Shown in pieces: positions 1-64,000 of a DNA stretch of 64,000 nucleotides. The stretch's first letter is position 1, and each line of letters begins with the position of its first letter. The stretch lies in contig NZ_LMJA01000012.1 of NCBI RefSeq assembly GCF_001428895.1, forward strand, positions 406,847 to 470,846. Reading direction: 5' to 3'. This stretch comes from Mycobacterium sp. Root265 (lineage in GTDB: Bacteria > Actinomycetota > Actinomycetes > Mycobacteriales > Mycobacteriaceae). The notes under the pieces were generated by a model. That model worked only from the letters and a program-made list of their open reading frames with translations. It made no database searches and had not been told where the DNA came from. A program made the translations under genes and the position numbers.

Positions 1-70
1 GTCATAGATTACATTGATAAAAATGCATCTGCTGTGATGCGTTTGTCACACACCGGCGCTCGGATCAGCC

Positions 71-676
71 CTAGGAGGCCGTGCCGCCACGGACGATGGC
101 CGACACGAAATCGGCAAGATCCGAATCCAACTCGACCTTCAGTGATTTCGTCATCTTCGACATCGTGTCGTAACTGCCCACCGTAAAGATCAGATCGAGT
201 ATCTGCTGCGTAGTGAACTGCGCAGCGAGCCGCTCCCACGATTTAGCGGAGATCTCGCCGTCGAGCAGCAGTTCGTCGACTGTCTTCAACACAACAGAAT
301 CCAGCTCCTCCCAGATCGGCGCCTCGGGCCCGAAAGAGACGCAACCTATCTCGGCGTCCGACAGACCGGCGTCCTGCGCCAGACTGAGATGCTGGGACCA
401 TTCATAACTGGACTCCCGCACAGCACCGACGCGCAGGATGACCATCTCGCGCTGCCGCTCGGACAGCGTCGTGTTCATCAACAGATGCCCATTGAACGTG
501 CAGTAGGCCTTCGCGAGGTCTGGGTGATGGGCCAGCACGCCGAGGATGTTCGCCCCGGTGGGCCTACCGGTGGCGTCGGGTCGTCGATATCGGGCGTCGG
601 AAGGCGCCAATCCCGCAAAAGCACGTCGTGCTTCAGACGAAAAGTCTGCCAGCGGAATCGGTGTCACACGTGCCAT
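71..676 (-). CDS. Carboxymuconolactone decarboxylase / AhpD-like family protein
   Basis: A 201-residue protein of the AhpD-like fold. The central helix pair reads ERQREMVILRVG, then YEWSQH, then AGLSDAEI, which is the family signature. The usual CxxC pair of peroxidase-type members is absent and a Glu-Trp..His arrangement stands in its place, as in many mycobacterial members of unknown substrate. I start it at the ATG at 676 because AAAGGA lies at good spacing upstream; an in-frame ATG at 778 has none and would run through a nitroreductase remnant. It is the last gene of the leftward operon that begins at 2939 (SnoaL-like, aldehyde dehydrogenase, remnant, this gene). The family assignment is firm; the reaction is unknown. 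Confidence 0.85.
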   Translation of the reverse strand: MARVTPIPLADFSSEARRAFAGLAPSDARYRRPDATGRPTGANILGVLAHHPDLAKAYCTFNGHLLMNTTLSERQREMVILRVGAVRESSYEWSQHLSLAQDAGLSDAEIGCVSFGPEAPIWEELDSVVLKTVDELLLDGEISAKSWERLAAQFTTQQILDLIFTVGSYDTMSKMTKSLKVELDSDLADFVSAIVRGGTAS

Positions 677-857
677 CGTGTTGCGTCCTTTCTTGTCTTT
701 CGGCACACCCAGAACAGCTGCCGGTAGATCGACGTTCATTGTCTGCAGCCCAGCGATAGCGGTGGAGCGTCTGATCATCGACGGGCTCGACGCTGAACCG
801 TCGAATCGATGGAGCCGTCGAGATCACGTCCCAGAAGCCGACACCGTCGTGGGTCAT
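677..857 (-). pseudogene. Nitroreductase-family remnant
   Basis: From an ATG at 857, four bases after the aldehyde dehydrogenase stop, about 28 residues resemble a nitroreductase N-terminus (FWDVISTAPSIRRF, then VDDQTLHR). The match then ends in low-complexity sequence. A different frame just upstream of the next gene reads PAAVLGVPKDKKG, which looks like the C-terminal segment of the same family. I infer a nitroreductase gene that lost its middle through deletion. Nothing else in the roughly 180-base gap looks coding. Confidence 0.4.
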
Positions 858-861
858 GGCA

Positions 862-2343
862 TCAGTCCGGCAGACCGATGGTCTTGATAGCCAGGTACTC
901 CTGGAAGCCGTGGGTGCCGTTGCGGTAGCCGAGCCCACTCTGCCTGGTGCCCCCGAACGGACTCGTGATGCCGAAGTGGCTCTTGCCGTTGATGGTGACG
1001 TTGCCGGTGCGCATCCGCGCGGCGATGTTGAGCGCACGGTCGACATCACCGGAGGACACCTCACCCGAGAGACCGTAGATGGTGTTGTTCGCGATGGCGA
1101 CCGCTTCGTCGTCGCTGTCGTAGGGGGTCACCGTCAGGACCGGCCCGAAGATCTCGTCCTGCGCGATCCGGCTATCGGGGTCGACATCGGCCAGCAGCCT
1201 GGGCTCGGTGTAGTAACCGGTCGGAAGATGCGCGGGCACACCGCCTCCGGTGAGCAGCCGGGCGCCCGCGTCGATCCCGCTCTGGATGAGTCCGAGTACC
1301 TTCTCGCGCTGGGCCGCGTTGATCTGCGGACCTTGCATGATGCCCGGCGTCCAGGGGTCCCCCACCGGGAAGCCTGCCATTGATGCCTCCAAGATCTCCA
1401 GTCCTTCGTCATATCGACTGCGAGGCAACAGGATACGACTGGGCAAGATACAACTCTGACCCGACATGACGCACGCCATCATGGCCGCCAGCGGCAATGC
1501 GGAAGTGAACTCGGCGTCATCGAGCACGATATGGGCGGACTTGCCGCCGAGCTCGAGCAACGTCTTCTTGACGGTCGGCGCCGCGGCCGCCAAGATCGCC
1601 CGACCAGTGGCTGTCGATCCGGTGAACGTGATCATGTCGACCCGCGGGTCCGCAGACAGAGCGGCGCCGACCTCGTTGGCATTGGAAGTCACCACGTTGA
1701 ACACTCCCGCAGGGATGTCGGTCTCCTCGGCCACGATGCGACCCAATTCGCTGCCCGACCAGGGGGTGAGCTGAGCGGGCTTGAGCACCACGGTGTTGCC
1801 CGCCATCAGCGGCGGGATCGTCTCGGCGATGTTGAGGTAGAACGGCACGTTCCACGGGGTGATCGCACCGACCACACCCACCGGCTCGAAATGCAGCTTC
1901 CGCCGCGCAGGGCCGAGATGCGTGTCGTGCATCCCGGTGTCGACCCAGTAGTCGAAGGACCGACCGTGCTCCGCCCAGTGTCTGACCTCGGCGATGGGTT
2001 CCTCGATCTGCGCGGCCGTGACACTGATCGGGCAGCCGACCTCGGTCACCAGCACCCTGCGCAGCCGTTCCTTGTCACGCTCCAGCGCGTCGGCGAGCTG
2101 GATCAGGCAGTGATGGCGGAATTCGGCGTCGCGGCTCCAATCGGTCTTCTCGAAAGCACGAGCCGCAGCCCCGACCGCGCGTTGCATGTCGTCGGTGGAT
2201 CCATCGGCGGCCCAGCCGACGACCTCTCCACTGGCCGGGTGTTCGACATCGAAGACAGCACCGCCGGCTGCACATTGCAGCTCACCATTGATCAGCATCC
2301 GCTCCTCGCCCGCGAGCACACCCACCTCGGTGGTGTCGGTCAT
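862..2343 (-). CDS. NAD(P)-dependent aldehyde dehydrogenase
   Basis: A 493-residue aldehyde dehydrogenase of normal length that oxidises an aldehyde to the acid with NAD(P). The catalytic features are complete: Asn165 in PWNVPF, Glu264 in LELGGK and the nucleophile Cys298 in SGQSC. The ATG at 2343 is chosen because GGAG lies just upstream and because the longer in-frame opening is non-homologous and would overlap the SnoaL-like gene. It sits between the SnoaL-like gene and the AhpD-like gene in a leftward operon behind the operator at 3016-3031. In context it probably takes an aldehyde made from an alcohol by one of the neighbouring dehydrogenases or P450s. The substrate is not predictable. 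Confidence 0.93.
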   Translation of the reverse strand: MTDTTEVGVLAGEERMLINGELQCAAGGAVFDVEHPASGEVVGWAADGSTDDMQRAVGAAARAFEKTDWSRDAEFRHHCLIQLADALERDKERLRRVLVTEVGCPISVTAAQIEEPIAEVRHWAEHGRSFDYWVDTGMHDTHLGPARRKLHFEPVGVVGAITPWNVPFYLNIAETIPPLMAGNTVVLKPAQLTPWSGSELGRIVAEETDIPAGVFNVVTSNANEVGAALSADPRVDMITFTGSTATGRAILAAAAPTVKKTLLELGGKSAHIVLDDAEFTSALPLAAMMACVMSGQSCILPSRILLPRSRYDEGLEILEASMAGFPVGDPWTPGIMQGPQINAAQREKVLGLIQSGIDAGARLLTGGGVPAHLPTGYYTEPRLLADVDPDSRIAQDEIFGPVLTVTPYDSDDEAVAIANNTIYGLSGEVSSGDVDRALNIAARMRTGNVTINGKSHFGITSPFGGTRQSGLGYRNGTHGFQEYLAIKTIGLPD

Positions 2344-2375
2344 AGGGGTCGTCTCCTTCGAGTCGGACGGAACAA

Positions 2376-2939
2376 TTACCAGCGGGCCGGGACGGGGGTG
2401 TCCAAGGAAAGTGGTCGCTCGTAGGAAAGATCGCTGCGATCTCGGGTCCCCACCGAATAGCCCTTCTCGGTGAAGAACGGCGACTGCAGGACGCGCGCAT
2501 CGGCGATGAACATCCCCTCGACGGTCGATCGCCGCAGCGCGATACGCCACTGACCATTGCGCCGCTCCAGGCGGTCGATGTAGCGACCATTGATGAACTG
2601 GGCGGACTTCGTATCCGTACCGATCAGCACCACGATCACATAACTCTCGGCGTGCGCGGTGTCGCCATCGACGTCGCATGAGTGCGTGGTGATGTGGTGC
2701 ATGTGAACCCGCGATGTTTCGGCGTGGGTGACGTTGGCCCATGCCCCGTACTCGGGTCCGGGATTTATCGCAAGCCCGTGTTCGTCGATTCCATCGGGGT
2801 GGTAGGTGGAGGAGATGAGGTCGACGTCATGGCGGTCGTGACCGCGCGCGTGCCGAGCGATGCAGTCAAGGATCTCAGCGCGGTCCATGAGATGACGGAC
2901 GTCTCGCTGGAGTGCCTCCAGCCTGGAATCGGTGCTCAT
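2376..2939 (-). CDS. SnoaL-like / nuclear transport factor 2 family protein
   Basis: A 187-residue protein with the SnoaL-like cone fold: an N-terminal helix (RAEILDCIARHARGHDRHD), the short YHPDGI segment, then beta strands ending in NGQWRIALRRSTVEG. Such proteins serve as small hydratases, isomerases or dioxygenase beta subunits. The ATG at 2939 follows GGAG at good spacing. It is the first gene of the leftward operon, divergent from the TetR gene at 3079, with the 16-bp operator between them. It could be a catalytic hydratase or a binding protein for the pathway intermediate; the sequence does not decide. Confidence 0.8.
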   Translation of the reverse strand: MSTDSRLEALQRDVRHLMDRAEILDCIARHARGHDRHDVDLISSTYHPDGIDEHGLAINPGPEYGAWANVTHAETSRVHMHHITTHSCDVDGDTAHAESYVIVVLIGTDTKSAQFINGRYIDRLERRNGQWRIALRRSTVEGMFIADARVLQSPFFTEKGYSVGTRDRSDLSYERPLSLDTPVPARW

Positions 2940-3015
2940 TGTTCTCCTACTTCTCGCGGGCCGAAAGGCGATGACATGTCCGACGAACTGCGACAGATGC
3001 AACACCCGAGTGACA

Positions 3016-3031
3016 CTGTACGACTGTACAG
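3016..3031. promoter_or_regulatory. Operator site 1 of the CTGTAC-N4-GTACAG regulon
   Basis: Reads CTGTAC, GACT, GTACAG: perfect 6-bp inverted arms around a 4-base spacer. It lies between the divergent SnoaL-like gene (start 2939) and TetR gene (start 3079), so it could control both and allow TetR autoregulation. Seven more copies with the same spacing occur up to 19.4 kb. Confidence 0.75.
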
Positions 3032-3078
3032 CAGTCTCGAGGTGTCACAATACGAACAATCGACGGAACGAGGAGACC

Positions 3079-3723
3079 ATGGCAACGTCGCGGCGAGTGG
3101 GCGCCGAAACGTCCAAGACAAGGGACACGCTGCTCGACTGGGTCGAGAAAATGATGTTGGACGAGGGATATGCGAGCGTCACCTACCGTGCCCTCGCCAC
3201 CAAGGCCGAGATCAGCCCCAGCCTGGTGCAGTACTACTTTCCCAGCCTCGATGACATCTTCCTCGCCGCGATCCGCCGGTACTCCGAACGGAACCTCACC
3301 TTTCTGGTCGACGCGTTGACCAAACGCGCAGACGACCCCCTTCGCGCCGTCTGGGAGTACAGCTGGGACGAGGCGACGGGCGCGCTGATCACCGAATTCA
3401 TGGCACTGGGCAATCACCGCAAGTCGATCCGCAGTGAAATCGCCGCCGTTACCGAAAGCGTGCGTGAGGCACAGCTCGCCGCGCTGGTGGCCAAATACGG
3501 CAAGGATGCCCGCCCCGTCGGCGACCTATCGCTTCCGGCCCTGCAACTACTGATGTCGGGCCTGCCCAAACTGCTCAACTTGGAGGAGAACATCGGCGTG
3601 AAGTCTGCGCACTCCGAGGTCACCACCGCCTTCGAGCGGTTCATCGACGCGGTCGAACCCCCGAAGACCGCAACCCGCAAGCGCAAGACCGCGCCGCGGC
3701 GCCGAACACCGACAGCCGGCTGA
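3079..3723 (+). CDS. TetR family regulator, candidate master regulator of the catabolic island
   Basis: A 214-residue TetR protein. The helix-turn-helix is near the N-terminus (YRALATKAEISPSLVQYYFPS, split by the turn), followed by a ligand-binding domain and a basic C-terminal tail rich in Lys and Arg (ATRKRKTAPRRR) that is not part of the usual fold. AGGAG precedes the ATG at 3079. It is the only regulator gene inside the 1-19 kb island, and one copy of the island-wide operator lies in its own promoter region. From this I infer that it binds CTGTAC-N4-GTACAG and represses the island until a pathway metabolite binds. The family call is certain; the regulon assignment is inference. Confidence 0.9.
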   Translation: MATSRRVGAETSKTRDTLLDWVEKMMLDEGYASVTYRALATKAEISPSLVQYYFPSLDDIFLAAIRRYSERNLTFLVDALTKRADDPLRAVWEYSWDEATGALITEFMALGNHRKSIRSEIAAVTESVREAQLAALVAKYGKDARPVGDLSLPALQLLMSGLPKLLNLEENIGVKSAHSEVTTAFERFIDAVEPPKTATRKRKTAPRRRTPTAG

Positions 3724-3786
3724 CTCGTTCGCGCGATCCGACGGCCATATTGCTGTAGCGACAACGTGTTTGGCGGCTTGGCTGCG

Positions 3787-4942
3787 TCAATTCCGCGGCA
3801 GACCCAGAACCCGCTGCGCGATGATGTTGCGCTGAATCTCCGATGTGCCGCCGGCTATGGTGGCGCCGAAACTGCGTAGGTACCGCGAGAACCAGCTGCT
3901 GGTGTAGCAATCCAGATGAAACGGAGCGAACGCACCGGTCTGTTCCGGGTCGCACAATCCAGCCTGCCCGGACGACATGAGCGCGGCATCTGCAGCGGCC
4001 TGAATAGACTCCGAACCAAGGAGTTTGAGCACCGACATCGACGCAGGGTTGCCGACCCCTCGGTTCGCACGGCTCAATTCAGCCGAGCCCAGCAGTCGCA
4101 GGGCCCAATTGTCCATGACCAGCGTGGCGTAGGCGTCCCGATCCAGCGGGGTCGTCGGCTTCCAGTCCTCGATGAACTCCTCCAACCGTTCGGCGTAGCT
4201 GAGCCACAGCAGTGTTCGTTCATGGCCGAGCGATCCGTTCGCCACTTTCCAGCCCTGGTTGAGCTGCCCGACAAGATTCTCTGCAGGCACCCGGACATCG
4301 CTGAAGAACACCTCGTTGAAATCGACATCGTCGAGGCCGCAGGCAGACGCGAACGGACGCCTGGTCACGCCGTCGAGGTCAGTCGGGATCACCAGCACAC
4401 TGATCCCGGCATGCTTGGCAGCGTCGGGGGCGGTGCGCACCAGGGTGAACAGAACAGCGGCGTCATGCGCGCCCGAGGTCCAGACTTTCTGACCGTTGAC
4501 CACGAAGTGATCACCGTCGAGTTCGGCGCGGGTTCGCAGCGAGGCCAGATCCGAGCCTGCACCGGGTTCACTCATCCCCAGGGCTGCAGTGATCTCTGCC
4601 CGCAGAATCGGAATAGCCCACCGGCGCTGCTGTTCTGGCGTCCCGAATTGGATCAGTGAGGCCGCGATGATGCCGACACCTTGAGGGTTATACGTCTGAT
4701 TCGAAATAGACGTACTGCTGGACCACGCTCGCGTTGCGGCCGCCGAACTCCGGTGGGTATGCGGGCTGGAGCCAGCCGTGATCGAAGAGTGTCCGCTGCC
4801 AGCGCCGCGCCCAATCCGGTATGTGTGCACTGGAAGTCGACCGTTCTGAGGCGGCTTCAGCTTCGGCCGGTTGATGTGCACTGAGGAAGTCGGTGAACTC
4901 TCGACGAAAATGCTCGACATCAGGAGCGAAGTTCAGTTTCAT
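3787..4942 (-). pseudogene. Acyl-CoA dehydrogenase (FadE-like), broken by a small deletion/frameshift
   Basis: The N-terminal 80 residues (ATG at 4942, ending in QQYVYFE) and the remaining roughly 310 residues (from QTYNPQGVG to LGLPRN at 3787) are both clear acyl-CoA dehydrogenase sequence but lie in different frames. The later part carries the flavin and substrate signatures MSEPGAGSDLA and WTSGA, and the C-terminal GGTSEIQRNIIAQR. At about 4693-4700 the first frame meets TAA right after YFESDV. Relatives usually have about eight more residues between YFE and QTYN, so a deletion of roughly 20-26 bases fits. The stop of the upstream short-chain dehydrogenase lies 7 bases before its ATG, placing it last in the leftward operon from 9108. 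If the break is real, this beta-oxidation step must be supplied elsewhere. Confidence 0.85.
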
Positions 4943-4949
4943 CTGCGGC

Positions 4950-5810
4950 TCACCGCATCACGTGCGGATATTGGACATATGGGTGGACGTCGAACATGTC
5001 GCGGTACGAGGGTGGCTGACGATCGTCTTCGTCCACGATGCCGTATTTGACAGCCAGTTCGGCACCGATCAGCGTCCGCCCACTGAGTGCCATCAGCTCG
5101 GGATCCTGGTAGAGCGCCCACATGACGTGTCCGGTCAACTCCGGGGTCTCGGCGGTATCCAGGATGTGTCCGAACTTCTCCGGTTTGCTCGCGATGATGG
5201 CGCGCACCCGGTCAGTGAGCAGGGAACCCATCCAGATCGACACCGCGGCAACACCGAATTCACGGAGGTCGTAGGCCATGTCGGCGGCCATCTTGTCGGT
5301 GCCGGCCTTCGGCACTCCGTACGCCGGGCCGAAGGCGTAGTGCGTGCCGCCCGAGGATGAGGTGAACGCCACCAAGCCTTTGGGCTGGTCGAGCATCAGC
5401 GGTGCGGCATAGACCGTCGCAACGTAGCTGCTGCGCAAGCCAACGCCGAGGGTGTCGATCACGTTCAACGGTTCCTGCCAGAACTTGGTGCGTCCCATCA
5501 TCTCGTCGCGGATGATCGCGGCGTTGTTGACCAGGATGTCAAGTTTTCCGTGTTCCTCGCCGATTTGGTCGAACAGGGCTTTCACCTGTTCATCGTCGGC
5601 GTGATCGACCCGCACGGCGATTCCCTTCCCACCCGCTTCGGTCACCCGCGCCGCCGTCTCATCGATGGTGCCCGACGACGTCGCGCCATCGCCGGTGGTC
5701 CGGCCCGTGACATAGACAGTGCAGCCGTGGCTGCCGAGGGCAGTCGCGATACCCGCCCCCGCTCCGCGGCTTGCACCGGTGACTACGGCTACTACGGTGT
5801 CGTCAGACAT
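4950..5810 (-). CDS. Short-chain dehydrogenase/reductase (DHRS1-like)
   Basis: A 286-residue SDR. The nucleotide-binding motif is TGASRGAGAGIA near residue 11, followed by NNAA and the catalytic Ser in FTSSSGG with Tyr and Lys in YGVPKAG. The C-terminal region is longer than in classical 250-residue SDRs, as in the DHRS1-like subgroup. The ATG at 5810 follows GGGAG; the ATG 33 bases upstream has no ribosome site. It lies between the sulfotransferase and the broken acyl-CoA dehydrogenase in the leftward operon from 9108. It is probably an alcohol or ketone oxidoreductase of the island. Confidence 0.88.
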   Translation of the reverse strand: MSDDTVVAVVTGASRGAGAGIATALGSHGCTVYVTGRTTGDGATSSGTIDETAARVTEAGGKGIAVRVDHADDEQVKALFDQIGEEHGKLDILVNNAAIIRDEMMGRTKFWQEPLNVIDTLGVGLRSSYVATVYAAPLMLDQPKGLVAFTSSSGGTHYAFGPAYGVPKAGTDKMAADMAYDLREFGVAAVSIWMGSLLTDRVRAIIASKPEKFGHILDTAETPELTGHVMWALYQDPELMALSGRTLIGAELAVKYGIVDEDDRQPPSYRDMFDVHPYVQYPHVMR

Positions 5811-5900
5811 GTTGTCTCCCGGTGGTACGTCGTTGACATTCATGTACCCATACGTCTGAACAGCCCGTGCGCGAATGTGGCGCTCCCGCAGGGCCAGACG

Positions 5901-7088
5901 CTATGCGTTGCTGGATTCAAGCTCGATGTCGAACTCCGAAAGGTATTCGGCAAACACCGGCTTGAGTTCAGCCACAGAAAGCCCGTACTGGTCGAGCGAG
6001 TAGTTGTTCAGACCGAATCTGGTCTGCGGGTGATTCGACAGCCACGACCGCATGCGATTCTCGGTATCCACGGCGAAATCGTCTCCGGCCCAATCGTAGA
6101 TGCGCCGCATGACACCCATCGGGTCGCGCATCATCTCCGAGTAGTACATGTGGAAGAACCGGTCGTCACCGATCCGATCACGGGTTCGGAGCGGGCGCTC
6201 GACGTGTTCCTTCATCTGCGCCTTGACGTTGCGGCCGAGGGCTTCACGGTCGATCACATCGGCGTGCTGCACCGTGCTCTTCGGCAGCATGTGCAGATTT
6301 GCAAGCGATCCCGCGGCCTTGTATGGATCACGGTGGGCCCAGATGAGGCGCGCGTCCGGAAACACGTTCAACAGGGTGTCGAGGTACACCGAGTGCGAGG
6401 GCATCTTCAGGCTCCAGGTGCCGGGTACCGTCGACTGCAGAACCTGCAGGTATCGGCGTTGATACCGGTACGTGCTCGTCAGGTCTGCCTCTTCGAACAG
6501 CCATTTCGAGTAGCTCGACGAGGGCATGTACGCGTCCCATGCCAAACCTTTGAAGTCCTGGGTGTGGATGAACATGTCCTCCGTGGGACCGTCGGCATCC
6601 TCCCAGTGCGGGAGCGGCATTTTCGCTTCCTGCACGAACTTCAGAATCGAGGCCTGCTCCTCAAGCATCGCCAGGCATCGCGGATCGGTCCGGTGCGTCT
6701 CAGGTGTCGCCGGCGGGACGGGATTCATGCATTCCCAGTGCAGCAGCGACCGCCGCTCTGCGTCCTGATCGAGCAGGCAGCTGATAACTGTCGTACCGGT
6801 GCGCGGCATCCCGATGATGATGAGCGGCTTCTCGACGGGCGCGTCGAGTACCGACTCGTGTGACTTCACGTAGTCGTGCACTTGCAGGCGGCGGCCAAGC
6901 GCGTCTGCGAACAACCCCATCATGTGCTCTCGGCCGGCGACCGTGAACGCCGGGGACCCGTTGACCTCATCGAGGAGCAGGGCCAGACCCTCACGCCAGC
7001 TGTCGGAGTCAAGGTCGGTCAGACCAGTACGTTGCGCGGCGACCTTCAGCAGGTCGTCGGGAGTCGCGACATCGTCGAACTCACTCAT
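5901..7088 (-). CDS. PAPS-dependent sulfotransferase family protein
   Basis: A 395-residue protein of the bacterial sulfotransferase family. The 5'-phosphosulfate-binding loop GMPRTGTT is at about residue 93, and the 3'-phosphate-binding region WAHRDPYKAAGS follows at about 230. AGGAAAGG precedes the ATG at 7088. Such enzymes transfer sulfate from PAPS to an alcohol, though several mycobacterial members of this broad family have no known acceptor. It shares an operon with an alkylsulfatase-like hydrolase at 7864-9108, so sulfate-ester chemistry on the pathway substrate is plausible. The gene is intact and of normal length. Confidence 0.85.
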   Translation of the reverse strand: MSEFDDVATPDDLLKVAAQRTGLTDLDSDSWREGLALLLDEVNGSPAFTVAGREHMMGLFADALGRRLQVHDYVKSHESVLDAPVEKPLIIIGMPRTGTTVISCLLDQDAERRSLLHWECMNPVPPATPETHRTDPRCLAMLEEQASILKFVQEAKMPLPHWEDADGPTEDMFIHTQDFKGLAWDAYMPSSSYSKWLFEEADLTSTYRYQRRYLQVLQSTVPGTWSLKMPSHSVYLDTLLNVFPDARLIWAHRDPYKAAGSLANLHMLPKSTVQHADVIDREALGRNVKAQMKEHVERPLRTRDRIGDDRFFHMYYSEMMRDPMGVMRRIYDWAGDDFAVDTENRMRSWLSNHPQTRFGLNNYSLDQYGLSVAELKPVFAEYLSEFDIELESSNA

Positions 7089-7120
7089 GTGTATTGCCTT
7101 TCCTCACGTTTCGGGTGATG

Positions 7121-7867
7121 TCAGACGGTCAGATATCCGCCGTCGACGGCAAGGGTGGTGCCAGTGATGTACCGAGCTGCGTCGGCACTGAGGAAGAGCA
7201 CTGCCCCGGATACTTCGTCGGGCATGCCCATTCGGGCCATGGGCGTGTGGCGCATCTCGGGTTCGAGCAGTTCGGGGATATCGAGCACGGGGTGAGTGGT
7301 CCTGGTATCGATCAGGCCGGGCGCCACCGCGTTGACGCGGATTCCGTCGCCGACCCAACGACGGGCAAGGTTCTTGGTGAGCGCAACCAGGCCGGCCTTG
7401 GCCGAGCTGTAGGCGGGTACTGCGATGGCCGAGACGAACGCCGACATCGACACGATGGTGACGACGCTGGCCCCACCGGACGCCTTGCTCGCCTTGAGGT
7501 TTTCGTGACATGCCATGGTCAGGCGCATCGGTGCGAACATGTTCACTTCGATCGAACCGGCGTAACCCTCCGGGTCCCACTCGTCCTTGCCGCCGGCATA
7601 TGGCGCGCCGGCGTTGTTGATCAGCACGTCGAGGCCATCGAGGGATGCGGCAAGCGCATCGACGGACCCCAGGTCCGACAGCTGGCACTGCCGATAGTCG
7701 AAGGCGCTGAGGTCGTCGTCGTAGGCACCGGCATCAGCGCGAGTGCCGGTGATCACCACGGCGGCCCCTGCCCGAGCGAAGTCCGTGGCGATGGCATTGC
7801 CGATCCCGCTGGTTCCGCCTGTGACCAGCACCCGCGAGCCGGAGAAATCGAAGTCAACGGTATTCAC
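7121..7867 (-). CDS. Classical short-chain dehydrogenase/reductase
   Basis: A 248-residue classical SDR with TGGTSGIG near residue 16, NNAG at about 87, the catalytic Ser in IVSMSAF and Tyr/Lys in YSSAKAG, and the C-terminal GGYLTV. Its ATG overlaps the stop of the metallo-hydrolase gene by four bases (ATGA), so the two are translationally coupled. It probably oxidises or reduces a hydroxyl group in the same pathway as the hydrolase and sulfotransferase. The specific substrate cannot be deduced. Confidence 0.92.
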   Translation of the reverse strand: MNTVDFDFSGSRVLVTGGTSGIGNAIATDFARAGAAVVITGTRADAGAYDDDLSAFDYRQCQLSDLGSVDALAASLDGLDVLINNAGAPYAGGKDEWDPEGYAGSIEVNMFAPMRLTMACHENLKASKASGGASVVTIVSMSAFVSAIAVPAYSSAKAGLVALTKNLARRWVGDGIRVNAVAPGLIDTRTTHPVLDIPELLEPEMRHTPMARMGMPDEVSGAVLFLSADAARYITGTTLAVDGGYLTV

Positions 7868-9108
7868 TTGGCGACCTTCAACTCATCGATCGATTTGATC
7901 AGCCATGCTCGCTCCCAGAAGTTCTCGGCATCCGCGAGCAGTGCCTCGTGGGCATCGATCGCCACCTCGCGGGCGCCCGCATCGGTGGGTTCCACGGCGA
8001 GCACAATGTCCGTCAGATGCAGTGCGCGCACTGGATCCCGCTGGGCGACATGCTTTCGGGCAGTGTCGACGAGCGCCTGAGCGCCTGCGACCGCGACCAG
8101 GTCCGCTGCCGCGGCGCTGGGTGGTACGGAATAGAGTTCCGTCGTCGAGCGGTGGTGGAACCACCCGGCATACATTTCCCAGACAGCCCGCACATTCCAC
8201 AGGGTTCGTCCGTACCCCTCACCGATATCCAGGTCATCGGGTATGCGCACCTCCCGCATGGCGGTGTGCACATCGGCGCCCGTGTTCATGAATTCGACGG
8301 TCTGGTCGTGGACGGCCTGCATGGCGTCGCGCATTGCCGTGACTTCTTCGGCGATTCGGTCGCGGCCCTCGATGGGACCGAAGTGGCCGGTGATCAGGCG
8401 TTTGGGCGCGAAATCCAACACAGTATCGAGCGATTCGATGTACTGAAGGGGATCGCGGTACCGATCGCCGCGAATCGTCATGAGGTTGGGGACGTGACCG
8501 AACAGCGGCCCGAACAGATTTCCGGTGAACAGGACGTCGTCGTCGGGCAGCGATACGACGATCGAGTCCGTGGTTTCTCCGCCAGGCGTCCAGGCTAGCT
8601 CGAACCTGCGTCCCCCGATCTCCATCTCGTAACGGTCGGCGAAGGTCGTAGTCGGCTCCGGAAACGAGAAGTCGATGGTCGACGAATCGACCGTTTGGAA
8701 GAACTCCATGAAAGTCTCGGAGATCTTCTTGAAGGCGAAGGACGTCTTGGATGCGCGCACGGGCATCAAGCGGTCATTGTCATCGCGCCAGTATCGGTAG
8801 TTCGCGTGCATGATCACGTCTGTGCCGGCGTCTCGCAGCGCGTTGACGCCACCCCAATGATCGGCATGCCCCTGCGTCACGAATATCGCGGGGGTTGGGC
8901 CGGCAAGGTGTTCGAACGCCTGTTTCCGCATCGGCGCCTCGAACACCAGCCCGGTGTTGATCATCACCCGTCCGGCATCGGTCGTAATGGCGTAGGCGTT
9001 CGACACGCCCTCAGACATCCAGATGTCATCGCCCAGTGACGTCGCACGGTCACCCGTCGCCGCGGCCAGGTCGGCAGCGCCTGGGCGTTCCCGATGAATT
9101 GCGACCAT
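7864..9108 (-). CDS. Metallo-beta-lactamase-fold hydrolase with alkylsulfatase dimerisation domain
   Basis: A 414-residue protein: an N-terminal metallo-beta-lactamase fold (residues about 25-240) and a C-terminal alkylsulfatase-type dimerisation domain (YGRTLWNVRAVWEMYAGWF and following). Alkylsulfatases of this type cleave sulfate from primary or secondary alkyl sulfates using two zinc ions. The metal motif reads TQGHADH at 78-84, so the first His of HxHxDH is replaced by Gln79; the later ligands (GHFGP, GGETTDS region) look present. This may mark a subfamily rather than an inactive enzyme. GGAGG precedes the ATG at 9108. It is the first gene of the leftward operon behind the perfect operator at 9144-9159. 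Confidence 0.85.
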   Translation of the reverse strand: MVAIHRERPGAADLAAATGDRATSLGDDIWMSEGVSNAYAITTDAGRVMINTGLVFEAPMRKQAFEHLAGPTPAIFVTQGHADHWGGVNALRDAGTDVIMHANYRYWRDDNDRLMPVRASKTSFAFKKISETFMEFFQTVDSSTIDFSFPEPTTTFADRYEMEIGGRRFELAWTPGGETTDSIVVSLPDDDVLFTGNLFGPLFGHVPNLMTIRGDRYRDPLQYIESLDTVLDFAPKRLITGHFGPIEGRDRIAEEVTAMRDAMQAVHDQTVEFMNTGADVHTAMREVRIPDDLDIGEGYGRTLWNVRAVWEMYAGWFHHRSTTELYSVPPSAAAADLVAVAGAQALVDTARKHVAQRDPVRALHLTDIVLAVEPTDAGAREVAIDAHEALLADAENFWERAWLIKSIDELKVAK

Positions 9109-9143
9109 CTCATGCCCTCCGTTGTCCCGTACAGTCGAAGATG

Positions 9144-9159
9144 CTGTACGTACGTACAG
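9144..9159. promoter_or_regulatory. Operator site 2 (perfect 16-bp palindrome)
   Basis: Reads CTGTACGTACGTACAG, a perfect palindrome that matches the island-wide operator with the same 4-base spacer. It sits between the divergent starts at 9108 (leftward five-gene operon) and 9245 (rightward short-chain dehydrogenase), so it can govern both. Confidence 0.75.
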
Positions 9160-9244
9160 GAGATACTCTCCGACCGTCTTTGCGATGTCAATGAAGCAAG
9201 CAATCGGTGCGGCGGAAGCGCAGATGGAATGACAGGAGCGATAC

Positions 9245-10014
9245 ATGACCCTCCGTGGACTTCAAGGCAAAGTGGCCGTAATCATCGGCGGCGCTTCCGG
9301 ACTGGGCGCGGCGACCGCGGTTCGACTCGGCCAAGAGGGTTGCCGCGTTGTCGTTGGTGACATTGCTTCGGATGGTGCCCAGCGGACCGCCGATGCAATC
9401 AGGACCAACGGTGGAAACGCGTCGGCGCTCCCGTGCGACCTCTCAGATCCGGCGTCGATCAAGTCCCTCTTCGTCGCGGCCAGGGACACCTTCGGTGGAG
9501 TCGACGCCGTCTTCAACGTGGGTGCGGACATGAGTACGCTCGCCGCCGACACGGACGTCGTGGACATCGATCTGGACGTGTGGGATCGAGTCATGAGCGT
9601 CAACCTGCGCGGCTACGTCAGCGCCATGAAGCACGCCATCCCGGTGATGCTCGAGGGTGGCGGCGGAGCGATCGTGAACATGTCGTCCACGGCCGCCTTC
9701 CAGGGGGAATCGACGCGACCTGCCTACGCCACCGCCAAGGCCGGGATCGGCGCCCTCACCCGCCACGTGGCGTCACGCTGGGGTAAGGAGGCCGTTCGGT
9801 GCAACGCCGTCGCCCCCGGCTTCACCGCCACGGACACAATCAGATCCGCACCGCAGTGGCCGGCGCTCGAGTCAGCCGCACTGCAGCGATGCGCAGTCCG
9901 CGCGTCGGCGAACCCGACGACGTCGCATCGCTGGTGGCATTTCTGCTTTCGGACGAAGGGTCGTGGATCAACGGCCAGGTGATCAGCGTTGACGGTGGAA
10001 CCGTACTGCGCTGA
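9245..10014 (+). pseudogene. Short-chain dehydrogenase/reductase with a one-base frameshift near 9898
   Basis: From the ATG at 9245 (AGGAG upstream) the frame encodes a good SDR: GGASGLG, a Ser in VNMSSTA and YATAKAG. At about residue 218 the homology leaves the frame. The true C-terminus ([17 protein letters not shown] to SVDGGTVLR, stop at 10014) continues in another frame. Adding a single C in the run at 9898-9899 restores [10 protein letters not shown] and gives a 256-residue protein of normal length. As written, the product ends at 9982 with an unrelated tail. This is either a recent mutation or a base-calling error in a short C run. It is divergent from the metallo-hydrolase operon and shares its operator. 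Confidence 0.85.
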
Positions 10015-10084
10015 TACCGACGATTCGTTCCGCCAACGCTCAGGCCGCCTCTGTGCCCTGCAGGTGACGAAGCCGAGCCGGTCG

Positions 10085-11440
10085 TCAACCGATCTGAGCC
10101 GAGTCCTTGCGTTCGGTGATCGGTCGCGCGAGTTCCTGCTCCTCGCACAGCTTCTGCAGTCGGATCACCGTTTCCTCCACGCCCGGTCCCAGACGCTTAC
10201 CCGGAGTGAACGTGGCGGGCAAGTGTCGCATGCCTTGGATGACGCCGATGGTGTCGTAATGCACGGCGCCGGCGGCATCACAGTGGTAGTCCGGCATCCG
10301 GTCCATCACCGCTGTCAGCATCGATTTGAATACGGTGCGGGCGACGTTCGACCCGATACAGCGGTGCACGCCCAGACCGAAGCTGAAATGCCGGTTGGCC
10401 TTTCGGTCCAGGAGGACCGAATCGGGATTCGCGAACAGCTCAGGGTCGCGGTTGGCCATGGCCCAGGACAGCCACAGCCGCTCGCCCTCCTGCAGTCGGG
10501 CTTCGCCGACCTCAATGGTGTCGGCGACGGTGCGCGCATCACCGGGAGCGGGAGTGAAGTAGCGCAGGAACTCTTCGGTGGCCGGGTTGAGCAACGTGTC
10601 GCGGTCGGCACTGAGTCGGCTGCGCTCCGCGGGATGTTCGGACAACCACTCCAAAGCATGTGCGGTGAGCGCAGTGGTGGTATCGAATCCGCCACCGATC
10701 AGTAGGTTGAGCATGCCGATCAACTCGATGTCCGCCGGTGGCTCATCGTCGATCCGCAGCACGGCCAAGGCGTTGATGATGCCAGGGCGCGGGGTCTCCC
10801 GGATCTCGGCGAGGTTGGTGAACAGGTCGACCACCATGTTCATGTATAGGTCTCGAATTCGGCCGGAGTCCGGAGAATTAGGGGCCGTGTACACCGAAGC
10901 GTGGGCAGGCTCGTTGTAAACGGTCCATTTGTCCAACCGCACCCCGAGCATCGCCAACGTCAGGACAGCGGGAACGACATTGGCCAAGTCATCGACGAAA
11001 TCGATCTGACCGCTCTCGATCCGGTCGTCAATGCACGCTCGCACGATCTCATCGACGAATGGCTCCCACCGCCGAACCGCGGCAGGCGACAGGTAGGGAT
11101 TGAGCGCCGAACGATAGTACCGGTGCTCGGGATCGTCCATCTCCAGCATGCCGCCGCGAAAACCCGCGGAATCGATCATCTTCGGGATCGAGATACCCCT
11201 GTACCCGCGCCGCTGGTTGTGCACGTCGTGGTCGTTGGAGACGTGCGGGCACCGTGCGAGATCGAAGACCTCCTGGCCACCGGCAGCGACCCAGTGCCCC
11301 TCGTAGGTCTCGGTCCACGCTATCGGACACTTGGTGTGCATCTCATGGGTGATGTCGAGGAAGTTCTCACGGTATTCCGGCGTGTGGCGGTCGAAGTGAT
11401 AGCTCGGTGCGGTGTCGCTGTTGTCGGGCGCTGTGGTCAT
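10085..11440 (-). CDS. Cytochrome P450
   Basis: A 451-residue soluble bacterial P450. The I-helix oxygen-binding motif is GGGFDTTTA at about 249-257, the ExxR pair is in EEFLR (Glu290, Arg293), and the heme ligand Cys361 lies in FSFGLGVHRCIGSN. It inserts one oxygen atom into a substrate using electrons from a ferredoxin. Its ATG at 11440 overlaps the stop of the ferredoxin gene by four bases, so the two are coupled and form a redox pair. A C-terminal extension of about 50 residues after the heme domain is normal for this group. The operon begins with the SDR at 12484 behind an island operator. Confidence 0.93.
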   Translation of the reverse strand: MTTAPDNSDTAPSYHFDRHTPEYRENFLDITHEMHTKCPIAWTETYEGHWVAAGGQEVFDLARCPHVSNDHDVHNQRRGYRGISIPKMIDSAGFRGGMLEMDDPEHRYYRSALNPYLSPAAVRRWEPFVDEIVRACIDDRIESGQIDFVDDLANVVPAVLTLAMLGVRLDKWTVYNEPAHASVYTAPNSPDSGRIRDLYMNMVVDLFTNLAEIRETPRPGIINALAVLRIDDEPPADIELIGMLNLLIGGGFDTTTALTAHALEWLSEHPAERSRLSADRDTLLNPATEEFLRYFTPAPGDARTVADTIEVGEARLQEGERLWLSWAMANRDPELFANPDSVLLDRKANRHFSFGLGVHRCIGSNVARTVFKSMLTAVMDRMPDYHCDAAGAVHYDTIGVIQGMRHLPATFTPGKRLGPGVEETVIRLQKLCEEQELARPITERKDSAQIG

Positions 11441-11685
11441 CGCTCGCCTTCCGCCGGCGCGCCGTGGGCGGCGCGCGCCCGGCTCAGATGTTCGATCATC
11501 ACCGTGATCGCCTGTTCGGGGCACGACTGCGCGGCTTCTCGCACAACCGCCTGATGTTCCTCGGGGACCTCGTCATGGATGGGATGTGCGTGCCCGTCAA
11601 CATCATCCAATTCGAATGACTCCGGCGCGATCATCGCGCACAACGTATGACCCTGGCAGCGAGCGGCATCCACACTTACGCGCAT
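11437..11685 (-). CDS. Small [3Fe-4S]-type ferredoxin
   Basis: An 82-residue ferredoxin with Cys10, Cys16 and Cys55 (CQGHTLC and SCPEQAI). The second Cys position is His13, the hallmark of the mycobacterial CxxHxxC ferredoxins that pair with P450s. GGAGG precedes the ATG at 11685. Its stop overlaps the P450 start by four bases. It probably carries single electrons from a ferredoxin reductase, not encoded in this window, to the P450 next door. Confidence 0.93.
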   Translation of the reverse strand: MRVSVDAARCQGHTLCAMIAPESFELDDVDGHAHPIHDEVPEEHQAVVREAAQSCPEQAITVMIEHLSRARAAHGAPAEGER

Positions 11686-11740
11686 CCTGCCTCCTTCATC
11701 TGGTTACCTGGATTGACCGGTTTCTTTGCGAACTCACGGA

Positions 11741-12484
11741 TCACATGACAGCTGCACCGTTGACGCCGATGACCTGACCGTTGATATAGCCGGCAGCCTC
11801 CGAGCAGAGGAAGGCACAGACCGCGCCCACATCCTCGGCAATTCCAAGTCTGCGAGCCGGAATCGCTTGGGTGAGAAACTCGGTCGGCGGCAACTTGCCT
11901 TCGCTCTGCTGCTGACGCAACATCGGCGAGTCAATGACGAACGGCGGCACGGTGTTCGCGGTGATGCCCTTGGCGGCGTAATCGATGGCCAGGGTCTTTG
12001 TCATCGCGATCACACCACCCTTGGTGGCGGAGTAGTGCCCCTGTTTGGGCGCGCCCTGCTGACCCGCGGCCGAAGAAATCGTCACGATCCGCCCCCATTT
12101 TGCGGCCACCATGTCGTTCAGCGCAGCGCGCACCGAGAGGAAGGTCCCCGTGAGGTTGACCGCCAGGTAGCGGTTCCATTCGTCCAGGCTGATCTGGTCG
12201 AAACGGGTGAACCCCGCGATCGCCGCGCTGGTCACCAGGATCTCGACGGGACCAAGCTGGCTACGCACCAGATCAAAAGCGTGCTGCGTGCCTTGCTCGT
12301 CGGAGACGTCGACACCGATGCCTCTGGCCTGGGCGCCGAGACTTTGCAGGTCGGTGGCGACTGCATCGGCAGCTTTGGCATTGATATCCAGCACTGCCAC
12401 CTTGTGACCATCGCGGGCGAGGGCGGTCGATATCGCCCGGCCCAGGCCGGAGGCGCCTCCGGTCACCACCGCTACACGGATCAC
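11741..12484 (-). CDS. Classical short-chain dehydrogenase/reductase
   Basis: A 247-residue SDR with TGGASGLG at the N-terminus, a Ser in TISSAAG and Tyr/Lys in YSATKGG, and the FabG-like C-terminus GQVIGVNGAAVM. The start is a GTG at 12484 with AAGGA upstream. It is the first gene of the leftward SDR-ferredoxin-P450 operon, about 35 bases downstream of operator site 3. The N-terminal motif and length are normal. It may oxidise the alcohol made by the P450. Confidence 0.9.
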   Translation of the reverse strand: MIRVAVVTGGASGLGRAISTALARDGHKVAVLDINAKAADAVATDLQSLGAQARGIGVDVSDEQGTQHAFDLVRSQLGPVEILVTSAAIAGFTRFDQISLDEWNRYLAVNLTGTFLSVRAALNDMVAAKWGRIVTISSAAGQQGAPKQGHYSATKGGVIAMTKTLAIDYAAKGITANTVPPFVIDSPMLRQQQSEGKLPPTEFLTQAIPARRLGIAEDVGAVCAFLCSEAAGYINGQVIGVNGAAVM

Positions 12485-12519
12485 TGCACATCCTTGGGTC
12501 TTATCGGCACATCACATTG

Positions 12520-12535
12520 CTGTACGAATGTATAG
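12520..12535. promoter_or_regulatory. Operator site 3
   Basis: Reads CTGTAC, GAAT, GTATAG. It lies upstream of the leftward SDR-ferredoxin-P450 operon (start 12484). On the minus strand the variant half gives TATACA, which could double as the -10 hexamer, so a bound repressor would block the polymerase directly. Confidence 0.7.
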
Positions 12536-12576
12536 CGCATCCTAGACCTATCGCACAAGCGTCAACGCCGGCGGCG

Positions 12577-13347
12577 CTACACGCCGGCGGGGCCGGGCGC
12601 ACCGTGCATGTACAGGGTCTGGCCAGAGCAGAAGCTGGACGCATCGGAGGCGAAAAATAGGACGCCGTAGCCAATCTCATCCGGCTCCCCCAATCTGCCG
12701 AGTCCGTTGGACATGGCGATCGCCTCGGGATCCAGGCCGTATCTGGCGGCGTCGTCGGTGAGGGTGGCCGCGCGAACCGCCCCGACCGCGATCGCGTTCA
12801 CACGAACACCCTTCTTGGCCCACGCCGCCGCCATCGAACCGGTCATCGCATTGACGGCCGCCTTGGCCGCGCTATAGGGAGCGGCTTGGGGCATTGCCAG
12901 CAGGCTTGCACCGGACGAGATGTTGACGATGGCGCCCTTACCCTGGGCGAACATCGGCTTGGCAGCAGCCTTGGACAGGTGCCAGACGGAACCGAAGTTC
13001 AGTGCCATGGTTCGCTCGAAGTCATCGTCGGGCCACTTCATAATCGATTTGGTTTCCGCGCCGCCGGCGCAATTGACGAGAATGTCCAACTTCCCGAATT
13101 CCGCCATTGTGGTGTCGACGAGCTCGCGGCACGCCTCCGCCGACGTCACATCGCACGAGGTGGACAGCGCGCGACACCCCAGCTCGCGCACGTCCTTGGC
13201 CGTCGACTCCAGCGGTGCAGAACGGCGCCCGGCCAGCACGACGTCGGCGCCCCGTTCGGCGAGTACCAACGCAGAGGCGCGGCCGATCCCGGTGCCGCCA
13301 CCGGTTATCAGGGCCACACGGCCATCGAGGGCAAACCGATCGTCCAC
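12577..13347 (-). CDS. Classical short-chain dehydrogenase/reductase
   Basis: A 256-residue SDR with TGGGTGIG, a Ser in VNISSGA and Tyr/Lys in YSAAKAA. I start it at the GTG at 13347, where AGGAG lies seven bases upstream; the open frame continues far upstream but that part is antisense to the P450. It is transcribed leftward, divergent from the P450 at 13534, and has its own operator at 13403-13418. Its role is presumably another alcohol or keto step in the island. Confidence 0.88.
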   Translation of the reverse strand: MDDRFALDGRVALITGGGTGIGRASALVLAERGADVVLAGRRSAPLESTAKDVRELGCRALSTSCDVTSAEACRELVDTTMAEFGKLDILVNCAGGAETKSIMKWPDDDFERTMALNFGSVWHLSKAAAKPMFAQGKGAIVNISSGASLLAMPQAAPYSAAKAAVNAMTGSMAAAWAKKGVRVNAIAVGAVRAATLTDDAARYGLDPEAIAMSNGLGRLGEPDEIGYGVLFFASDASSFCSGQTLYMHGAPGPAGV

Positions 13348-13402
13348 TACATCACTCCTGAGCCTCGTGGCGGCAACGATTACCCGGTACAGCCGCCGAT
13401 TG

Positions 13403-13418
13403 TTGTACGAGCGTATAG
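13403..13418. promoter_or_regulatory. Operator site 4
   Basis: Reads TTGTAC, GAGC, GTATAG. It is about 56 bases upstream of the leftward SDR start at 13347. A second copy at 13474-13489 serves the divergent P450, so this intergenic region carries one site per promoter. Confidence 0.7.
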
Positions 13419-13473
13419 CATCAGCCACGGTGCGGATCGTGGAAACCAGTCGCTTGCCGCGAAAACGTGCGAG

Positions 13474-13489
13474 TTGTACTGTCGTATAG
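13474..13489. promoter_or_regulatory. Operator site 5
   Basis: Reads TTGTAC, TGTC, GTATAG. It lies just upstream of the rightward P450. The right half contains TATAGC at 13485-13490, a plausible -10 hexamer whose start point would fall near the ATG at 13498. Confidence 0.7.
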
Positions 13490-13533
13490 CATCTCTCATG
13501 CTTCTGCCCCATTCCCTTGCCGAGGAGGCTGCG

Positions 13534-14721
13534 TTGAGCGACTTGTACTACGACCCCTGGGACTTCGACATCGACCTGGATCCGTACCCGACCTACAAGA
13601 GGCTCCGGGACGAAATGCCGGTCTACTACAACGAAAAACACGACTTCTGGGGAGTGAGTCGTTACGCCGACGTGGACGCGGCGCTCAAGGACACCACCCG
13701 GCTCAGCTCCGCAAAGGGTGACATTCTCGAGGTGGTGATGACCGATCCCGTCATGCCACCCGGAATTTTCATCAACGAAGACCCGCCACTGCACACCATC
13801 CACCGGGCAATCGTGTCGCGGGCCTTCACCCCCAAAAAGATGCGTGCCATCGAGGACAAGATTCGTAATTTCTGCGTCGCATGCCTGGATCCGCTGGTCG
13901 GTGGTGACCGGTTCGACTTCGTCGAGGATCTCGGCGCTGAACTCCCGATGCGCACCATCGGCATGCTGGCCGGCATTCCTGACTCCGAGCAACCCGCGGT
14001 GCGCGAGCACGCCAATCAGGTGCTGCGCAATGAGGCCGGTAAGCCGATGGAGATCAAGAAGGACCGGTACTTCACCGGAGAGATGTTTGGCGAGTATGTC
14101 GCATGGCGCGAGAAGAATCCCTCCGACGACCTGATCACCGAATTGCTCAACGTCGAGTTCGAAGACGAGACCGGCACCACCCGCAAGTTGCACAAGCAGG
14201 AACTCATCGTGTTCTTGGCTGTTGTCGCCGGGGCCGGAGTCGAGACGACCGGCCGGCTGTTCGGCTGGATGGGCAAGGTCCTGGCCGAGCACCCCGACCA
14301 ACGCGCCGAGCTGGCGGCCGACCCATCAAAGATCCCGCTGGCGATCGAGGAACTGCTGCGTTTCGAACCGCCGGGGCCGCACGTCGCCCGCTACATCGCC
14401 ACCGACGACGTCAGTTTCCAAGACCAAGTGGTGCCCGCGGGCAGTCCACTCCTGATCATGCTGGCCTCGGCCAACCGCGATGAGCGCCACTTCGATGACC
14501 CCGATCGGTTCGACATTCGCCGCAAGCCGGGCGGCCACCTCACGTTCGGACGTGGCGCTCACTTCTGCGTCGGCTCTCCGCTGGCACGGCTGGAGGGTCG
14601 GGTGGCTCTCGAAGAAGTGCTCAAGCGCTGGCCCACATGGGAAGTCGACATGTCCAAGGCCACCCGCTCGCGCACGTCCACCGTGCGTGGGTGGGACACC
14701 ATGCCGGCGATTGTCGGATAA
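13534..14721 (+). CDS. Cytochrome P450
   Basis: A P450 of 395 residues if begun at the TTG at 13534, which has GAGGAG six bases upstream and gives the family-like opening MSDLYYDPWDF. An ATG at 13498 would add 12 residues and could be a leaderless start close behind operator site 5. Key motifs are AGVETT (about 234-239, I helix), EELLR (Glu273, Arg276) and the heme Cys345 in LTFGRGAHFCVGS. It is followed two bases later by a mycofactocin-coupled dehydrogenase, suggesting that the hydroxyl it installs is oxidised by that enzyme. It has no ferredoxin of its own; the one at 11437 could serve both P450s. Confidence 0.9.
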   Translation: MSDLYYDPWDFDIDLDPYPTYKRLRDEMPVYYNEKHDFWGVSRYADVDAALKDTTRLSSAKGDILEVVMTDPVMPPGIFINEDPPLHTIHRAIVSRAFTPKKMRAIEDKIRNFCVACLDPLVGGDRFDFVEDLGAELPMRTIGMLAGIPDSEQPAVREHANQVLRNEAGKPMEIKKDRYFTGEMFGEYVAWREKNPSDDLITELLNVEFEDETGTTRKLHKQELIVFLAVVAGAGVETTGRLFGWMGKVLAEHPDQRAELAADPSKIPLAIEELLRFEPPGPHVARYIATDDVSFQDQVVPAGSPLLIMLASANRDERHFDDPDRFDIRRKPGGHLTFGRGAHFCVGSPLARLEGRVALEEVLKRWPTWEVDMSKATRSRTSTVRGWDTMPAIVG

Positions 14722-14723
14722 TC

Positions 14724-15545
14724 ATGAGTGACTCACCACGCCGGGTCGCTGTCATCACCGGTGCGGCGCGAGGACAGGGTCGCAGCCACGCCGTTGCGCT
14801 GGCCGCCCAGGGTATCGACATCATCGCGATCGACCGCTGCGCCGACATCGACTCCATCCCCTACCCGTTGGCCACCAACGCCGACCTCGACGAGACCGCG
14901 GACCTGATTCGCGGTGCGGGTGCACGGGCGGTCACTGCGGTCGCCGACGTTCGCGACCTTGGCGGCCTGCAAGCCGCCGTCGACCGTGGCGTCAGCGTTC
15001 TCGGCAACGTCAGCATCGTCATCGCCAATGCGGGCGTGGTGGGAATGGGGCTGACAGACCCTCTCGACCAAGACGTGTATCGCGACATCGTCGAGACAAA
15101 CCTATCCGGGGTCTGGCACACGATCGCCACGACCGCCCCGTCCATGATCCGGGGCGGCACCGGAGGATCCATGGTGCTGATCAGTTCCATGCAGGGATTG
15201 GTCGGCCGCGGTGGCGATGGAAGCGCTGCGACCTTCGCCTACGCTGCGTCCAAGCACGGCGTTGTCGGGCTGATGCGATCCGCGTCGTACGCCTACGCAT
15301 CTCACAACATCCGGGTGAATACTGTGCACCCCACTGGTGTTGCGACCCCGATGATCTTCAACCAGCACATGGCCGATATGTTCGCCGCGAACCCGGAAGG
15401 CAGCGCCATGACCGGCAACCTGTTGCCGGTGCCATATGTCGAGCCGCAAGATGTCACCAACGCCGTGCTGTTCTTGATCAGCGACAGCGCCCGCTACGTC
15501 ACCGGAATGACCATGCCCGTGGACGCGGGCTTCGCGGTGATGTGA
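14724..15545 (+). CDS. Mycofactocin-coupled SDR family oxidoreductase
   Basis: A 273-residue SDR with TGAARGQGRSHAV, then an extended segment (DRCADIDSIPYPLAT) typical of the mycofactocin-coupled subfamily, which keeps its NAD tightly bound and passes electrons to the peptide-derived cofactor mycofactocin. The catalytic Ser is in LISSMQG and Tyr/Lys in YAASKHG. The ATG at 14724 begins two bases after the P450 stop, so the pair is coupled. This links the island to alcohol oxidation through mycofactocin and supports a mycobacterial host. Mycofactocin biosynthesis genes are not in this window. Confidence 0.88.
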   Translation: MSDSPRRVAVITGAARGQGRSHAVALAAQGIDIIAIDRCADIDSIPYPLATNADLDETADLIRGAGARAVTAVADVRDLGGLQAAVDRGVSVLGNVSIVIANAGVVGMGLTDPLDQDVYRDIVETNLSGVWHTIATTAPSMIRGGTGGSMVLISSMQGLVGRGGDGSAATFAYAASKHGVVGLMRSASYAYASHNIRVNTVHPTGVATPMIFNQHMADMFAANPEGSAMTGNLLPVPYVEPQDVTNAVLFLISDSARYVTGMTMPVDAGFAVM

Positions 15546-15560
15546 TCGACCGCTTCGCAC

Positions 15561-17162
15561 TCACCGCGCATTGCGGATCAAATCGGCTGCCCGCCAGGCA
15601 ATCGCCATGATCGGTCCGTTCAGGTTTCCCGCAACCATCGTGGGAAGAACCGAGCAGTCGACCACCCGAAGCCCATTGACGCCCCGCACCCGCAACTGGT
15701 CATCGACCACATCGTCATCGTTCGGCCCCATGGCCAGGCTGCCCGCTGCGTGATAGCCGCAGTAGCCGCCGGCGAGCACGCTGTCGACCAACTCGTCCTC
15801 ACTCTGCACACCGGCGCCGGGGAATGTCTCGTGGCTGATGCGCTCGGCGATGGGCGACTGCTCGAAGATGGTGCGCATCATGCGCAGCATGTTCGCGGTG
15901 GCGGCGCGGTCGTAGTCGGTGTCCAGGTAGTTCGGGTCGATCCGAAGCGCCGTATCCGGCGCGCTGGAGACGATCTCGATGGAACCCTGCGAGGTCGGGC
16001 GCAAGACCATCCCCAGGCATGAGACACCGGCCTGTCGTTCGATGGCCACCGGCTCTCCGACGTTGTAGGGCGGGATGGTCCACGGGCCCATCATCAGTTG
16101 GGCGTCGGGACGCTCGGCATCGGGCTGCACTTTGGCGAAGCCCACGATGTCGAAGGACGGCGCAGCCAATGGCCCCTTGCGGGTGGCAAGATACTTCGCG
16201 CTGGTCATGGCCTGCCCGAGATTGGTGGCCAACTGACGGTTGTACCCGAGATCATCGCGAAGCTGTAAACGCAGCGTCGCGCAACGGTGTTCGAGTAAAC
16301 CCCGGCCCACTTTGTCGCGTTCGAGGTAGATGCGTACACCGGCGGCGTCCAGCACGCTGCGCGGACCGATACCCGACATCTGCAGCAGTCGTGGGCTGTT
16401 GAGGCTGCCGAGGGCAACGATGACCTCTCGGGATGCGCGCACCGTTTCGCGACCACCCTTGTGCAGAGCTAGGACTCCGACGGCTCGGCCTGCTTCCAAG
16501 ACGAGCCGCTCGACGACCGTCCCTGTTCGCACGGTGAGGTTCCGGCGGCTGCGCGCGGGCTTCAGGAATGCGGTCGCGGCACTGATGCGCCGGCCGTTCT
16601 TGATGGTGGAGGTGGCATAGCCGATGCGTTCGCCATCATGCTCGTTGATGTCCTCGACCACCTGCAGACCAATCGCGGCACCGGATGCCAACATCTCCCG
16701 GCACAGCGGGTCCGGGTCCCTGGGGACCGAGATGTGCAACGGCCCGCCCGTCCCGCGCGTGCGCGAGGCCCCGAACTCGTTGCCCTCGAAAGCCTTGAAG
16801 ATGGGCAGCATGTCATCCCATCCCCAGCCCTTGTTGCCAAGGCCCTCCATGATGTCCCAGTCGGCCCTGGTTCCGCGGTTGTAGATCATCCCGTTGATCG
16901 AGCTCGATCCGCCGAGCACTTTGCCGCGCATCCATTGTTCGGTGTGGCGGTTGGGGCCCAACGGTGTCGTCGAGTAGTGCCACATGTGCTTCTCGCTGTC
17001 GAACAGTTTGCCCGCGCCCTTGGGCACCATGAACAGCGGATTGAGATCGGACCCACCGGCCTCCAACAGCAGCACAGACACGGCCGGATCCTCAGACAAT
17101 CGGTTGGCCAGCACGCAGCCTGCTGAACCCGCTCCCGCAATGATGTAGTCGTACGTCGGCAT
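15561..17162 (-). CDS. GMC family FAD-dependent alcohol oxidoreductase
   Basis: A 533-residue glucose-methanol-choline oxidoreductase. The FAD-binding motif GAGSAGCVLANRLSEDP opens the protein and is followed by LLLEAGG. The first GMC signature is around GKVLGGSSSINGM. The C-terminal active-site region has the His in YHAAGSLAMG and the Asn in AGNLNGP. AGGAG precedes the ATG at 17162. It oxidises a primary or secondary alcohol with FAD and is transcribed leftward, convergent with the mycofactocin SDR gene. Operator site 6 lies about 40 bases upstream. Confidence 0.92.
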   Translation of the reverse strand: MPTYDYIIAGAGSAGCVLANRLSEDPAVSVLLLEAGGSDLNPLFMVPKGAGKLFDSEKHMWHYSTTPLGPNRHTEQWMRGKVLGGSSSINGMIYNRGTRADWDIMEGLGNKGWGWDDMLPIFKAFEGNEFGASRTRGTGGPLHISVPRDPDPLCREMLASGAAIGLQVVEDINEHDGERIGYATSTIKNGRRISAATAFLKPARSRRNLTVRTGTVVERLVLEAGRAVGVLALHKGGRETVRASREVIVALGSLNSPRLLQMSGIGPRSVLDAAGVRIYLERDKVGRGLLEHRCATLRLQLRDDLGYNRQLATNLGQAMTSAKYLATRKGPLAAPSFDIVGFAKVQPDAERPDAQLMMGPWTIPPYNVGEPVAIERQAGVSCLGMVLRPTSQGSIEIVSSAPDTALRIDPNYLDTDYDRAATANMLRMMRTIFEQSPIAERISHETFPGAGVQSEDELVDSVLAGGYCGYHAAGSLAMGPNDDDVVDDQLRVRGVNGLRVVDCSVLPTMVAGNLNGPIMAIAWRAADLIRNAR

Positions 17163-17202
17163 CCGGCACTTCTCCTACTGATCGAGCGAAGCAATCCCCG
17201 CG

Positions 17203-17218
17203 CCGTACGAACGTACAG
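17203..17218. promoter_or_regulatory. Operator site 6
   Basis: Reads CCGTAC, GAAC, GTACAG, with one mismatch in the left arm. It is upstream of the leftward GMC oxidoreductase gene (start 17162), 44 bases from site 7 centre to centre. Confidence 0.7.
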
Positions 17219-17246
17219 CATCTGCGTGTCCTGCGTCACCATTGCG

Positions 17247-17262
17247 CTGTACGCATGTACAG
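17247..17262. promoter_or_regulatory. Operator site 7
   Basis: Reads CTGTAC, GCAT, GTACAG, and the arms extend to GCTGTAC/GTACAGC. It is 22 bases before the ATG at 17285. A TAGCGT hexamer at 17273-17278 would place transcription start at or near that ATG, so the SDR mRNA may be leaderless and the operator would cover the -35 region. Confidence 0.75.
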
Positions 17263-17284
17263 CTAACGGTGATAGCGTGCAGAC

Positions 17285-18097
17285 ATGACCCCGACTTCGG
17301 AAACGCTCGGCACCGCACCCGGCCGCGGACGCCTGCGCGGCCGTCGAATCGTCGTTATCGGCGCCGGATCTCAACCCTCCCCGGACCCCGAAGTGACCAT
17401 CGGGAACGGTCGTGCGATCGCAGTGCTGTGTGCGCGCGAAGGTGCGGCCGTGGCGTGCGTCGACAGGGACAAGGAGGCCGCCGACGAAACGGCGCGCCTG
17501 TGCGCCGACGAGGGCGGCGAAACTGCCACCATCATCGCGGATGTGCGCGATGCCGACCAGTGCGAACGACTGGTGCACCAGGCCCACACCCAGCTCGGGG
17601 GACTCGACGGGTTGGTCGCCAACGTCGGTTACGGCGCCGGCGGCGGGCTCGCCGACACCACGCCAGAGATCTGGGACGACGTGTTCGCGGTCAACGTGCG
17701 CTCACACTTTCTGACCGCCCGCGCCGCGATGCCGCTGCTCGCCGATGACAGCGCGATCGTGTTCATCGGATCAGCGGCGGGCATCAGAGCGGGCACCAGA
17801 CTACCGGCGTACGACTCATCGAAGACCGCCCTGAACGGACTCTGCCGGCATGTGGCACTCGAAGGCGCCCCCCGCGGCATTCGCGCCAACCACGTGATTC
17901 CAGGCGCGGTGGACACTCCCCTGGGCCGCGTCGGCGATCAGCTCGTCCACATGCGGACGAAGATCAAATGGCCGCTGGGACGCCAAGCCTCGGCGTGGGA
18001 CATTGCCTACGCCACCGTGTTCATGCTCAGCGGAGAATCCAGCTACATCACGGCCCAATCGCTTGTCGTCGATGGCGGCAAGACTCAGTTCGGCTGA
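17285..18097 (+). CDS. Short-chain dehydrogenase/reductase
   Basis: A 270-residue SDR. The glycine motif is unusual: VIGAGSQPSPDPEVTIGNG, so the TGxxxGxG loop is lengthened by several residues before GNGRAIA. The catalytic Ser is in IGSAAGI and Tyr/Lys in YDSSKTA; the C-terminus is LVVDGGKTQFG. No ribosome site precedes the ATG at 17285, in keeping with a leaderless start. It lies 24 bases before the nitroreductase gene in a rightward pair controlled by operator site 7. Confidence 0.85.
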   Translation: MTPTSETLGTAPGRGRLRGRRIVVIGAGSQPSPDPEVTIGNGRAIAVLCAREGAAVACVDRDKEAADETARLCADEGGETATIIADVRDADQCERLVHQAHTQLGGLDGLVANVGYGAGGGLADTTPEIWDDVFAVNVRSHFLTARAAMPLLADDSAIVFIGSAAGIRAGTRLPAYDSSKTALNGLCRHVALEGAPRGIRANHVIPGAVDTPLGRVGDQLVHMRTKIKWPLGRQASAWDIAYATVFMLSGESSYITAQSLVVDGGKTQFG

Positions 18098-18121
18098 TCG
18101 CGACCATCGTAGAGAGAGCGA

Positions 18122-18763
18122 ATGCCAATGGAGATATCAAGTCTCAGCTTCGACGAGGTTCTGTCCACCACCCGGGCAGTCCGCCTGCGCCTGGACTTCG
18201 AACGAACCGTGCCGCGCGAGGTGCTGATGGATTGCCTCAGACTGGCCGTGCAAGCACCGAGCGCATCCGACTCACAGGACTGGGAGTGGATATTCGTCGA
18301 CGATCCAGCAAAGAAAGCCGCGATCGCCGATGTGTACCGGGCCAACCGAGCAGCAATCGACGCACACTCCGCTTCGGTCGACACAAACGAAACACCCACT
18401 CGGATAGCCAGATCCGGTTCTCACCTCGTCGATCACATGCAGGATGCGCCCTTTCTCCTGATCCCGTGCCAGAAGGGCCGCGCCGAGAGGGGGCCCGCCG
18501 GTATGGGCGCCACCTTCTGGGCATCGGTGATCCCGGCTACGTGGAGCTTCTGTCTGGCACTGCGCTCCCGCGGGCTGGGCACCTGCTGGACCACGCTGCA
18601 CCTGTTCGGGGGCGGCGAGAAGAAGGTTGCCGAGATCCTGGGTGTCCCCTACGACGAGTACAGCCAAGTCGGCCTGTTCCCCATCGCATACACCAAAGGC
18701 ACCGACTTCAAGCCAGCCGCCAGATTGCCGCCTGAGCACGTATCCCATTGGAACAGTTGGTGA
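18122..18763 (+). CDS. Nitroreductase family protein
   Basis: A 213-residue FMN-dependent nitroreductase-fold protein. It begins SFDEVLSTTRAVRLRLDF, has the FMN-binding QAPSASDSQDW segment at about residue 42-52, and ends with KKVAEILGVPYDEYSQVGLFPIAYTKG split over two strands. These enzymes reduce nitro groups, quinones or enones with NAD(P)H. A second in-frame ATG six bases later is possible. It is downstream of the SDR in the operon behind operator site 7. The remnant at 677-857 is from the same family. Confidence 0.88.
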   Translation: MPMEISSLSFDEVLSTTRAVRLRLDFERTVPREVLMDCLRLAVQAPSASDSQDWEWIFVDDPAKKAAIADVYRANRAAIDAHSASVDTNETPTRIARSGSHLVDHMQDAPFLLIPCQKGRAERGPAGMGATFWASVIPATWSFCLALRSRGLGTCWTTLHLFGGGEKKVAEILGVPYDEYSQVGLFPIAYTKGTDFKPAARLPPEHVSHWNSW

Positions 18764-18795
18764 AAGACCTCGACTGGCGCGCTGGAGGTTGAGGG

Positions 18796-19320
18796 TCACG
18801 GCTCGTCGGTGACGTCCTCGATATTCATGTCCTTGGCACCCTTCCCGATGACGAAGAATGTGCCCGGCTTGAGCACGAAGTCAGTCGCATTGCCGCAGAT
18901 CGTGGCAGTTACAGGCGAATTGGCCCACTTGGAACCGGTACCGATGGTTCCTGACACATTCGCTTCGACCGGGTGGTCAACAGGGCAGGCCGGGCTGGAT
19001 ACGTTGACGATCGTGCTGGCGATGCCGACCAGGTCCATGCTCTTGCCGTTGACGAAAGGCAACCCCCAAGTGATCATTTCGGTACCGGGCCCCGTACGAT
19101 TGGTTTGCCCGGAACCGGTCGTGCCGTTTTCCCTGACGCAGCCCGTCAGGTAGTGGGGCCAAACAGTATTGGGGCCGTAAAAGTCTGAACACTGAATTCG
19201 GACTCCTTTCGGCACCGGCTTCGGACCAGCAGAGGCTGGCGCAGCCAACGCCGATCCCAGAAGCCCCAAGACCGCGACGGCGATGACGGACCGCCGACCC
19301 AACGTGACACCATGTTCCAT
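18796..19320 (-). CDS. Secreted protein with Sec signal peptide, unknown function
   Basis: A 174-residue protein. The N-terminus (RR, then a hydrophobic run VIAVAVLGLLGSALAAPASA) is a good signal peptide with cleavage expected after ASA near residue 30. The mature part is about 145 residues with four cysteines (about 42, 58, 111 and 140), which could form two disulfides outside the cytoplasm. I recognise no catalytic motif. GAAGGGG precedes the ATG at 19320. It sits at the edge of the island and has operator site 8 about 77 bases upstream, so it is probably expressed with the enzymes and might bind or capture the substrate outside the cell. Confidence 0.75.
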   Translation of the reverse strand: MEHGVTLGRRSVIAVAVLGLLGSALAAPASAGPKPVPKGVRIQCSDFYGPNTVWPHYLTGCVRENGTTGSGQTNRTGPGTEMITWGLPFVNGKSMDLVGIASTIVNVSSPACPVDHPVEANVSGTIGTGSKWANSPVTATICGNATDFVLKPGTFFVIGKGAKDMNIEDVTDEP

Positions 19321-19396
19321 TTCACTGCCCCTTCTCGACGCGGAGAACGCGCTCGGTCGCTGAGCTGAGCATCTCGGCCAGCTCCGCCCGACCACG

Positions 19397-19412
19397 TTGT
19401 ACATATGTACAG
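19397..19412. promoter_or_regulatory. Operator site 8
   Basis: Reads TTGTAC, ATAT, GTACAG. It is the last copy seen on the right side of the island, upstream of the secreted-protein gene (start 19320). Confidence 0.72.
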
Positions 19413-19568
19413 CATCACAGGCGAGGCATCGACGCCCGGATTTCGGATTTGTCGTTGCGATTGCGTGACCTCCGAGTTACCCGGCATTGACACTCGGCGG
19501 CTGCTTCGCGCCGTCCTAGTGATCAAGCGTCAGAAGCAGGAAAAGCCGTCTCATGGCGTGTCCTGATC

Positions 19569-19592
19569 AAGTGATCTGATTTTAGATCACTT
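19569..19592. promoter_or_regulatory. 24-bp palindrome, likely operator of the TetR at 19629
   Basis: Arms AAGTGATCT and AGATCACTT are perfect inverted repeats of 9 bp around a 6-base spacer (GATTTT). It is 36 bases upstream of the TetR start and is AT-richer than its surroundings. It probably mediates autoregulation of the TetR-glycosyltransferase-esterase operon. Confidence 0.7.
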
Positions 19593-19628
19593 CTTCTAAT
19601 CGGTGACCTCTCGCTCTAGGGTCGGGCC

Positions 19629-20258
19629 ATGCCGCCAACCCAGGCTCGACCAGAATCCTTCACCCGATCGGCACGCAAGGCCCAGATCGTGGCCGCCGCG
19701 ATCGACGTGATCGCCGAGGTCGGGTTCGCGCACGCATCGATCCGCAAGATCGCCGACCGGGTGGGTATCGCGATGAGCGCGGTGCTCTACCACTTCGGCA
19801 CCAAGGACAATCTCGTCGACGCCATCGTCGAGCACATGTACCGCACGATGCTCACCCGGGTGGCACCGGCAGTGCAGGCCGAGAACACCGCCACCGGCAA
19901 GCTGCACGCCTACATCCGTTCCAGCATCGACTATTTTGGAACACACCGCGCCGCTCTGAAGACACTGGCCTCCCTCGGCACGACCTACGTCCCCGCCGAT
20001 GGGCGCCGCTTCGAAGAGCTCGGACTCAGCGCCGACATCGCCGAGCAACTCGCGGTGCTCGATCCCACCTCGATTCTCACCGCCGGCCAACGCGACGGCG
20101 AGTTCGGCGACTTCCCGGTGCAGTCCACCGCGATCGCGTTGCGCGGTGCCGTCAACGGCGTCGTCGAGAAGGTGTTGCGCGAACCCGGCTACGACGCGGG
20201 CGGTTATGCGGAGGACCTGATCGAGATCTTCGGGCGCATCGTGAGTCGGTCGCGATGA
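19629..20258 (+). CDS. TetR family regulator
   Basis: A 209-residue TetR protein with the helix-turn-helix at about 38-58 (IRKIADRVGIAMSAVLYHFG, then TKDNLVDAI). Its stop overlaps the start of the glycosyltransferase gene by four bases, so the regulator is the first gene of its own target operon. The perfect palindrome at 19569-19592 is its likely binding site. Given the next two genes, the ligand may be a glycosylatable or esterified small molecule. Confidence 0.92.
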   Translation: MPPTQARPESFTRSARKAQIVAAAIDVIAEVGFAHASIRKIADRVGIAMSAVLYHFGTKDNLVDAIVEHMYRTMLTRVAPAVQAENTATGKLHAYIRSSIDYFGTHRAALKTLASLGTTYVPADGRRFEELGLSADIAEQLAVLDPTSILTAGQRDGEFGDFPVQSTAIALRGAVNGVVEKVLREPGYDAGGYAEDLIEIFGRIVSRSR

Positions 20259-21505
20259 GCACCGTGGCCATCGCTGCGGTCGGCAGTCGCGGCGACGTCG
20301 CGCCCGTGGCCGGCCTCGGCGCCGCACTGCGGGGCGCCGGGCACCGGGTCGTCATCGCCGCGTACACACCGTTCGCTGATCTGATCACCGAGGCCGGGTG
20401 CGAGCTCCGCGAGCTTCCAGCGGATTTCACTCCTGGTACCGACCACGCCGACGCCATATCGAAGGAGACGTTCGCGGCGATCTTCACCCCACGAGGACAG
20501 CGCGACACCGGTCAGCTGGTCCTGGATGCGCTCGGTGATGTGCCGGCCGACATCCTGCTGCTACCCCCGCTGGCCGAGCTCGCGGGACACCCTTTGGCAG
20601 AAGCCCGCGGTATCCCTTCGGTGGGTGTCCGGCTGCAACCGCTGTCGCAGACCGCGGACTATCCGCCGACCCTGTTGGGCGCCTGGTCCCTCGGCGCAGC
20701 TGGCAACCGAATGGTGGCCGGCGCCGCTGCGTGGACCGTCGATCGTCTCTACGGCGGGGTCGTTGCGCACTTTCGACGCGAACTCGGACTTCCCAAGGGC
20801 TCGGCCCGGGCCCTTCGGCGCCGGCGCACCAACGCGGATTGGCCGATCCTGCACGGCTACTCGCCCAGCGTCGCATCCCGCCCCGTCGACTGGAGGCCCG
20901 GCTTGCAGGTCACCGGGTACTGGTGGCCGCCCACCCCACCCGGTTGGCAACCGCCCGCACAGCTGTCCGAGTTCCTCACCGCGGGACCGGCACCGGTGTT
21001 CATCGGGCTGGGCAGCACCGTGGTCACCGCGGCGCGTGCCGAGCAGCTCGCCGTCATCATCTCCGGTGCGTTGCGGCAGGCCGGCGTGCGCGGCATCGTT
21101 CAATCCGGTTGGGCCGGACTCGTGGTCACCGGCGGTGACATACTCACCATCGGCGACACACCGCACGAGTGGTTGTTCCCGCGGATGGCCGCCGCGGCTC
21201 ACCACTGCGGCGCCGGCACGACCGCCGCCGCGCTACGCGCCGGCATCCCGAGCATCGCCCTGCCCGGTCCTGTTGGGGATCAACCCTTCTGGGCGCGCCG
21301 CCTGCACGCGCTCGGCGCCGCCACTACACCCCTTCCGCAGCGCGGGCTGACCGCGCAGCGCCTCGCCGACGTCATCCGCACCACACTCGACGGCGCCGAC
21401 CTGCGGCAGACCACCCAGCATTTCGCCTCCCGCATCACCGGCGAGGGCGGCACCGCCGCTGCCGTCGCCACCATCGAGAGGCTCCTGTACTCGTCGCATC
21501 GGTGA
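20255..21505 (+). CDS. Family 1 (UGT-type) glycosyltransferase
   Basis: A 416-residue two-domain GT-B glycosyltransferase. The N-terminal Rossmann domain starts VGSRGDVAPVAGLGAALR. The C-terminal donor-binding region has HHCGAGTTAAALRAGIPS followed by PGPVGDQPFWARRL, the pattern of sterol and macrolide glucosyltransferases. It would move a sugar from a nucleotide-sugar donor to a hydroxyl on a lipophilic acceptor in the cytoplasm. It overlaps the TetR gene by ATGA and is followed seven bases later by an esterase. A role in glycosylating a sterol-like or xenobiotic compound is plausible. Confidence 0.9.
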   Translation: MSTVAIAAVGSRGDVAPVAGLGAALRGAGHRVVIAAYTPFADLITEAGCELRELPADFTPGTDHADAISKETFAAIFTPRGQRDTGQLVLDALGDVPADILLLPPLAELAGHPLAEARGIPSVGVRLQPLSQTADYPPTLLGAWSLGAAGNRMVAGAAAWTVDRLYGGVVAHFRRELGLPKGSARALRRRRTNADWPILHGYSPSVASRPVDWRPGLQVTGYWWPPTPPGWQPPAQLSEFLTAGPAPVFIGLGSTVVTAARAEQLAVIISGALRQAGVRGIVQSGWAGLVVTGGDILTIGDTPHEWLFPRMAAAAHHCGAGTTAAALRAGIPSIALPGPVGDQPFWARRLHALGAATTPLPQRGLTAQRLADVIRTTLDGADLRQTTQHFASRITGEGGTAAAVATIERLLYSSHR

Positions 21506-21512
21506 GAGGAAC

Positions 21513-22508
21513 ATGACCGTGCATCACGCAACCGACCACGGCGGTGGCATTCCAGCCTCACAGGTGGCGCCCACCCACTGGCTGCTGCAGACCGTCGAAA
21601 AAGCCGGGACCGCGGCGGTCAACCGGCTGCCGCTTCGGTGGCGTCCCCACGTGTTGCGTGCAACCCGCCAATCCCGCCCGTCTCGAAAGGTCGCCTCCGG
21701 CATACCCGTTTCGGAACAGACCATCGACGGAGTTCACCTCACCTGGCTCGGTCAACACGGTGGGTGCGACCTAATCCTCTATTTGCATGGCGGGGCGTTT
21801 CTGGCCGGACCGATCTCGTTGCACTGGAAGCTGCTCGCCACTATCTGTCAGCAGACGGGCTTCGCGACAGGGATGGTGCTCTACCGCAGGCCACCCCGAG
21901 ACCCGCATCCCGCAGCACTGAACGACACGCTCACCGCGATCCAAGCGATGCACGCCAACGGTCAGCTCACCGACGGGCATTGGGTCCTCGCCGGCGACAG
22001 TGCCGGCGGCACGCTCGCCCTGGCCGCCGCGCAGCATCTCCGCGACGAAGGCGGCCCACTGCCCGCGGGACTCATGCTCACCGCACCCATGGTGGACATG
22101 GAACTGGCCCACCCCGACACCGTCGCGGCCACCGAAGCGGCCGGCCTCACGCGCGACGACAGGTTCTGGTGGGCTTTCAGGCTCTACGCCGACGGCCTAC
22201 CGTTCAGCGACCCGACGCTGTCGCCGATCAACGCCTCAGTCACCGGTCTGCCACCGGTGCACCTCAACGTCGGCACCGAAGACTTCTTCCTCCACGACAT
22301 CCGCCGATTCCGAGACGCCCTGAAAACCAGCGACGTTCCCGTCACCTATATCGAACAGGAAGGCGCCGAACACGTCTACGCGCTACGCGGCAACACACCC
22401 CAGGCACGGTGGGTGGTCAACGACCAGATCCGTTGGTTGAAGACCGTTCTGCCGCCACCCAACATAGGTATCGATCCCCAAACCAACGAAACACGTCACT
22501 CCAGATAG
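21513..22508 (+). CDS. Alpha/beta hydrolase, hormone-sensitive-lipase family
   Basis: A 331-residue esterase/lipase. The oxyanion-hole motif is LHGGAFL, the nucleophile Ser is in GDSAGG, the acid is Asp in VGTEDFFL, and the catalytic His is in GAEHVYA, so the triad is complete. GAGAGGAAC precedes the ATG at 21513. It probably hydrolyses an ester of a lipophilic compound, complementing the glycosyltransferase. Its 3' end overlaps the convergent SDR gene by 13 bases. Confidence 0.9.
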   Translation: MTVHHATDHGGGIPASQVAPTHWLLQTVEKAGTAAVNRLPLRWRPHVLRATRQSRPSRKVASGIPVSEQTIDGVHLTWLGQHGGCDLILYLHGGAFLAGPISLHWKLLATICQQTGFATGMVLYRRPPRDPHPAALNDTLTAIQAMHANGQLTDGHWVLAGDSAGGTLALAAAQHLRDEGGPLPAGLMLTAPMVDMELAHPDTVAATEAAGLTRDDRFWWAFRLYADGLPFSDPTLSPINASVTGLPPVHLNVGTEDFFLHDIRRFRDALKTSDVPVTYIEQEGAEHVYALRGNTPQARWVVNDQIRWLKTVLPPPNIGIDPQTNETRHSR

Positions 22509-23293
22509 TCGGCGCCGCCAACGTAGGTCGTGTCAGGCGCATCGGGGTGCAACGCCGCTCGGGCGATGGCGGCAGCGAACTCCTCAACCGTCGGCAGCGG
22601 GGCGTGGCCACGCCGGGCTTGTACGGCCTCGGGATCTTTGCGGTGCAGGAGTCGGACGATGATCGTGCCGTCGATCATGTCGCCCGAGACCACCTTGAGT
22701 TCGATTCCACTGTCATTCAGAACGGTTTTGGCGCTCAGCAGCGCGTCTTCGCCGGCGCGTTTGCTCTGGGCGATGGGCTCGTAACCGTCGGGCACTGGCT
22801 TGGCGGGAAAGAAGTGCGCTTGATGGCTGGTGACGAAGACAATCCGGGCGCCTGGTGGCATGAGCGGAAGTGCCAGCGTAGCGAGGCGCAGTTGCGCATC
22901 TCGGTTCAACCGCATCGCATAGCCCGGGTCCGCGCCGCGCTCCAGACCACCAGAGGCGTTGAGCACCAGCATATTCAGCGCGCCGAATTGCTCATCAATG
23001 TCCACCAGAAGCGCCTGCACCTGCGCTTCATCGCAGACGTCTGCTCCGGCTGCCGATGCTTGTCCCCCAGCTGCGCGGATCTCGTCGACCACGGCGGCGG
23101 CCCGTTTGGCCTTTTCCCGGTAGTTGACCAGCACGTGGACGCCGGCGCCACCTAGTAGCCTGGCAACCTCCGCGCCGATCCCGCGCGACGCACCCGTGAC
23201 CAATGCGACCCGCGCGTCCGTCGACCCGTCTGCTCGGCCGCGCACGTCAGCACCCGCCACCACCGTGCCGGCTTCCCAACCTCGATTGCTCAT
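22496..23293 (-). CDS. Short-chain dehydrogenase/reductase
   Basis: A 265-residue SDR with TGASRGIGAEVA preceded by an extra 30-residue N-terminal segment. The active-site region is atypical: the Ser is in VTSHQAHF, and the usual YxxxK lies in YEPIAQSKRAG with a longer spacing than YxxxK. The enzyme may therefore be divergent in mechanism or substrate. It converges on and slightly overlaps the esterase gene. The AT-rich gap upstream is shared with the divergent FAD oxidoreductase at 23418. Confidence 0.8.
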   Translation of the reverse strand: MSNRGWEAGTVVAGADVRGRADGSTDARVALVTGASRGIGAEVARLLGGAGVHVLVNYREKAKRAAAVVDEIRAAGGQASAAGADVCDEAQVQALLVDIDEQFGALNMLVLNASGGLERGADPGYAMRLNRDAQLRLATLALPLMPPGARIVFVTSHQAHFFPAKPVPDGYEPIAQSKRAGEDALLSAKTVLNDSGIELKVVSGDMIDGTIIVRLLHRKDPEAVQARRGHAPLPTVEEFAAAIARAALHPDAPDTTYVGGADYLE

Positions 23294-23417
23294 TGAAAAC
23301 TCCCATCGCCACCGGACACTGGTTCTTAGATAGTGCTTAATTTACTCTTACTTTTCTTATTTTGGTGTTAGCGTCATCGTCGACGCTCAACTCGACACGC
23401 GGGGAGGCGTGCACGTT

Positions 23418-24812
23418 ATGACGGAACACTCTGTGGTCCTCGGCGCTGGTATTGCCGGACTCCTGGCCGCCGCCGCACTTGCCGACGCGGGCCATCGCGT
23501 GTCAATTGTCGAACGAGACCGACTGCCCGACAGCCCCTCTCATCGCCGCGGTGTACCGCAGGGCCCGCATCTGCACAGCGTGCTCGCGAAGGGTTGGCAG
23601 ACCCTGGAAGATCTCGTCCCGGGCGTGATCAGCGATGCGATTGCCGCCGGTGCGCATGTCCTTGATGACGCGCGCCTGGGCGCGCGGATGCACATCCAGA
23701 ACGGCCCTTATGCGTTCAACCGCACCGACCCGGTCTCCGACCCCGACGCCCTCACCACCTACCTCGTGACGCGTGCCCAGCTGGAGTACTCGCTGCGTCG
23801 GCGCGTCACAGCCCTACCGAACATCGTCATAAAGGAGGGTTGCGACGTGGTTGACCTGATCGCCGCTCAGCCGGATCGCATCACCGGGGTCACCATCACC
23901 GATCGGAGCAGCGGTGAGACCCAGGCGCTCGATGCCGCCCTGGTGGTCGATGCGACCGGCCGCGCCACCCGCACACCGCTGCTGCTCGAACGGTTGGGCT
24001 ACGAGCGGTCGCCGCAACGCTCGTTCACCGTGCACGGCGTGTATTACAGCCAGCAGATCACCATCCCCGACCAGGACAGCTTTCCCGAACGCCTCATCCT
24101 GGTCCTGCAGGCCGGGGACGCGGGCCGCGGGGGGCTGGCCGCCGGCGAACATGACACCTGGACGTTGACCATCGCCGCCCACTCAAAAGAGCAGCCGAAG
24201 CCACCAAATTCTTTGGCTCACATGATCGCTCTCGCAGAAGAGTTCGTGCCACCCCACGTCCACGTGGCATTGCGAGACGCCCACCCTCTGACCGATGTAA
24301 CGGTCTACCGCTATCCCGGCGGTACCTGGCACCGCTATGACCGCAGCGCACACCACCCCGAGGGTCTGCTCGTCATCGGGGACGCGTTATGTTGCCTGGA
24401 CCCGATTTACGGGCAAGGAGTCACCATGGCCGCACGACAGGCCTATGCCCTGCGCACCCATCTGCGCGAACACCGAAGCATCGACACGAAACTCCTTCAT
24501 CAATCTCTGGCCGAACTCATCGGCCCGGTATGGGCCGCCAACCAACCCCCTAGACAAAGTCGCAACCGTAGCCGCAAAGACAAGGTACGGCAGCGCGCCA
24601 TCGGGTGGTTACGCCGCAAGATGCTCGAAGCCGCTGACGATATCGTTGTCACTGAACGACTCATCCGGATCGTCCACATGGTCGACCCACCACAACGGCT
24701 TCTCGAACCGCGCCTGCTCTACCGCGTCGCGGCCCACCATCTGCGCCAGACGATTCACACTTGGGCACATCCGCCATGGCGACACCCTACTGAGAACGGG
24801 GCTGGACCCTAG
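23418..24812 (+). CDS. FAD-dependent oxidoreductase (geranylgeranyl-reductase/monooxygenase-like)
   Basis: A 464-residue flavoprotein. The FAD-binding motif LGAGIAGLLAAAALADAGH is at the N-terminus, and the second FAD motif is in LLVIGDALCCLDPIYGQGVT at about residue 320, as in the geranylgeranyl reductase and squalene-epoxidase-like branch. I use the ATG at 23418 because GGGGAGG ends ten bases upstream. It is divergent from the SDR at 23293 over an AT-rich spacer. The substrate is unknown; a polyprenyl or other hydrophobic molecule would fit the family. Confidence 0.85.
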   Translation: MTEHSVVLGAGIAGLLAAAALADAGHRVSIVERDRLPDSPSHRRGVPQGPHLHSVLAKGWQTLEDLVPGVISDAIAAGAHVLDDARLGARMHIQNGPYAFNRTDPVSDPDALTTYLVTRAQLEYSLRRRVTALPNIVIKEGCDVVDLIAAQPDRITGVTITDRSSGETQALDAALVVDATGRATRTPLLLERLGYERSPQRSFTVHGVYYSQQITIPDQDSFPERLILVLQAGDAGRGGLAAGEHDTWTLTIAAHSKEQPKPPNSLAHMIALAEEFVPPHVHVALRDAHPLTDVTVYRYPGGTWHRYDRSAHHPEGLLVIGDALCCLDPIYGQGVTMAARQAYALRTHLREHRSIDTKLLHQSLAELIGPVWAANQPPRQSRNRSRKDKVRQRAIGWLRRKMLEAADDIVVTERLIRIVHMVDPPQRLLEPRLLYRVAAHHLRQTIHTWAHPPWRHPTENGAGP

Positions 24813-24961
24813 GTCGATCCGTCCGAACAGCGCCGGCTTCAGACCCCCAGTATGCCGTTGCGCCGCTTGAATTTCTTGGTCCCTTCATGGCCGGGAGAGC
24901 ATGGCCGGCGAACAGAGCTGCGGACGTCGCCATCCGGTTGTCGACCACGCCAGCGCGTGCG

Positions 24962-25993
24962 TCAGTCCGTTTTCTCGAATCGCTTACGCTGACGAACCCC
25001 GTACGCCGCCGCCTTCACTGCCTCGTCGTCCTCCATCCCCGAACCCAGGGCACCGCCCAACGTGGCGATGGCGGCCACCAACCACGAGATCAACAGCAAC
25101 GACGAGAAACCAACGGGCTGACCGATGTTCTGCGACACCAGTTGCGGCGGCAGCGTCCACCACGCGGTCACCAGCAGCAAGAGGAAGAGCGCGGCGTGAA
25201 AGACAATGACGCCGATGGTCAGAGTGATGACGGTCGACGCGTTGTACAAGACCGCGCGCTCCCGTTCCTTGGGCGATGGCGGCCGTTCCCATAGGTCGTG
25301 TTCGACGACGAGCCATGCGATCATCGCCGCGGTTGCCAAAATCGTTGCCGCACTCATCCGCCACGGGCCCATGGTGGTCGACAACTGCCAGATCGTCGGA
25401 TAGGCGAGGCTGACAGCCCCGGTGGCGAATGCCGCCATCATCACCTTCGACATACCCGTGACCAGTCGCCACGGGCGGTTGGCGTACACCATTCCGGCAA
25501 GCAACCGCAGCCGTGGCATAGTCGACGGCGCGACATAGTGAACGACGTCGTCGTCCTCTATCCGCGCCAGACCCTTCACCGTCGTGTCCTGTTGGCCCGA
25601 TTGGCGCGTCACCTCGGACACCACCGTGCGTGCCACCGCCTTCACCCGGCGATCGATGAACGCGCCGCCCAAGCCCGGTATGGAGATCACGCCGAACCGG
25701 TCGCGCACGCTGATGTCAGCTATCACCGGCGTCGTCCCCTGACGCCGGGGCAGATCGGTGAGATAGATGACGATGTCCTCAGCTTCATCTTCGGGACCGA
25801 CCACGCCGACTACATCCACCATCTCGGTGTGCTCATCGAGTGGAAAACTGTGCCGACGCACTGAGACATCCCAGCATTCGTCAGAGGGGAGGTCCGGCAG
25901 AAAATCTGGCAACGCCGCAGACAGACGCTCGGCTACCTCGGCGGGAGCGCCGGGATCGGCGATCAGCAATATCGAAGGATGCTCCCCAGACAT
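24962..25993 (-). CDS. Membrane protein of unknown function with cytoplasmic N-domain
   Basis: A 343-residue protein. Residues 1-170 form a soluble alpha/beta-looking domain (ILLIADPGAP, IVIYLTDLPRR, VISIPGLGG) with no motif I can place. The C-terminal half has four likely membrane spans at about 185-205, 212-232, 250-280 and 300-325. The ATG at 25993 directly follows GGGGAGGT at short spacing. It stands alone, leftward, next to a rightward HAD phosphatase. I cannot assign a function. Confidence 0.75.
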   Translation of the reverse strand: MSGEHPSILLIADPGAPAEVAERLSAALPDFLPDLPSDECWDVSVRRHSFPLDEHTEMVDVVGVVGPEDEAEDIVIYLTDLPRRQGTTPVIADISVRDRFGVISIPGLGGAFIDRRVKAVARTVVSEVTRQSGQQDTTVKGLARIEDDDVVHYVAPSTMPRLRLLAGMVYANRPWRLVTGMSKVMMAAFATGAVSLAYPTIWQLSTTMGPWRMSAATILATAAMIAWLVVEHDLWERPPSPKERERAVLYNASTVITLTIGVIVFHAALFLLLLVTAWWTLPPQLVSQNIGQPVGFSSLLLISWLVAAIATLGGALGSGMEDDEAVKAAAYGVRQRKRFEKTD

Positions 25994-26188
25994 ACCTCCC
26001 CGCTTACCCGCTCCGCGGGCGGCCAAACTCACCAATCTGTTGCCATTTCCCCCATCAAACAATCGTGCGGCGATGGGAGCGGAGGCAACGGCTCACAGCG
26101 CACGGCGGCACCGACCTGCCTGGCGCGCTGTGCTCTCCCCCTCCCGCCTGGCTCCTAGGTGCGAGGTTTGAGAGTGCGCTGATCGGGC

Positions 26189-26887
26189 ATGCCTCACACC
26201 GTGCCTGACAACCAACATCGACCCGCCGTGCTGTTCGACGTCGACGGCACGTTGGTGGACTCCAACTATCTGCACGTGCACGCCTGGCACCGCGCGTTCA
26301 ACGAGCTGCGGATTCCGGTACAGAGCTGGCAGATTCACCGATCCACCGGCATGGACGGGAAGAAACTGCTCGAGACGTTGGCCTCTGAAGCAGATGAAGA
26401 GACCCGCGATGAGCTCAAGGACCTCCACACGCGGTTCTACCAGGAGACGACCTCGCTGCTGTCTCCATTGCCGGGAGCACGGGAAATCCTGGACCGTATC
26501 GACTCGCTGGGGTTGCAGGTCGTACTGGCCACCTCCGCTCCCGAAGACGAGTTCGCAACGCTCCGAGCCGTTCTCGACCGTGACGATCTGATCTCCACCG
26601 CCACCTCGGCTCAAGACGTGGAAACCGCGAAGCCTGAGCCCGATATCGTCGAGATCGCCTTGGCGAGAGCCGATGTCAGTCCAGAGCGCGCCGTGTTTGT
26701 CGGCGATGCCGTGTGGGACGCCCAGGCCAGCGTTGCGGCCGGGGTGGCGTGTATCGGCGTCCTCAGCGGGGGCGTCTCGCGAAGCGAGCTAGAGGAGGCG
26801 GGCGCCACAGTGGTGTTCGACAATGCGCTCGACCTCTGCACCCACCTCGCAGAAAGCCCGGTGCAACGTCTGATCGACATACGCTGA
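26189..26887 (+). CDS. HAD superfamily phosphatase
   Basis: A 232-residue HAD hydrolase of the phosphoglycolate-phosphatase-like group. Motif I is FDVDGTLVDSN with the nucleophile Asp at about 18, motif II the Ser in LATSAPED, motif III the Lys in AKPEPD, and motif IV the acidic pair in GDAVWD. The helical cap lies between motifs I and II. It removes phosphate from a small sugar phosphate or phosphoglycolate-like substrate in the cytoplasm. The start at 26189 has no strong ribosome site; a later GTG is possible. It is monocistronic. Confidence 0.88.
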   Translation: MPHTVPDNQHRPAVLFDVDGTLVDSNYLHVHAWHRAFNELRIPVQSWQIHRSTGMDGKKLLETLASEADEETRDELKDLHTRFYQETTSLLSPLPGAREILDRIDSLGLQVVLATSAPEDEFATLRAVLDRDDLISTATSAQDVETAKPEPDIVEIALARADVSPERAVFVGDAVWDAQASVAAGVACIGVLSGGVSRSELEEAGATVVFDNALDLCTHLAESPVQRLIDIR

Positions 26888-26945
26888 GCGGCGTTCCACG
26901 GGAAGTCTTTGACCTAAATCATCGTTGAGGTTCTACGGTGAATAC

Positions 26946-28955
26946 ATGACCTTGGAAACAGTGGCCCGGCAGTCCCTGTACCGGCAGACACATGCGCGAG
27001 ACGGTGACCTGCACGCACTGGCAGACCGCGGTCTGCTTCGCCGGATCTGGGGGTTTGCGGCACGCCATCGCCGCCGGCTGGGCATATTCCTCGGCATCAG
27101 CGTGCTCGGGGCGGTACTGACGGTCGCGACCCCGCTGCTCGCCGGCCGCGTCGTCGACGAGATCACCGGCGCAGGCAGCGCCCGGGTCGTGGCCGTGCTG
27201 GCCATGGTCATCGCAGGCGTTGCAGTGGCCGAGGCCGCGGTGTCCCTTGTCACCCGCTGGCTGTCATCAACGATCGGCGAGGGTCTGATCCTCGATCTGC
27301 GCACCGCGGTGTTCGATCATGTGCAGCGCATGCCCGTCGCGTTCTTCACCCGTACCCGCACCGGGGCACTGGTCAGCCGGCTGGGCAACGACGTGATGGG
27401 CGCCCAGCGCGCATTCTCGGACACACTGTCCGGCGTCGTCGCCAACGTCGTCACCCTGCTGCTCACCCTGGCGGTGATGCTCAGCATCTCGTGGCAGATC
27501 ACGCTGTTGACGCTGGTCATTCTGCCGATGTTCGTCATTCCGTCCCGCCGGATCGGCGCCGCGATGGCCCGGCTGTCTCGAGAGGCTGCGGCCCACAACG
27601 CCACCATGAACACGCAGATGACCGAGCGGTTCTCCGCGCCGGGAGCGACTTTGGTCAAGCTGTTCGGCGATACCGCCTCGGAGTCCCGCGAATTCCGGGC
27701 GCGGGCCGGCAGAGTCCGTGATATCGGGGTACGCACTGCGATGCTGCAGGCGACGTTCATGAATTCGCTGACGTTGATGTCGGCACTGGCTTTGGCATTG
27801 GTGTACGGGCTGGGCGGGGCGCTCGCCATCGGTGGGCAGCTGCAGGCCGGCGCCATCGTGTCACTGGCTCTGCTGTTGACCCGGCTCTATGCACCGCTGA
27901 CGGCGCTGGCCAACGCGCGGGTCGAGGTCGCGACGGCACTCGTCAGTTTCGAGCGGGTCTTCGAAGTGCTCGACCTGGTGCCGCTGATCCGCGAACGCCC
28001 CGGTGCTGTGACAGTCCCACGCGGTCCGGTCGAAGTGCAATTCGACAATGTGCGCTTCTCGTATCCGGCGGCCGATCAGGTGTCGCTCGCCTCCCTCGAG
28101 GAGGTCGCCGAACTCGACCATCGCGGCGGTGAGGAAGTGCTACATGGCATTTCGTTCACCGCGAAGCCCGGACAGGTGGTGGCGCTGGTCGGGACATCCG
28201 GAGCGGGAAAGTCGACGATCGCGTCGCTGCTGGCGCGGCTGTATGACGTTGATCCGCCATCGGATCCGGACACAGCCTCGGGTGCGATCCGGCTCAACGG
28301 TGCCGACGTGCGGGACGTGACGTTCGCGTCGTTGAAGAAGACCGTCGGCATGGTCACCCAGGACGGGCACCTCTTCCACGAGTCGATCCGCTCAAATCTG
28401 CTATTGGCGGCGCCGGAGGCCACCGATGAGGAGATCTGGGCGGCGCTGCGACGGGCCCGTCTCGCCGACGTTGTCGCCGCCATGCCCGACGGGCTGGACA
28501 CCGTTGTCGGCGAGCGTGGTTACCGGCTCTCGGGCGGCCAACGGCAGCGACTCACCATTGCCCGGGTGTTGTTGGCCTCGCCGCAGGTCGTCATCCTCGA
28601 TGAGGCCACGGCATCGCTGGATTCGGAGTCGGAGGCCGCCGTGCAGCAGGCGCTCGCCGAGGCGCTGTCCGGTCGCACGTCGATCGTCATCGCCCACCGT
28701 TTGTCAACGGTACGGGCAGCCGACGTCATCCTCGTCGTCGAGGATGGCCGCATCGTCGAACGCGGCAACCACGAGCGGCTGTTGGCACGCGGCGGACGCT
28801 ACGCCGACCTGTACCGCACCCAGTTCGGTACCGACCGCCGAAGTGTCACTCAGCAGGTGCCGACTCGAGTTCATGGGGCCGGAATACATTGTCTGTCAAA
28901 GAGTTGCCCCCTTGGGGACAACGCAATGACGGCCGATTCGACAGATCGATTCTGA
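26946..28955 (+). CDS. ABC transporter, fused permease and ATPase half-transporter
   Basis: A 669-residue exporter-type half-transporter that should work as a homodimer. Six membrane spans lie in residues about 45-330. The ATPase domain has Walker A in VGTSGAGKST, the signature LSGGQRQRL, Walker B in VVILDEATASLDSE, and the H-loop in IVIAHRLSTV. About 40 residues after the normal end of the ATPase (RYADLYRTQF) are low-complexity and contain two cysteines; relatives usually end near there. The ATG at 26946 has only a weak ribosome site. The substrate is unknown, probably a lipophilic compound exported from the cell. Confidence 0.92.
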   Translation: MTLETVARQSLYRQTHARDGDLHALADRGLLRRIWGFAARHRRRLGIFLGISVLGAVLTVATPLLAGRVVDEITGAGSARVVAVLAMVIAGVAVAEAAVSLVTRWLSSTIGEGLILDLRTAVFDHVQRMPVAFFTRTRTGALVSRLGNDVMGAQRAFSDTLSGVVANVVTLLLTLAVMLSISWQITLLTLVILPMFVIPSRRIGAAMARLSREAAAHNATMNTQMTERFSAPGATLVKLFGDTASESREFRARAGRVRDIGVRTAMLQATFMNSLTLMSALALALVYGLGGALAIGGQLQAGAIVSLALLLTRLYAPLTALANARVEVATALVSFERVFEVLDLVPLIRERPGAVTVPRGPVEVQFDNVRFSYPAADQVSLASLEEVAELDHRGGEEVLHGISFTAKPGQVVALVGTSGAGKSTIASLLARLYDVDPPSDPDTASGAIRLNGADVRDVTFASLKKTVGMVTQDGHLFHESIRSNLLLAAPEATDEEIWAALRRARLADVVAAMPDGLDTVVGERGYRLSGGQRQRLTIARVLLASPQVVILDEATASLDSESEAAVQQALAEALSGRTSIVIAHRLSTVRAADVILVVEDGRIVERGNHERLLARGGRYADLYRTQFGTDRRSVTQQVPTRVHGAGIHCLSKSCPLGDNAMTADSTDRF

Positions 28956-29189
28956 CGGTTCAGACCATGCGGTGCATCAGGGCGCGTGCGGTCGCAGCGA
29001 CCAGTGCTCGGTGGTTCTTTCGACTTCCGCACGGTGACACCCTTGAACTCGTTTGCATACCCAGGAACGCTTTGGCTTCTGCTGCTGAAATCCCCACGAG
29101 CGGAACCACCGCGACGACGCCATCTGCCGTGTTCAAATGCATCCCTGGACAACACGACCCGCATGACCACGGGTCGGGAGGGAGCACCC

Positions 29190-29399
29190 GTGAGTGAGCA
29201 CACCTACCGCGTCATCGAGATCGTCGGCACATCGCCGGAGGGAATCGACACCGCGATCCGCAACGGAATCAGCCGGGCTGCACAGACCACCCGCAACCTG
29301 GACTGGTTCGAGGTCGCGAGCGTGCGCGGCGAGATCGAGGATGGCGCGGTGGCGCATTTCCAGGTGGCTCTGAAAGTTGGCTTCCGCATCGAGGACTGA
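29190..29399 (+). CDS. Dodecin flavin-storage protein
   Basis: A 69-residue dodecin, the small dodecameric flavin-binding protein. The sequence runs TYRVIEIVGTSPEGID, ISRAAQT, LDWFEV with the flavin-stacking Trp, and ends HFQVALKVGFRIED, nearly matching other mycobacterial dodecins. The start is a GTG at 29190 preceded by GGGAGGGAG. Upstream, 28956-29189 contains no convincing gene. It buffers free flavin in the cytoplasm, which suits a genome rich in flavoenzymes. Confidence 0.93.
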   Translation: MSEHTYRVIEIVGTSPEGIDTAIRNGISRAAQTTRNLDWFEVASVRGEIEDGAVAHFQVALKVGFRIED

Positions 29400-29423
29400 C
29401 GCGATAGGGGGCTGCTCAGCCCG

Positions 29424-29813
29424 CTATGTTTCGGTGGGGTCGCCCCTGTCACTGACGGCGAGTTCGATCGAGTCATACAGGTGGAACATGTGGTCGATGC
29501 CCAATTGCTGCATCGGCCGCAGCGTCACACGACCGTGGGCGACCACACGGCAGTCCAGGGACAATTCATGACAACGCCGGTGGGCCTCGATCAGGATGCT
29601 CATGCCGGTGGTGGCCAAAAACGTCACGGCGCTGAGGTCGAAAATGAGCAGCGGAGGCCGATTGCGTAGCGCCGCCCCCACTTCGTCGGCGACGTGCGGT
29701 GCCGAGGCCATGTCGATGACGCCGGCAAGAGTCAGAACGATGTAGTCAGCGTGTGCCTCGGTCGTCACCGAATAGCGCGCCGAGGACACCGTGGTTCGAC
29801 TGTCGCTAATCAT
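29424..29813 (-). CDS. STAS-domain anti-sigma factor antagonist
   Basis: A 129-residue STAS protein: VLTLAGVIDMASAPHV, then IFDLSAVTFLATTGMSIL. The usual phosphorylated Ser in the D-S-S-G motif is replaced by Thr in ATTG, which could still be phosphorylated by an anti-sigma kinase. The protein would release a sigma factor from an anti-sigma partner by partner switching. No anti-sigma gene is adjacent. The ATG at 29813 lacks an obvious ribosome site and may be leaderless. It converges on the dodecin gene. Confidence 0.87.
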   Translation of the reverse strand: MISDSRTTVSSARYSVTTEAHADYIVLTLAGVIDMASAPHVADEVGAALRNRPPLLIFDLSAVTFLATTGMSILIEAHRRCHELSLDCRVVAHGRVTLRPMQQLGIDHMFHLYDSIELAVSDRGDPTET

Positions 29814-30728
29814 CGACGCAGACCAGAGGCACAGCCGTCTGAGAGTTCATCTGTTCGCCCCCCGGGAGATGTTCGCCTAAGTCGCCACCGACTTGTATCT
29901 CCCGCTGCGCAAGAGTTCAAACATTTGCCGTCAAGGTAGGCGTCTCGACTTCGCCAACGCCGACTCGCGACCGAGACCATGAACATCGGATTGCGCCAGC
30001 TCAGGGGCACGAATCGACGGAACGCTACGCCCACACGAACACGGTCGGTACGACCGGTGTCGCGTCTTGCGCACCGCCTGGAACAGGCATGCGGCTGCCG
30101 TGACACGGCGAGTGCTCGTGTCCTGGGACATCTTCCGCAACAGATTGAAGGCTGCTGCGGCACCGATGCCCCCGACCCCTGGACGCCTTCACCAAAACCG
30201 TCCGACGGGACCGTCTGCCGGCCGCTGTCCGGGTAACCACGGCGTCGGAGCAGACCGATAACACGAAAATGCCGCTCGTGTTACGCTTTTCACTAGTTTC
30301 CTGGGACGGCGCGATCTATCAGAAGCCACCTCGGTAACTTCGATGTAGCTGTTGGCCTCGACTCCGTCAACAGCTTGCGGTCGGTCCTTCCGGTTGCGTG
30401 TGCCTTCGGTCAATCGGGTTGCACCCCTGCTCGACGGGGGCCCAACCGCGAGGACAGCTATGGCGCACGGCGCACACCGGTCGATTCTTTCGATGCCGCG
30501 ACAGCAGCAGCCGCCTGAGGGCGTCAGGTCCTCGCTGCATGGCACGCGAGCCGCTGGGACATATTCACGAACCACCCGAACGCGACGCTGCACGGCACGT
30601 GTCGGTGATGCCAGTCGTGATCGTTGGAAAAACCATGCGGCTATGCAACTACGGCGGTATTCGCCTCAGCACGACGTGAAACCCGTTGTTGGCAGCATGA
30701 ATTCGCAGTGCCCAAGGTCACTCACCTC
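29814..30728. other. Long intergenic region without a convincing gene
   Basis: In 915 bases between the STAS gene and the GAF-ANTAR gene I find no open frame with homology or good codon position bias. An imperfect inverted repeat at 30039-30060 (arms around CGGTCG and CGACCG) is the only clear structure. The region may hold promoters or untranslated leader sequence for the signalling genes. Confidence 0.5.
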
Positions 30729-31424
30729 ATGATCGAACACGAACTGCGCGCCGCGATGGACGTTCAGCCCGGACCCAGCGCTGCCGACCGGCTGTGCCAG
30801 GCCTGCGTGGCGCTGCTGGGGGTCGAGGCAACCGCAATCTCGCTGGTGTCCCGCGGCGTCAACATCGGGACGCTGGGCGCCAGCGCCACGGCAGCACGGA
30901 CGTACGACGAGGCGCACTTCACCCATGGAGAGGGCCCCGGCCTGGACGCGGTAGCGCAGCGCGCACCCGTCCTGGTGACGGATCTGGCCGATCCCAGCGA
31001 AGTCCGCTGGCCCGGGTACACGCCGACGATGCTGGCCCACCAGATCCGCGCGGTGTTCGCCGTCCCGATCGCTGTCGACGGGCATAGCGTCGGCGCCCTG
31101 AGCGTGTTCCAGACTCGGCCAGAACCATTCACCATCGCGCAAGTCACAGGCCTGATGGAAGCCGCCAAGCTGGCACAGAGGCTGGTACTCGACGTGATCG
31201 AACAACAGGAACGTTCCGAGGCGGGCAGTGGCCCCTTGAAAGATGCGGACACCTGGACCCGGCCCGAGGTGAGTCAGGCCACCGGCATGGTGATGGCCCA
31301 GCTGAGGCTTACGGCCCCCGACGCGCTGCTCCGGATACGCGCCCACGCCTATGCCACCGGGCGCAATGCCACCGACGTCGCCCGCGACATCCTCGAACGC
31401 CGACTGCACCTGGATCCCGACTGA
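30729..31424 (+). CDS. GAF-ANTAR response regulator
   Basis: A 231-residue protein with an N-terminal GAF sensory domain (about 15-160: THGEGPGLDAVAQRAPVLV and AVFAVPIAVDG) and a C-terminal ANTAR RNA-binding domain (about 175-228: EVSQATGMVMAQ, ALLRIRAHAYATGR). ANTAR proteins bind paired hairpins in mRNA leaders and prevent termination. The ATG at 30729 is chosen; a GTG at 30708 is an alternative and neither has a strong ribosome site. It is followed by an ANTAR-only protein, so the region is a small transcription-antitermination module. Confidence 0.88.
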   Translation: MIEHELRAAMDVQPGPSAADRLCQACVALLGVEATAISLVSRGVNIGTLGASATAARTYDEAHFTHGEGPGLDAVAQRAPVLVTDLADPSEVRWPGYTPTMLAHQIRAVFAVPIAVDGHSVGALSVFQTRPEPFTIAQVTGLMEAAKLAQRLVLDVIEQQERSEAGSGPLKDADTWTRPEVSQATGMVMAQLRLTAPDALLRIRAHAYATGRNATDVARDILERRLHLDPD

Positions 31425-31583
31425 CCTCGTGCTGACTCAGCGATCGCAGCGGATGGGAATCACAGTTACGTCGACCAATCCGCGTGCTTCGCAGAGACGA
31501 ATCTTGGGTAAAGACGATCAACTGCGCTGCTCCTCGGTCCGCGGACCCGGGAGCACAGCTGCACCACCGAAACAGGAGCGGAG

Positions 31584-31964
31584 ATGTTGGACGACCTCTC
31601 GATCACCGACGACGACTTCTCCATCGATGAGCAGCGAATCACCGAGGCGCTACGGCTCATCAACGACCGCCGCGCGATCATCGAGCAGGCCAAAGGCATG
31701 ATCATGTTCGTCTACGGCATCGACGCCGAGGACGCCTTCGCCGTCCTGCGCAAGCAGTCCCAGGATCAGAACGTCAAACTCAGACTGCTCGCCGAACAGG
31801 TCACCAAGGATCTGCTCGAACTGTCACGGACGACACGCCTCCTCCAGCAGCCGGCATCCAGCGACCTCATCGGTACGGCCCACGAACGAATCAGCCATGG
31901 CGCGGAACGCCAGCTGGACGGCGAAAGCAAGACCGGCGTGCCCATGACCGACATCGGCCGGTGA
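31584..31964 (+). CDS. ANTAR-domain protein
   Basis: A 126-residue protein with an ANTAR domain at about 33-85 (RRAIIEQAKGMIMFVYG, AFAVLRKQSQDQNVKL, LAEQVTKDL). The N-terminal 30 residues are acidic and too short for a GAF domain, and a C-terminal tail of about 40 residues is of unknown use. CAGGAGCGGAG precedes the ATG at 31584. It probably acts as an RNA-binding antiterminator, perhaps with the GAF-ANTAR protein upstream. Confidence 0.85.
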   Translation: MLDDLSITDDDFSIDEQRITEALRLINDRRAIIEQAKGMIMFVYGIDAEDAFAVLRKQSQDQNVKLRLLAEQVTKDLLELSRTTRLLQQPASSDLIGTAHERISHGAERQLDGESKTGVPMTDIGR

Positions 31965-31989
31965 CCCGGCTGAGCCGCCAACAGCATCA

Positions 31990-32646
31990 TCAGTGCGGCG
32001 ATTCGACCGCGGGGCCATGGCAGCCATAACGAGACTCCATTCGTCCGCAATCGGCGCTCGCACGGCTGCCCGCCGGGCTGAAGAGTTCGGCAGCCTGCCG
32101 TGCATCGATGACAGAATTTGTCTGCAGATAGGCCATGGCGTTGAGGGCGGCAGTATGGGCGGCTAGTGATGAGCCGTACACCGCGTCGTTGACGACGCGG
32201 AAGTGGTAGTCGAGTTGATGGGCATCGACGGCGGTGTAATGCACGCACACATCGGTCAAGCCGCCGACCAGAACTACGGTGGTGGCCTTGTAACCGCGCA
32301 GAATGGTGTCCAGATCAGTGTTGAAGAAGGCCGAGTAACGGCGTTTACGAACTTCGTATTCGCTTGCCAGCGGTCCGAATTGGTCAATGAATTCCGCTCC
32401 GGGCGTTCCGTCGATGCAGTGCAGCCCTTCGGCCCCGTCGACTTCGCGTCCTAGGTCGACCAACGTGGGATGGTGGACTTCGCGGATGAAGACCACCGGG
32501 ATCCCGCCCACCCGAGCAGTGTGAACCAGCGATCTGATGGTGCTGACTTCGGGCGATTCGTTGCCGCCCGCGGCAGGGACGAAGTCGCGTTGGACGTCGA
32601 TGCAGATGAGAACCGTGTCTGCGGTGGTGGTGGTGTTGTCACGCAT
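31990..32646 (-). CDS. Isochorismatase-family cysteine hydrolase
   Basis: A 218-residue hydrolase with the complete catalytic set: Asp17 in CIDVQRDF, Lys101 in the RKRRYSAFFNTDL region, and Cys134 in GGLTDVCVHYT. The family includes nicotinamidases, ureidoacrylate and carbamoyl hydrolases and isochorismatases. The last 25 residues are an extension without conservation. Its ATG lies inside the 3' end of the permease gene (8-base overlap), so the two are coupled. The permease probably imports the amide or amine that this enzyme hydrolyses. Confidence 0.88.
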   Translation of the reverse strand: MRDNTTTTADTVLICIDVQRDFVPAAGGNESPEVSTIRSLVHTARVGGIPVVFIREVHHPTLVDLGREVDGAEGLHCIDGTPGAEFIDQFGPLASEYEVRKRRYSAFFNTDLDTILRGYKATTVVLVGGLTDVCVHYTAVDAHQLDYHFRVVNDAVYGSSLAAHTAALNAMAYLQTNSVIDARQAAELFSPAGSRASADCGRMESRYGCHGPAVESPH

Positions 32647-34105
32647 AGATGCTCACCTCGTCTGTGCTGCGGTGCTTGCGTTGAAGGAAGATTGCGGCGC
32701 CGAGCAGTCCGCTGATGCCGTACATCAGCACGCATCCCCATTCGACATACCAGGGTGCCCCGATGTCGCGGGGCCACGAGATGTTGACGATTTGGCCCAG
32801 CAACCACACCGCGGCCAACGCGTTGACGATCAGGCCGCCGGCGGTGCCGAGTGTGAAATGGCCGCCGGCCCACATGCCGCGCAGTCGGGTGACCAGCATG
32901 GCGGCCACGGGCAGCAGGAACGCGATGTAAAAGCCGCCCGTGGACATGGCGATCATCACGTCGTAGAAGCCGATCGACACCGACAGCAACAACACCACAC
33001 AGGTGGCCGCCGCGGTGAGGGAAAGTGCGTTGCGGGGCAGAGCATCTCGCCGGGATAGTTTGATGAGGTGTGCCGAGCCCGGCAGTGATTTCCTGACGGC
33101 CAGGGCGTGCACCGTGCGAGACAACGCGCTGCTCACGGCGGCGATGCCGGCGGTGAACCCGATGCAGACGATCACCGACATCGGTACCACCACTGCAGGC
33201 CCAAGGTTGCCGGCCAGGGCAGCCAGGATGGCGTCGTCGACGCCTCCGGAAGCCGCGGCGTCGAGATCCGGGATCGCCAGGATCAACGCGAGTCCGGCGT
33301 ACATGACGGTCGCTGCCACCAGGATCAGGGACGCGATCTGCGCCAACGGCACATTGCGTTCGGGCCGTTTGACTTCGGCAGCCAGGTCACCGGCGCTCTC
33401 AAATCCAATGAATGCCCACCCGACGATGGCCACCGCGGCCAGGAATGGCCCGAGCGCAAACGCTGCGCCACCATCCTGAAACCCATCGAGCAACACCGAG
33501 AAATCGTTCTGGCGATGAAACAGCAGCAAGATGGTGCCGACGACGAGACTCGCGATGACCTCACAGGCGATCGACAGCACAATGAAGACTTTGAGGATCC
33601 GCCGATTGAGCACATTGACCAGGGTGGCGATGAGCGTGAAGGCGATCGCGAACGCCACCCGCGTCTGTGCGTCCGGGTCGGCGAAGCCGAAGATGGCGGC
33701 AGCGAACACGCTGGCCGAGAAGGCCGCCGCGGCGTTGAGCGTGATCAACGTACAGACGTAGACCCAGCCGGTGAGCCAGGCGTACCGGTCCCCGACCAAA
33801 CGTCGAGACCACGCGTATACGCCACCTTCTTCGGGCCACTTGCTGGACAACTCACCAAAGATCAGTGCCACCAGCAGCTGGCCACCGAGCACCACGACGA
33901 AGGCCCACCAGAATGAAGGCCCTGCGGTCAGCAGTCCGAGGTTGAAGATCGCGTACAGCGCGATGATCGGCGAGATGAAGGCGAACGCCACAGCGAACAC
34001 CGAACCGAGGGTGAAGTCTCGTCGCCCGTCTTCCGCGGCGAAGTAATCGCCCCCGGTGGTAGGCGCGGGAGGGGCAACTAACCCCACATCCAGATTATTG
34101 GTCAC
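32639..34105 (-). CDS. APC-superfamily amino acid/amine permease
   Basis: A 488-residue permease with about 12 membrane spans. It has the APC opening (FAVAFAFISPIIALYAIF), the FGELSSKWPEEGGVYAWSRR loop and GFESAGDLAAEVKRPER. It would import an amino acid or related amine across the inner membrane by coupling to an ion gradient. The start is a GTG at 34105. It is divergent from a TetR gene at 34198 and leads a two-gene operon with the cysteine hydrolase. Confidence 0.88.
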   Translation of the reverse strand: MTNNLDVGLVAPPAPTTGGDYFAAEDGRRDFTLGSVFAVAFAFISPIIALYAIFNLGLLTAGPSFWWAFVVVLGGQLLVALIFGELSSKWPEEGGVYAWSRRLVGDRYAWLTGWVYVCTLITLNAAAAFSASVFAAAIFGFADPDAQTRVAFAIAFTLIATLVNVLNRRILKVFIVLSIACEVIASLVVGTILLLFHRQNDFSVLLDGFQDGGAAFALGPFLAAVAIVGWAFIGFESAGDLAAEVKRPERNVPLAQIASLILVAATVMYAGLALILAIPDLDAAASGGVDDAILAALAGNLGPAVVVPMSVIVCIGFTAGIAAVSSALSRTVHALAVRKSLPGSAHLIKLSRRDALPRNALSLTAAATCVVLLLSVSIGFYDVMIAMSTGGFYIAFLLPVAAMLVTRLRGMWAGGHFTLGTAGGLIVNALAAVWLLGQIVNISWPRDIGAPWYVEWGCVLMYGISGLLGAAIFLQRKHRSTDEVSIYA

Positions 34106-34165
34106 ACGACCTATAAAAGGATACTAGGAATTCGCCGTGATGATCCTCGCGTTACGTCCACGTTC

Positions 34166-34182
34166 CCTGCGTTAACGGCAGG
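34166..34182. promoter_or_regulatory. Inverted repeat in the permease/TetR divergent promoter
   Basis: Arms CCTGC and GCAGG flank GTTAACG, which itself contains the palindrome GTTAAC. It lies 16 bases before the TetR start and 60 from the permease start, and could be the TetR operator. The arms are short, so this is tentative. Confidence 0.35.
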
Positions 34183-34197
34183 TAAGGGCAACTCGCG

Positions 34198-34896
34198 GTG
34201 TGCCACGATAAGGGCGTGCAGGGACGTGGACGGCCCCGATCGGCAAGCCCAACTCGGCAGGGGCGCAACACTCGCGCCGAGATACTGGATGCGGCAGCAG
34301 AATTGATCACTACGCAAGGTTTCGGCCCCACCACCACCCGGCAGATCGCCGAAGCAGTCGGGGTGCGCCAGAACGTCCTCTACCACCACTTCGGATCCAA
34401 GGAACAGATCCTGGGCAGCCTCCTGGAAGCTCTCGTGCGTCCGGCTCTCGAGGCTGCCGAGGTACTCGCAGACGTCCAGGCGCATACCGAGGATCAGGCT
34501 GCCGCGCGCCTCTACGCACTGGCCTATTACGACGCGAATGTCCTGGCAACGTGGCGCTGGAATCTGGGTGTGCTGTTCGCTCTGCCCGAAGCACATTCTG
34601 CGGTCTTCGATCCCGCCCATCGGATGCGAGCGCAGCTCCGGCAGCGCTACCTTGAGTTCACCGAGTCAGTGGCCGCTCACACTGGAGTGGCCATCGTGGC
34701 CGATCATTCGTTTCGACTCGTCGAGTCGGTCGCGGCCATTCGCGCCGACGGACAACTGAGCGCCGACACCCCGCACGAGCTGGCGCTGGGCTGTTTACGC
34801 CTGGCGGGCCGACTCAACAAATTGACAACAGTTACCGGGCAGGCGAGCACGCTGTTGAAGTCCTTGAGCGCCCTATCGGCTCCAGAACTGCGGTGA
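34198..34896 (+). CDS. TetR family regulator
   Basis: A 232-residue TetR protein with the helix-turn-helix at about 46-66 (TTRQIAEAVGVRQNVLYHHF, then GSKEQIL). The start is the GTG at 34198; a GTG at 34216 is also possible. It is divergent from the permease-hydrolase operon and probably controls it in response to the imported compound. The C-terminal domain has no recognisable ligand pocket motif. Confidence 0.88.
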   Translation: MCHDKGVQGRGRPRSASPTRQGRNTRAEILDAAAELITTQGFGPTTTRQIAEAVGVRQNVLYHHFGSKEQILGSLLEALVRPALEAAEVLADVQAHTEDQAAARLYALAYYDANVLATWRWNLGVLFALPEAHSAVFDPAHRMRAQLRQRYLEFTESVAAHTGVAIVADHSFRLVESVAAIRADGQLSADTPHELALGCLRLAGRLNKLTTVTGQASTLLKSLSALSAPELR

Positions 34897-35017
34897 GTAC
34901 CCCTACTCCTCTCTGAATCCGCCTTGGACAACAGAAGACGTTCCGAACCGGGATAAAACACGGAGATGCGGACCCTTCCTCGCGCCTGATGCCTGGCGGA
35001 CAAGGTCGACACCTACC

Positions 35018-35599
35018 TCAGTCGCCTCGAGCCGTGAACTGCTCGACGAGCAACTGAAGTCGCAGGGTGTCGTTGCCCGGGCGTAATCGGTCGGCACGGC
35101 TGAGGGTGACCAGGCCGTGCAGAGCCGCCCATAACACCTCAGTGAGCGCGTCGGTGTCCCGTTCATCAGCGACGAGGCCCACCACGCGGTGCAACTCGGC
35201 GAAGGCTGCGGTCAGCTGCGGCGGAACGTCCTGGGCGCCGAAGCGCAAGGATGTCGCGCGGGTGAACATTGCGTCATAGACCGCTGGATTCTGGCGGGCG
35301 AAGTCGAGATAGGCGTGCGCGACGCGGGTCAGCGCGTCAACGGCCGAACCCCGATCAGAGCAGGCAGCCCCCATTGCCTCGGCGAGCTCGCCGAAGCCAT
35401 CGACGGCGACCGCATCAGCAATCTGGTCCATGCCGCTGAAATGCTTGTACAACACCGGCTGGCTGTACTCGATCTCATTGGACAGCCGACGCGTCGTCAC
35501 AGCATCCCAGCCTTCGGCCTCGGCCACTCTGCGTGCGGTGGTGACGATCAGGCGCCGCCGGGCGGTCCGCTCACGCTCTCGGCGGTCGTCGATAGCCAC
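35018..35599 (-). CDS. TetR family regulator
   Basis: A 193-residue TetR protein with the helix-turn-helix at about 40-60 (TRRLSNEIEYSQPVLYKHFS, then GMDQIADAV). The start is a GTG at 35599. It is divergent from two small membrane-protein genes, and the shared promoter holds three similarly spaced TAGC-NNN-GCTA-like sites. I infer that it represses those genes and itself. Confidence 0.9.
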   Translation of the reverse strand: MAIDDRRERERTARRRLIVTTARRVAEAEGWDAVTTRRLSNEIEYSQPVLYKHFSGMDQIADAVAVDGFGELAEAMGAACSDRGSAVDALTRVAHAYLDFARQNPAVYDAMFTRATSLRFGAQDVPPQLTAAFAELHRVVGLVADERDTDALTEVLWAALHGLVTLSRADRLRPGNDTLRLQLLVEQFTARGD

Positions 35600-35608
35600 A
35601 CGTCACGT

Positions 35609-35671
35609 TAGCACTGATATGCATCCTAGCGCTGCTATTGACGGCGATCTGGCGGGGGGTTAGCGTTGCTA
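35609..35671. promoter_or_regulatory. Three tandem operator-like sites (TAGC-N3-GMTA)
   Basis: TAGCACTGATA at 35609-35619, TAGCGCTGCTA at 35627-35637 and TAGCGTTGCTA at 35661-35671. Their starts are 18 and 34 bases apart. They fill the gap between the leftward TetR gene (35599) and the rightward gene (35700). Confidence 0.6.
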
Positions 35672-35699
35672 GCAGTTGTGGACCGACAGGAGTGACAAC

Positions 35700-36176
35700 A
35701 TGGCCCTGGATCTCATCAGCCGAACCGCGGTATTGATCGCGGTGCTGTCCACCGCGGTGGTCTACGGCACCGACGTGTTCTGCGCGATGGTGCTGCGACC
35801 GGCCTTGGCGGCCATCGACGACGCCGCCCGCGTCACGATCACCGGACACGTGCACCGCTACGGTGACCGGCGCATGCCGGTGCCTGGTGCGCTCGGACTC
35901 CTCGCCACCGCGGTGGCCACGGGCGTGGCAACCGCAACCGCTCACTGGGCACAAGCCATCGCCGCGGGCGTCGCACTGGTTCTGCTGGCGATGTGGCTCG
36001 TGCTCTACACGCGACTGAGCGCACCGATCATTCGACAGCTCACTGCAGCCGCCGACGACGGCCGCACGCTCCCCGACGGGCGTGCGCTGCAAGCGAAGTG
36101 GGACTCGATCATCGGCGCCCGCGCCGGCCTGCAGGGGCTGGCAGTAGCGGCCCTATGCGTGGCGCTGATGACCTGA
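35700..36176 (+). CDS. DUF1772-family membrane protein
   Basis: A 158-residue protein with about four membrane spans: an N-terminal span (LISRTAVLIAVLSTAVVYG), then VYGTDVFCAMVLRPAL, two central spans and a C-terminal span (LQGLAVAALCVALM). The internal RYGDRRMPVPGALG loop is typical of DUF1772 proteins, some of which are linked to anthrone oxygenation. CAGGAG precedes the ATG at 35700. It is the first gene after the triple operator. Confidence 0.75.
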   Translation: MALDLISRTAVLIAVLSTAVVYGTDVFCAMVLRPALAAIDDAARVTITGHVHRYGDRRMPVPGALGLLATAVATGVATATAHWAQAIAAGVALVLLAMWLVLYTRLSAPIIRQLTAAADDGRTLPDGRALQAKWDSIIGARAGLQGLAVAALCVALMT

Positions 36177-36232
36177 CGCCACCATCACCGACGCCATCGA
36201 AACCCGCCGCTCACCGAGCAGGAGTACTCGAC

Positions 36233-36616
36233 ATGACCACCCTCACGACCATCGCCTACACGCTCGCCGGACTCATCGCCGCGGCCATCATCGCCATCGG
36301 CGCACGATTCCTTCTCGCCCCACGTGCCGCGGCCGCCGGCTACGGCCTACAACCCGATCCCGCGCAGCCGTCTTTAAACGCCTACGCGAGCATCAAAGGC
36401 GTTCGCGACATCGCATCAGGGCTTTTCGTCATCATCCTCATAGCCGTGGGCCAAACACACACTCTGGGTTGGATCATCCTGGCTGCCACCATCATCCCGC
36501 TCGCCGACACCGCCATCGTGCTACGCCACGGCGGTCCCAGATCCATCGCCTGGGGAATCCACGGCGCCACCGCCGCCACCATGCTCATCACCGCCGCGCT
36601 CCTGCTCGCCGCCTGA
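36233..36616 (+). CDS. DUF4267-family membrane protein
   Basis: A 127-residue protein with four predicted membrane spans (LAGLIAAAIIAIGARFLL; GLFVIILIAVG; GWIILAATIIPLADTAIV; GATAATMLITAALLLA). The YASIKGVRDIASGLF segment is the DUF4267 signature. GCAGGAG precedes the ATG. It follows the DUF1772 gene by 56 bases and is probably in the same TetR-controlled operon. Function unknown. Confidence 0.78.
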   Translation: MTTLTTIAYTLAGLIAAAIIAIGARFLLAPRAAAAGYGLQPDPAQPSLNAYASIKGVRDIASGLFVIILIAVGQTHTLGWIILAATIIPLADTAIVLRHGGPRSIAWGIHGATAATMLITAALLLAA

Positions 36617-36759
36617 GCGACAGCGCCACCTTGCGCCTACTGGACCGTCCAAGCTCCAAGCGTTGGGCGGCATATTTGAGATGAGCTCCCGCGCCACTGG
36701 TCCAATCAGCCCACGCCGAGCGACCAGCCCGCGATGTAACGCCTGCTACATTTTCACAT

Positions 36760-37305
36760 GTGACACAGGACGCGGCGCCTTGGTTGGTCTTGGTCGTGCG
36801 GATGCCCGCCGAGCCGTCGCGGCATCGGGTAGCGGTGTGGCGTGAGCTGCGGCGGGCCGGGGCCATTCTGTTGGGCCAGGGGGTATGGGCGGTGCCCGAC
36901 GCCCCGGTTTTCGCCGCCGGGATCGCACGAACCGTGGAACTAGCCGAACGCGGCGCCGGCGAGGTGATGGTCCTGTCCGCAGCCGGCCGCAATGAAGCCG
37001 ACGCTGATCGACTCGAGGCCCTCTTCACCGCTGAGCGGAGCGAGGAGTGGTCCGAGTTCATCTCGGACTGTGCCACTTTCGACGCCGAGATCACCAAGGA
37101 GATCCGGATCGCGAAGTTCACGATCGCGGAACTGGAAGAAGAAGAACACAGCCTGGAGCGGCTGCGTCGCTGGCACCGTGAGCTCACGGCGCGTGACGTG
37201 TTCGGTGCCGCCCAGGCGGACGAGGCCGACCAGCAGTTGAAACAGTGCGCCGAGCGGCTCACCGACTACACCGAGCGCGTGTTCAACGCGCTACACCAGC
37301 TATGA
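36760..37305 (+). CDS. chrB: ChrB-type chromate-resistance regulator domain protein
   Basis: A 181-residue protein matching the N-terminal domain of ChrB: WLVLVVRMPAEPSRHRVAVWRELRRAGA split over a strand and helix, then GVWAVPDAPVF. Standard ChrB proteins are longer and carry a second domain, so this is the short form. The start is a GTG at 36760; a TACATT hexamer at 36747-36752 suggests a leaderless mRNA. It is followed 22 bases later by an MFS transporter instead of the chromate pump ChrA. It may sense an oxyanion or other toxic compound and govern the transporter. Confidence 0.75.
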   Translation: MTQDAAPWLVLVVRMPAEPSRHRVAVWRELRRAGAILLGQGVWAVPDAPVFAAGIARTVELAERGAGEVMVLSAAGRNEADADRLEALFTAERSEEWSEFISDCATFDAEITKEIRIAKFTIAELEEEEHSLERLRRWHRELTARDVFGAAQADEADQQLKQCAERLTDYTERVFNALHQL

Positions 37306-37327
37306 CCCCCGCCTCGGGAAGGAGCCG

Positions 37328-38650
37328 ATGAGCACGTCAGCACCCACCGGCACTGACCCAGAGGGAACTCGGCGCCAGTTGATGCCGCTGTACGCGGCGG
37401 GGTTCGTCACCGCGTTCGGCGCGCACAGCATCGCCGCCGGCCTCGGCGGCTATACCCACGGAACACACACATCGCTGCTCACCTTGGGCCTTCTGCTGGC
37501 TGTCTACGACGGTGCCGAAGTCCTGCTCAAGCCGGTGTTCGGGTCCTTGGCCGACCGCGTCGGCGCCCGCCCGGTCCTGCTCGGCGGGCTGCTCGCTTTC
37601 GCGGCGGCGTCCGCTGCGTTCGTCATCGCCGGCGATCCTGCATGGTTGGGCGTGACCCGATTCGCGCAGGGCGCGGCCGCAGCGGCGTTCTCCCCCGCGG
37701 CCGGGGTGTTGGTGTCGCGGCTGACCGCGCCGGGTGCCCAAGGTCGCGGCTTCGGCCGCTATGGCGCCTGGAAAGGATTCGGCTACACCCTGGGGCCGGT
37801 GTTGGGTGGGGTGCTGATCACGCTGCACGGCTACACCCTGCTGTTCGCGACGCTGACCACCCTGGCAGTAGCGGTTTCGGTGTGGGTACTGCTGGTGGTG
37901 CCGGGCGTGGCACCGCTACCGCGGACCCGCCAAACGGTGGTCGACCTGGGCCGCCGACTTGTGAACCCAGGCTTTCTGCGCCCGACCCTCGCACTGGCCG
38001 CGGCCACCGCAGCACTATCGGTAGGTGTCGGCTTCTTGCCGGTGGTCGGTGCTGATCGCGGGCTCAGCCCACTTCTCACCGGGATCGTCGTGTCGGTGCT
38101 GGCAGCGGCGACCGCTGTGGTCCAGCCTCGGGTGGGGCGCGTGCGCGACGAGGGCCGTGTCCGGGACCGCACCGGGTTGGCTGTGGGCCTGTTGCTTGCC
38201 GCCGCAGGTTGTGGGGCGGTGTCGATACCGGGGATCACCGGCCTTGTCTTGGCCGCTGTCCTGATCGGGACTGGGGTGGGTGTTGTCACCCCGATCGGGT
38301 TCGCCTCTCTCGCCGCGGGCACCCCCATTGATCGGCTCGGCCAAACCATGGGATCCGCCGAGGTGGGCCGCGAACTCGGAGATGCCGGCGGGCCGGTCCT
38401 GGTGGGCGCCCTCGCTGCCGCCGCCACCCTGACCCCGGCGCTACTGGCGTTCGCCGCAGTGCTGGCCGCCACGGCGGCGCTCACCGCAGTACCGGCCGCA
38501 AACCGTCACGACGACACTGGCATGGACCCCAGCACAAAACCTGAGCACCGGCCACGCGGAGGATCTGCCGCGCGGAAACTCCCTAATTATCCACCCGCAC
38601 TCAGGGCTTGGCAGATAGATCCGTGTCGCCAACAATCTGCGAAAAGCTAA
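37328..38650 (+). CDS. Major facilitator superfamily efflux transporter
   Basis: A 440-residue MFS protein with 12 membrane spans between residues 18 and 395. It has the A motif GSLADRVGARPVLLGG between spans 2 and 3. The final 45 residues after the last span are charged and non-homologous in character. GGAAGGAG precedes the ATG. Coupled to the ChrB-like gene, it probably exports the compound that ChrB senses. Confidence 0.88.
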   Translation: MSTSAPTGTDPEGTRRQLMPLYAAGFVTAFGAHSIAAGLGGYTHGTHTSLLTLGLLLAVYDGAEVLLKPVFGSLADRVGARPVLLGGLLAFAAASAAFVIAGDPAWLGVTRFAQGAAAAAFSPAAGVLVSRLTAPGAQGRGFGRYGAWKGFGYTLGPVLGGVLITLHGYTLLFATLTTLAVAVSVWVLLVVPGVAPLPRTRQTVVDLGRRLVNPGFLRPTLALAAATAALSVGVGFLPVVGADRGLSPLLTGIVVSVLAAATAVVQPRVGRVRDEGRVRDRTGLAVGLLLAAAGCGAVSIPGITGLVLAAVLIGTGVGVVTPIGFASLAAGTPIDRLGQTMGSAEVGRELGDAGGPVLVGALAAAATLTPALLAFAAVLAATAALTAVPAANRHDDTGMDPSTKPEHRPRGGSAARKLPNYPPALRAWQIDPCRQQSAKS

Positions 38651-39138
38651 GCGCCGCAGCATGTCGGCGGTGACGATGCTCGGCACTGATTTCACAACAC
38701 GCGATACGGCAGCAGCACAACATTGAATGCAGTTCCATCGTGTCGGTCGTTCTCCGGGCGGTCGTGGCCGCAGACGAGTTAGCTGGGAGCTTGGTGGGTT
38801 GTTCGCCTGCGCCGGCGCGTACACCCCGCATTCCGCCACGGTCGCATCATGCCGAATACTACGTCAAACACCCAGACACATAGTCACCATTTCTATTTCC
38901 AAACGACATCACTACGGTGATCCAACGGTCGCAATCGACACCACAGGATATGGAAGTGTTTGCTATCACGGTCGGGTGGGCATTGCAGCTAAATCACTGC
39001 CTCACCGGAAGCGGTCGTTGAGATGGAAGGAGTGTAGGTGCGAGCTCCCAGGAGAGGGCAACTTGTCTGCGCTGCGCGCGGCGCCACGTCGACCGCCACG
39101 CTGGGCGGTCTCGCCGTGCCTGCCCCAGAATCTGACCG
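38651..39138. other. Intergenic region upstream of the GAF gene, with a possible short leader frame
   Basis: About 490 bases with no recognisable full-length gene; 38860-38990 is AT-richer than its surroundings. A GTG at 39038 preceded by GGAAGGAG opens a 40-codon frame (stop 39158-39160) that overlaps the start of the GAF gene. It could be a translated leader peptide or chance. Confidence 0.4.
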
Positions 39139-39648
39139 GTGGCGACGATGCCACATGTAGCCGGCTATCAGGAGCGTATTCGAGACGTGATGTCGGAGCT
39201 TGCCGCCGTGGCAGACGTTGCGGTTCCGGTCGAGCTACGCCTCGCCGCCGTCACCAACGCGACCGTGGCACTTCTTCGTGGAGCAACGAGCGCTGATGTC
39301 ATGCTCATCAACGGCGAGCGTTACCGCACAATCGGTTCCACCTCCGACGATACGGCGGAGCTGAATACCATCCAGATGCGTTACGGCCAAGGTCCATGCC
39401 TGGACGCGGCGTTTGACCACGGGGTCATCCGTGTGACGGACCTATCGGACGAGCCGCAGTGGCCGGAATTCGCCAAAGCTGCGCTGCGCCACGGTGTACG
39501 CAGCGTGATGACCTTTCGCCTATACCGATGCCACAACCGCGGCGGAGCACTCAACGTCTACGGATTCGCGGCAGGTGCATTCAATGTCGATGACGAGGCG
39601 CTCGGTGCCGTGCTCGCCGCCCATGCAGCCATCCTGCTGGCGCGATAG
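39139..39648 (+). CDS. GAF-domain protein lacking an ANTAR domain
   Basis: A 169-residue protein made of a single GAF domain (about 30-168): ATVALLRGATSADVMLING, MRYGQGPCLDAAFDHG, VRSVMTFRLY, and DDEALGAVLAAHAAILLAR. In relatives an ANTAR domain usually follows directly; here a stop comes at that point. It may sense a small molecule but needs a partner for output. The start is the GTG at 39139 or the ATG at 39148, neither with a clear ribosome site except through the overlapping short upstream frame. Confidence 0.8.
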   Translation: MATMPHVAGYQERIRDVMSELAAVADVAVPVELRLAAVTNATVALLRGATSADVMLINGERYRTIGSTSDDTAELNTIQMRYGQGPCLDAAFDHGVIRVTDLSDEPQWPEFAKAALRHGVRSVMTFRLYRCHNRGGALNVYGFAAGAFNVDDEALGAVLAAHAAILLAR

Positions 39649-39930
39649 CAGCTCACGCTGCTCGTCCTGTCGCAGGCGTCTCGTAGTAGCCGTCATCGTC
39701 GAAACGGGGCTGCTGCCAAGCAATTGTCGACATCGGAACCGGGACTGACCGCTACGCCGCCGACAGAGAGTTCGCCGTATTGCTGGACCAGGCAAGCGCA
39801 CCGGACCCCAGGGCTCTCAACGATCTGGTTCTGCAGGAAACCACAGCTGCCTGGACCACGCCTGAGCGTAGGTCGGAGAGATGCGGCGATTTCCGACACC
39901 GAAAAGCCGTCGCCGGATAGGTTCGACCTC

Positions 39931-40383
39931 GTGGCCCTGTCCCCGGACATCGTCGGCATGACGTACCGATACCCCGACTACTACGAGGTGGGACGCGAGA
40001 AGATCCGCGAGTACGCCACCGCCGTCAAGAACGAAGACGGCGCGTACTTCGATGACGATGCCGCGCAGGCGCTGGGCCACGACGCGATCCTGGCGCCGCT
40101 GACCTTCGTCGCGATCTTCGGTCTACAGGCACAACTCGCCTTCTTCGAGCACCTGAACATCGCGATCACGGACGAAAAGATCGTCCAGGTCGAACAGGGA
40201 CTCAAACTGCTACAACCGATACGAGCCGGTGACCGGCTGTACTGCTACATCCGCCTCGACTCATTACGACAGTCCTACGGTGCGGACGTCCTGACAATCA
40301 GAAGCCGCATCACCAACCAGCACGGCCACACGGTGCAGGAGGACTACACCGTCCTGGCCGGCCGCTCCGAGGCGACCGGCTGA
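39931..40383 (+). CDS. HadA-like (3R)-hydroxyacyl-ACP dehydratase subunit
   Basis: A 150-residue hot-dog-fold protein closely resembling the mycobacterial HadA subunit: LSPDIVGMTYRYPDYYEVGREKIREYA at the start (broken here by helix breaks), APLTFVAIFGLQAQ, then VEQGLKLLQPIRAGDRLYC. HadA is the substrate-binding half; the catalytic His/Asp lie in HadB, and no HadB partner is next to it. The start is a GTG at 39931, giving the family-like opening MALSPDIVG. This looks like an orphan paralogue, either using a HadB from elsewhere or serving another dehydration. Confidence 0.85.
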   Translation: MALSPDIVGMTYRYPDYYEVGREKIREYATAVKNEDGAYFDDDAAQALGHDAILAPLTFVAIFGLQAQLAFFEHLNIAITDEKIVQVEQGLKLLQPIRAGDRLYCYIRLDSLRQSYGADVLTIRSRITNQHGHTVQEDYTVLAGRSEATG

Positions 40384-40717
40384 CTGCCCGCAGCGTTCCT
40401 GGCGGTGCGACGTGTGACATCCATGAGCATCGGACGAGGCAAGAAACTGTCTCTACGAATGCAGGCGGAGGCTGCACACGCAGCGATGGGGTCGAAAGCT
40501 TCGGTACACAAGCAAGTCGCAATGCGGACGTGGACAGCAGCGGTTCGGCGGGATCGGCGGACGCTCGAATGGATAGGGCCACCTCGCGTCGTGGCTCTGG
40601 GCTGGATGAAGCCAGATCAGTCTTCAGACCATCTAGCTCCGCCAATGCACGCAGAAAGCACTGAAGCGACCGTAGTTCTAGGTTTTGTAGTTTGTGGCGG
40701 AGGCCAATCCGGGTATC

Positions 40718-40796
40718 GCGATGCAGGATTCCTCGCGAAATCGCACGGCTCAGTGTCCGAATGACATGGCATTTCCCATAACCGCTCGGTGTCCCC
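40718..40796 (+). repeat. Direct repeat A, partner of repeat B at 50504
   Basis: Begins GCGATGCAGGATTCC, contains CGCGAAAT and ACCGC, and ends CGGTGTCCC. By eye about 60 of 78 positions match repeat B, almost without gaps. The two copies lie on the same strand and bracket the mce/TetR/isomerase-like unit. Confidence 0.65.
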
Positions 40797-40902
40797 AGAG
40801 CGTAAAGAGGGTGGGGACTGGTCATGTTCGACCACTACAGCGGCATTGCGTCCAGGAATGTTTACCGCCGGGCGCTAAGAGCGCGGACCCTTGCCTTCAT
40901 AA

Positions 40903-40918
40903 CATGGCGTGTGCCATG
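40903..40918. promoter_or_regulatory. Operator-like palindrome upstream of mceA
   Basis: Reads CATGGCGTGTGCCATG, a 7-2-7 inverted repeat with one mismatch. It sits in a 32-base segment (from CCTTGC to CATGCT) of which 28 bases match the segment upstream of the isomerase-like gene at 49345-49376. It probably binds the TetR at 48638-49237. Confidence 0.65.
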
Positions 40919-41060
40919 CTTCCAGCGTGCCTGTACAGCCCGCCTCCGCCATGGATGCACTCACCGCGGACCTTGCCGGGCGGGCGTCGCATACTGCGGG
41001 CGGCCGGGCATTTATGGCTCATGTAGCAGAACTTTCACTCTGAATGCTCTGGTACAGAAC

Positions 41061-42263
41061 GTGACCAGGAGCGTTACCCATCGTGCCGCGGTCAGGATTG
41101 CCGCAGTAGCTCTCGTCGTCGCCGTAGTTGCCGTATCCGCGCTCACCGCGCTGTCGTACTCAGCGGCGTTTACTCCCACCGCCAGCGTTGTTGTGACATC
41201 GGCGAGGGCTGGCCTTCTCATGGAGCCGGACGCGAAGGTGAAGTTCCTCGGACTTCAGGTGGGCACGGTGAGTTCAGTTGATTACGACGGCTCGGACGCC
41301 CGGTTGACGCTGGCGATTCGCAGCGATCAGATGGACTTCATTCCGTCGAATTCCATCGTGCGGATCGCCAGCAATACCGTCTTCGGCGCGAAGTCGGTGG
41401 AGTTCGTCCCTCCGGAGGCTCCGTCGCCACAACCGCTATCACCAGGGGCTCACCTGGAGGCGGGTTCGGTATCAGTCGAGGTCAACACCCTGTTCCAGAC
41501 ACTGGTGAACACCCTGCACAAGATCAACCCCGCCGAACTCAACGCGACCCTGACGGCGGTCAGCACAGGCCTGCGCAACAACGGCGACGATCTGGGCGCC
41601 ACGTTAACTGGTATCAATACTCTGCTCACACAGGTCAATCCGAGTATGCCCACTCTGCAACGCGACTTCCAGAAGACCGCTGAGGTCGCCAATGACTATG
41701 CTGACGCAGCGCCCGATCTCGTCGAGGTACTCGACAACACCCCAGCCATCAGCAAGACCATCGTCGACTCGCGCGATGACCTGAGCGCGACCCTTCTTGC
41801 GGCAACCGGCTTGGCGAACAACGGTTTTGACACCTTGGCACCTGCCGAGAACGATATTGTCGCCGCCGTCCAGCGGGCGCGCGCCCCGCTGAAAGTTCTT
41901 GCTGACTATTCGCCGGAGTACGGATGCATCTTTGAGGCGATCTCCACGCTGGACAAGCGCTTCGGCCCCAGCCTGGGCGGTACCGTTCCAGGACTGTTCG
42001 TCTCGGTGAGTTTCCTGCCCGGTTCGCAGCCCTACACCTATCCCGAGAGCCTGCCCATCGTCAATGCGTCTGGCGGCCCAAACTGTCGGGGGTTGCCCAA
42101 CCTGCCGTCAAAGCAGATCGGCGGATCGTATTTTCACGCGCCGTTCCTGGTGACCGACAACGCGTATGTCCCCTATCAGCCCACGACCGAGCTGCAGTTC
42201 GATGCCCCCTCGACCTTTCAGTTCCTCTTCAACGGGGCTTATGCCGAACGGGACGACTACTGA
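41061..42263 (+). CDS. mceA: MceA-type substrate-binding protein
   Basis: A 400-residue MCE-domain protein. A single N-terminal span (AAVRIAAVALVVAVVAVSA) anchors it. The MCE domain follows at about 38-120 (FTPTASVVVTSARAGLLMEP, VKFLGLQVGTVSSVDYDG) and then the long helical region typical of MceA. Mce proteins form a hexameric tunnel carrying lipids or sterols across the periplasm. The GTG at 41061 fits the family N-terminus, though its ribosome site is weak; an upstream extension lacks homology. It is the first gene of the operon, and no yrbE precedes it. Confidence 0.9.
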   Translation: MTRSVTHRAAVRIAAVALVVAVVAVSALTALSYSAAFTPTASVVVTSARAGLLMEPDAKVKFLGLQVGTVSSVDYDGSDARLTLAIRSDQMDFIPSNSIVRIASNTVFGAKSVEFVPPEAPSPQPLSPGAHLEAGSVSVEVNTLFQTLVNTLHKINPAELNATLTAVSTGLRNNGDDLGATLTGINTLLTQVNPSMPTLQRDFQKTAEVANDYADAAPDLVEVLDNTPAISKTIVDSRDDLSATLLAATGLANNGFDTLAPAENDIVAAVQRARAPLKVLADYSPEYGCIFEAISTLDKRFGPSLGGTVPGLFVSVSFLPGSQPYTYPESLPIVNASGGPNCRGLPNLPSKQIGGSYFHAPFLVTDNAYVPYQPTTELQFDAPSTFQFLFNGAYAERDDY

Positions 42264-43294
42264 TGGCCGGGAACCGCACCGGGCTCAAGGTGTCTGCTTT
42301 CACGGCGGTGATGCTGCTAGTTGCCGCCGGGCTTGTCGTGACCTTCGGGAAGTTCCAGTTCGGGTCCAGCCGGGAGTACCGCGCCGATTTCTCCTCGGTC
42401 TCGCGCCTCAAGACCGGACAAGACGTGCGCATCGCCGGGGTCACCGTCGGCAGCGTGAAAGACATCGCTATCGCCGGCGATCATGTGAACGTCACCTTCG
42501 ACGTCAACGAGCAGTACCGGCTGTACACATCCACTCGTGCCGTTATTCGGTATGAGGATCTCGTCGGAAACCGCTACCTGGAGGTCACTGCCGGTCCCGG
42601 TGACCTCCACACACTCGCCGCTGGCGCGACGATCGCGTTGTCGAACACACGGCCGGCGATGGATCTCGATGCCCTACTGGGTGGGCTGCGGCCAGTGTTG
42701 AAGGGGCTCGACGGAGCCAAGGTCAATGAGGTCAGCAACGCCGTCATCGAACTCTTGCAGGGCGACGGGGCACCGCTGGCCGAATTGCTCTCCAGTACAG
42801 GGTCGTTCACCCAAACGCTTGCCGCACGCGACGAGCTCATCGGCGAGGTCATCACCAACCTCAACACCGTGCTCGGAACTGTCGATGCCCACAGCTCGCA
42901 ACTCGATACCAGCATCGATCAGTTGCAGCAGCTGATCACGACCCTCAGCGAGGGGCGCGACCCGATCTCCGGTGCGATCGAGCCGCTGGCGTCGACGGAA
43001 ACCGACCTGACGGAGCTACTCACCACGTCTCGGCGCCCACTTCAAGGTGTCATCGAGAACGTGCGGCCGTTGGCCACGACGTTGGACGAGCGAAACGACG
43101 ACATCAACAAGGTCGTCGACAAGGTGCCGGAGAACTACGCGCGGCTGGCGTCGCTGGGCGCCTATGGATCGTTCTTCAACATCTTCTTCTGCGCGATCAA
43201 GTTCAAACTCAACGGACCCGCGGGAAGTGACATTCTCATCCCTGCTGCCAACCCCGTCGACCCCGACAGGGGGCGGTGTGCCTTCACCAAGTAA
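42263..43294 (+). CDS. mceB: MceB-type protein
   Basis: A 343-residue MCE protein with an N-terminal span (FTAVMLLVAAGLVVTFG), the MCE domain (YRADFSSVSRLKTGQDVRI, AGVTVGSVKDIAIAGD) and the helical tail ending in FKLNGPAG and RCAFTK, the usual MceB terminus. Its ATG shares one base with the mceA stop. It is a subunit of the Mce lipid-transfer tunnel. Confidence 0.93.
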   Translation: MAGNRTGLKVSAFTAVMLLVAAGLVVTFGKFQFGSSREYRADFSSVSRLKTGQDVRIAGVTVGSVKDIAIAGDHVNVTFDVNEQYRLYTSTRAVIRYEDLVGNRYLEVTAGPGDLHTLAAGATIALSNTRPAMDLDALLGGLRPVLKGLDGAKVNEVSNAVIELLQGDGAPLAELLSSTGSFTQTLAARDELIGEVITNLNTVLGTVDAHSSQLDTSIDQLQQLITTLSEGRDPISGAIEPLASTETDLTELLTTSRRPLQGVIENVRPLATTLDERNDDINKVVDKVPENYARLASLGAYGSFFNIFFCAIKFKLNGPAGSDILIPAANPVDPDRGRCAFTK

Positions 43295-44351
43295 AACGGT
43301 TGCCGGACCGAAGGATCCGCTGCGGACCGGCGTATTCGGCATCGTCGTCGTGACTTGCCTGATCATGGTGTCCTTCGGTTACGCCAAACTGCCGATCGTG
43401 GCCCAGGGCCGACACTACGAGGCCTACTTCTCCAACGCCGCCGGGATCGTGGCAGGCAACGATGTGCAGATCTTCGGGTACAGCGTCGGCGAGGTCACCG
43501 CCATCGCACTGACTGACAAGGCCGCGAAGGTCAGTTTTATGGTCGACCGCGAGCTGCGCATCGGCGACCAGTCCACGGCCGCGATCAAGTCCGACACGGT
43601 GCTGGGGCAGAAGGCCTTGGAGATCGCCCCAGCCGGGGCGGGCTGGGGCACATCCATTCCGTTGGGGCGCACCACTACTCCGTACTCGCTGAGCACCGCG
43701 CTGCAGGATCTCGGACGCAACGTCGGTGATCTGGACAAGCCCCGGCTGACCGAAGCATTAGGGGTGCTCACCGATGCGATGCGCGATGCCACCCCGCAGC
43801 TTCGCGGCGCTCTCGACGGCCTGACCGCGTTGTCACGCAGCGTCAACTCCCGCGATGAGCAGGTCCAACAACTCCTAGCCCGCGCCAAAACCGTGTCCGA
43901 CGTGCTGGCACGCCGATCAGCACAGATGAACCAGCTCCTCGTCGACGGCAACCAACTTTTCGCCGCCCTGTCGGAGAGACGCCAGGCACTAGGAATACTG
44001 ATTAGCGGTATCGACGAGCTCGCCGCCCAGATCTCGGGTTTTGTCGCCGACAACCGCAAAGAGTTCGGACCTGCCCTGACCAAGCTGAACCTGGTCCTGG
44101 ACAACCTCGACACGCGCCGCGCGCACATCGACGAAGCTCTGAAGCGCCTGCCGTCCTTCGCCTCACAACTCGGTGAGGTCGTCGGCTCCGCACCGGGGTT
44201 CAGCGCCAACGTCTACGGTGTCCCACCCCCGCAAATCACCGGCGCCGCCTTGGACGCCTACTTCCAACCCGGCAAACTGCCCGACAGCCTGGCAGATTTC
44301 CTGCGCGGTGTCATCGTGGACCGAGCCATCGTCAGGCCGAGGTCGCCATGA
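43278..44351 (+). CDS. mceC: MceC-type protein
   Basis: A 357-residue MCE protein. I start it at the GTG at 43278, preceded by AGGGGGC inside the end of mceB (17-base overlap); an earlier start would be wholly within mceB. It has an N-terminal span (GVFGIVVVTCLIMVSFGYA), then the MCE domain (YEAYFSNAAGIVAGNDVQI, FGYSVGEVTAIAL) and the long helical region with repeated heptads. It ends overlapping mceD by ATGA. Confidence 0.9.
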   Translation: MPSPSKTVAGPKDPLRTGVFGIVVVTCLIMVSFGYAKLPIVAQGRHYEAYFSNAAGIVAGNDVQIFGYSVGEVTAIALTDKAAKVSFMVDRELRIGDQSTAAIKSDTVLGQKALEIAPAGAGWGTSIPLGRTTTPYSLSTALQDLGRNVGDLDKPRLTEALGVLTDAMRDATPQLRGALDGLTALSRSVNSRDEQVQQLLARAKTVSDVLARRSAQMNQLLVDGNQLFAALSERRQALGILISGIDELAAQISGFVADNRKEFGPALTKLNLVLDNLDTRRAHIDEALKRLPSFASQLGEVVGSAPGFSANVYGVPPPQITGAALDAYFQPGKLPDSLADFLRGVIVDRAIVRPRSP

Positions 44352-45736
44352 GCATCTTTCGCTATCCGCTGTGGCGCAACCGCATTCGCAACATCGCCCT
44401 GGCCGCACTGATCGCACTGACCGCCGCCGGCGCGTACACGGTGTGGCCGCGCCAACAGCCGGTACAGATCACGGCGCTGTTCTCCGCAGCGGTCGGTCTC
44501 TATCCCGGCGACGAGGTGAAGGTAGCCGGGGTCCCGGTGGGCACAGTCACTTCGATCACGCCGTCCACCCAGCACACTTCGGTGACGATGACGGTGAAGG
44601 ACGGTGTCCAGGTCCCCGCGGACGCACAAGCGTTGCTCGTGGCACCCAACCTCGTCTCAGCCCGGTTCATCGAGTTCACCCCGATATACGACGGCGGCCC
44701 AGCATTGACCGCCGATGCTGTCATCGACACCAGCCGCACCGCGGTGCCGGTGGAATGGGACGACGTCAAGGCCCAGCTGACACAGCTCAGCGCACAACTG
44801 GGACCACAGCCCGGATCACTGCAGGGTCCATTGACCTCGTTCGTCAACCAGGCCGCCGACACCTTCGACGGCCAAGGCGACTCATTTCGCCAAGCCGTGC
44901 GCGAACTGTCTCAGACCGCCGGCCGTCTCGGTGACTCCCGCACCGACCTACTGGGAACGATCAAGAATCTGCACACCCTCGTCGACGTACTGGCCAACAG
45001 CAACGAACAGATCGTCACGTTCTCCAGCCATGTCGCCTCGGTGTCCCAGGTGCTGGCCGACAGTTCCGCAGACCTCGACACCTCACTGAGCACCCTCAAC
45101 ACCGCCCTGTCCGATATCCGGGGCTTTCTCAACGACAACAACGAAGCCCTCATCGGACAGATCGACAAACTCACCAACTTCACCACACTGCTCAGCGACC
45201 ACGGCGAGGATCTGGAGCAGGTCCTGCACGTCGCCCCCCACGGTCTTCAGAACTTCTACAACATCTACAACCCGGCTCAAGGGTCACTGTCGGGCATCCT
45301 GACCGTGCCGTCATTCGCCAACCCGGTGCAGCTGATCTGCGGATCGGTCGAAACGGGAGCAACGCCGGACTACTACAAGCGCGCCGAGATCTGCCGCCAG
45401 CGCATGGCGCCAGTACTCAAACGCATCACGGCGAACTACCCGCCCATCCTGATGCACCCCATCAACAACATCAGTGCCTACAAGGGCCAGATCATCTACG
45501 ACACACCAGAAACACAGGCGAAGGCGCAGACCCCGGTGTCACAGCTGCAGTGGCTGCCCCTCCCCGGAGTTATCCCACCCAACATCACCGCGGACACCGA
45601 CCTGAGCGCATTGCTGCTGCCCCCCGCACCCGGTCAGCCGCCGGCAAGCTCAGCACATCCAGTTGCCGAACCGGCACCATCGCCACCCGCCGCCGAAGGC
45701 CCAATTCCCGTCAACCCGAACACAGGTGGCCGATGA
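44348..45736 (+). CDS. mceD: MceD-type protein
   Basis: A 462-residue MCE protein with an N-terminal span (NIALAALIALTAAGAYTVW), the MCE domain (ITALFSAAVGLYPGDEVKV, AGVPVGTVTSI) and a proline-rich C-terminal tail (LLPPAPGQPPASSAHPV) that may reach through the cell envelope. It overlaps mceC and mceE by four bases each, so translation is coupled along the operon. Confidence 0.93.
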   Translation: MSIFRYPLWRNRIRNIALAALIALTAAGAYTVWPRQQPVQITALFSAAVGLYPGDEVKVAGVPVGTVTSITPSTQHTSVTMTVKDGVQVPADAQALLVAPNLVSARFIEFTPIYDGGPALTADAVIDTSRTAVPVEWDDVKAQLTQLSAQLGPQPGSLQGPLTSFVNQAADTFDGQGDSFRQAVRELSQTAGRLGDSRTDLLGTIKNLHTLVDVLANSNEQIVTFSSHVASVSQVLADSSADLDTSLSTLNTALSDIRGFLNDNNEALIGQIDKLTNFTTLLSDHGEDLEQVLHVAPHGLQNFYNIYNPAQGSLSGILTVPSFANPVQLICGSVETGATPDYYKRAEICRQRMAPVLKRITANYPPILMHPINNISAYKGQIIYDTPETQAKAQTPVSQLQWLPLPGVIPPNITADTDLSALLLPPAPGQPPASSAHPVAEPAPSPPAAEGPIPVNPNTGGR

Positions 45737-46893
45737 ACACCAGACGCCTCGCCCAAGGTGCAGCCGGCATGGCCACGGTGACGCTACTGGTCACCGGATG
45801 CCAGTTCAGCGGCGTGAACTCATTGGACATGCCCGGCACCGCCGGCCACGGCGCAGGCTCCTTCGTCATCACCGTGGAACTACCCAACGTGTCGAGCCTG
45901 CCGCAGAACTCTCCTGTAAAAGTCGACGACGTCACCGTCGGCAGTGTGTCGGGTGTCAAAGCGATGCAGCGCAACGACGGCAGCTTTTACGCCGCCGTCC
46001 AGCTCTCCTTGACCCGCCAGGTCGACCTGCCCGCCAACCCGGTGGTCCGGGTCGCTCAAACCTCACTGCTGGGTTCCCAGCACATCGAACTTGCAGCACC
46101 CGACACCACTCCCGCCGTCGGCCGCCTCACCAGTGGCACAACAGTTCCCATCAGCCAAGCCGCTAACTACCCGACCACCGAGGACGTGCTGTCCTCGCTG
46201 GGAATCGTCGTCAGCAAAGGCAACCTCGGCGCGCTCCAAGACATCACCGATGAGCTGTACGCCGCAGTCGTGGGCCGGGCCGGCGAATTCGACGGACTCA
46301 TTCCTCGCCTGGCCGAACTGGCCGCAGCGGTGGACCGTCAAACCGGCGACATCATCGCCAGCCTGGAAGGACTGGACCGCGTCGCAACAACGCTGGCAGC
46401 CGGTAACGACAAACTCGCGCGAACTCTGGCCGCTCTGCCGGAGGCACTGCGTGTCCTCGACGACAACGCCGGCAATGTCGTCGACGCGTTCGCCGCACTG
46501 AAGCGGCTCTCCGAGGTCACCGCACGCGTCCTGGCGCAGACGAAAACCGATCTCGCCGCAGACCTCAAGGACACCTACCCCGTGGTCAAGGCGTTCGCCG
46601 ACAGCGCCGACGACATCGTCGACTCGCTGCCCTACCTGCCGACCTATCCCTTGCCTGGCACCTATCTCGATCAGGCTGTGCGCGGGGACTTCCTCAATGC
46701 TTTCGTCACCATCGACCTCACCCTGCGCCGCATCGGCGAATCACTGTTCACTACTTCTCCGCTGGACCCGAACATGAAGCACCTCAACGACGTGGTCAAT
46801 GCGCCCGACTTCCTCACTGGCGCGATGGCCAACGTTTCCGGCCAAGCCGCCGACCCGTTCACTGTGCCGTCGACATCAGGAGCACCCGGCTGA
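45733..46893 (+). CDS. mceE: MceE-type lipoprotein
   Basis: A 386-residue MCE protein with a lipobox (LLVTGC, Cys about 24) marking it as the lipid-anchored member, as in other mce operons. The MCE domain follows (VITVELPNVSSLPQNSPVKV, DDVTVGSVSGVKAM). The ATG overlaps the mceD stop. It is membrane-attached on the outer face and joins the hexamer. Confidence 0.93.
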   Translation: MNTRRLAQGAAGMATVTLLVTGCQFSGVNSLDMPGTAGHGAGSFVITVELPNVSSLPQNSPVKVDDVTVGSVSGVKAMQRNDGSFYAAVQLSLTRQVDLPANPVVRVAQTSLLGSQHIELAAPDTTPAVGRLTSGTTVPISQAANYPTTEDVLSSLGIVVSKGNLGALQDITDELYAAVVGRAGEFDGLIPRLAELAAAVDRQTGDIIASLEGLDRVATTLAAGNDKLARTLAALPEALRVLDDNAGNVVDAFAALKRLSEVTARVLAQTKTDLAADLKDTYPVVKAFADSADDIVDSLPYLPTYPLPGTYLDQAVRGDFLNAFVTIDLTLRRIGESLFTTSPLDPNMKHLNDVVNAPDFLTGAMANVSGQAADPFTVPSTSGAPG

Positions 46894-48593
46894 TGCTGAC
46901 CCGTTTGGCGCGCTGGCAACTCGCGATCTTCGGTGTCATCACCGTCATCTCGGTGACCTCGATCTCGCTGTTCTATCTCAAGGCCCCCGACGCGCTAGGC
47001 ATCGGCAGCTACGAGGTCTCGGCGAACTTCGCCGCCACCGGCGGGCTCTACCAAAACTCCAACGTGACCTACCGCGGCACCACCATCGGTCGGGTCACCG
47101 CCATCACCTTGGCTCGCGGCGGCGGAGTGGATGCCACGCTGCGACTCAACAGCGACACCCACGTGCCCGACAACGTCAACGCCACCGTCAAGAGCGCATC
47201 GGCGATCGGCGAGCAGTACGTCGAACTCACGCCCACCTCCGATGACCCATCACCGACGTTGCGCGACGGTTCCCACATCCCCCGGGAACGCACCGCACTC
47301 AGCCAGGACGTCGCGGGCATGCTCAAGGAAGCCGAGAAGCTCGTCGACTCACTGAGCCACAGCCAATTGAAAGACCTGTTGCGCGAAACGTTCAAGGCGT
47401 TCGACGGTGCCGGACCGGACCTGGCGCGCCTCATCGAATCGTCGCGGCTGCTGGTCGATGAGGCCAACTCCCACAGCACAGAGATCACCTCACTGATCGA
47501 CCAGGCCGAGCCCTTCCTGGACACTCAGGCCCGCAGCGCAGACGACATCAACCGGCTCGCCGACGGATTGGCACGCTTCACCGGCGAACTACGCACCGCC
47601 GATCCCCAAGTCCGCACACTGCTCCAGACCGCACCCGGCGCCGCGGACCAGGCGAATGCCACCTTCACCGGTATCCGACCCACATTCGCGATGCTGGCCG
47701 CCAATCTGGCCAACCTGGGCCGCATCGGTGTTATCTACCACAAGTCCATTGAGCAGTCGCTCGTCATCTTTCCCGCTCTCACCGCGGCACTGACGACCGT
47801 CGCCGACCAACAGCCCCTCGACGAAGGCGCGAAAACCGACTTCAAGCTCAACCTCGGTGACCCGCCGCCATGTTCGGTCGGCTACATACCCGCACCGCAG
47901 ATCCGCAGCCCCGCCGATGAGACCCTGCGCGAAGTGCCGCCGGGGATGTTCTGCAAGGTCGCCCCCAACGACGCCACCGTCGTGCGCGGGGCCCGCAACT
48001 ATCCCTGCATGGAGTTCCCCGGCAAGCGCGCCCCGACCGTGCAGCTATGCCGCGACCCTGCGGGCTACGTACCGCTGGGCAGCAATCCCTGGCGCGGGCC
48101 CACCGCGCCCTACGGAACCCCGGTCACCGATCCACGAATGACGCTGCCGCAGAACAAATACCCCTACATCCCGCCGGAAGCCGACTACGACCCCGGGCCA
48201 CCAGTGGTCAACCTGCCCCCGGGAGTCCCGCCAGGTCCCGGCCCGGCCCTCACACCGCCCTATCCGCTGCCGGTTCCGCCGAACACTCCTGGGCCGCAAC
48301 CACCCCCGTTGCCCTACTACGGGACCCCGGACCAGACATTGCCGCCCTACGGACAGCGACCGCCAGCCATAGCGCCGCCTCTGGCGCCCGAAGCGCCCCC
48401 AGGCCCGTTGCCCGCAGAAGCCACCACCGATCCAGTCCAGCCCCAGGCAGCAGACATCACCACAACCTACGACGAAAAGTCCGGCGCTTTCCTCGATCCC
48501 GAGGGCGGTATCAGCGTCTACGCCGCCGGCGCATCGAAGTTCGAACCGGCAGAGAACTGGGTCGACCTCATGCTCAGCCCACGCTCAACCTGA
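46893..48593 (+). CDS. mceF: MceF-type protein with long proline-rich tail
   Basis: A 566-residue MCE protein. An N-terminal span (LAIFGVITVISVTSISLFY) leads to the MCE domain (YEVSANFAATGGLYQNSNV, YRGTTIGRVTAITL) and the helical region. From about residue 430 it has a Pro/Gly/Tyr-rich extension (repeated PPG, PPL and PPYG patterns) of roughly 90 residues before an acidic end. Such tails are common in MceF-like proteins. It starts one base into the mceE stop and ends the operon. Confidence 0.92.
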   Translation: MLTRLARWQLAIFGVITVISVTSISLFYLKAPDALGIGSYEVSANFAATGGLYQNSNVTYRGTTIGRVTAITLARGGGVDATLRLNSDTHVPDNVNATVKSASAIGEQYVELTPTSDDPSPTLRDGSHIPRERTALSQDVAGMLKEAEKLVDSLSHSQLKDLLRETFKAFDGAGPDLARLIESSRLLVDEANSHSTEITSLIDQAEPFLDTQARSADDINRLADGLARFTGELRTADPQVRTLLQTAPGAADQANATFTGIRPTFAMLAANLANLGRIGVIYHKSIEQSLVIFPALTAALTTVADQQPLDEGAKTDFKLNLGDPPPCSVGYIPAPQIRSPADETLREVPPGMFCKVAPNDATVVRGARNYPCMEFPGKRAPTVQLCRDPAGYVPLGSNPWRGPTAPYGTPVTDPRMTLPQNKYPYIPPEADYDPGPPVVNLPPGVPPGPGPALTPPYPLPVPPNTPGPQPPPLPYYGTPDQTLPPYGQRPPAIAPPLAPEAPPGPLPAEATTDPVQPQAADITTTYDEKSGAFLDPEGGISVYAAGASKFEPAENWVDLMLSPRST

Positions 48594-48637
48594 ACGCGCA
48601 CGGGACAGCACCCGTCGACCAGCCGCTCACTTGCGGA

Positions 48638-49237
48638 TCAGCTTCGGTGCTCATCGATCAATTTGGCGATCGCCGTCTGCGCTTCTTCGGCGGCGACCGG
48701 AAGCGTTGCGAACATCTCCGCGATCATCATGGCCACAGGCGCTGTCCACAGCAATAGGCCTATCGCGACGGCGTGCTCACCCTCGGCGCCCGTGTCGACA
48801 TTCTGAATCAGTCCGGCTAGGGCGGTGCCCAGACGTTGCATGTGCTGCTCATCCAGTCCGGCCCGCAGCTGCTTGGTGGCGATAAGAATCTCCAGACCCG
48901 CCATCGCTTTCGGATTCGCCAGAGCCGTCCACAATGCCCGCACCAAGCCTTCTGTGTCGGTCGTCAACGCCGGGTCGGACAGCGCCTCGATGGAGGCGAC
49001 CAGATTGTCGACGGCATCTTCGATCACAGCGGTGAGCAGGCCATCGCGGTCGCCAAAATGATGCTGTATGACACCCCAACTCACGCCTGCCCGCTCGATG
49101 ATGTGTCGCGCAGAGGCCGCCGAAAAGCCTTCTTCACGAATGCAGCGAACCGTCTCGTCGATGAGCTGTTCACGGGTCCGATCCCCGCGCTGCTGGCGCC
49201 CGGAAGTCGGCCGGTCGGGAGGCCTGCGCGCAGTCAT
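48638..49237 (-). CDS. TetR family regulator, candidate controller of the mce/isomerase-like unit
   Basis: A 199-residue TetR protein with the helix-turn-helix at about 44-64 (SARHIIERAGVSWGVIQHHF, then GDRDGLL). GGAG precedes the ATG at 49237. It is convergent with mceF and divergent from the isomerase-like gene at 49526. The palindrome CATGGCATGTGCCATG at 49359-49374 is 120 bases upstream and is repeated before mceA, so it probably regulates mce, the isomerase-like gene and itself. KstR, the cholesterol regulator, binds a different motif. Confidence 0.9.
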   Translation of the reverse strand: MTARRPPDRPTSGRQQRGDRTREQLIDETVRCIREEGFSAASARHIIERAGVSWGVIQHHFGDRDGLLTAVIEDAVDNLVASIEALSDPALTTDTEGLVRALWTALANPKAMAGLEILIATKQLRAGLDEQHMQRLGTALAGLIQNVDTGAEGEHAVAIGLLLWTAPVAMMIAEMFATLPVAAEEAQTAIAKLIDEHRS

Positions 49238-49358
49238 CTTTTCACTCCATGCCGCTGACCGTGTCGCCTCATCCAGACCAGCTTAAGACACCCACCAGCA
49301 ATACCCGCCAAGGCCGCTCACCTGCAATACCGGCCGTGCGGAAACCTTGCACTCAAAA

Positions 49359-49374
49359 CATGGCATGTGCCATG
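49359..49374. promoter_or_regulatory. Operator-like perfect palindrome upstream of the isomerase-like gene
   Basis: Reads CATGGCATGTGCCATG, perfect 7-2-7 arms. A TTGCAC at 49347-49352 and TGCTAT at 49373-49378 (20-base spacing) could be promoter boxes, which would put the operator in the spacer. The same segment with four changes lies before mceA. Confidence 0.7.
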
Positions 49375-49525
49375 CTATGGATGTTGGGTAGCTGCCTGAC
49401 ACCCGGCTCACCGCAACTTTGCGGCACGCACTCGCGGGGCCAGCGCGCACTGAACGGCTAACGCGCACCGCGCCTGCGGGCGCTTTCACCGGTGATACGG
49501 GCACCTTCCATGGAGGTTCGATCCG

Positions 49526-50287
49526 ATGACCGAGACCATTCGCTCCGCCAAGGACCACGATTCGTCTGGCAAGCGGCGACTTTCATCGCTTCAGAAGGCT
49601 TTATTCGGTGTGCTCGCGCTCTTCTTCGCCATCAACGCCCTGTTCTGGTTCCTCGAGTACCGCGTCGGTGTCTCTCACACAGTCGCCTCCACCACCTTGG
49701 TGATCCTGGTCATTGGCTGCTTCGTCACAGCGCTCGCGCTGCCGTGGTTACCTCTTCCCGGTCAACGCGACCGAACGACGGCGCAACGACTGGGCGCCAT
49801 GGTCATCGTCTGGGTGTTCATCGCCCTCATACCGCGGTTCATCTGGGAGCTGCCTTGGCTGTTGTTCTTCGACCAGATCCGAGCAGGCGTCGAGAACGGA
49901 TCATTCTGGACCTACATGTGGTCGCCGATCCTGCTCGGTGGCGACGCGCGCTACCTCAACGGCGACCCGCTCATCGTCGTTCTTGAATGGATCGCCCTTT
50001 TCGTCGGCCTTTTCGAGGCCTACGCGCTCACCCAGTTCTTCCGCAACGGCCGTCGATTCACCAGCACCCAACTGTCCTTGATCATGGCCGGAATGATCGT
50101 CGAGGTCACACTGCCGGCCATCTACTTCGGGGTCGAAATCGCCAACAACCTGGAGAGCATGTCGAGCCCCGTGGAGATGTGGGTCAAGTTCGTGTTCATC
50201 AACGTCCTGTGGTGCACCATGCCGCTGGTGACCTACTTCTGGGGCGTCAAGAGGCTGTCTACACAGGACCTTTCGGTCACGTTCTGA
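49526..50287 (+). CDS. Emopamil-binding-protein-like (EXPERA fold) membrane protein, putative sterol isomerase
   Basis: A 253-residue protein with about six membrane spans (24-43, 52-73, 90-108, 148-170, 183-202, 218-238). Residues 137-240 align by eye with the human sterol delta8-delta7 isomerase EBP: GDARYLNGDPL against GDSRYILGDNF, VVLEWI against CMETIT, and KFVFINVLW against YFVFMNALW, then VKRL against VKHL. The acidic residues Glu108 and Glu154 and the pair Asn226/Trp229 fall at near-identical spacing to residues important in EBP (from memory). The EBP His before the first Glu is Arg here, and the Thr after the second is Ala. GGAGG precedes the ATG. It shares an operator with the mce operon. 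A double-bond isomerase acting on a sterol or other polycycle is inferred. Confidence 0.6.
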   Translation: MTETIRSAKDHDSSGKRRLSSLQKALFGVLALFFAINALFWFLEYRVGVSHTVASTTLVILVIGCFVTALALPWLPLPGQRDRTTAQRLGAMVIVWVFIALIPRFIWELPWLLFFDQIRAGVENGSFWTYMWSPILLGGDARYLNGDPLIVVLEWIALFVGLFEAYALTQFFRNGRRFTSTQLSLIMAGMIVEVTLPAIYFGVEIANNLESMSSPVEMWVKFVFINVLWCTMPLVTYFWGVKRLSTQDLSVTF

Positions 50288-50475
50288 GACGCCATGCAAT
50301 TGCCCTCTGTCACAAAGTGTCTGACCGCAAAGACGAGAACTCAACGGTCCTCTAGCCTAGGTCTTCTCCATGCAGATTCCATGATGAAATGACATTTCCT
50401 CCATCTTTCGCTATTCCGCGGTGGAAACCGGCACAAAAACATGGAACCTACATCGTTTGTAGGTCCCACGGCGCC

Positions 50476-50489
50476 GTGGCACATGCCAC
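50476..50489. promoter_or_regulatory. Third palindrome of the TGGCA-N2-TGCCA type
   Basis: GTGGCACATGCCAC, a perfect palindrome related to those at 40903 and 49359. It precedes repeat B rather than a gene. The matching place beside repeat A (near 40694) reads GTGGCGGAGGCCA, a degenerate form, so the palindrome seems to be part of the longer repeat. Confidence 0.5.
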
Positions 50490-50503
50490 CTCTCTGATCT
50501 GCG

Positions 50504-50582
50504 GCGATGCAGGATTCCACGCGAAATGGCATAAGTCAGATTCCGGATAACTTGACATTTCCTACAACCGCACGGTTGTCCC
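50504..50582 (+). repeat. Direct repeat B, partner of repeat A
   Basis: Begins GCGATGCAGGATTCC, contains GACATTTCCTACAACCGC and ends CGGTTGTCCC. It matches repeat A at about 60 of 78 positions with only one apparent one-base gap, same orientation, 9.8 kb apart. Confidence 0.65.
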
Positions 50583-51080
50583 AGGATTACGGTCGTGCCG
50601 CCCGGCACGCGTTGCAATGTGGGCCGATGTGGTCTGTTGCGGCGGCCGAGAGGGCGAACTGCGACGTAAAGAACCCGGCTTGGCGATTTCGATCGTGCGG
50701 TGTGGACGTCCGTCGTTAAGCATGAGCCTGGACTTATCGCCTATCTTGTTATTTGACAATGCGATTCGGCTGCATCGCGCTGCGTCGTATCGTACCGCCC
50801 ACCGGCCACCGGCCAAGGAAAGACTTCAGACCATCAGCGAAGGGTCCGACGACCGGACACGCCGTTCAATCAGCGGACGAGGCGATGGCAATAGTGCAAG
50901 CCGCGACGCAGCAAACTACGTGCGAGAGAGCGCGTGAGGACGGTGCATGAATTCGGACATCCCTAATAAGGTTCCGTTTTCCAGGTGTAGGTACCCGCAG
51001 CGGTGAGCGTCCAGGTGAGAACCCCGTCTGAGCCCTCCTGGTCGGCCGCCGGACTCAGCTCGGCAACTACGCCTTACCTT

Positions 51081-51473
51081 TCAGAGGCGCCCTTCGACGA
51101 ACTGCGCTTCGCCCCCGCCGAACGACCAGTCGGCGCGGGTGTACTCCACCATCGACACGATGAGGTCCGACGGGGACAACCCGGCGCGAAGTTCGAGTTC
51201 GTCAGCCAGCGCGCGGTACGCAGCTTGTTTGTGGCGAAGTGAACGACCCTGCTGGAAGATCTGGATGATCAGGACGTCGTCGGTGCGCTCGTAGCCGAGT
51301 CCAGTGTCCTCGACGAGGATTTGGCCCCGCCTGTGCTCCGTGATGAGCTGGTAGCGATCACGGTTGGGCGCCTCAAAGTGCTCTAGCATGACGTCCTGCA
51401 CGACATCGGCGAGGTGCGCGAGTTGCTCGGCGGTGCGGCGGTTCTCGATGACGTGAAGGTGAACGAGCGGCAC
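51081..51473 (-). CDS. Tautomerase-superfamily protein
   Basis: A 130-residue protein of the 4-oxalocrotonate tautomerase superfamily, long type. Removal of the initiator exposes Pro1 (PLVHLHVIENR), the catalytic base of the family. DVVQDVMLEHFEAP, then IQIFQQGRS and AYRALADELELRAGL follow the beta-alpha-beta repeat. The start is a GTG at 51473 with GAGGAG upstream. It would interconvert keto and enol forms of a small acid. It stands next to truncated genes, so its original operon is unclear. Confidence 0.85.
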   Translation of the reverse strand: MPLVHLHVIENRRTAEQLAHLADVVQDVMLEHFEAPNRDRYQLITEHRRGQILVEDTGLGYERTDDVLIIQIFQQGRSLRHKQAAYRALADELELRAGLSPSDLIVSMVEYTRADWSFGGGEAQFVEGRL

Positions 51474-51488
51474 GACTACTCCTCAGGG

Positions 51489-52001
51489 TCACTTGTTCTC
51501 GGGGAAGCCGAGGTTGATTCCGCCGTGGCTGGGGTCCAGCCAGCGGCTGGTGATGGCTTTCTGGCGGGTGAAGAAGTTGACGCCGTCCATGCCGTGGGCG
51601 TGGCTGTCGCCGAACAGGGAGGCTTTCCAGCCGCCGAAGCTGTAGTAGGCCATGGGGACCGGGATGGGGACGTTGATGCCGACCATGCCGACCTCGACTT
51701 CGTTTTGGAAGCGTCGGGCGGCGCCGCCGTCGTTGGTGAAGATGGCGGTGCCGTTGCCGTAGGGGTTGGTGTTGATCAGTTCCAGGGCTTCGTCGTAGGT
51801 TTCGACGCGCAGGACCGAGAGGACGGGGCCGAAGATTTCGTCGGTGTAGACGCTCATGTCGGGGGTGACGTTGTCGAGCAGGGTGGGGCCCAGCCAGAAC
51901 CCTTCGGCGCCGCCGTCGGCGGTCACGTTGCGGCCGTCGACGACGACTTTGGCGCCGTCGGCTTCGCCGGCGTCGATGTAGGAGGCGACCTTGTCGAGCT
52001 G
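51489..52001 (-). pseudogene. C-terminal fragment of methylmalonate-semialdehyde dehydrogenase (MmsA-like)
   Basis: About 165 residues from DKVASYIDAGEADGAK to INLGFPENK are a near-perfect C-terminal third of a CoA-acylating methylmalonate-semialdehyde dehydrogenase, including TDEIFGPVLSVLRV and GMVGINVPIPVPMA. The N-terminal two thirds, with the Rossmann fold and catalytic Cys, are missing. Upstream of DKVASY the sequence abruptly becomes the start of a permease on the other strand. The fragment cannot be an active enzyme. Confidence 0.85.
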
Positions 52002-52292
52002 ATGCACACAGTCCCCCCAGAGGGCCACCAACTGAAGCCAGGCGTCAAACAGCGGCATCTGACCATGCTGTCCCTCGGTGGCGTCATCGGCGCCGGCCTG
52101 TTCGTGGGGTCAAGCGCGATCATCAGCCAAGCCGGACCGCTGTCCTTCGTGACCTACGCCATCACCGGCCTCATCGTGCTGCTCGTCATTCGGATGCTCG
52201 GCGAGATGGCCTCGGCAAAACCGTGCACCGGATCATTCACCGACTACGCCCGGATGGCGTGGGGCGAATGGGCGCGCTTCTCCACGGGGTGA
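52002..52292 (+). pseudogene. N-terminal fragment of an amino-acid permease
   Basis: An ATG at 52002 opens about 96 residues resembling the start of a GABA/amino-acid permease: LKPGVKQRHLTMLSLGG, VIGAGLFVGSSAIISQAG, and RMLGEMASAKPCTGSF. Homology stops at RMAWGEWARFSTG and a stop codon follows, leaving two of the usual 12 spans. From 52291 another frame (RIVANRMLNAVLTISGLADL, stop at 52395) looks like the C-terminal end of a third, unidentified gene. The region is a patchwork of broken genes. Confidence 0.8.
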
Positions 52293-52444
52293 CAAGACCC
52301 GAATCGTCGCCAACCGCATGCTCAACGCCGTCCTGACGATCAGCGGACTCGCCGACCTGGTCGCCGTCGACATCGTGGACGGCACCTCGGCGTAGGCGTT
52401 TCCGTCACGACCCTGCCACAGAGGTGTTCTGTGTGGCGTCGACG

Positions 52445-54121
52445 TCATCCTCGGACCAATTCCGTCAGGCGGGTGCGTAATTCGTCGCGTCGACTGTCGT
52501 CGTCGATGCGTTCAACGATCGCGACCAACACGGCGACGACAGCCAAGGCGCCGGGATCGGTGGTGCCTATCGCCCGTTCCCCGACGTAGCTGGACCGGCC
52601 GCGCTTGCCGACCATGGTGCTGGTGGCGACTGCACCGGCCAGCGCGGCTTCCAGTGCGTCGTCATCGAGCCGGCCCCGTGCGGTGTCGCCGTCCCACCCA
52701 GCCGGAACGAGTGCGTCCACCATCGTGCGGTCGCCGACCCGTGCGCCACCCGCCCGGGCGATGGCCTCGACGCCGTCGCGTAACCCTTGTACGACGGCAC
52801 CGGCATCGGTGGCGACGGCAGTGGCGATGCGGACCAGGACGAGACCGAACAGCGGCCCGCTGGATCCGCCGACGTCCTCGGAAAAGGCGGTGGCCAGCGA
52901 TTTCAAATCAGCGGCAAGGTCCGCGTCCGCTCCGGTGCCGCGGCGGACCGCTGCCTGCAGCGCATTGTCGAGGTTGGTCCCGATGTCACCGTCTCCAGCT
53001 CGCCGGTCGAGATCATTGAGCGGTTCCCGGATTTCGGCGATGTCATCGGCCAACTGCCGCAGCCACGCCGACGGCTCGCCGGCGGTCGGCTCGTCCACTT
53101 CACCGGTGACCGTGGTCGCGGCGAGCACCGGCGACGGTAGCGAGGTGGTCGCGTGCGGAGCACACCAGTCAGTCAGCCACTGCTCGTCGCTCACGGCGGT
53201 GACGGTAATCGAGAAGCCGGCCATATCGAGCGCCGAAACGTACGTACCGGCGACTGCGCTGCGCAGCACCACATCTCGTTCGGCAAGTGCCCGTTCGACC
53301 TCCGCCAGCACGTGCAGCAACTCGAGATCACCGGTGCCGCCCAGCCCGTTGACGAGAACCAGAACTCCGTGCTCGTCGACGTCGAGACTGTCGAGCAGTT
53401 CGCCGACCATCCGACCGACGAGCTCATCCAGCGGGGGCCGCGGGATCGACTCGCGGGCGGCCTCACCATGAATGCCGACGCCGTATTCCAATGTGTTGGG
53501 CGCGACGTCGAATGCCGGGCGGTCCGAACCCGGGACGGTGCAGGCACGCTGGGCCACCGCCAGCGAGCGCGACGCCGTCACCACAGCCTGGCCGAGTGCG
53601 ACGAGGTCTTCCAACGGAAGTCCGCGGTCGGCGGCCGCGCCGAGGATCTTCTCGACGACCACCGTCGCCCCGGTGCCGCGCCGTCCGACTTCCTGCCCCT
53701 CTGAACCCAGATCGTCATCGACCAGTACCCGGTCCACCGGCACCCCGTCTGCCCGCAGGCGTTCGGCCGCGATCGCGAAGTTCAGCACATCGCCGGTGTA
53801 GTTCTTCACGATGTGCACGACGCCGCCGGCGCGGGTGACTTTGGTGCTGGCCGCGTGGATCTGACGATTGTGCGGCGAGGTGAACACCTCCCCCGGGCAC
53901 ACCGCATCCAGGCCGCCACGGCCGAGGAAGCCCGCGTGCATCGGTTCGTGGCCGGCACCGCCGCCGCTGACGAGCCCGACCTGCCGGGACGGCGCCGGGT
54001 CCAGCGCCCAGGCGTACACCGGGTCGCGCTGCACCCCGATGCGGCTGCCGCCGGTCAACGCGAGTGCGGCCAGTGCGTGCCGGGACGCCGATGACACGTC
54101 GGCGTAGAAGTTGGTCGACAC
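52445..54121 (-). CDS. Dihydroxyacetone kinase, fused DhaK-DhaL
   Basis: A 558-residue ATP-dependent dihydroxyacetone kinase. The DhaK half (about 1-335) contains GLVSGGGAGHEPMHAGF, FTSPHNRQ and the substrate-binding His in YGVGIHGEAARES. The DhaL half (about 350-555) binds ATP-magnesium through RRAGDGDIGTNL and has EDVGGSSGPLFG. It phosphorylates dihydroxyacetone or a related triose with ATP. The GTG at 54121 follows AAGGA at good spacing. It is not coupled to the TetR-MFS pair upstream. Confidence 0.92.
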   Translation of the reverse strand: MSTNFYADVSSASRHALAALALTGGSRIGVQRDPVYAWALDPAPSRQVGLVSGGGAGHEPMHAGFLGRGGLDAVCPGEVFTSPHNRQIHAASTKVTRAGGVVHIVKNYTGDVLNFAIAAERLRADGVPVDRVLVDDDLGSEGQEVGRRGTGATVVVEKILGAAADRGLPLEDLVALGQAVVTASRSLAVAQRACTVPGSDRPAFDVAPNTLEYGVGIHGEAARESIPRPPLDELVGRMVGELLDSLDVDEHGVLVLVNGLGGTGDLELLHVLAEVERALAERDVVLRSAVAGTYVSALDMAGFSITVTAVSDEQWLTDWCAPHATTSLPSPVLAATTVTGEVDEPTAGEPSAWLRQLADDIAEIREPLNDLDRRAGDGDIGTNLDNALQAAVRRGTGADADLAADLKSLATAFSEDVGGSSGPLFGLVLVRIATAVATDAGAVVQGLRDGVEAIARAGGARVGDRTMVDALVPAGWDGDTARGRLDDDALEAALAGAVATSTMVGKRGRSSYVGERAIGTTDPGALAVVAVLVAIVERIDDDSRRDELRTRLTELVRG

Positions 54122-54232
54122 AAGGTGGTCCTTCCGGTCGTTCAGCCACAAATCGACTCGTCACCAGCAGTCAGGCGACCAATCACCACCCGACGGTACC
54201 GACGACGGTCGGCACCCCAAGAGTCAGCTGGA

Positions 54233-54859
54233 TCAGTGCGGGCCCGGCGTCGTACGGGACCCACATCCCTGCCAGACGGTCTGCACCAACCGGTGAACCG
54301 CGACGTCGTCCAGTGGCGGCATCCCGAACATCAACCGGTAGTACGGCGGTGACACCAGTGCGTCCACGGCGACCTCGATGTCCACGTCGGCAGGTAACTC
54401 CCCTCGGCTGACGGCACCGCGCAGGGTGTCCGCGACGGCTGCGCGACGCGGGGTGATCCACTGGTCGCGCAGTGCGCGCGCGATGGCGGGATCGGACCCC
54501 GACGCCGCAATGACGTTGCGCAGCAACGGACCGACCGACGGATCCGCCAGGATACCGAACAGAGCATTGACGTGATGGACGACCGCGCCGATCGATGTGC
54601 TGCCGGTCGGGCGCGTGATGGAGTCGCGCACTGAATCGAGCAGACCCTCCAACACGATTGCCGCCGCCGACGGCCACCACTTGTAAATCGTCGTGCGGCT
54701 CACTTCCGCCCGCTTGGCGATGGCGTCGATCGTCGCCACCGCGGGACCACCTGCCAATGCCAACTCCGCGGCGGCTGTCAGGACTGCGTGGCGGGCGGCT
54801 TCGCTGCGTGGTCGGCCCCTCTGCGCGCCGCCGGGCGCCGTGTTACCACCGGAAGCCAT
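54233..54859 (-). CDS. TetR family regulator
   Basis: A 208-residue TetR protein of the group with helix-turn-helix DAIAKRAEVSRTTIYKWWPS at about 44-63. Its ATG is five bases after the MFS stop, so it is the second gene of a leftward MFS-TetR operon. It probably represses the transporter through the operator-like site at 56107-56121. Confidence 0.92.
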   Translation of the reverse strand: MASGGNTAPGGAQRGRPRSEAARHAVLTAAAELALAGGPAVATIDAIAKRAEVSRTTIYKWWPSAAAIVLEGLLDSVRDSITRPTGSTSIGAVVHHVNALFGILADPSVGPLLRNVIAASGSDPAIARALRDQWITPRRAAVADTLRGAVSRGELPADVDIEVAVDALVSPPYYRLMFGMPPLDDVAVHRLVQTVWQGCGSRTTPGPH

Positions 54860-54863
54860 TCTC

Positions 54864-56087
54864 TCAGCCTATTGCCCGCTTGGATCCGGTGACCGCGATG
54901 ACCAGACATAGCGCGGCGGCGACTGCCCCGCAGCCGAACATCACCGGATAGCTCAGCGAGCGCGACAGGAATGCCAGGACCGCGGGGACCGCGAACCCGA
55001 GATAGCTCAGGCAGTAGAACACCGCGGTCAGGCCCGCCAGGTCGTCAGGTCCCGCGATGCGCTGAATCTCCTGCAGACCGGCGAGCAGAGCCAATCCGTA
55101 TCCGGCGCCGAGCACGGCGGCCGCGACGACCGCCGCCCACATCGTCAATACCGTGGCAGCCCACCCGGCCAGCCCCATACCCACGATGACCAGTCCCAGC
55201 GCAGCGACCACGCCGCCGGTGCGGCTGGCCGTGACCAGGTTGCGGCCCACATGCTGAACCGTGAATCCCACACCCAGAGCGACGACGCACAGCAGAGCAG
55301 AGAACGCGATGGGTGCTGCGGCGGCACGTTCTGACATCAGCGCGGGAAGCACCGCGTACGCCGAGGCACCTGCACCGAAGACCCACGGGGCGACCGGCAC
55401 GACTACGAACAGGAAGCGTCGGTGCGAAGCGCCCTGTACAACAAGGTCGGTCCACCATGGGCGGTCCGAGGCGCTGCGGATACGCGACTCGGGAGCTCCG
55501 AGAAGAAGCACCGCTGCGGCCAGCGCCATCACCGCGTTGATCGCGTAGGGCAGCACTGTAGGCGCGGGGCCCCACTCGGCGAGCGCGCCCGCGACACCGG
55601 CGCCGGCACCGAAACCCGCTGTGAGGCTCATGGCGGCGCGCCGGGCGCCGGCGTTCCCGTGCCCCCATGGAGCACTCGACAGTTCCTTGATCCAACTGCC
55701 GCCGACGGCCATCGCCAGACCCAGCGCCAGGCCGCTGAACACCCGGCCCACACCGAGCGTCACGGCGGAATCCGCACCACCCGCCAAGATCAGCGAGCCC
55801 ACCGCAGCGAGCACCGGTGCAGGAAGCATCAGCGGGCGACGCCCGAAGCGATCCGACAATGGTCCACCTACGAGCAGAGCGGGGACGATGCCGAGAACAT
55901 ACGCGAATAGAAGTAGATCGACGGTGACCGCGGAGAAGCCGCCATGGGCGCGGTACATCACCAGCAGCGGAGTGAATTCGTTACCGCCCCACGCGATCGC
56001 GAACGTCGCCGACGCGACGGCCAGCCAGTGCCGGGCGCTACCTGAGCCGACGGGGTCGGCTGCGGCCTCCTTGGCGGGTGCGGTCAT
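54864..56087 (-). CDS. Major facilitator superfamily transporter
   Basis: A 407-residue MFS protein with about 12 spans from residue 20 to 400. It has GGPLSDRFGRRPLMLPA between spans 2 and 3, the family A motif. An Asn-Glu in the first span (WGGNEFTPLLVMYRA) resembles a subset of actinobacterial drug exporters. It leads a two-gene operon with its TetR and is probably induced by its substrate. Confidence 0.88.
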   Translation of the reverse strand: MTAPAKEAAADPVGSGSARHWLAVASATFAIAWGGNEFTPLLVMYRAHGGFSAVTVDLLLFAYVLGIVPALLVGGPLSDRFGRRPLMLPAPVLAAVGSLILAGGADSAVTLGVGRVFSGLALGLAMAVGGSWIKELSSAPWGHGNAGARRAAMSLTAGFGAGAGVAGALAEWGPAPTVLPYAINAVMALAAAVLLLGAPESRIRSASDRPWWTDLVVQGASHRRFLFVVVPVAPWVFGAGASAYAVLPALMSERAAAAPIAFSALLCVVALGVGFTVQHVGRNLVTASRTGGVVAALGLVIVGMGLAGWAATVLTMWAAVVAAAVLGAGYGLALLAGLQEIQRIAGPDDLAGLTAVFYCLSYLGFAVPAVLAFLSRSLSYPVMFGCGAVAAALCLVIAVTGSKRAIG

Positions 56088-56106
56088 CGCACGATCCGAT
56101 ATTTAC

Positions 56107-56121
56107 TGAACACGCTGTCCA
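56107..56121. promoter_or_regulatory. Operator-like inverted repeat before the MFS-TetR operon
   Basis: TGAACACGCTGTCCA has arms TGRACA and TGTYCA around CGC, with TA pairs three bases outside on both sides. It is 20 bases upstream of the MFS start at 56087 in an AT-rich promoter region. Likely target of the TetR at 54233. Confidence 0.5.
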
Positions 56122-56228
56122 CTATATATCCGATGCTTTCGGAGTGCGACATCGGCGGCGTCAATGACGCGAAATATCTTCTGCCCCTTTGGTTTCACCA
56201 GTCCCACTGCGGCCGTTTTTGTCGGTGG

Positions 56229-56244
56229 TAGCACGTATGTTCGA
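56229..56244. promoter_or_regulatory. LexA (SOS) box in front of the 13E12-family gene
   Basis: TAGCACGTATGTTCGA matches the mycobacterial SOS box TCGAAC-N4-GTTCGA at 10 of the 12 arm bases, with a perfect right half. It ends four bases before the ATG at 56248, and TATGTT within it could be the -10 of a leaderless transcript. Confidence 0.6.
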
Positions 56245-56247
56245 AAC

Positions 56248-57729
56248 ATGACATCGGATCTGGCCGCCGCGGTCGCCGCCTACACCGCGAGTGTGGACGC
56301 GCTGCTGGCCGCCGATGTCGATGCCTGCTCCCACCGCGACCTGCTCACCGCGTTCGCCGACGTCGAGACCACCACCCACCGACTCCCGATGCTCGGATAC
56401 GCGATCCTGGCCCGCCTGCAGCGCGAAGCCAGTCCCGCCGAGTTGGGGGCGACCTCCTGGACGAAACTGCTCACCCTGCGCAGCCGGATGAGCAAGGGCC
56501 GTGCCCACAAACTCCTCACTCGCGCCACCCAACTGGCGCCGCGGCGAACACTGCAGGGCCAAGACATGGCGCCCGCATGGGAACACACCGCCGCCGCACT
56601 GTTGCGCGGCGCGTTCGGCGAGGAACACCTCGAGGTGATCCGCAAGTTCTTCAATGCATTGCCCGCCACCGTCGACCCGATCACCCGCTGCCAAGCCGAG
56701 CAGTCACTGGTCACAGCCGCCGCCGACCTGGACCCGCACTCGTTGGCCGTCCTGGCGATCCACCTGCTGGCCCTGCTGCACCCCGACGGCGAGGAACCCG
56801 CCGACGCCGCCGCACGCAAAGCCGGCCTGCACCTGGGCTCTCAACAACCCGACGGCCTGAGCTACCTGTCGGGGTGGGTCACCCCGAAACTGCGCGCCAT
56901 GATCGAACCCATTCTCGCCAAATTCTCCGAGCGCGGCCGCCACCCCGCACGCGAGCCCGACCCCACAGAAGCGCAACCGCCACTGTGCGACGAACCCGAA
57001 CCCGAACCCCAATCCGAACCCGAACCGGCATCCGCGCCCGAACGCCCTGCCAGCGAGGACAATTCGTCTCCTCCGCAACACGAGGACCCGACCGCGCCGC
57101 CGCTCACCCCGCTACCGGATCCCCAATGGCGCACCAAAGCCCACTACCTCCACGACGCCGTCGAAGCCGCCTTCGACCTATTGCTGCGCTCCCAGACCTT
57201 AGGCCGACTCAACGGACTACCCACCACCGTGGTGATCACCACCACCCTGCAAGAACTCCACGCCGGCGCTGGATACGCCGTCACCGGCGGCGGCTCCGTG
57301 CTCCCCATGCGCGATCTGATCACGATGGCCGCCGCCGGGGCCTACCACTACCTCGCCGTCTTCGACGGCCACACCTCCATGGCCCTTCACCTCGGCCGCG
57401 CCCAACGCTGCGCCACCGGAGCCCAGAAACTCGCGCTGTTCGGCCGCGAACGCGGCTGCACCTGCCCCGGCTGCGACGCCGCGTTCTACGACACCCAGGC
57501 CCACCACGGCCACGCAGACTGGAAACACGGCGGACAGACCAACATCGACGACCTCACCTTGGCCTGCGGCCCCGCAAACCAGATGGTCGAGGACACCGGC
57601 TGGAGCACCCGACGCCGACCCGACGGCCGCTTCGAATGGATCGACCCCACCACCGGCCAAGCCCACCTCAACAACATGCACCACCCCGAACGCCTCCTCG
57701 CACCCCGAGAAGACGATCCCCCTCCCTAG
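56248..57729 (+). CDS. 13E12-repeat-family DUF222/HNH endonuclease
   Basis: A 493-residue protein with an N-terminal DUF222 domain (about 1-340) and a C-terminal HNH nuclease domain. The HNH motif holds the CTCPGC and CGPANQ zinc ligands and HHGHADWKHGGQTNIDDLTLAC around the catalytic His, in pieces. A Glu-Pro/Ser-rich linker (EPEPEPQSEPEPASAPE) lies at about 250-270. The family is the REP13E12 group of mycobacteria, found in many copies and thought to be mobile or phage-linked. The ATG at 56248 follows an SOS box, so DNA damage may induce it. The domain looks intact. Confidence 0.88.
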   Translation: MTSDLAAAVAAYTASVDALLAADVDACSHRDLLTAFADVETTTHRLPMLGYAILARLQREASPAELGATSWTKLLTLRSRMSKGRAHKLLTRATQLAPRRTLQGQDMAPAWEHTAAALLRGAFGEEHLEVIRKFFNALPATVDPITRCQAEQSLVTAAADLDPHSLAVLAIHLLALLHPDGEEPADAAARKAGLHLGSQQPDGLSYLSGWVTPKLRAMIEPILAKFSERGRHPAREPDPTEAQPPLCDEPEPEPQSEPEPASAPERPASEDNSSPPQHEDPTAPPLTPLPDPQWRTKAHYLHDAVEAAFDLLLRSQTLGRLNGLPTTVVITTTLQELHAGAGYAVTGGGSVLPMRDLITMAAAGAYHYLAVFDGHTSMALHLGRAQRCATGAQKLALFGRERGCTCPGCDAAFYDTQAHHGHADWKHGGQTNIDDLTLACGPANQMVEDTGWSTRRRPDGRFEWIDPTTGQAHLNNMHHPERLLAPREDDPPP

Positions 57730-57778
57730 AAGAACGCGCGCGACCCACGCAACGCACCGGGGTACAACTCCGGATCGT

Positions 57779-59164
57779 CTACCGGGGTGCTTGCCATCGT
57801 TTCCGGACCGCGGCTATGGCCCGCCCGGCAATTCGATGGGGCTGACCGTTCGCCAGATCGATGATCGAGTCCGCGACCGCCCAGGACATCTTGCCGTCGC
57901 TCATCGACACCATTTGCGCAACGCTCTGGTATGCGGCCATGCCGACGAACATCGCCACCTCGCGGTCATTGGTGGCCGCCTTCCTGGCCTGTTTGGCGAC
58001 AACGCGGTTGAGCAGCCGCCCCACCTGTGAGGCGCCGAGTTCCTGCAGGGTCGACTGGCGCGTGAAGTGCGGACGCAAGGGCGGGGGCACCGCAGCCGCC
58101 GGCGCGGGCGCCGGGGCGGGCACCAACTGGGTCCCGACCGCGGGAAGATCGGAATAGCCGACGATGCCGGGCCGCGCGGCGACGACGGCCGGAATAGCGT
58201 TGACGACCGGCATGGCCGTGATCACCGAACCGATTCCGACCATCTCGTCCATCGTCATCGAGCCGAACTCCGGTAGCACTCCGGCTCGCAGGGTGACGTT
58301 CGGATGGCCGCGGATCTCGATCTCGTAGGCCATCGCGATGTTCCAAGCCGGGGTGAGGTCGGGGGTGATCGTCCACTTCACGGCGGTCTCGACAACGTCC
58401 AACCCACCGACCGAGCCGATCCAGCGTGCGTAGATGCCGGCAACGGTGCCTGCGCGAACATCACGTCCTGGGATATCGAGATCTTTTGCTGCGTAGGCGA
58501 ACTCGACATCGCACCGAATGCCGTCGAGGGCTAGGCCAAGCAGGTCGGCCAGCGCCTCGCAGGTGTCGCCGAACGGGATGGTGGCATGCTCGATGTCCGC
58601 TTCGTGGTTCGCGTCACCCGCCGGACGCCCCCAGCCCAGCTCGTCCTGGTTCGCGTCCCCGGCCCAGGGCCCGATGTCGAAAGACTCCAGAATGCTCACG
58701 TAGTTGGCGGTACGGCACACGTTGGTCGCGATCGACGCCAAATACTGCACGTAGCCCGGGTTCACGCCACTTCCGAACATACTGACACCACCTTCGACGG
58801 CGGCGGCTTCGATCCGCGCACGAGCCTCCTCCCCATACGCACGGCCGGTCATGAAGTGTGCAGTCGTCGCGACATTGATGCCCGCACGAAGCAGCGTCTC
58901 CAAATGGTCGATGTCAGGATGCAACGGCATATAGACAACGCAGTCTGGCTTCAGCGCAAGGATGTCGCCGATGTTGTTGGTCGCCGCGACACCGAGTCTG
59001 CGGTCGAGCCCGCACAGCTCGCCGAGGTCCTTACCTACTTTGTCAGCGCTGTAGGCGAATACGCCGACCAGTTCCAGCTCGGGGCGTTCGAGAATGCCCT
59101 TGACCGCCTCACGCGAGATGTTTCCGGTGGTCCACTGCACCAGGCGAATCGGGGCGTCTGTCAC
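57779..59164 (-). CDS. DapB-like NAD(P)H-dependent dehydrogenase with extra C-terminal domain
   Basis: A 461-residue protein. Residues 1-340 follow the mycobacterial dihydrodipicolinate-reductase-like family: IRLVQWTTGNISREAVKGI, GVFAYSADKVGKDLGELCG and GSGVNPGYVQYLASIATN. After that a Pro/Ala linker (VPAPAPAPAAAVPPPLRPH) leads to about 95 helical residues (SQVGRLLNRVVAKQARKA onward) absent from the usual 350-residue relatives. The start is a GTG at 59164 with GGAG upstream. It is a Rossmann oxidoreductase of unknown substrate, often near fatty-acid or sterol genes. The tail may bind a partner or a membrane. Confidence 0.8.
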   Translation of the reverse strand: MTDAPIRLVQWTTGNISREAVKGILERPELELVGVFAYSADKVGKDLGELCGLDRRLGVAATNNIGDILALKPDCVVYMPLHPDIDHLETLLRAGINVATTAHFMTGRAYGEEARARIEAAAVEGGVSMFGSGVNPGYVQYLASIATNVCRTANYVSILESFDIGPWAGDANQDELGWGRPAGDANHEADIEHATIPFGDTCEALADLLGLALDGIRCDVEFAYAAKDLDIPGRDVRAGTVAGIYARWIGSVGGLDVVETAVKWTITPDLTPAWNIAMAYEIEIRGHPNVTLRAGVLPEFGSMTMDEMVGIGSVITAMPVVNAIPAVVAARPGIVGYSDLPAVGTQLVPAPAPAPAAAVPPPLRPHFTRQSTLQELGASQVGRLLNRVVAKQARKAATNDREVAMFVGMAAYQSVAQMVSMSDGKMSWAVADSIIDLANGQPHRIAGRAIAAVRKRWQAPR

Positions 59165-59315
59165 GGAGCACTCCAGGGTCTAGCGCGGAGGAGATCAGGA
59201 AGGGCGGCATGGCCACTGCAGGTGGCACGTAACACGGAGCCTACATTCACCCTCTTCGGCACATAGCCCTTTACACAGGACGCATTCTCTGTAAACATTT
59301 CGCCAAGTACATTCA

Positions 59316-59332
59316 CTGGACATACCGTCCAG
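59316..59332. promoter_or_regulatory. Operator palindrome before the Baeyer-Villiger monooxygenase operon
   Basis: CTGGACATACCGTCCAG has perfect 6-bp arms around a 5-base spacer. It lies 23 bases before the monooxygenase start and is the likely binding site of the TetR encoded second in the operon. Confidence 0.65.
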
Positions 59333-59354
59333 CGAGATGGATGGAGCGACGACG

Positions 59355-61166
59355 ATGTCACTGGGTCCCCCACCTGCGGTCTACGACGCCGCCTGGGTGC
59401 GCGCCAAGTACGCAGCTGAGCGCGACAAGCGCCTGCGCACCGACGGCGTCGACCAGTTCGTCGAGGTCACTGCGGATTTCTCGCACTACGCCGACGACCC
59501 GTACACCGAGCGCACCGAACGCGAACCCGTCCGCGATCACACCCAGGTCCTGATCATCGGCGGCGGGCTGGGCAGCCTGATCGCCGCAGCCCGGCTACAG
59601 GAGGCCGGGATCACCGACATCCGGGTCGTGGACACCGCGGGCGATTTCGGCGGCACCTGGTACTGGAACCGTTACCCCGGCGCCCAATGCGACATCGAGT
59701 CCTACATCTACCTGCCACTGCTCGAAGAGCTCAATTACGTCCCCACCGAGCGTTACGCCCACGGCCCGGAAATCCGGGAACACCTTCAGGCCATCGCCCG
59801 CCACTGCGGCCTGTACCGAAACGCCCTGCTGCAGACCACCGTCACCGCCATGACATGGAACGAGGCGGCCAAGCACTGGGAGATCAGCACCGACCGCGGA
59901 GACCGGCTGACTGCGAACCTGGTCGCCGTCTCCCCCGGATCGCTGACCCGGCCAAAACTCCCGGGTATCCCCGGCATCAACGAGTTCCGCGGGCACACCT
60001 TCCACACCAGTCGCTGGGACTACGACTACACCGGCGGCGACGAGTCCGGCGGCCTGACCAAGCTGCGCAACAAGAAGGTCGGCGTCATCGGCACCGGCGC
60101 CACCGGCCTGCAGTGCATCCCGCACCTCGGCCGAGAAGCCCAGCAGCTCTATGTCTTTCAGCGCACCCCCAGCACTGTCGCCGAACGCAACAACCGCCCC
60201 ACCGACCCGTCCTTTGCTGCCACCCTCGAACCGGGTTGGCAGCTCAAGCGGATGGAGAACTTCACCCGGGTCACCTGCGGTATCGAGATGGACCTCGATC
60301 TCACCGATGATGGCTGGACACGCAACGCGCTGGCTTTGACAGAGCCGGCCGTCGTCCTCGAAACCCAGAGACTCGGCCGGGAGATGACCCCCGACGAGAT
60401 CACCGAATTCCTCTACCGCGCCGACTGGGAGGCGATGGAACGTCTACGCGGCCGCATTGCCGGCGTGGTGACCGACAAGCAGACCGCCGAAGCGCTCAAA
60501 CCCTGGTTCAAGCTGAACTGCAAACGCCCCGGCTACCACGACGAATACCTCAGGACGTTCAACCGGGACAACGTCACGCTGGTCGACACCGACGGCCGGG
60601 GCGTCGAACGGTTCACCGAGACCTCCGCCGTCGTCGCCGGCGTGCACTACGAACTCGACGCGTTGATCTTCGCCACCGGATTCGAGGTCGGCACCGAATT
60701 CACCCGTCGCCTCGGCTTCGAGATCACCGGCCGCGACCAGGTGCGCCTCAGCGACAAATGGGCCAAGGGCATGCGCACGTTCCACGGCCTGCAATCCCAC
60801 GGCTTCCCGAACTGTTTCTTCCTGGGCTACACCCAATCCGGGGTCTCCCCCAACTACACCCACACCGCCGAGGAACGCGCCCGCCACTTCACCTACCTGG
60901 TCAGCACCTGGGCGCAACGCGGCGCCGCCACCATCGAGGCCACCCGCGACGCCGAGGAAGACTGGCTCTCGGCGATGAACGAGGCCTCGGAGAAACCCAA
61001 GGCGTTCTACGCGGACTGCACGCCGAGCTACCTGAGTTCTGAAGGCGAGAAGGACAATCCGCACAGCATGCTGTCCAACAACTTCGGTGGCAAACCAACC
61101 GACTTCTTCGACATGCTCAGCGCTTGGCGCGCCGATGGCCGCCTGGAGGGGGTGATGATCACATGA
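59355..61166 (+). CDS. Baeyer-Villiger-type flavin monooxygenase
   Basis: A 603-residue FAD- and NADPH-dependent monooxygenase. FAD binding is in IIGGGLGSLIAAARL, the Baeyer-Villiger fingerprint is FRGHTFHTSRWDYD (FxGxxxHxxxW), and NADPH binding is in VGVIGTGATGLQ. Such enzymes insert oxygen next to a ketone to give an ester or lactone. I prefer the ATG at 59355, with GGATGGAG upstream, over one 18 bases earlier. It overlaps the TetR gene by ATGA. It could act on cyclic or steroid ketones. Confidence 0.9.
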   Translation: MSLGPPPAVYDAAWVRAKYAAERDKRLRTDGVDQFVEVTADFSHYADDPYTERTEREPVRDHTQVLIIGGGLGSLIAAARLQEAGITDIRVVDTAGDFGGTWYWNRYPGAQCDIESYIYLPLLEELNYVPTERYAHGPEIREHLQAIARHCGLYRNALLQTTVTAMTWNEAAKHWEISTDRGDRLTANLVAVSPGSLTRPKLPGIPGINEFRGHTFHTSRWDYDYTGGDESGGLTKLRNKKVGVIGTGATGLQCIPHLGREAQQLYVFQRTPSTVAERNNRPTDPSFAATLEPGWQLKRMENFTRVTCGIEMDLDLTDDGWTRNALALTEPAVVLETQRLGREMTPDEITEFLYRADWEAMERLRGRIAGVVTDKQTAEALKPWFKLNCKRPGYHDEYLRTFNRDNVTLVDTDGRGVERFTETSAVVAGVHYELDALIFATGFEVGTEFTRRLGFEITGRDQVRLSDKWAKGMRTFHGLQSHGFPNCFFLGYTQSGVSPNYTHTAEERARHFTYLVSTWAQRGAATIEATRDAEEDWLSAMNEASEKPKAFYADCTPSYLSSEGEKDNPHSMLSNNFGGKPTDFFDMLSAWRADGRLEGVMIT

Positions 61167-61750
61167 CCACTGCCACCAAGAAACTCACCATGCGTGACCG
61201 CCACCGCATCATGACCCGCGGCCACATCATGACCTCCGCCCTGGAGGCATTCGCCGAACGCGGATACGTCACCACCACCATCGACCACATCGTGCAGCGC
61301 GCCGGCATCGGACGGGCGACCTTCTACCTGCACTTCGACAGCAAGGCCGCGGTGCTGCGCGAACTGCGCAACACCCGGATGACGGTGTGGACCGACCGCG
61401 ATCACCCGCGCGGCGGCAAATCGGGCCGCCCCACAGTGCGCTCCTTCTTCGAAAAGGTCGTCGATTTCTACACCTCGGCACCCGAGCTGTACACCGCACT
61501 GCACCAGGCGCGTGCCGCCGACCCGGAGTTCGCCGCCGCACACCGCGCCACCATGGAAGCCAACGTCAAGGACTGGATACAAACGGATGCCATGCCCGGT
61601 GCCACCGAAGCCCAACTGCGACTGGCCATCGCGATGATGTACACGATGGTCGACTCATTCATGCATCTGTGGCTGGTCGACGGCTGGCCGCTGGACCGCG
61701 ATGCCGCCATCGAGGCGATGACCGACGCGCTGTACTCCACCATGCGCTGA
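61163..61750 (+). CDS. TetR family regulator
   Basis: A 195-residue TetR protein with helix-turn-helix IDHIVQRAGIGRATFYLHFD at about 40-59. It overlaps the monooxygenase stop by four bases, and the palindrome at 59316-59332 is its likely target. It is followed 33 bases later by an LLM-class monooxygenase that may be in the same transcript. Confidence 0.9.
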   Translation: MTTATKKLTMRDRHRIMTRGHIMTSALEAFAERGYVTTTIDHIVQRAGIGRATFYLHFDSKAAVLRELRNTRMTVWTDRDHPRGGKSGRPTVRSFFEKVVDFYTSAPELYTALHQARAADPEFAAAHRATMEANVKDWIQTDAMPGATEAQLRLAIAMMYTMVDSFMHLWLVDGWPLDRDAAIEAMTDALYSTMR

Positions 61751-61783
61751 ACGCGCCTCGCACTCACCGACAGGAGCCACCCG

Positions 61784-63082
61784 ATGGCCGAAAAGCGCTA
61801 TCTGCATTTGAATCTGGTCGCCAATGACATCAATCTGCACCAGGGCGCCTACAAGTACGAACAGGCGCACGGGGTACCCGAGCGCAGCTCCTTCGAGCGG
61901 CTGATCGAGTACGGTAGGTTCGGTGACGAGGGCTTGTTCACCGCCTTGTTCGTCGGCGACATTCCCGGCCTGAACGGGTCCCCGGCGTTCGACGGCGGGC
62001 CCGCCGAACCCATCACCGCGCTGACCGCCATCTCCCAGCACACCAAACACGTCGGCCTGATCGCCACCGCGTCGACCACGTTCTACGACCCGTACAACCT
62101 CGCCCGGCTGCTGGCCTCCCTCGACCAGGCGTCGGACGGCCGCGCCGGGTACAACGCCGTCACCTCGGTGATCGACCAGTTCGCGCTGAACTACAGCCTG
62201 AAACAGCATCTGGATCGCGAGGCCCGCTACGCGCGCGCCGACGAGTTCCTGGATGTCATGCGGGCGTTGTGGGACAACCGATCCCTGCGCCGCGATCCCG
62301 ACGGGCGGACCCGGTTCTACGCCGAGCCGATCAACCACCAGGGCAACCTGTTCGAGGTCACGGGCCCGCTCAACATCGCGCCCAGCCGTCAGGGCCGCCC
62401 GCTCATCGCGCAGGCCGGCGGGTCGGGTGCCGGCATCCGGGTCGCCGCCAAGCACGCCGAGATGGTGTTCACCAACTCCTCCACCCGCGAAAGTGCCGCC
62501 GAATACCGGGAGACACTCGACAAGGCGCTCGTCGAGCAGGGCCGCACCCCCGGTTCGGTGCCGCCCATCCCGGGCCTGATCCCCTACCTCGGCAAGACCA
62601 CCAGGGAGGCCGAGGAGAAGCTGGCGGAGCTCGACAGCTACGTCGACTGGGAGCCGATCGCGCCATTCGCGTTGGGACAGTTCGGACTCGAATTCACCTA
62701 CGGCGATATCAACGACCTGTTCCCCACCCACGAACTCCCCCGCCCGGCCGACGTCGAGAAGACGATCAAGAGCACGTTCGGCAACTATGTCGGTCTGTAC
62801 AACTGGATCCAGGAGCGCCCCGGCGTGACGGTGCGCGAAGTCGTCGCGCAGGCCGTCGGCCGCGGCGGCGCCACGCACCGCAAGTTCGTCGGCACCTACG
62901 ACGCACTCGTCGACGACTTCGCGGCCTGGCATGAGGACGGCAACGTCGGCGGCTTCAACCTGATGTTCTCGGCGGGTTCGGCGGCCATCCGCGAGTTCAT
63001 CGACGAAGTGGTGCCCCGGCTCGTCGACCGCGGCATCTACCGCCCCACTCCTGCTGACCGCCCACTGCGGGAACGGTTCTAG
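61784..63082 (+). CDS. LLM-class flavin-dependent monooxygenase (NtaA/SnaA/DszA type)
   Basis: A 432-residue FMNH2-dependent monooxygenase. FNRTF-type landmarks of the family are seen as LHLNLVANDINLHQGAYK, ATASTTFYDPYNLARLLASLDQ, AGYNAVTS and APSRQGRPLIAQAGGSGAG. These two-component enzymes need a separate flavin reductase, which is not adjacent. Members act on nitrilotriacetate, alkyl sulfones or pristinamycin. CAGGAG precedes the ATG. The context with the Baeyer-Villiger enzyme suggests joint oxidation of a cyclic or sulfur-bearing compound. Confidence 0.88.
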   Translation: MAEKRYLHLNLVANDINLHQGAYKYEQAHGVPERSSFERLIEYGRFGDEGLFTALFVGDIPGLNGSPAFDGGPAEPITALTAISQHTKHVGLIATASTTFYDPYNLARLLASLDQASDGRAGYNAVTSVIDQFALNYSLKQHLDREARYARADEFLDVMRALWDNRSLRRDPDGRTRFYAEPINHQGNLFEVTGPLNIAPSRQGRPLIAQAGGSGAGIRVAAKHAEMVFTNSSTRESAAEYRETLDKALVEQGRTPGSVPPIPGLIPYLGKTTREAEEKLAELDSYVDWEPIAPFALGQFGLEFTYGDINDLFPTHELPRPADVEKTIKSTFGNYVGLYNWIQERPGVTVREVVAQAVGRGGATHRKFVGTYDALVDDFAAWHEDGNVGGFNLMFSAGSAAIREFIDEVVPRLVDRGIYRPTPADRPLRERF

Positions 63083-63087
63083 CAGCG

Positions 63088-63864
63088 CTATATCGGCGTG
63101 GAGGATCCCAGCCGCTGCTGGGCGAAGCGTGCCAGTACCGCGTCGGGGATCGGGATGCTGCCGCTGGCCATCTCAACCGGCACGGGTGGCAGCGCGCCGT
63201 GCACGTCGTGGTGCAGGCTCTCCATCTCGTCATCCAGTCGCGCCGCGGTGGTCGCGGCCTCCTCCAGGCTGCGCGCGATGTGCGGAGGGACCTCACCGGC
63301 GTATTTGTAGAAGATCTTGTGCTCAAGGCTGGCCCAGAAGTCCATCGCCACGGTGCGCACCTGAACCTCGACAGGGACCTTGACCACGCCGCTGGACAGG
63401 AAGACGGGCACCTCGACGATCAGGTGCAGACTCCGATAGCCATTCGGTTTGGGCTCGGCCACATAGTCTTTCAGCTGCAGCACGGTGAGATCGTCCTGCC
63501 GGGTGAGCGCGTCGGAGATCAGGTAGACGTCCGAGGTGAACGAGCAGGTGACCCGGACGCCGGCGATGTCGGTGATCTTGGCGCGAATCTCCTCGAAACG
63601 GGGTTCGCACTGCTTGCGGGCGATTTTGTCGAGCACACTCTCGGGCGTCTTGAGCCGGCTGGTCACATGCTCGATCGGGTTGTACTTCTGCAGATGCTTG
63701 AACTCCTGCTGCAGGATGGAGACCTTGGTGGTCACCTCGTCCATGCCGAACTTGTAGGCGAACATGAATCGGGAGAACTCTTCGCGCAGCACCTGGAACT
63801 CCTCGAGCAGAACATCAGGTACGGCGTCGAGAGAAGAATTCATACCTCCAGGATGCCTGATCAA
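63088..63864 (-). CDS. Small alarmone synthetase (RelA/SpoT synthetase domain only)
   Basis: A 258-residue protein with only the ppGpp synthetase domain: RLKTPESVLDKIARKQ, ITDIAGVRVTCSF, PKPNGYRSLH and VEVQVRTVAMDFWASLEHK. There is no HD hydrolase domain and no TGS or ACT region, so it makes (p)ppGpp without degrading it. The start may be the TTG at 63864, with GGAG five bases upstream, or the ATG at 63843, which has GGAGGT directly against it. It could be the mycobacterial short synthetase related to Rv1366 of M. tuberculosis; that is from memory and unproven. It converges on the LLM monooxygenase gene. Confidence 0.88.
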   Translation of the reverse strand: MIRHPGGMNSSLDAVPDVLLEEFQVLREEFSRFMFAYKFGMDEVTTKVSILQQEFKHLQKYNPIEHVTSRLKTPESVLDKIARKQCEPRFEEIRAKITDIAGVRVTCSFTSDVYLISDALTRQDDLTVLQLKDYVAEPKPNGYRSLHLIVEVPVFLSSGVVKVPVEVQVRTVAMDFWASLEHKIFYKYAGEVPPHIARSLEEAATTAARLDDEMESLHHDVHGALPPVPVEMASGSIPIPDAVLARFAQQRLGSSTPI

Positions 63865-63902
63865 GAAAACTCCGCGGAAATCGCGCGTTCGGGCGGGTCG
63901 AA

Positions 63903-64000
63903 CTAGTGTCCTGAGTCATTAATTCGGGTGCAGTAGTTGGCGATGCTGGCCAGGATTTGGTCGGCGGTTTTGGTCCAGACGTAGGGCTTGGGGTTGTCGT
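63903..64000 (-). mobile_element. 3' end of an IS630-family transposase, cut by the window edge
   Basis: The minus strand from the edge reads DNPKPYVWTKTADQILAS then IANYCTRINDSGH and a stop at 63903, the C-terminus of an IS630-type DDE transposase. Only 31 residues are visible. The right end of the window is therefore inside an insertion sequence, and its outer boundary should lie between the stop and the alarmone synthetase start. Confidence 0.7.

What the first reader, a model, noticed from the sequence alone, without database searches (positions are those of the whole stretch)
3016..19412. One 16-bp operator repeated eight times defines a 16-kb catabolic regulon
Seen: (C/T)(C/T)GTAC-N4-GTA(C/T)AG occurs at 3016, 9144, 12520, 13403, 13474, 17203, 17247 and 19397, always with a 4-base spacer and always upstream of a gene start. 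The divergent regions at 13.4 and 17.2 kb have one site per promoter. Several sites carry GTATAG, which overlaps a possible -10. Outside 3-19.4 kb I found no copy. Inference: the TetR at 3079-3723, whose own promoter has a site, controls at least eight transcription units including two P450s, a GMC enzyme and a secreted protein. I know no described mycobacterial regulator with this motif (KstR and KstR2 motifs differ).
Basis: partly seen in the sequence, partly recalled or inferred. Interest (0 to 1): 0.82.

Follow-up and report, generated by a model that had tools for sequence, protein, structure and literature searches.

The report
TetR operator array over catabolic cluster
A short palindromic DNA site sits before every inferred operon of a 19-kb gene cluster in a mycobacterium-type genome, and comparison with dozens of relatives suggests that the cluster's own TetR-type switch protein binds it to control the breakdown of some still unknown, probably oily ring-shaped compound.

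Summary
All eight sites are present and are the only exact matches in the 6.67-Mb genome; shuffles of the window give none. By my gene starts all lie between genes, and they cover every inferred operon from about 0.07 to 19.4 kb. The motif is a palindrome, about GCTRTAC-RNNY-GTAYAGC.

The link to the TetR at 3079-3723 is strong but computational. Of 148 genus genomes, 33 have a close orthologue and all 33 carry the pattern (mean 4.8 hits); of the 115 others 45 do (mean 0.5, near background). In 65 named loci, including Nocardia, Williamsia and Rhodococcus, the 4-base spacer gives 208 sites; spacers of 2, 3, 5 and 6 give 1-3 each. Sites follow the same genes through rearrangements and onto a plasmid.

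It is not the Rv0767c regulator of "motif X": that locus lies elsewhere in the genome and has a different palindrome.

Most likely an autoregulated local TetR repressor of a P450/SDR/mycofactocin catabolic cluster. Ligand and substrate are unknown; binding was not tested. I found no published description in the listings searched. New member of a known kind.

The parts
71..778 (-). carboxymuconolactone decarboxylase-family protein, third gene of the left operon
   Evidence: Pfam PF02627 41.3 bits, cut-off 23
862..2346 (-). aldehyde dehydrogenase (related to, but below the cut-off of, the Rv0768 model)
   Evidence: TIGR04284 584 bits, cut-off 775
2376..2939 (-). SnoaL-like protein, first gene of the left operon
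   Evidence: PF13577 76.9 bits; a site lies under 220 bp upstream in 27 of 30 sequences with a homologue of 55% identity or more
3016..3031 (.). operator CTGTACGACTGTACAG between SnoaL (-) and TetR (+)
3079..3723 (+). TetR-family regulator, proposed to bind all eight operators
   Evidence: PF00440 26.9 bits, cut-off 24; close orthologues in 33 of 148 genus genomes, own included
3787..4920 (-). acyl-CoA dehydrogenase reading frame; N-terminal fifth does not align with relatives (possible broken gene or sequencing error)
4950..5843 (-). SDR oxidoreductase (SDR1), conserved in many of the related clusters
5901..7088 (-). sulfotransferase-family protein
   Evidence: PF13469 158 bits
7121..7867 (-). 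SDR oxidoreductase (SDR2)
7864..9111 (-). metallo-beta-lactamase-fold hydrolase with alkyl-sulfatase dimerisation domain, first gene of an inferred five-gene operon
   Evidence: PF14863 66.7 bits, PF00753 42.3 bits
9144..9159 (.). operator CTGTACGTACGTACAG between the MBL operon (-) and SDR3 (+)
9245..9982 (+). SDR oxidoreductase (SDR3) reading frame; its C-terminal end does not look like the family
   Evidence: family matches end near residue 200-225 of 245
10085..11440 (-). cytochrome P450, nearest solved structure P450cin
   Evidence: phmmer 1.7e-49 to P450cin chains
11437..11685 (-). small ferredoxin next to the P450 (start chosen by eye)
   Evidence: translation; PF13459 57.4 bits, cut-off 22.4
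11741..12484 (-). SDR oxidoreductase (SDR4), first gene of the inferred SDR4-ferredoxin-P450 operon
   Evidence: a site lies upstream in 35 of 40 homologues
12520..12535 (.). operator CTGTACGAATGTATAG upstream of SDR4
12577..13350 (-). SDR oxidoreductase (SDR5)
   Evidence: a site lies upstream in 21 of 42 homologues
13403..13418 (.). operator TTGTACGAGCGTATAG, SDR5 side of the divergent region
13474..13489 (.). operator TTGTACTGTCGTATAG, P450 side of the divergent region
13513..14721 (+). second cytochrome P450 (a start at about 13534, after GAGGAGG, is also plausible)
   Evidence: a site lies upstream in 33 of 43 homologues
14721..15545 (+). mycofactocin-coupled SDR
   Evidence: TIGR03971 338 bits, cut-off 300
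15561..17162 (-). GMC-family oxidoreductase
   Evidence: NF002550 437 bits, cut-off 605; MftG model 275 bits, cut-off 387
17203..17218 (.). operator CCGTACGAACGTACAG, GMC side
17247..17262 (.). operator CTGTACGCATGTACAG, SDR7 side
17285..18097 (+). SDR oxidoreductase (SDR7)
18122..18763 (+). nitroreductase-family protein
   Evidence: PF00881 79 bits
18796..19320 (-). small protein with a signal-peptide-like start (by eye), no Pfam family; homologues beside sites in L047 and L049
19397..19412 (.). operator TTGTACATATGTACAG upstream of the secreted-looking protein; right edge of the regulon

Best explanation
The eight sites are operators of the TetR-family protein encoded at 3079-3723. Its dimer binds the palindrome GCTRTAC-RNNY-GTAYAGC, probably as a repressor, just upstream of the start codons of ten transcription units: its own gene, SnoaL-ALDH-CMD, MBL-SDR2-sulfotransferase-SDR1-ACAD, SDR3, SDR4-ferredoxin-P450, SDR5, P450-mycofactocin SDR, GMC, SDR7-nitroreductase and the secreted-looking protein. 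A substrate or pathway intermediate, most likely a hydrophobic cyclic compound such as a terpenoid or steroid-like molecule, would release it and turn on the oxidative catabolic cluster together with its own gene. Shown by computation: the sites, their confinement to this cluster, their palindromy, their conservation with the TetR across genera, and their position before gene starts. Inferred: operon limits, direct binding by this TetR, repression rather than activation, induction by a ligand, and the substrate class.
For: Sites exclusive to this cluster genome-wide. Of 148 genus genomes, 33 have a TetR orthologue (59% identity or more, E 1.3e-74 or better; the next matches are at 49% and below). 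All 33 carry the pattern (158 strand hits, mean 4.79), while 45 of the other 115 do (60 hits, mean 0.52, at most 3 per genome); the reversed control averages 0.70 and 0.80. In all 65 named loci, the 4-base spacer gives 208 sites and spacers of 2, 3, 5 and 6 give 2, 1, 1 and 3; 61 of 65 loci hold at least one site. Columns not used to find the sites are also conserved and symmetric: inner R/Y 98%, outer G/C 70% in 207 distinct sites. A site lies within 250 bp upstream of the TetR in 43 of 64 loci, or within 250 bp on either side in 53 of 64, against 59 of 3,339 windows more than 3 kb away. Sites follow the operon-leading genes although gene order differs: SnoaL 27 of 30, SDR4 35 of 40, P450b 33 of 43, but the operon-internal P450cin-like gene 1 of 20 (homologues of 55% identity or more, aligned from their first 25 residues). 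On plasmid pJCM13574 all 11 sites of the 40.6-kb stretch are intergenic (84% of it is coding) and 9 of 11 lie within 165 bp of an annotated start. The HTH segment SLVQYYF is invariant in 18 aligned members down to 44% identity (partly selected for by the search).
Against: No binding, expression or ligand data. L081, L099 and L100 have a TetR relative (66%, 44% and 47%) but no site in the stretch held. In L050, L053, L057, L074, L086, L092, L095 and L098 no site lies within 250 bp of the TetR although the locus has sites elsewhere. SDR5 has a site in only 21 of 42 relatives and SDR1 in 9 of 37; 69 of 216 sites had no start of a window-gene homologue within 220 bp, and 1 of 216 lies inside such a homologue. 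On the plasmid 2 of 11 sites are not near an annotated start. Many of the related loci are closely related species, so counts are not independent. The sigma-70 scan found no promoter at the sites.
Confidence: 0.8

Rival explanations
1. The sites are bound by the TetR, but it acts as an activator or as a dual regulator rather than as a simple repressor.
For: The sites vary in distance from the start codons and some promoters carry two sites; TetR-family activators are known (recalled).
Against: The window sites lie about 20-85 bp from start codons, which fits blocking RNA polymerase. Autoregulation through a palindrome before the regulator's own gene is described for KstR and proposed for EdcR, both repressors (PMC8700777, discussion part 1).
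Confidence: 0.12
2. Another DNA-binding protein reads the sites, for instance the second TetR at 19629-20258 or a protein encoded elsewhere.
For: Co-occurrence cannot by itself prove which protein binds; a second TetR gene stands at the right edge.
Against: In the printed tiling (tblastn E 1e-15) no TetR2 homologue appears in any of the 65 related loci, and TetR2 has its own different palindrome upstream (AAGTGATC-N8-GATCACTT). Genomes without the 3079 orthologue show only background hits.
Confidence: 0.05
3. This is the Rv0767c regulon described as 'motif X' in Mycobacterium sp. VKM Ac-1817D.
For: Same TetR family; that regulon too holds P450s, aldehyde dehydrogenases and SDRs and a self-site (PMC6593523, section 8 read).
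Against: The genome has a separate Rv0768-type aldehyde dehydrogenase over its curated cut-off (G000:C13, 931 bits), beside a TetR and P450-like genes (read by eye from the translations) as at Rv0764c-Rv0768 (gene names recalled). That TetR shares only 27% over 141 residues with the window TetR, and its upstream region has TGGACA-TG-TGTCCA and no copy of the present motif. The motif X logo itself is a figure that I could not see.
Confidence: 0.02
4. The repeats are chance or a non-regulatory repeat or promoter motif of the genome.
For: None found; single scattered hits occur at background rate in other genomes.
Against: 0 expected and 8 found in the window; spacer control 208 against 1-3; all eight intergenic.
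Confidence: 0.01

Closest known systems
Rv0767c / G155_05115 'motif X' regulon (PMC6593523; PMC4482099 Table 2)
   Same: mycobacterial TetR with a palindromic operator before P450, SDR and aldehyde dehydrogenase operons, including its own gene
   Different: different protein (27% over 141 residues) at a different locus; the palindrome before the Rv0767c-type gene of this genome is TGGACA-TG-TGTCCA; motif X is reported beside 14 operons, this motif is confined to one cluster here
EdcR, oestrogen-dependent TetR repressor of Caenibius tardaugens (PMC8700777)
   Same: TetR repressor of a P450-containing catabolic cluster; proposed operator TnnCnnTACnAnTnGTAnnGnnA shares the half-site CnnTAC/GTAnnG
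   Different: spacer of 5 instead of 4; an alphaproteobacterium (recalled); I could not obtain the EdcR protein to compare. Three sphingomonad plasmid relatives of the window TetR have 38-40% identity; the two fetched have no copy of the motif
KstR and KstR2 (cholesterol catabolism)
   Same: TetR repressors of catabolic clusters with palindromic operators in mycobacteria (PMC4482099 passages)
   Different: operator sequences differ (recalled; the finding says the same); their regulons are steroid catabolism genes
Local TetR-operator pairs in mycobacteria in general (Balhana 2015, PMC4482099, passages seen)
   Same: TetR next to metabolic genes, palindromic intergenic motif
   Different: those motifs were sought for 30 TetRs conserved across species and in the region to the divergent gene; this regulator is patchy (33 of 148 genomes) and has sites at every inferred operon of a 19-kb cluster

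Membership tests
TetR family of transcriptional regulators | N-terminal TetR HTH domain | tested here: met
   PF00440 26.9 bits over cut-off 24
TetR family of transcriptional regulators | all-helical C-terminal ligand-binding domain, dimer | not testable with these tools
TetR family of transcriptional regulators | palindromic operator near the regulator's own gene | tested here: met
   site at 3016-3031; within 250 bp upstream in 43 of 64 relatives; binding itself not tested
Rv0767c / motif X regulon | orthology to Rv0767c (beside Rv0768-type aldehyde dehydrogenase and CYP123/CYP51) | tested here: not met
   that locus is G000:C13; 27% identity over 141 residues; the CYP names are recalled
Rv0767c / motif X regulon | same operator | tested here: inconclusive
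   different palindrome before the Rv0767c-type gene of this genome, but the published logo was not seen
EdcR-type regulators | operator TnnCnnTACnAnTnGTAnnGnnA (5-base spacer) | tested here: not met
   a 5-base spacer gives 1 hit in 65 loci against 208 for 4
EdcR-type regulators | induction by oestradiol or oestrone | not testable with these tools
   needs experiment
KstR / KstR2 | KstR or KstR2 operator and sterol catabolic genes | not tested
   judged different from recalled motifs only

The most novel reading that the evidence does not exclude
A self-contained, horizontally moving catabolic regulon: the TetR, its palindromic operator and a reshuffling set of P450, SDR, mycofactocin-coupled and (on one plasmid) lipid-storage genes travel together across mycobacteria, Nocardia, Williamsia and Rhodococcus. 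The TetR would sense a new ligand class (a polycyclic terpenoid or oestrogen-like steroid), with the operator evolutionarily or convergently related to that of EdcR.
Probability: 0.2. Interest if true: 0.62.

Novelty: new member of a known kind. Interest (0 to 1): 0.5.

Why it matters
It turns an uncharacterised TetR and 19 neighbouring genes into one testable unit: a single proposed repressor, a defined operator, ten promoters and conserved relatives in many environmental actinobacteria. The operator gives a ready reporter to find the inducer, and so the substrate of the two P450s and the mycofactocin-coupled dehydrogenase. It also separates this regulator from the Rv0767c, KstR and KstR2 regulons with which P450 and SDR clusters in mycobacteria are easily confused.

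Tried and rejected
Rejected: chance; identity with Rv0767c; the C27 paralogue (40% identity, beside a P450-like gene and mce-like genes, named by eye) using the same motif (no copy in L104; no exact palindrome with arms of 6 or more and a gap of 0-8 in its intergenic region); two Sphingobium relatives using it (no copy in L122 or L123). The -10 overlap idea: the sigma-70 scan gave nothing at the sites; by eye only some sites continue as TAGCAT, so I leave it open.

Led nowhere: literature searches for the operator as text and for a matching regulator or cluster brought no description of this motif or regulon. I saw titles and abstract starts of the listed papers only, and several lists were capped (20 of 105, 15 of 186, 12 of 147, 12 of 484, 15 of 45). 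They cover only the open-access library named by the tool, and logos in figures cannot be searched. PccD (PMC11596240, passages seen) acts on pccA and pccB. The solved-structure search for the TetR gave only weak matches, mostly in the HTH region.

Limits: the list of hits was cut off, so clustering beside the TetR was read from the listed part; the per-genome counts are complete. The 65 loci include close relatives. L103 is not an orthologue (36% over 67 residues) and was dropped from the 64-locus count. The homologue counts include the window and drop homologues under 55% identity or not aligned from their first 25 residues. P450b positions rest on the 13513 start.
Full report
WHAT IS THERE. 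The eight sites are at the stated places and are the only exact matches in the whole 6.67-Mb genome; the reversed control pattern has none. With one mismatch allowed 6 scattered further places appear, against 13 for the control pattern. The symmetric form YYRTACN4GTAYRR finds the same eight in the window with 0.03 expected. All eight are intergenic by my gene starts. By operon: 3016 lies between SnoaL (start 2939, -) and TetR (3079, +); 9144 between the MBL gene (9111, -) and SDR3 (9245, +); 12520 before SDR4 (12484, -); 13403 and 13474 between SDR5 (13350, -) and the second P450 (13513 or about 13534, +); 17203 and 17247 between GMC (17162, -) and SDR7 (17285, +); 19397 before the secreted-looking protein (19320, -). 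That covers ten inferred transcription units. The genes right of 19.4 kb that I looked at (a second TetR at 19629, a glycosyltransferase-like protein, a hydrolase-like protein by eye) have no site.

GENES. Families were assigned by NCBIfam and Pfam: carboxymuconolactone decarboxylase, aldehyde dehydrogenase, SnoaL-like, TetR, acyl-CoA dehydrogenase, seven SDRs of which one (14721-15545) passes the mycofactocin-coupled SDR model (338 bits, cut-off 300), sulfotransferase, metallo-beta-lactamase-fold protein with an alkyl-sulfatase dimerisation domain, ferredoxin, two P450s, a GMC enzyme, a nitroreductase and a small protein without a Pfam family; 20 genes in all. The first P450 (10085-11440) is nearest to P450cin among solved structures (1.7e-49); the second has no close solved relative (best CYP125MRCA, 6e-59, with many other P450s close behind). 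The set fits oxidation of a hydrophobic, probably cyclic molecule; that is inference.

IS IT THIS TetR? Of 148 genus genomes, 118 have some match to the TetR at E 1e-10, but only 33 (own included) have a close orthologue (59% identity or more); the next matches are at 49% and below. The reversed control averages 0.70 and 0.80 hits. In the listed part the hits of orthologue genomes lie mostly within about 25 kb of the TetR, with some single outliers; hits in other genomes are scattered.

PHYLOGENETIC FOOTPRINT. A search of named genomes gave 65 loci: many Mycobacterium and Mycolicibacterium species, and Rhodococcus, Nocardia, Williamsia, Blastococcus and Frankia or Parafrankia. One (L103) is not an orthologue. 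All 65 were scanned: 208 sites with the 4-base spacer, and 2, 1, 1 and 3 with spacers of 2, 3, 5 and 6. L081, L099, L100 and L103 have none. A site lies within 250 bp upstream of the TetR in 43 of 64 loci, within 250 bp on either side in 53 of 64, and in 59 of 3,339 windows more than 3 kb away in the same loci. Gene order differs strongly between loci, yet sites keep to the first genes of operons: SnoaL 27 of 30, SDR4 35 of 40, P450b 33 of 43, TetR 43 of 59, SDR5 21 of 42, SDR1 9 of 37, and P450cin-like 1 of 20, as expected for an internal gene (window included, homologues of 55% identity or more aligned from their first 25 residues). Of 216 sites (8 of the window included) 147 have the start of a window-gene homologue within 220 bp, 69 do not, and 1 lies inside such a homologue. 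On the Mycolicibacterium madagascariense plasmid pJCM13574, 11 sites lie in 40.6 kb, all intergenic although 84% is coding, and 9 of 11 lie within 165 bp of an annotated start, among them a wax ester/triacylglycerol synthase gene. So regulator and regulon also travel on a plasmid.

THE MOTIF. From 207 distinct sites, symmetrised, the consensus is (T)GCTRTAC-RNNY-GTAYAGC(A). The inner R/Y (98%) and outer G/C (70%) columns were not part of the search pattern, so they are independent support for a palindrome of 18 to 20 bp. The HTH segment SLVQYYF is invariant in 18 aligned members from 79% down to 44% identity, with the caveat that one of the two search peptides contained it. The paralogue on contig C27 has PQLVHYYF and the Sphingobium relative PSLVHYYF, and neither neighbourhood has the motif.

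COMPARISON WITH KNOWN SYSTEMS. The nearest printed case that I saw in mycobacteria is motif X of Mycobacterium sp. VKM Ac-1817D, assigned to the Rv0767c orthologue (PMC6593523, section 8 read in full; passages), with the Rv0767c motif listed in PMC4482099 (passages; logo not visible). In the present genome the Rv0768-type aldehyde dehydrogenase is at G000:C13 (931 bits, over cut-off). The TetR beside it, followed by P450-like genes (by eye), is only 27% identical to the window TetR over 141 residues and has TGGACA-TG-TGTCCA upstream. The window regulator is therefore a different one. The half-site CnnTAC/GTAnnG recurs in the proposed operator of the oestrogen-responsive repressor EdcR (PMC8700777, passages, discussion part 1), but with a 5-base spacer; this is a weak hint only.

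MECHANISM. Most likely the TetR dimer represses all ten units, itself included, and a substrate-derived ligand releases it. Repression, ligand and substrate are not shown. Confidence 0.8 for the TetR as the binder and local repressor; about 0.12 for a different sign of regulation.

VERDICT. Observation confirmed, interpretation supported. It is a new member of a known kind (autoregulated TetR catabolic regulon), unusually clean and well conserved. No description of it appeared in the listings, several of which were capped.

Noticed in passing
window 3787-4920 (-): Acyl-CoA dehydrogenase reading frame whose N-terminal fifth does not align with relatives (coverage about 80% in L044, L051 and L058); a broken gene or a sequencing error. 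Described only.
   Followed up: partly
window 9245-9982 (+): SDR3 family matches end near residue 200-225 of 245 and the end reads unlike an SDR; possibly a broken frame. Described only.
   Followed up: no
window 19569-19592: A second TetR (19629-20258) has its own different palindrome upstream, AAGTGATC-N8-GATCACTT, before a glycosyltransferase-like gene; probably a separate small regulatory unit.
   Followed up: partly
L121 (pJCM13574) 13404-13419: A site lies 51 bp before a wax ester/triacylglycerol synthase gene followed by a lysophospholipid acyltransferase gene, so the regulon in that species may reach lipid storage genes.
   Followed up: partly
L104 10232-10903 (G000:C27): A 40% paralogue of the TetR lies divergent from a P450-like gene and near mce-like genes (by eye; identity); it has neither this motif nor a clear palindrome.
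   Followed up: partly
L087 and L088 (Williamsia faeni): Two TetR relatives (56% and 58%) in one strain's records, each with the site 75-76 bp upstream; cross-talk or duplication of the regulon.
   Followed up: no
L066-L071 around 13570-17680: Promoters with two operators only about 18-20 bp apart, and degenerate second copies beside many sites (by eye), suggesting cooperative binding.
   Followed up: no
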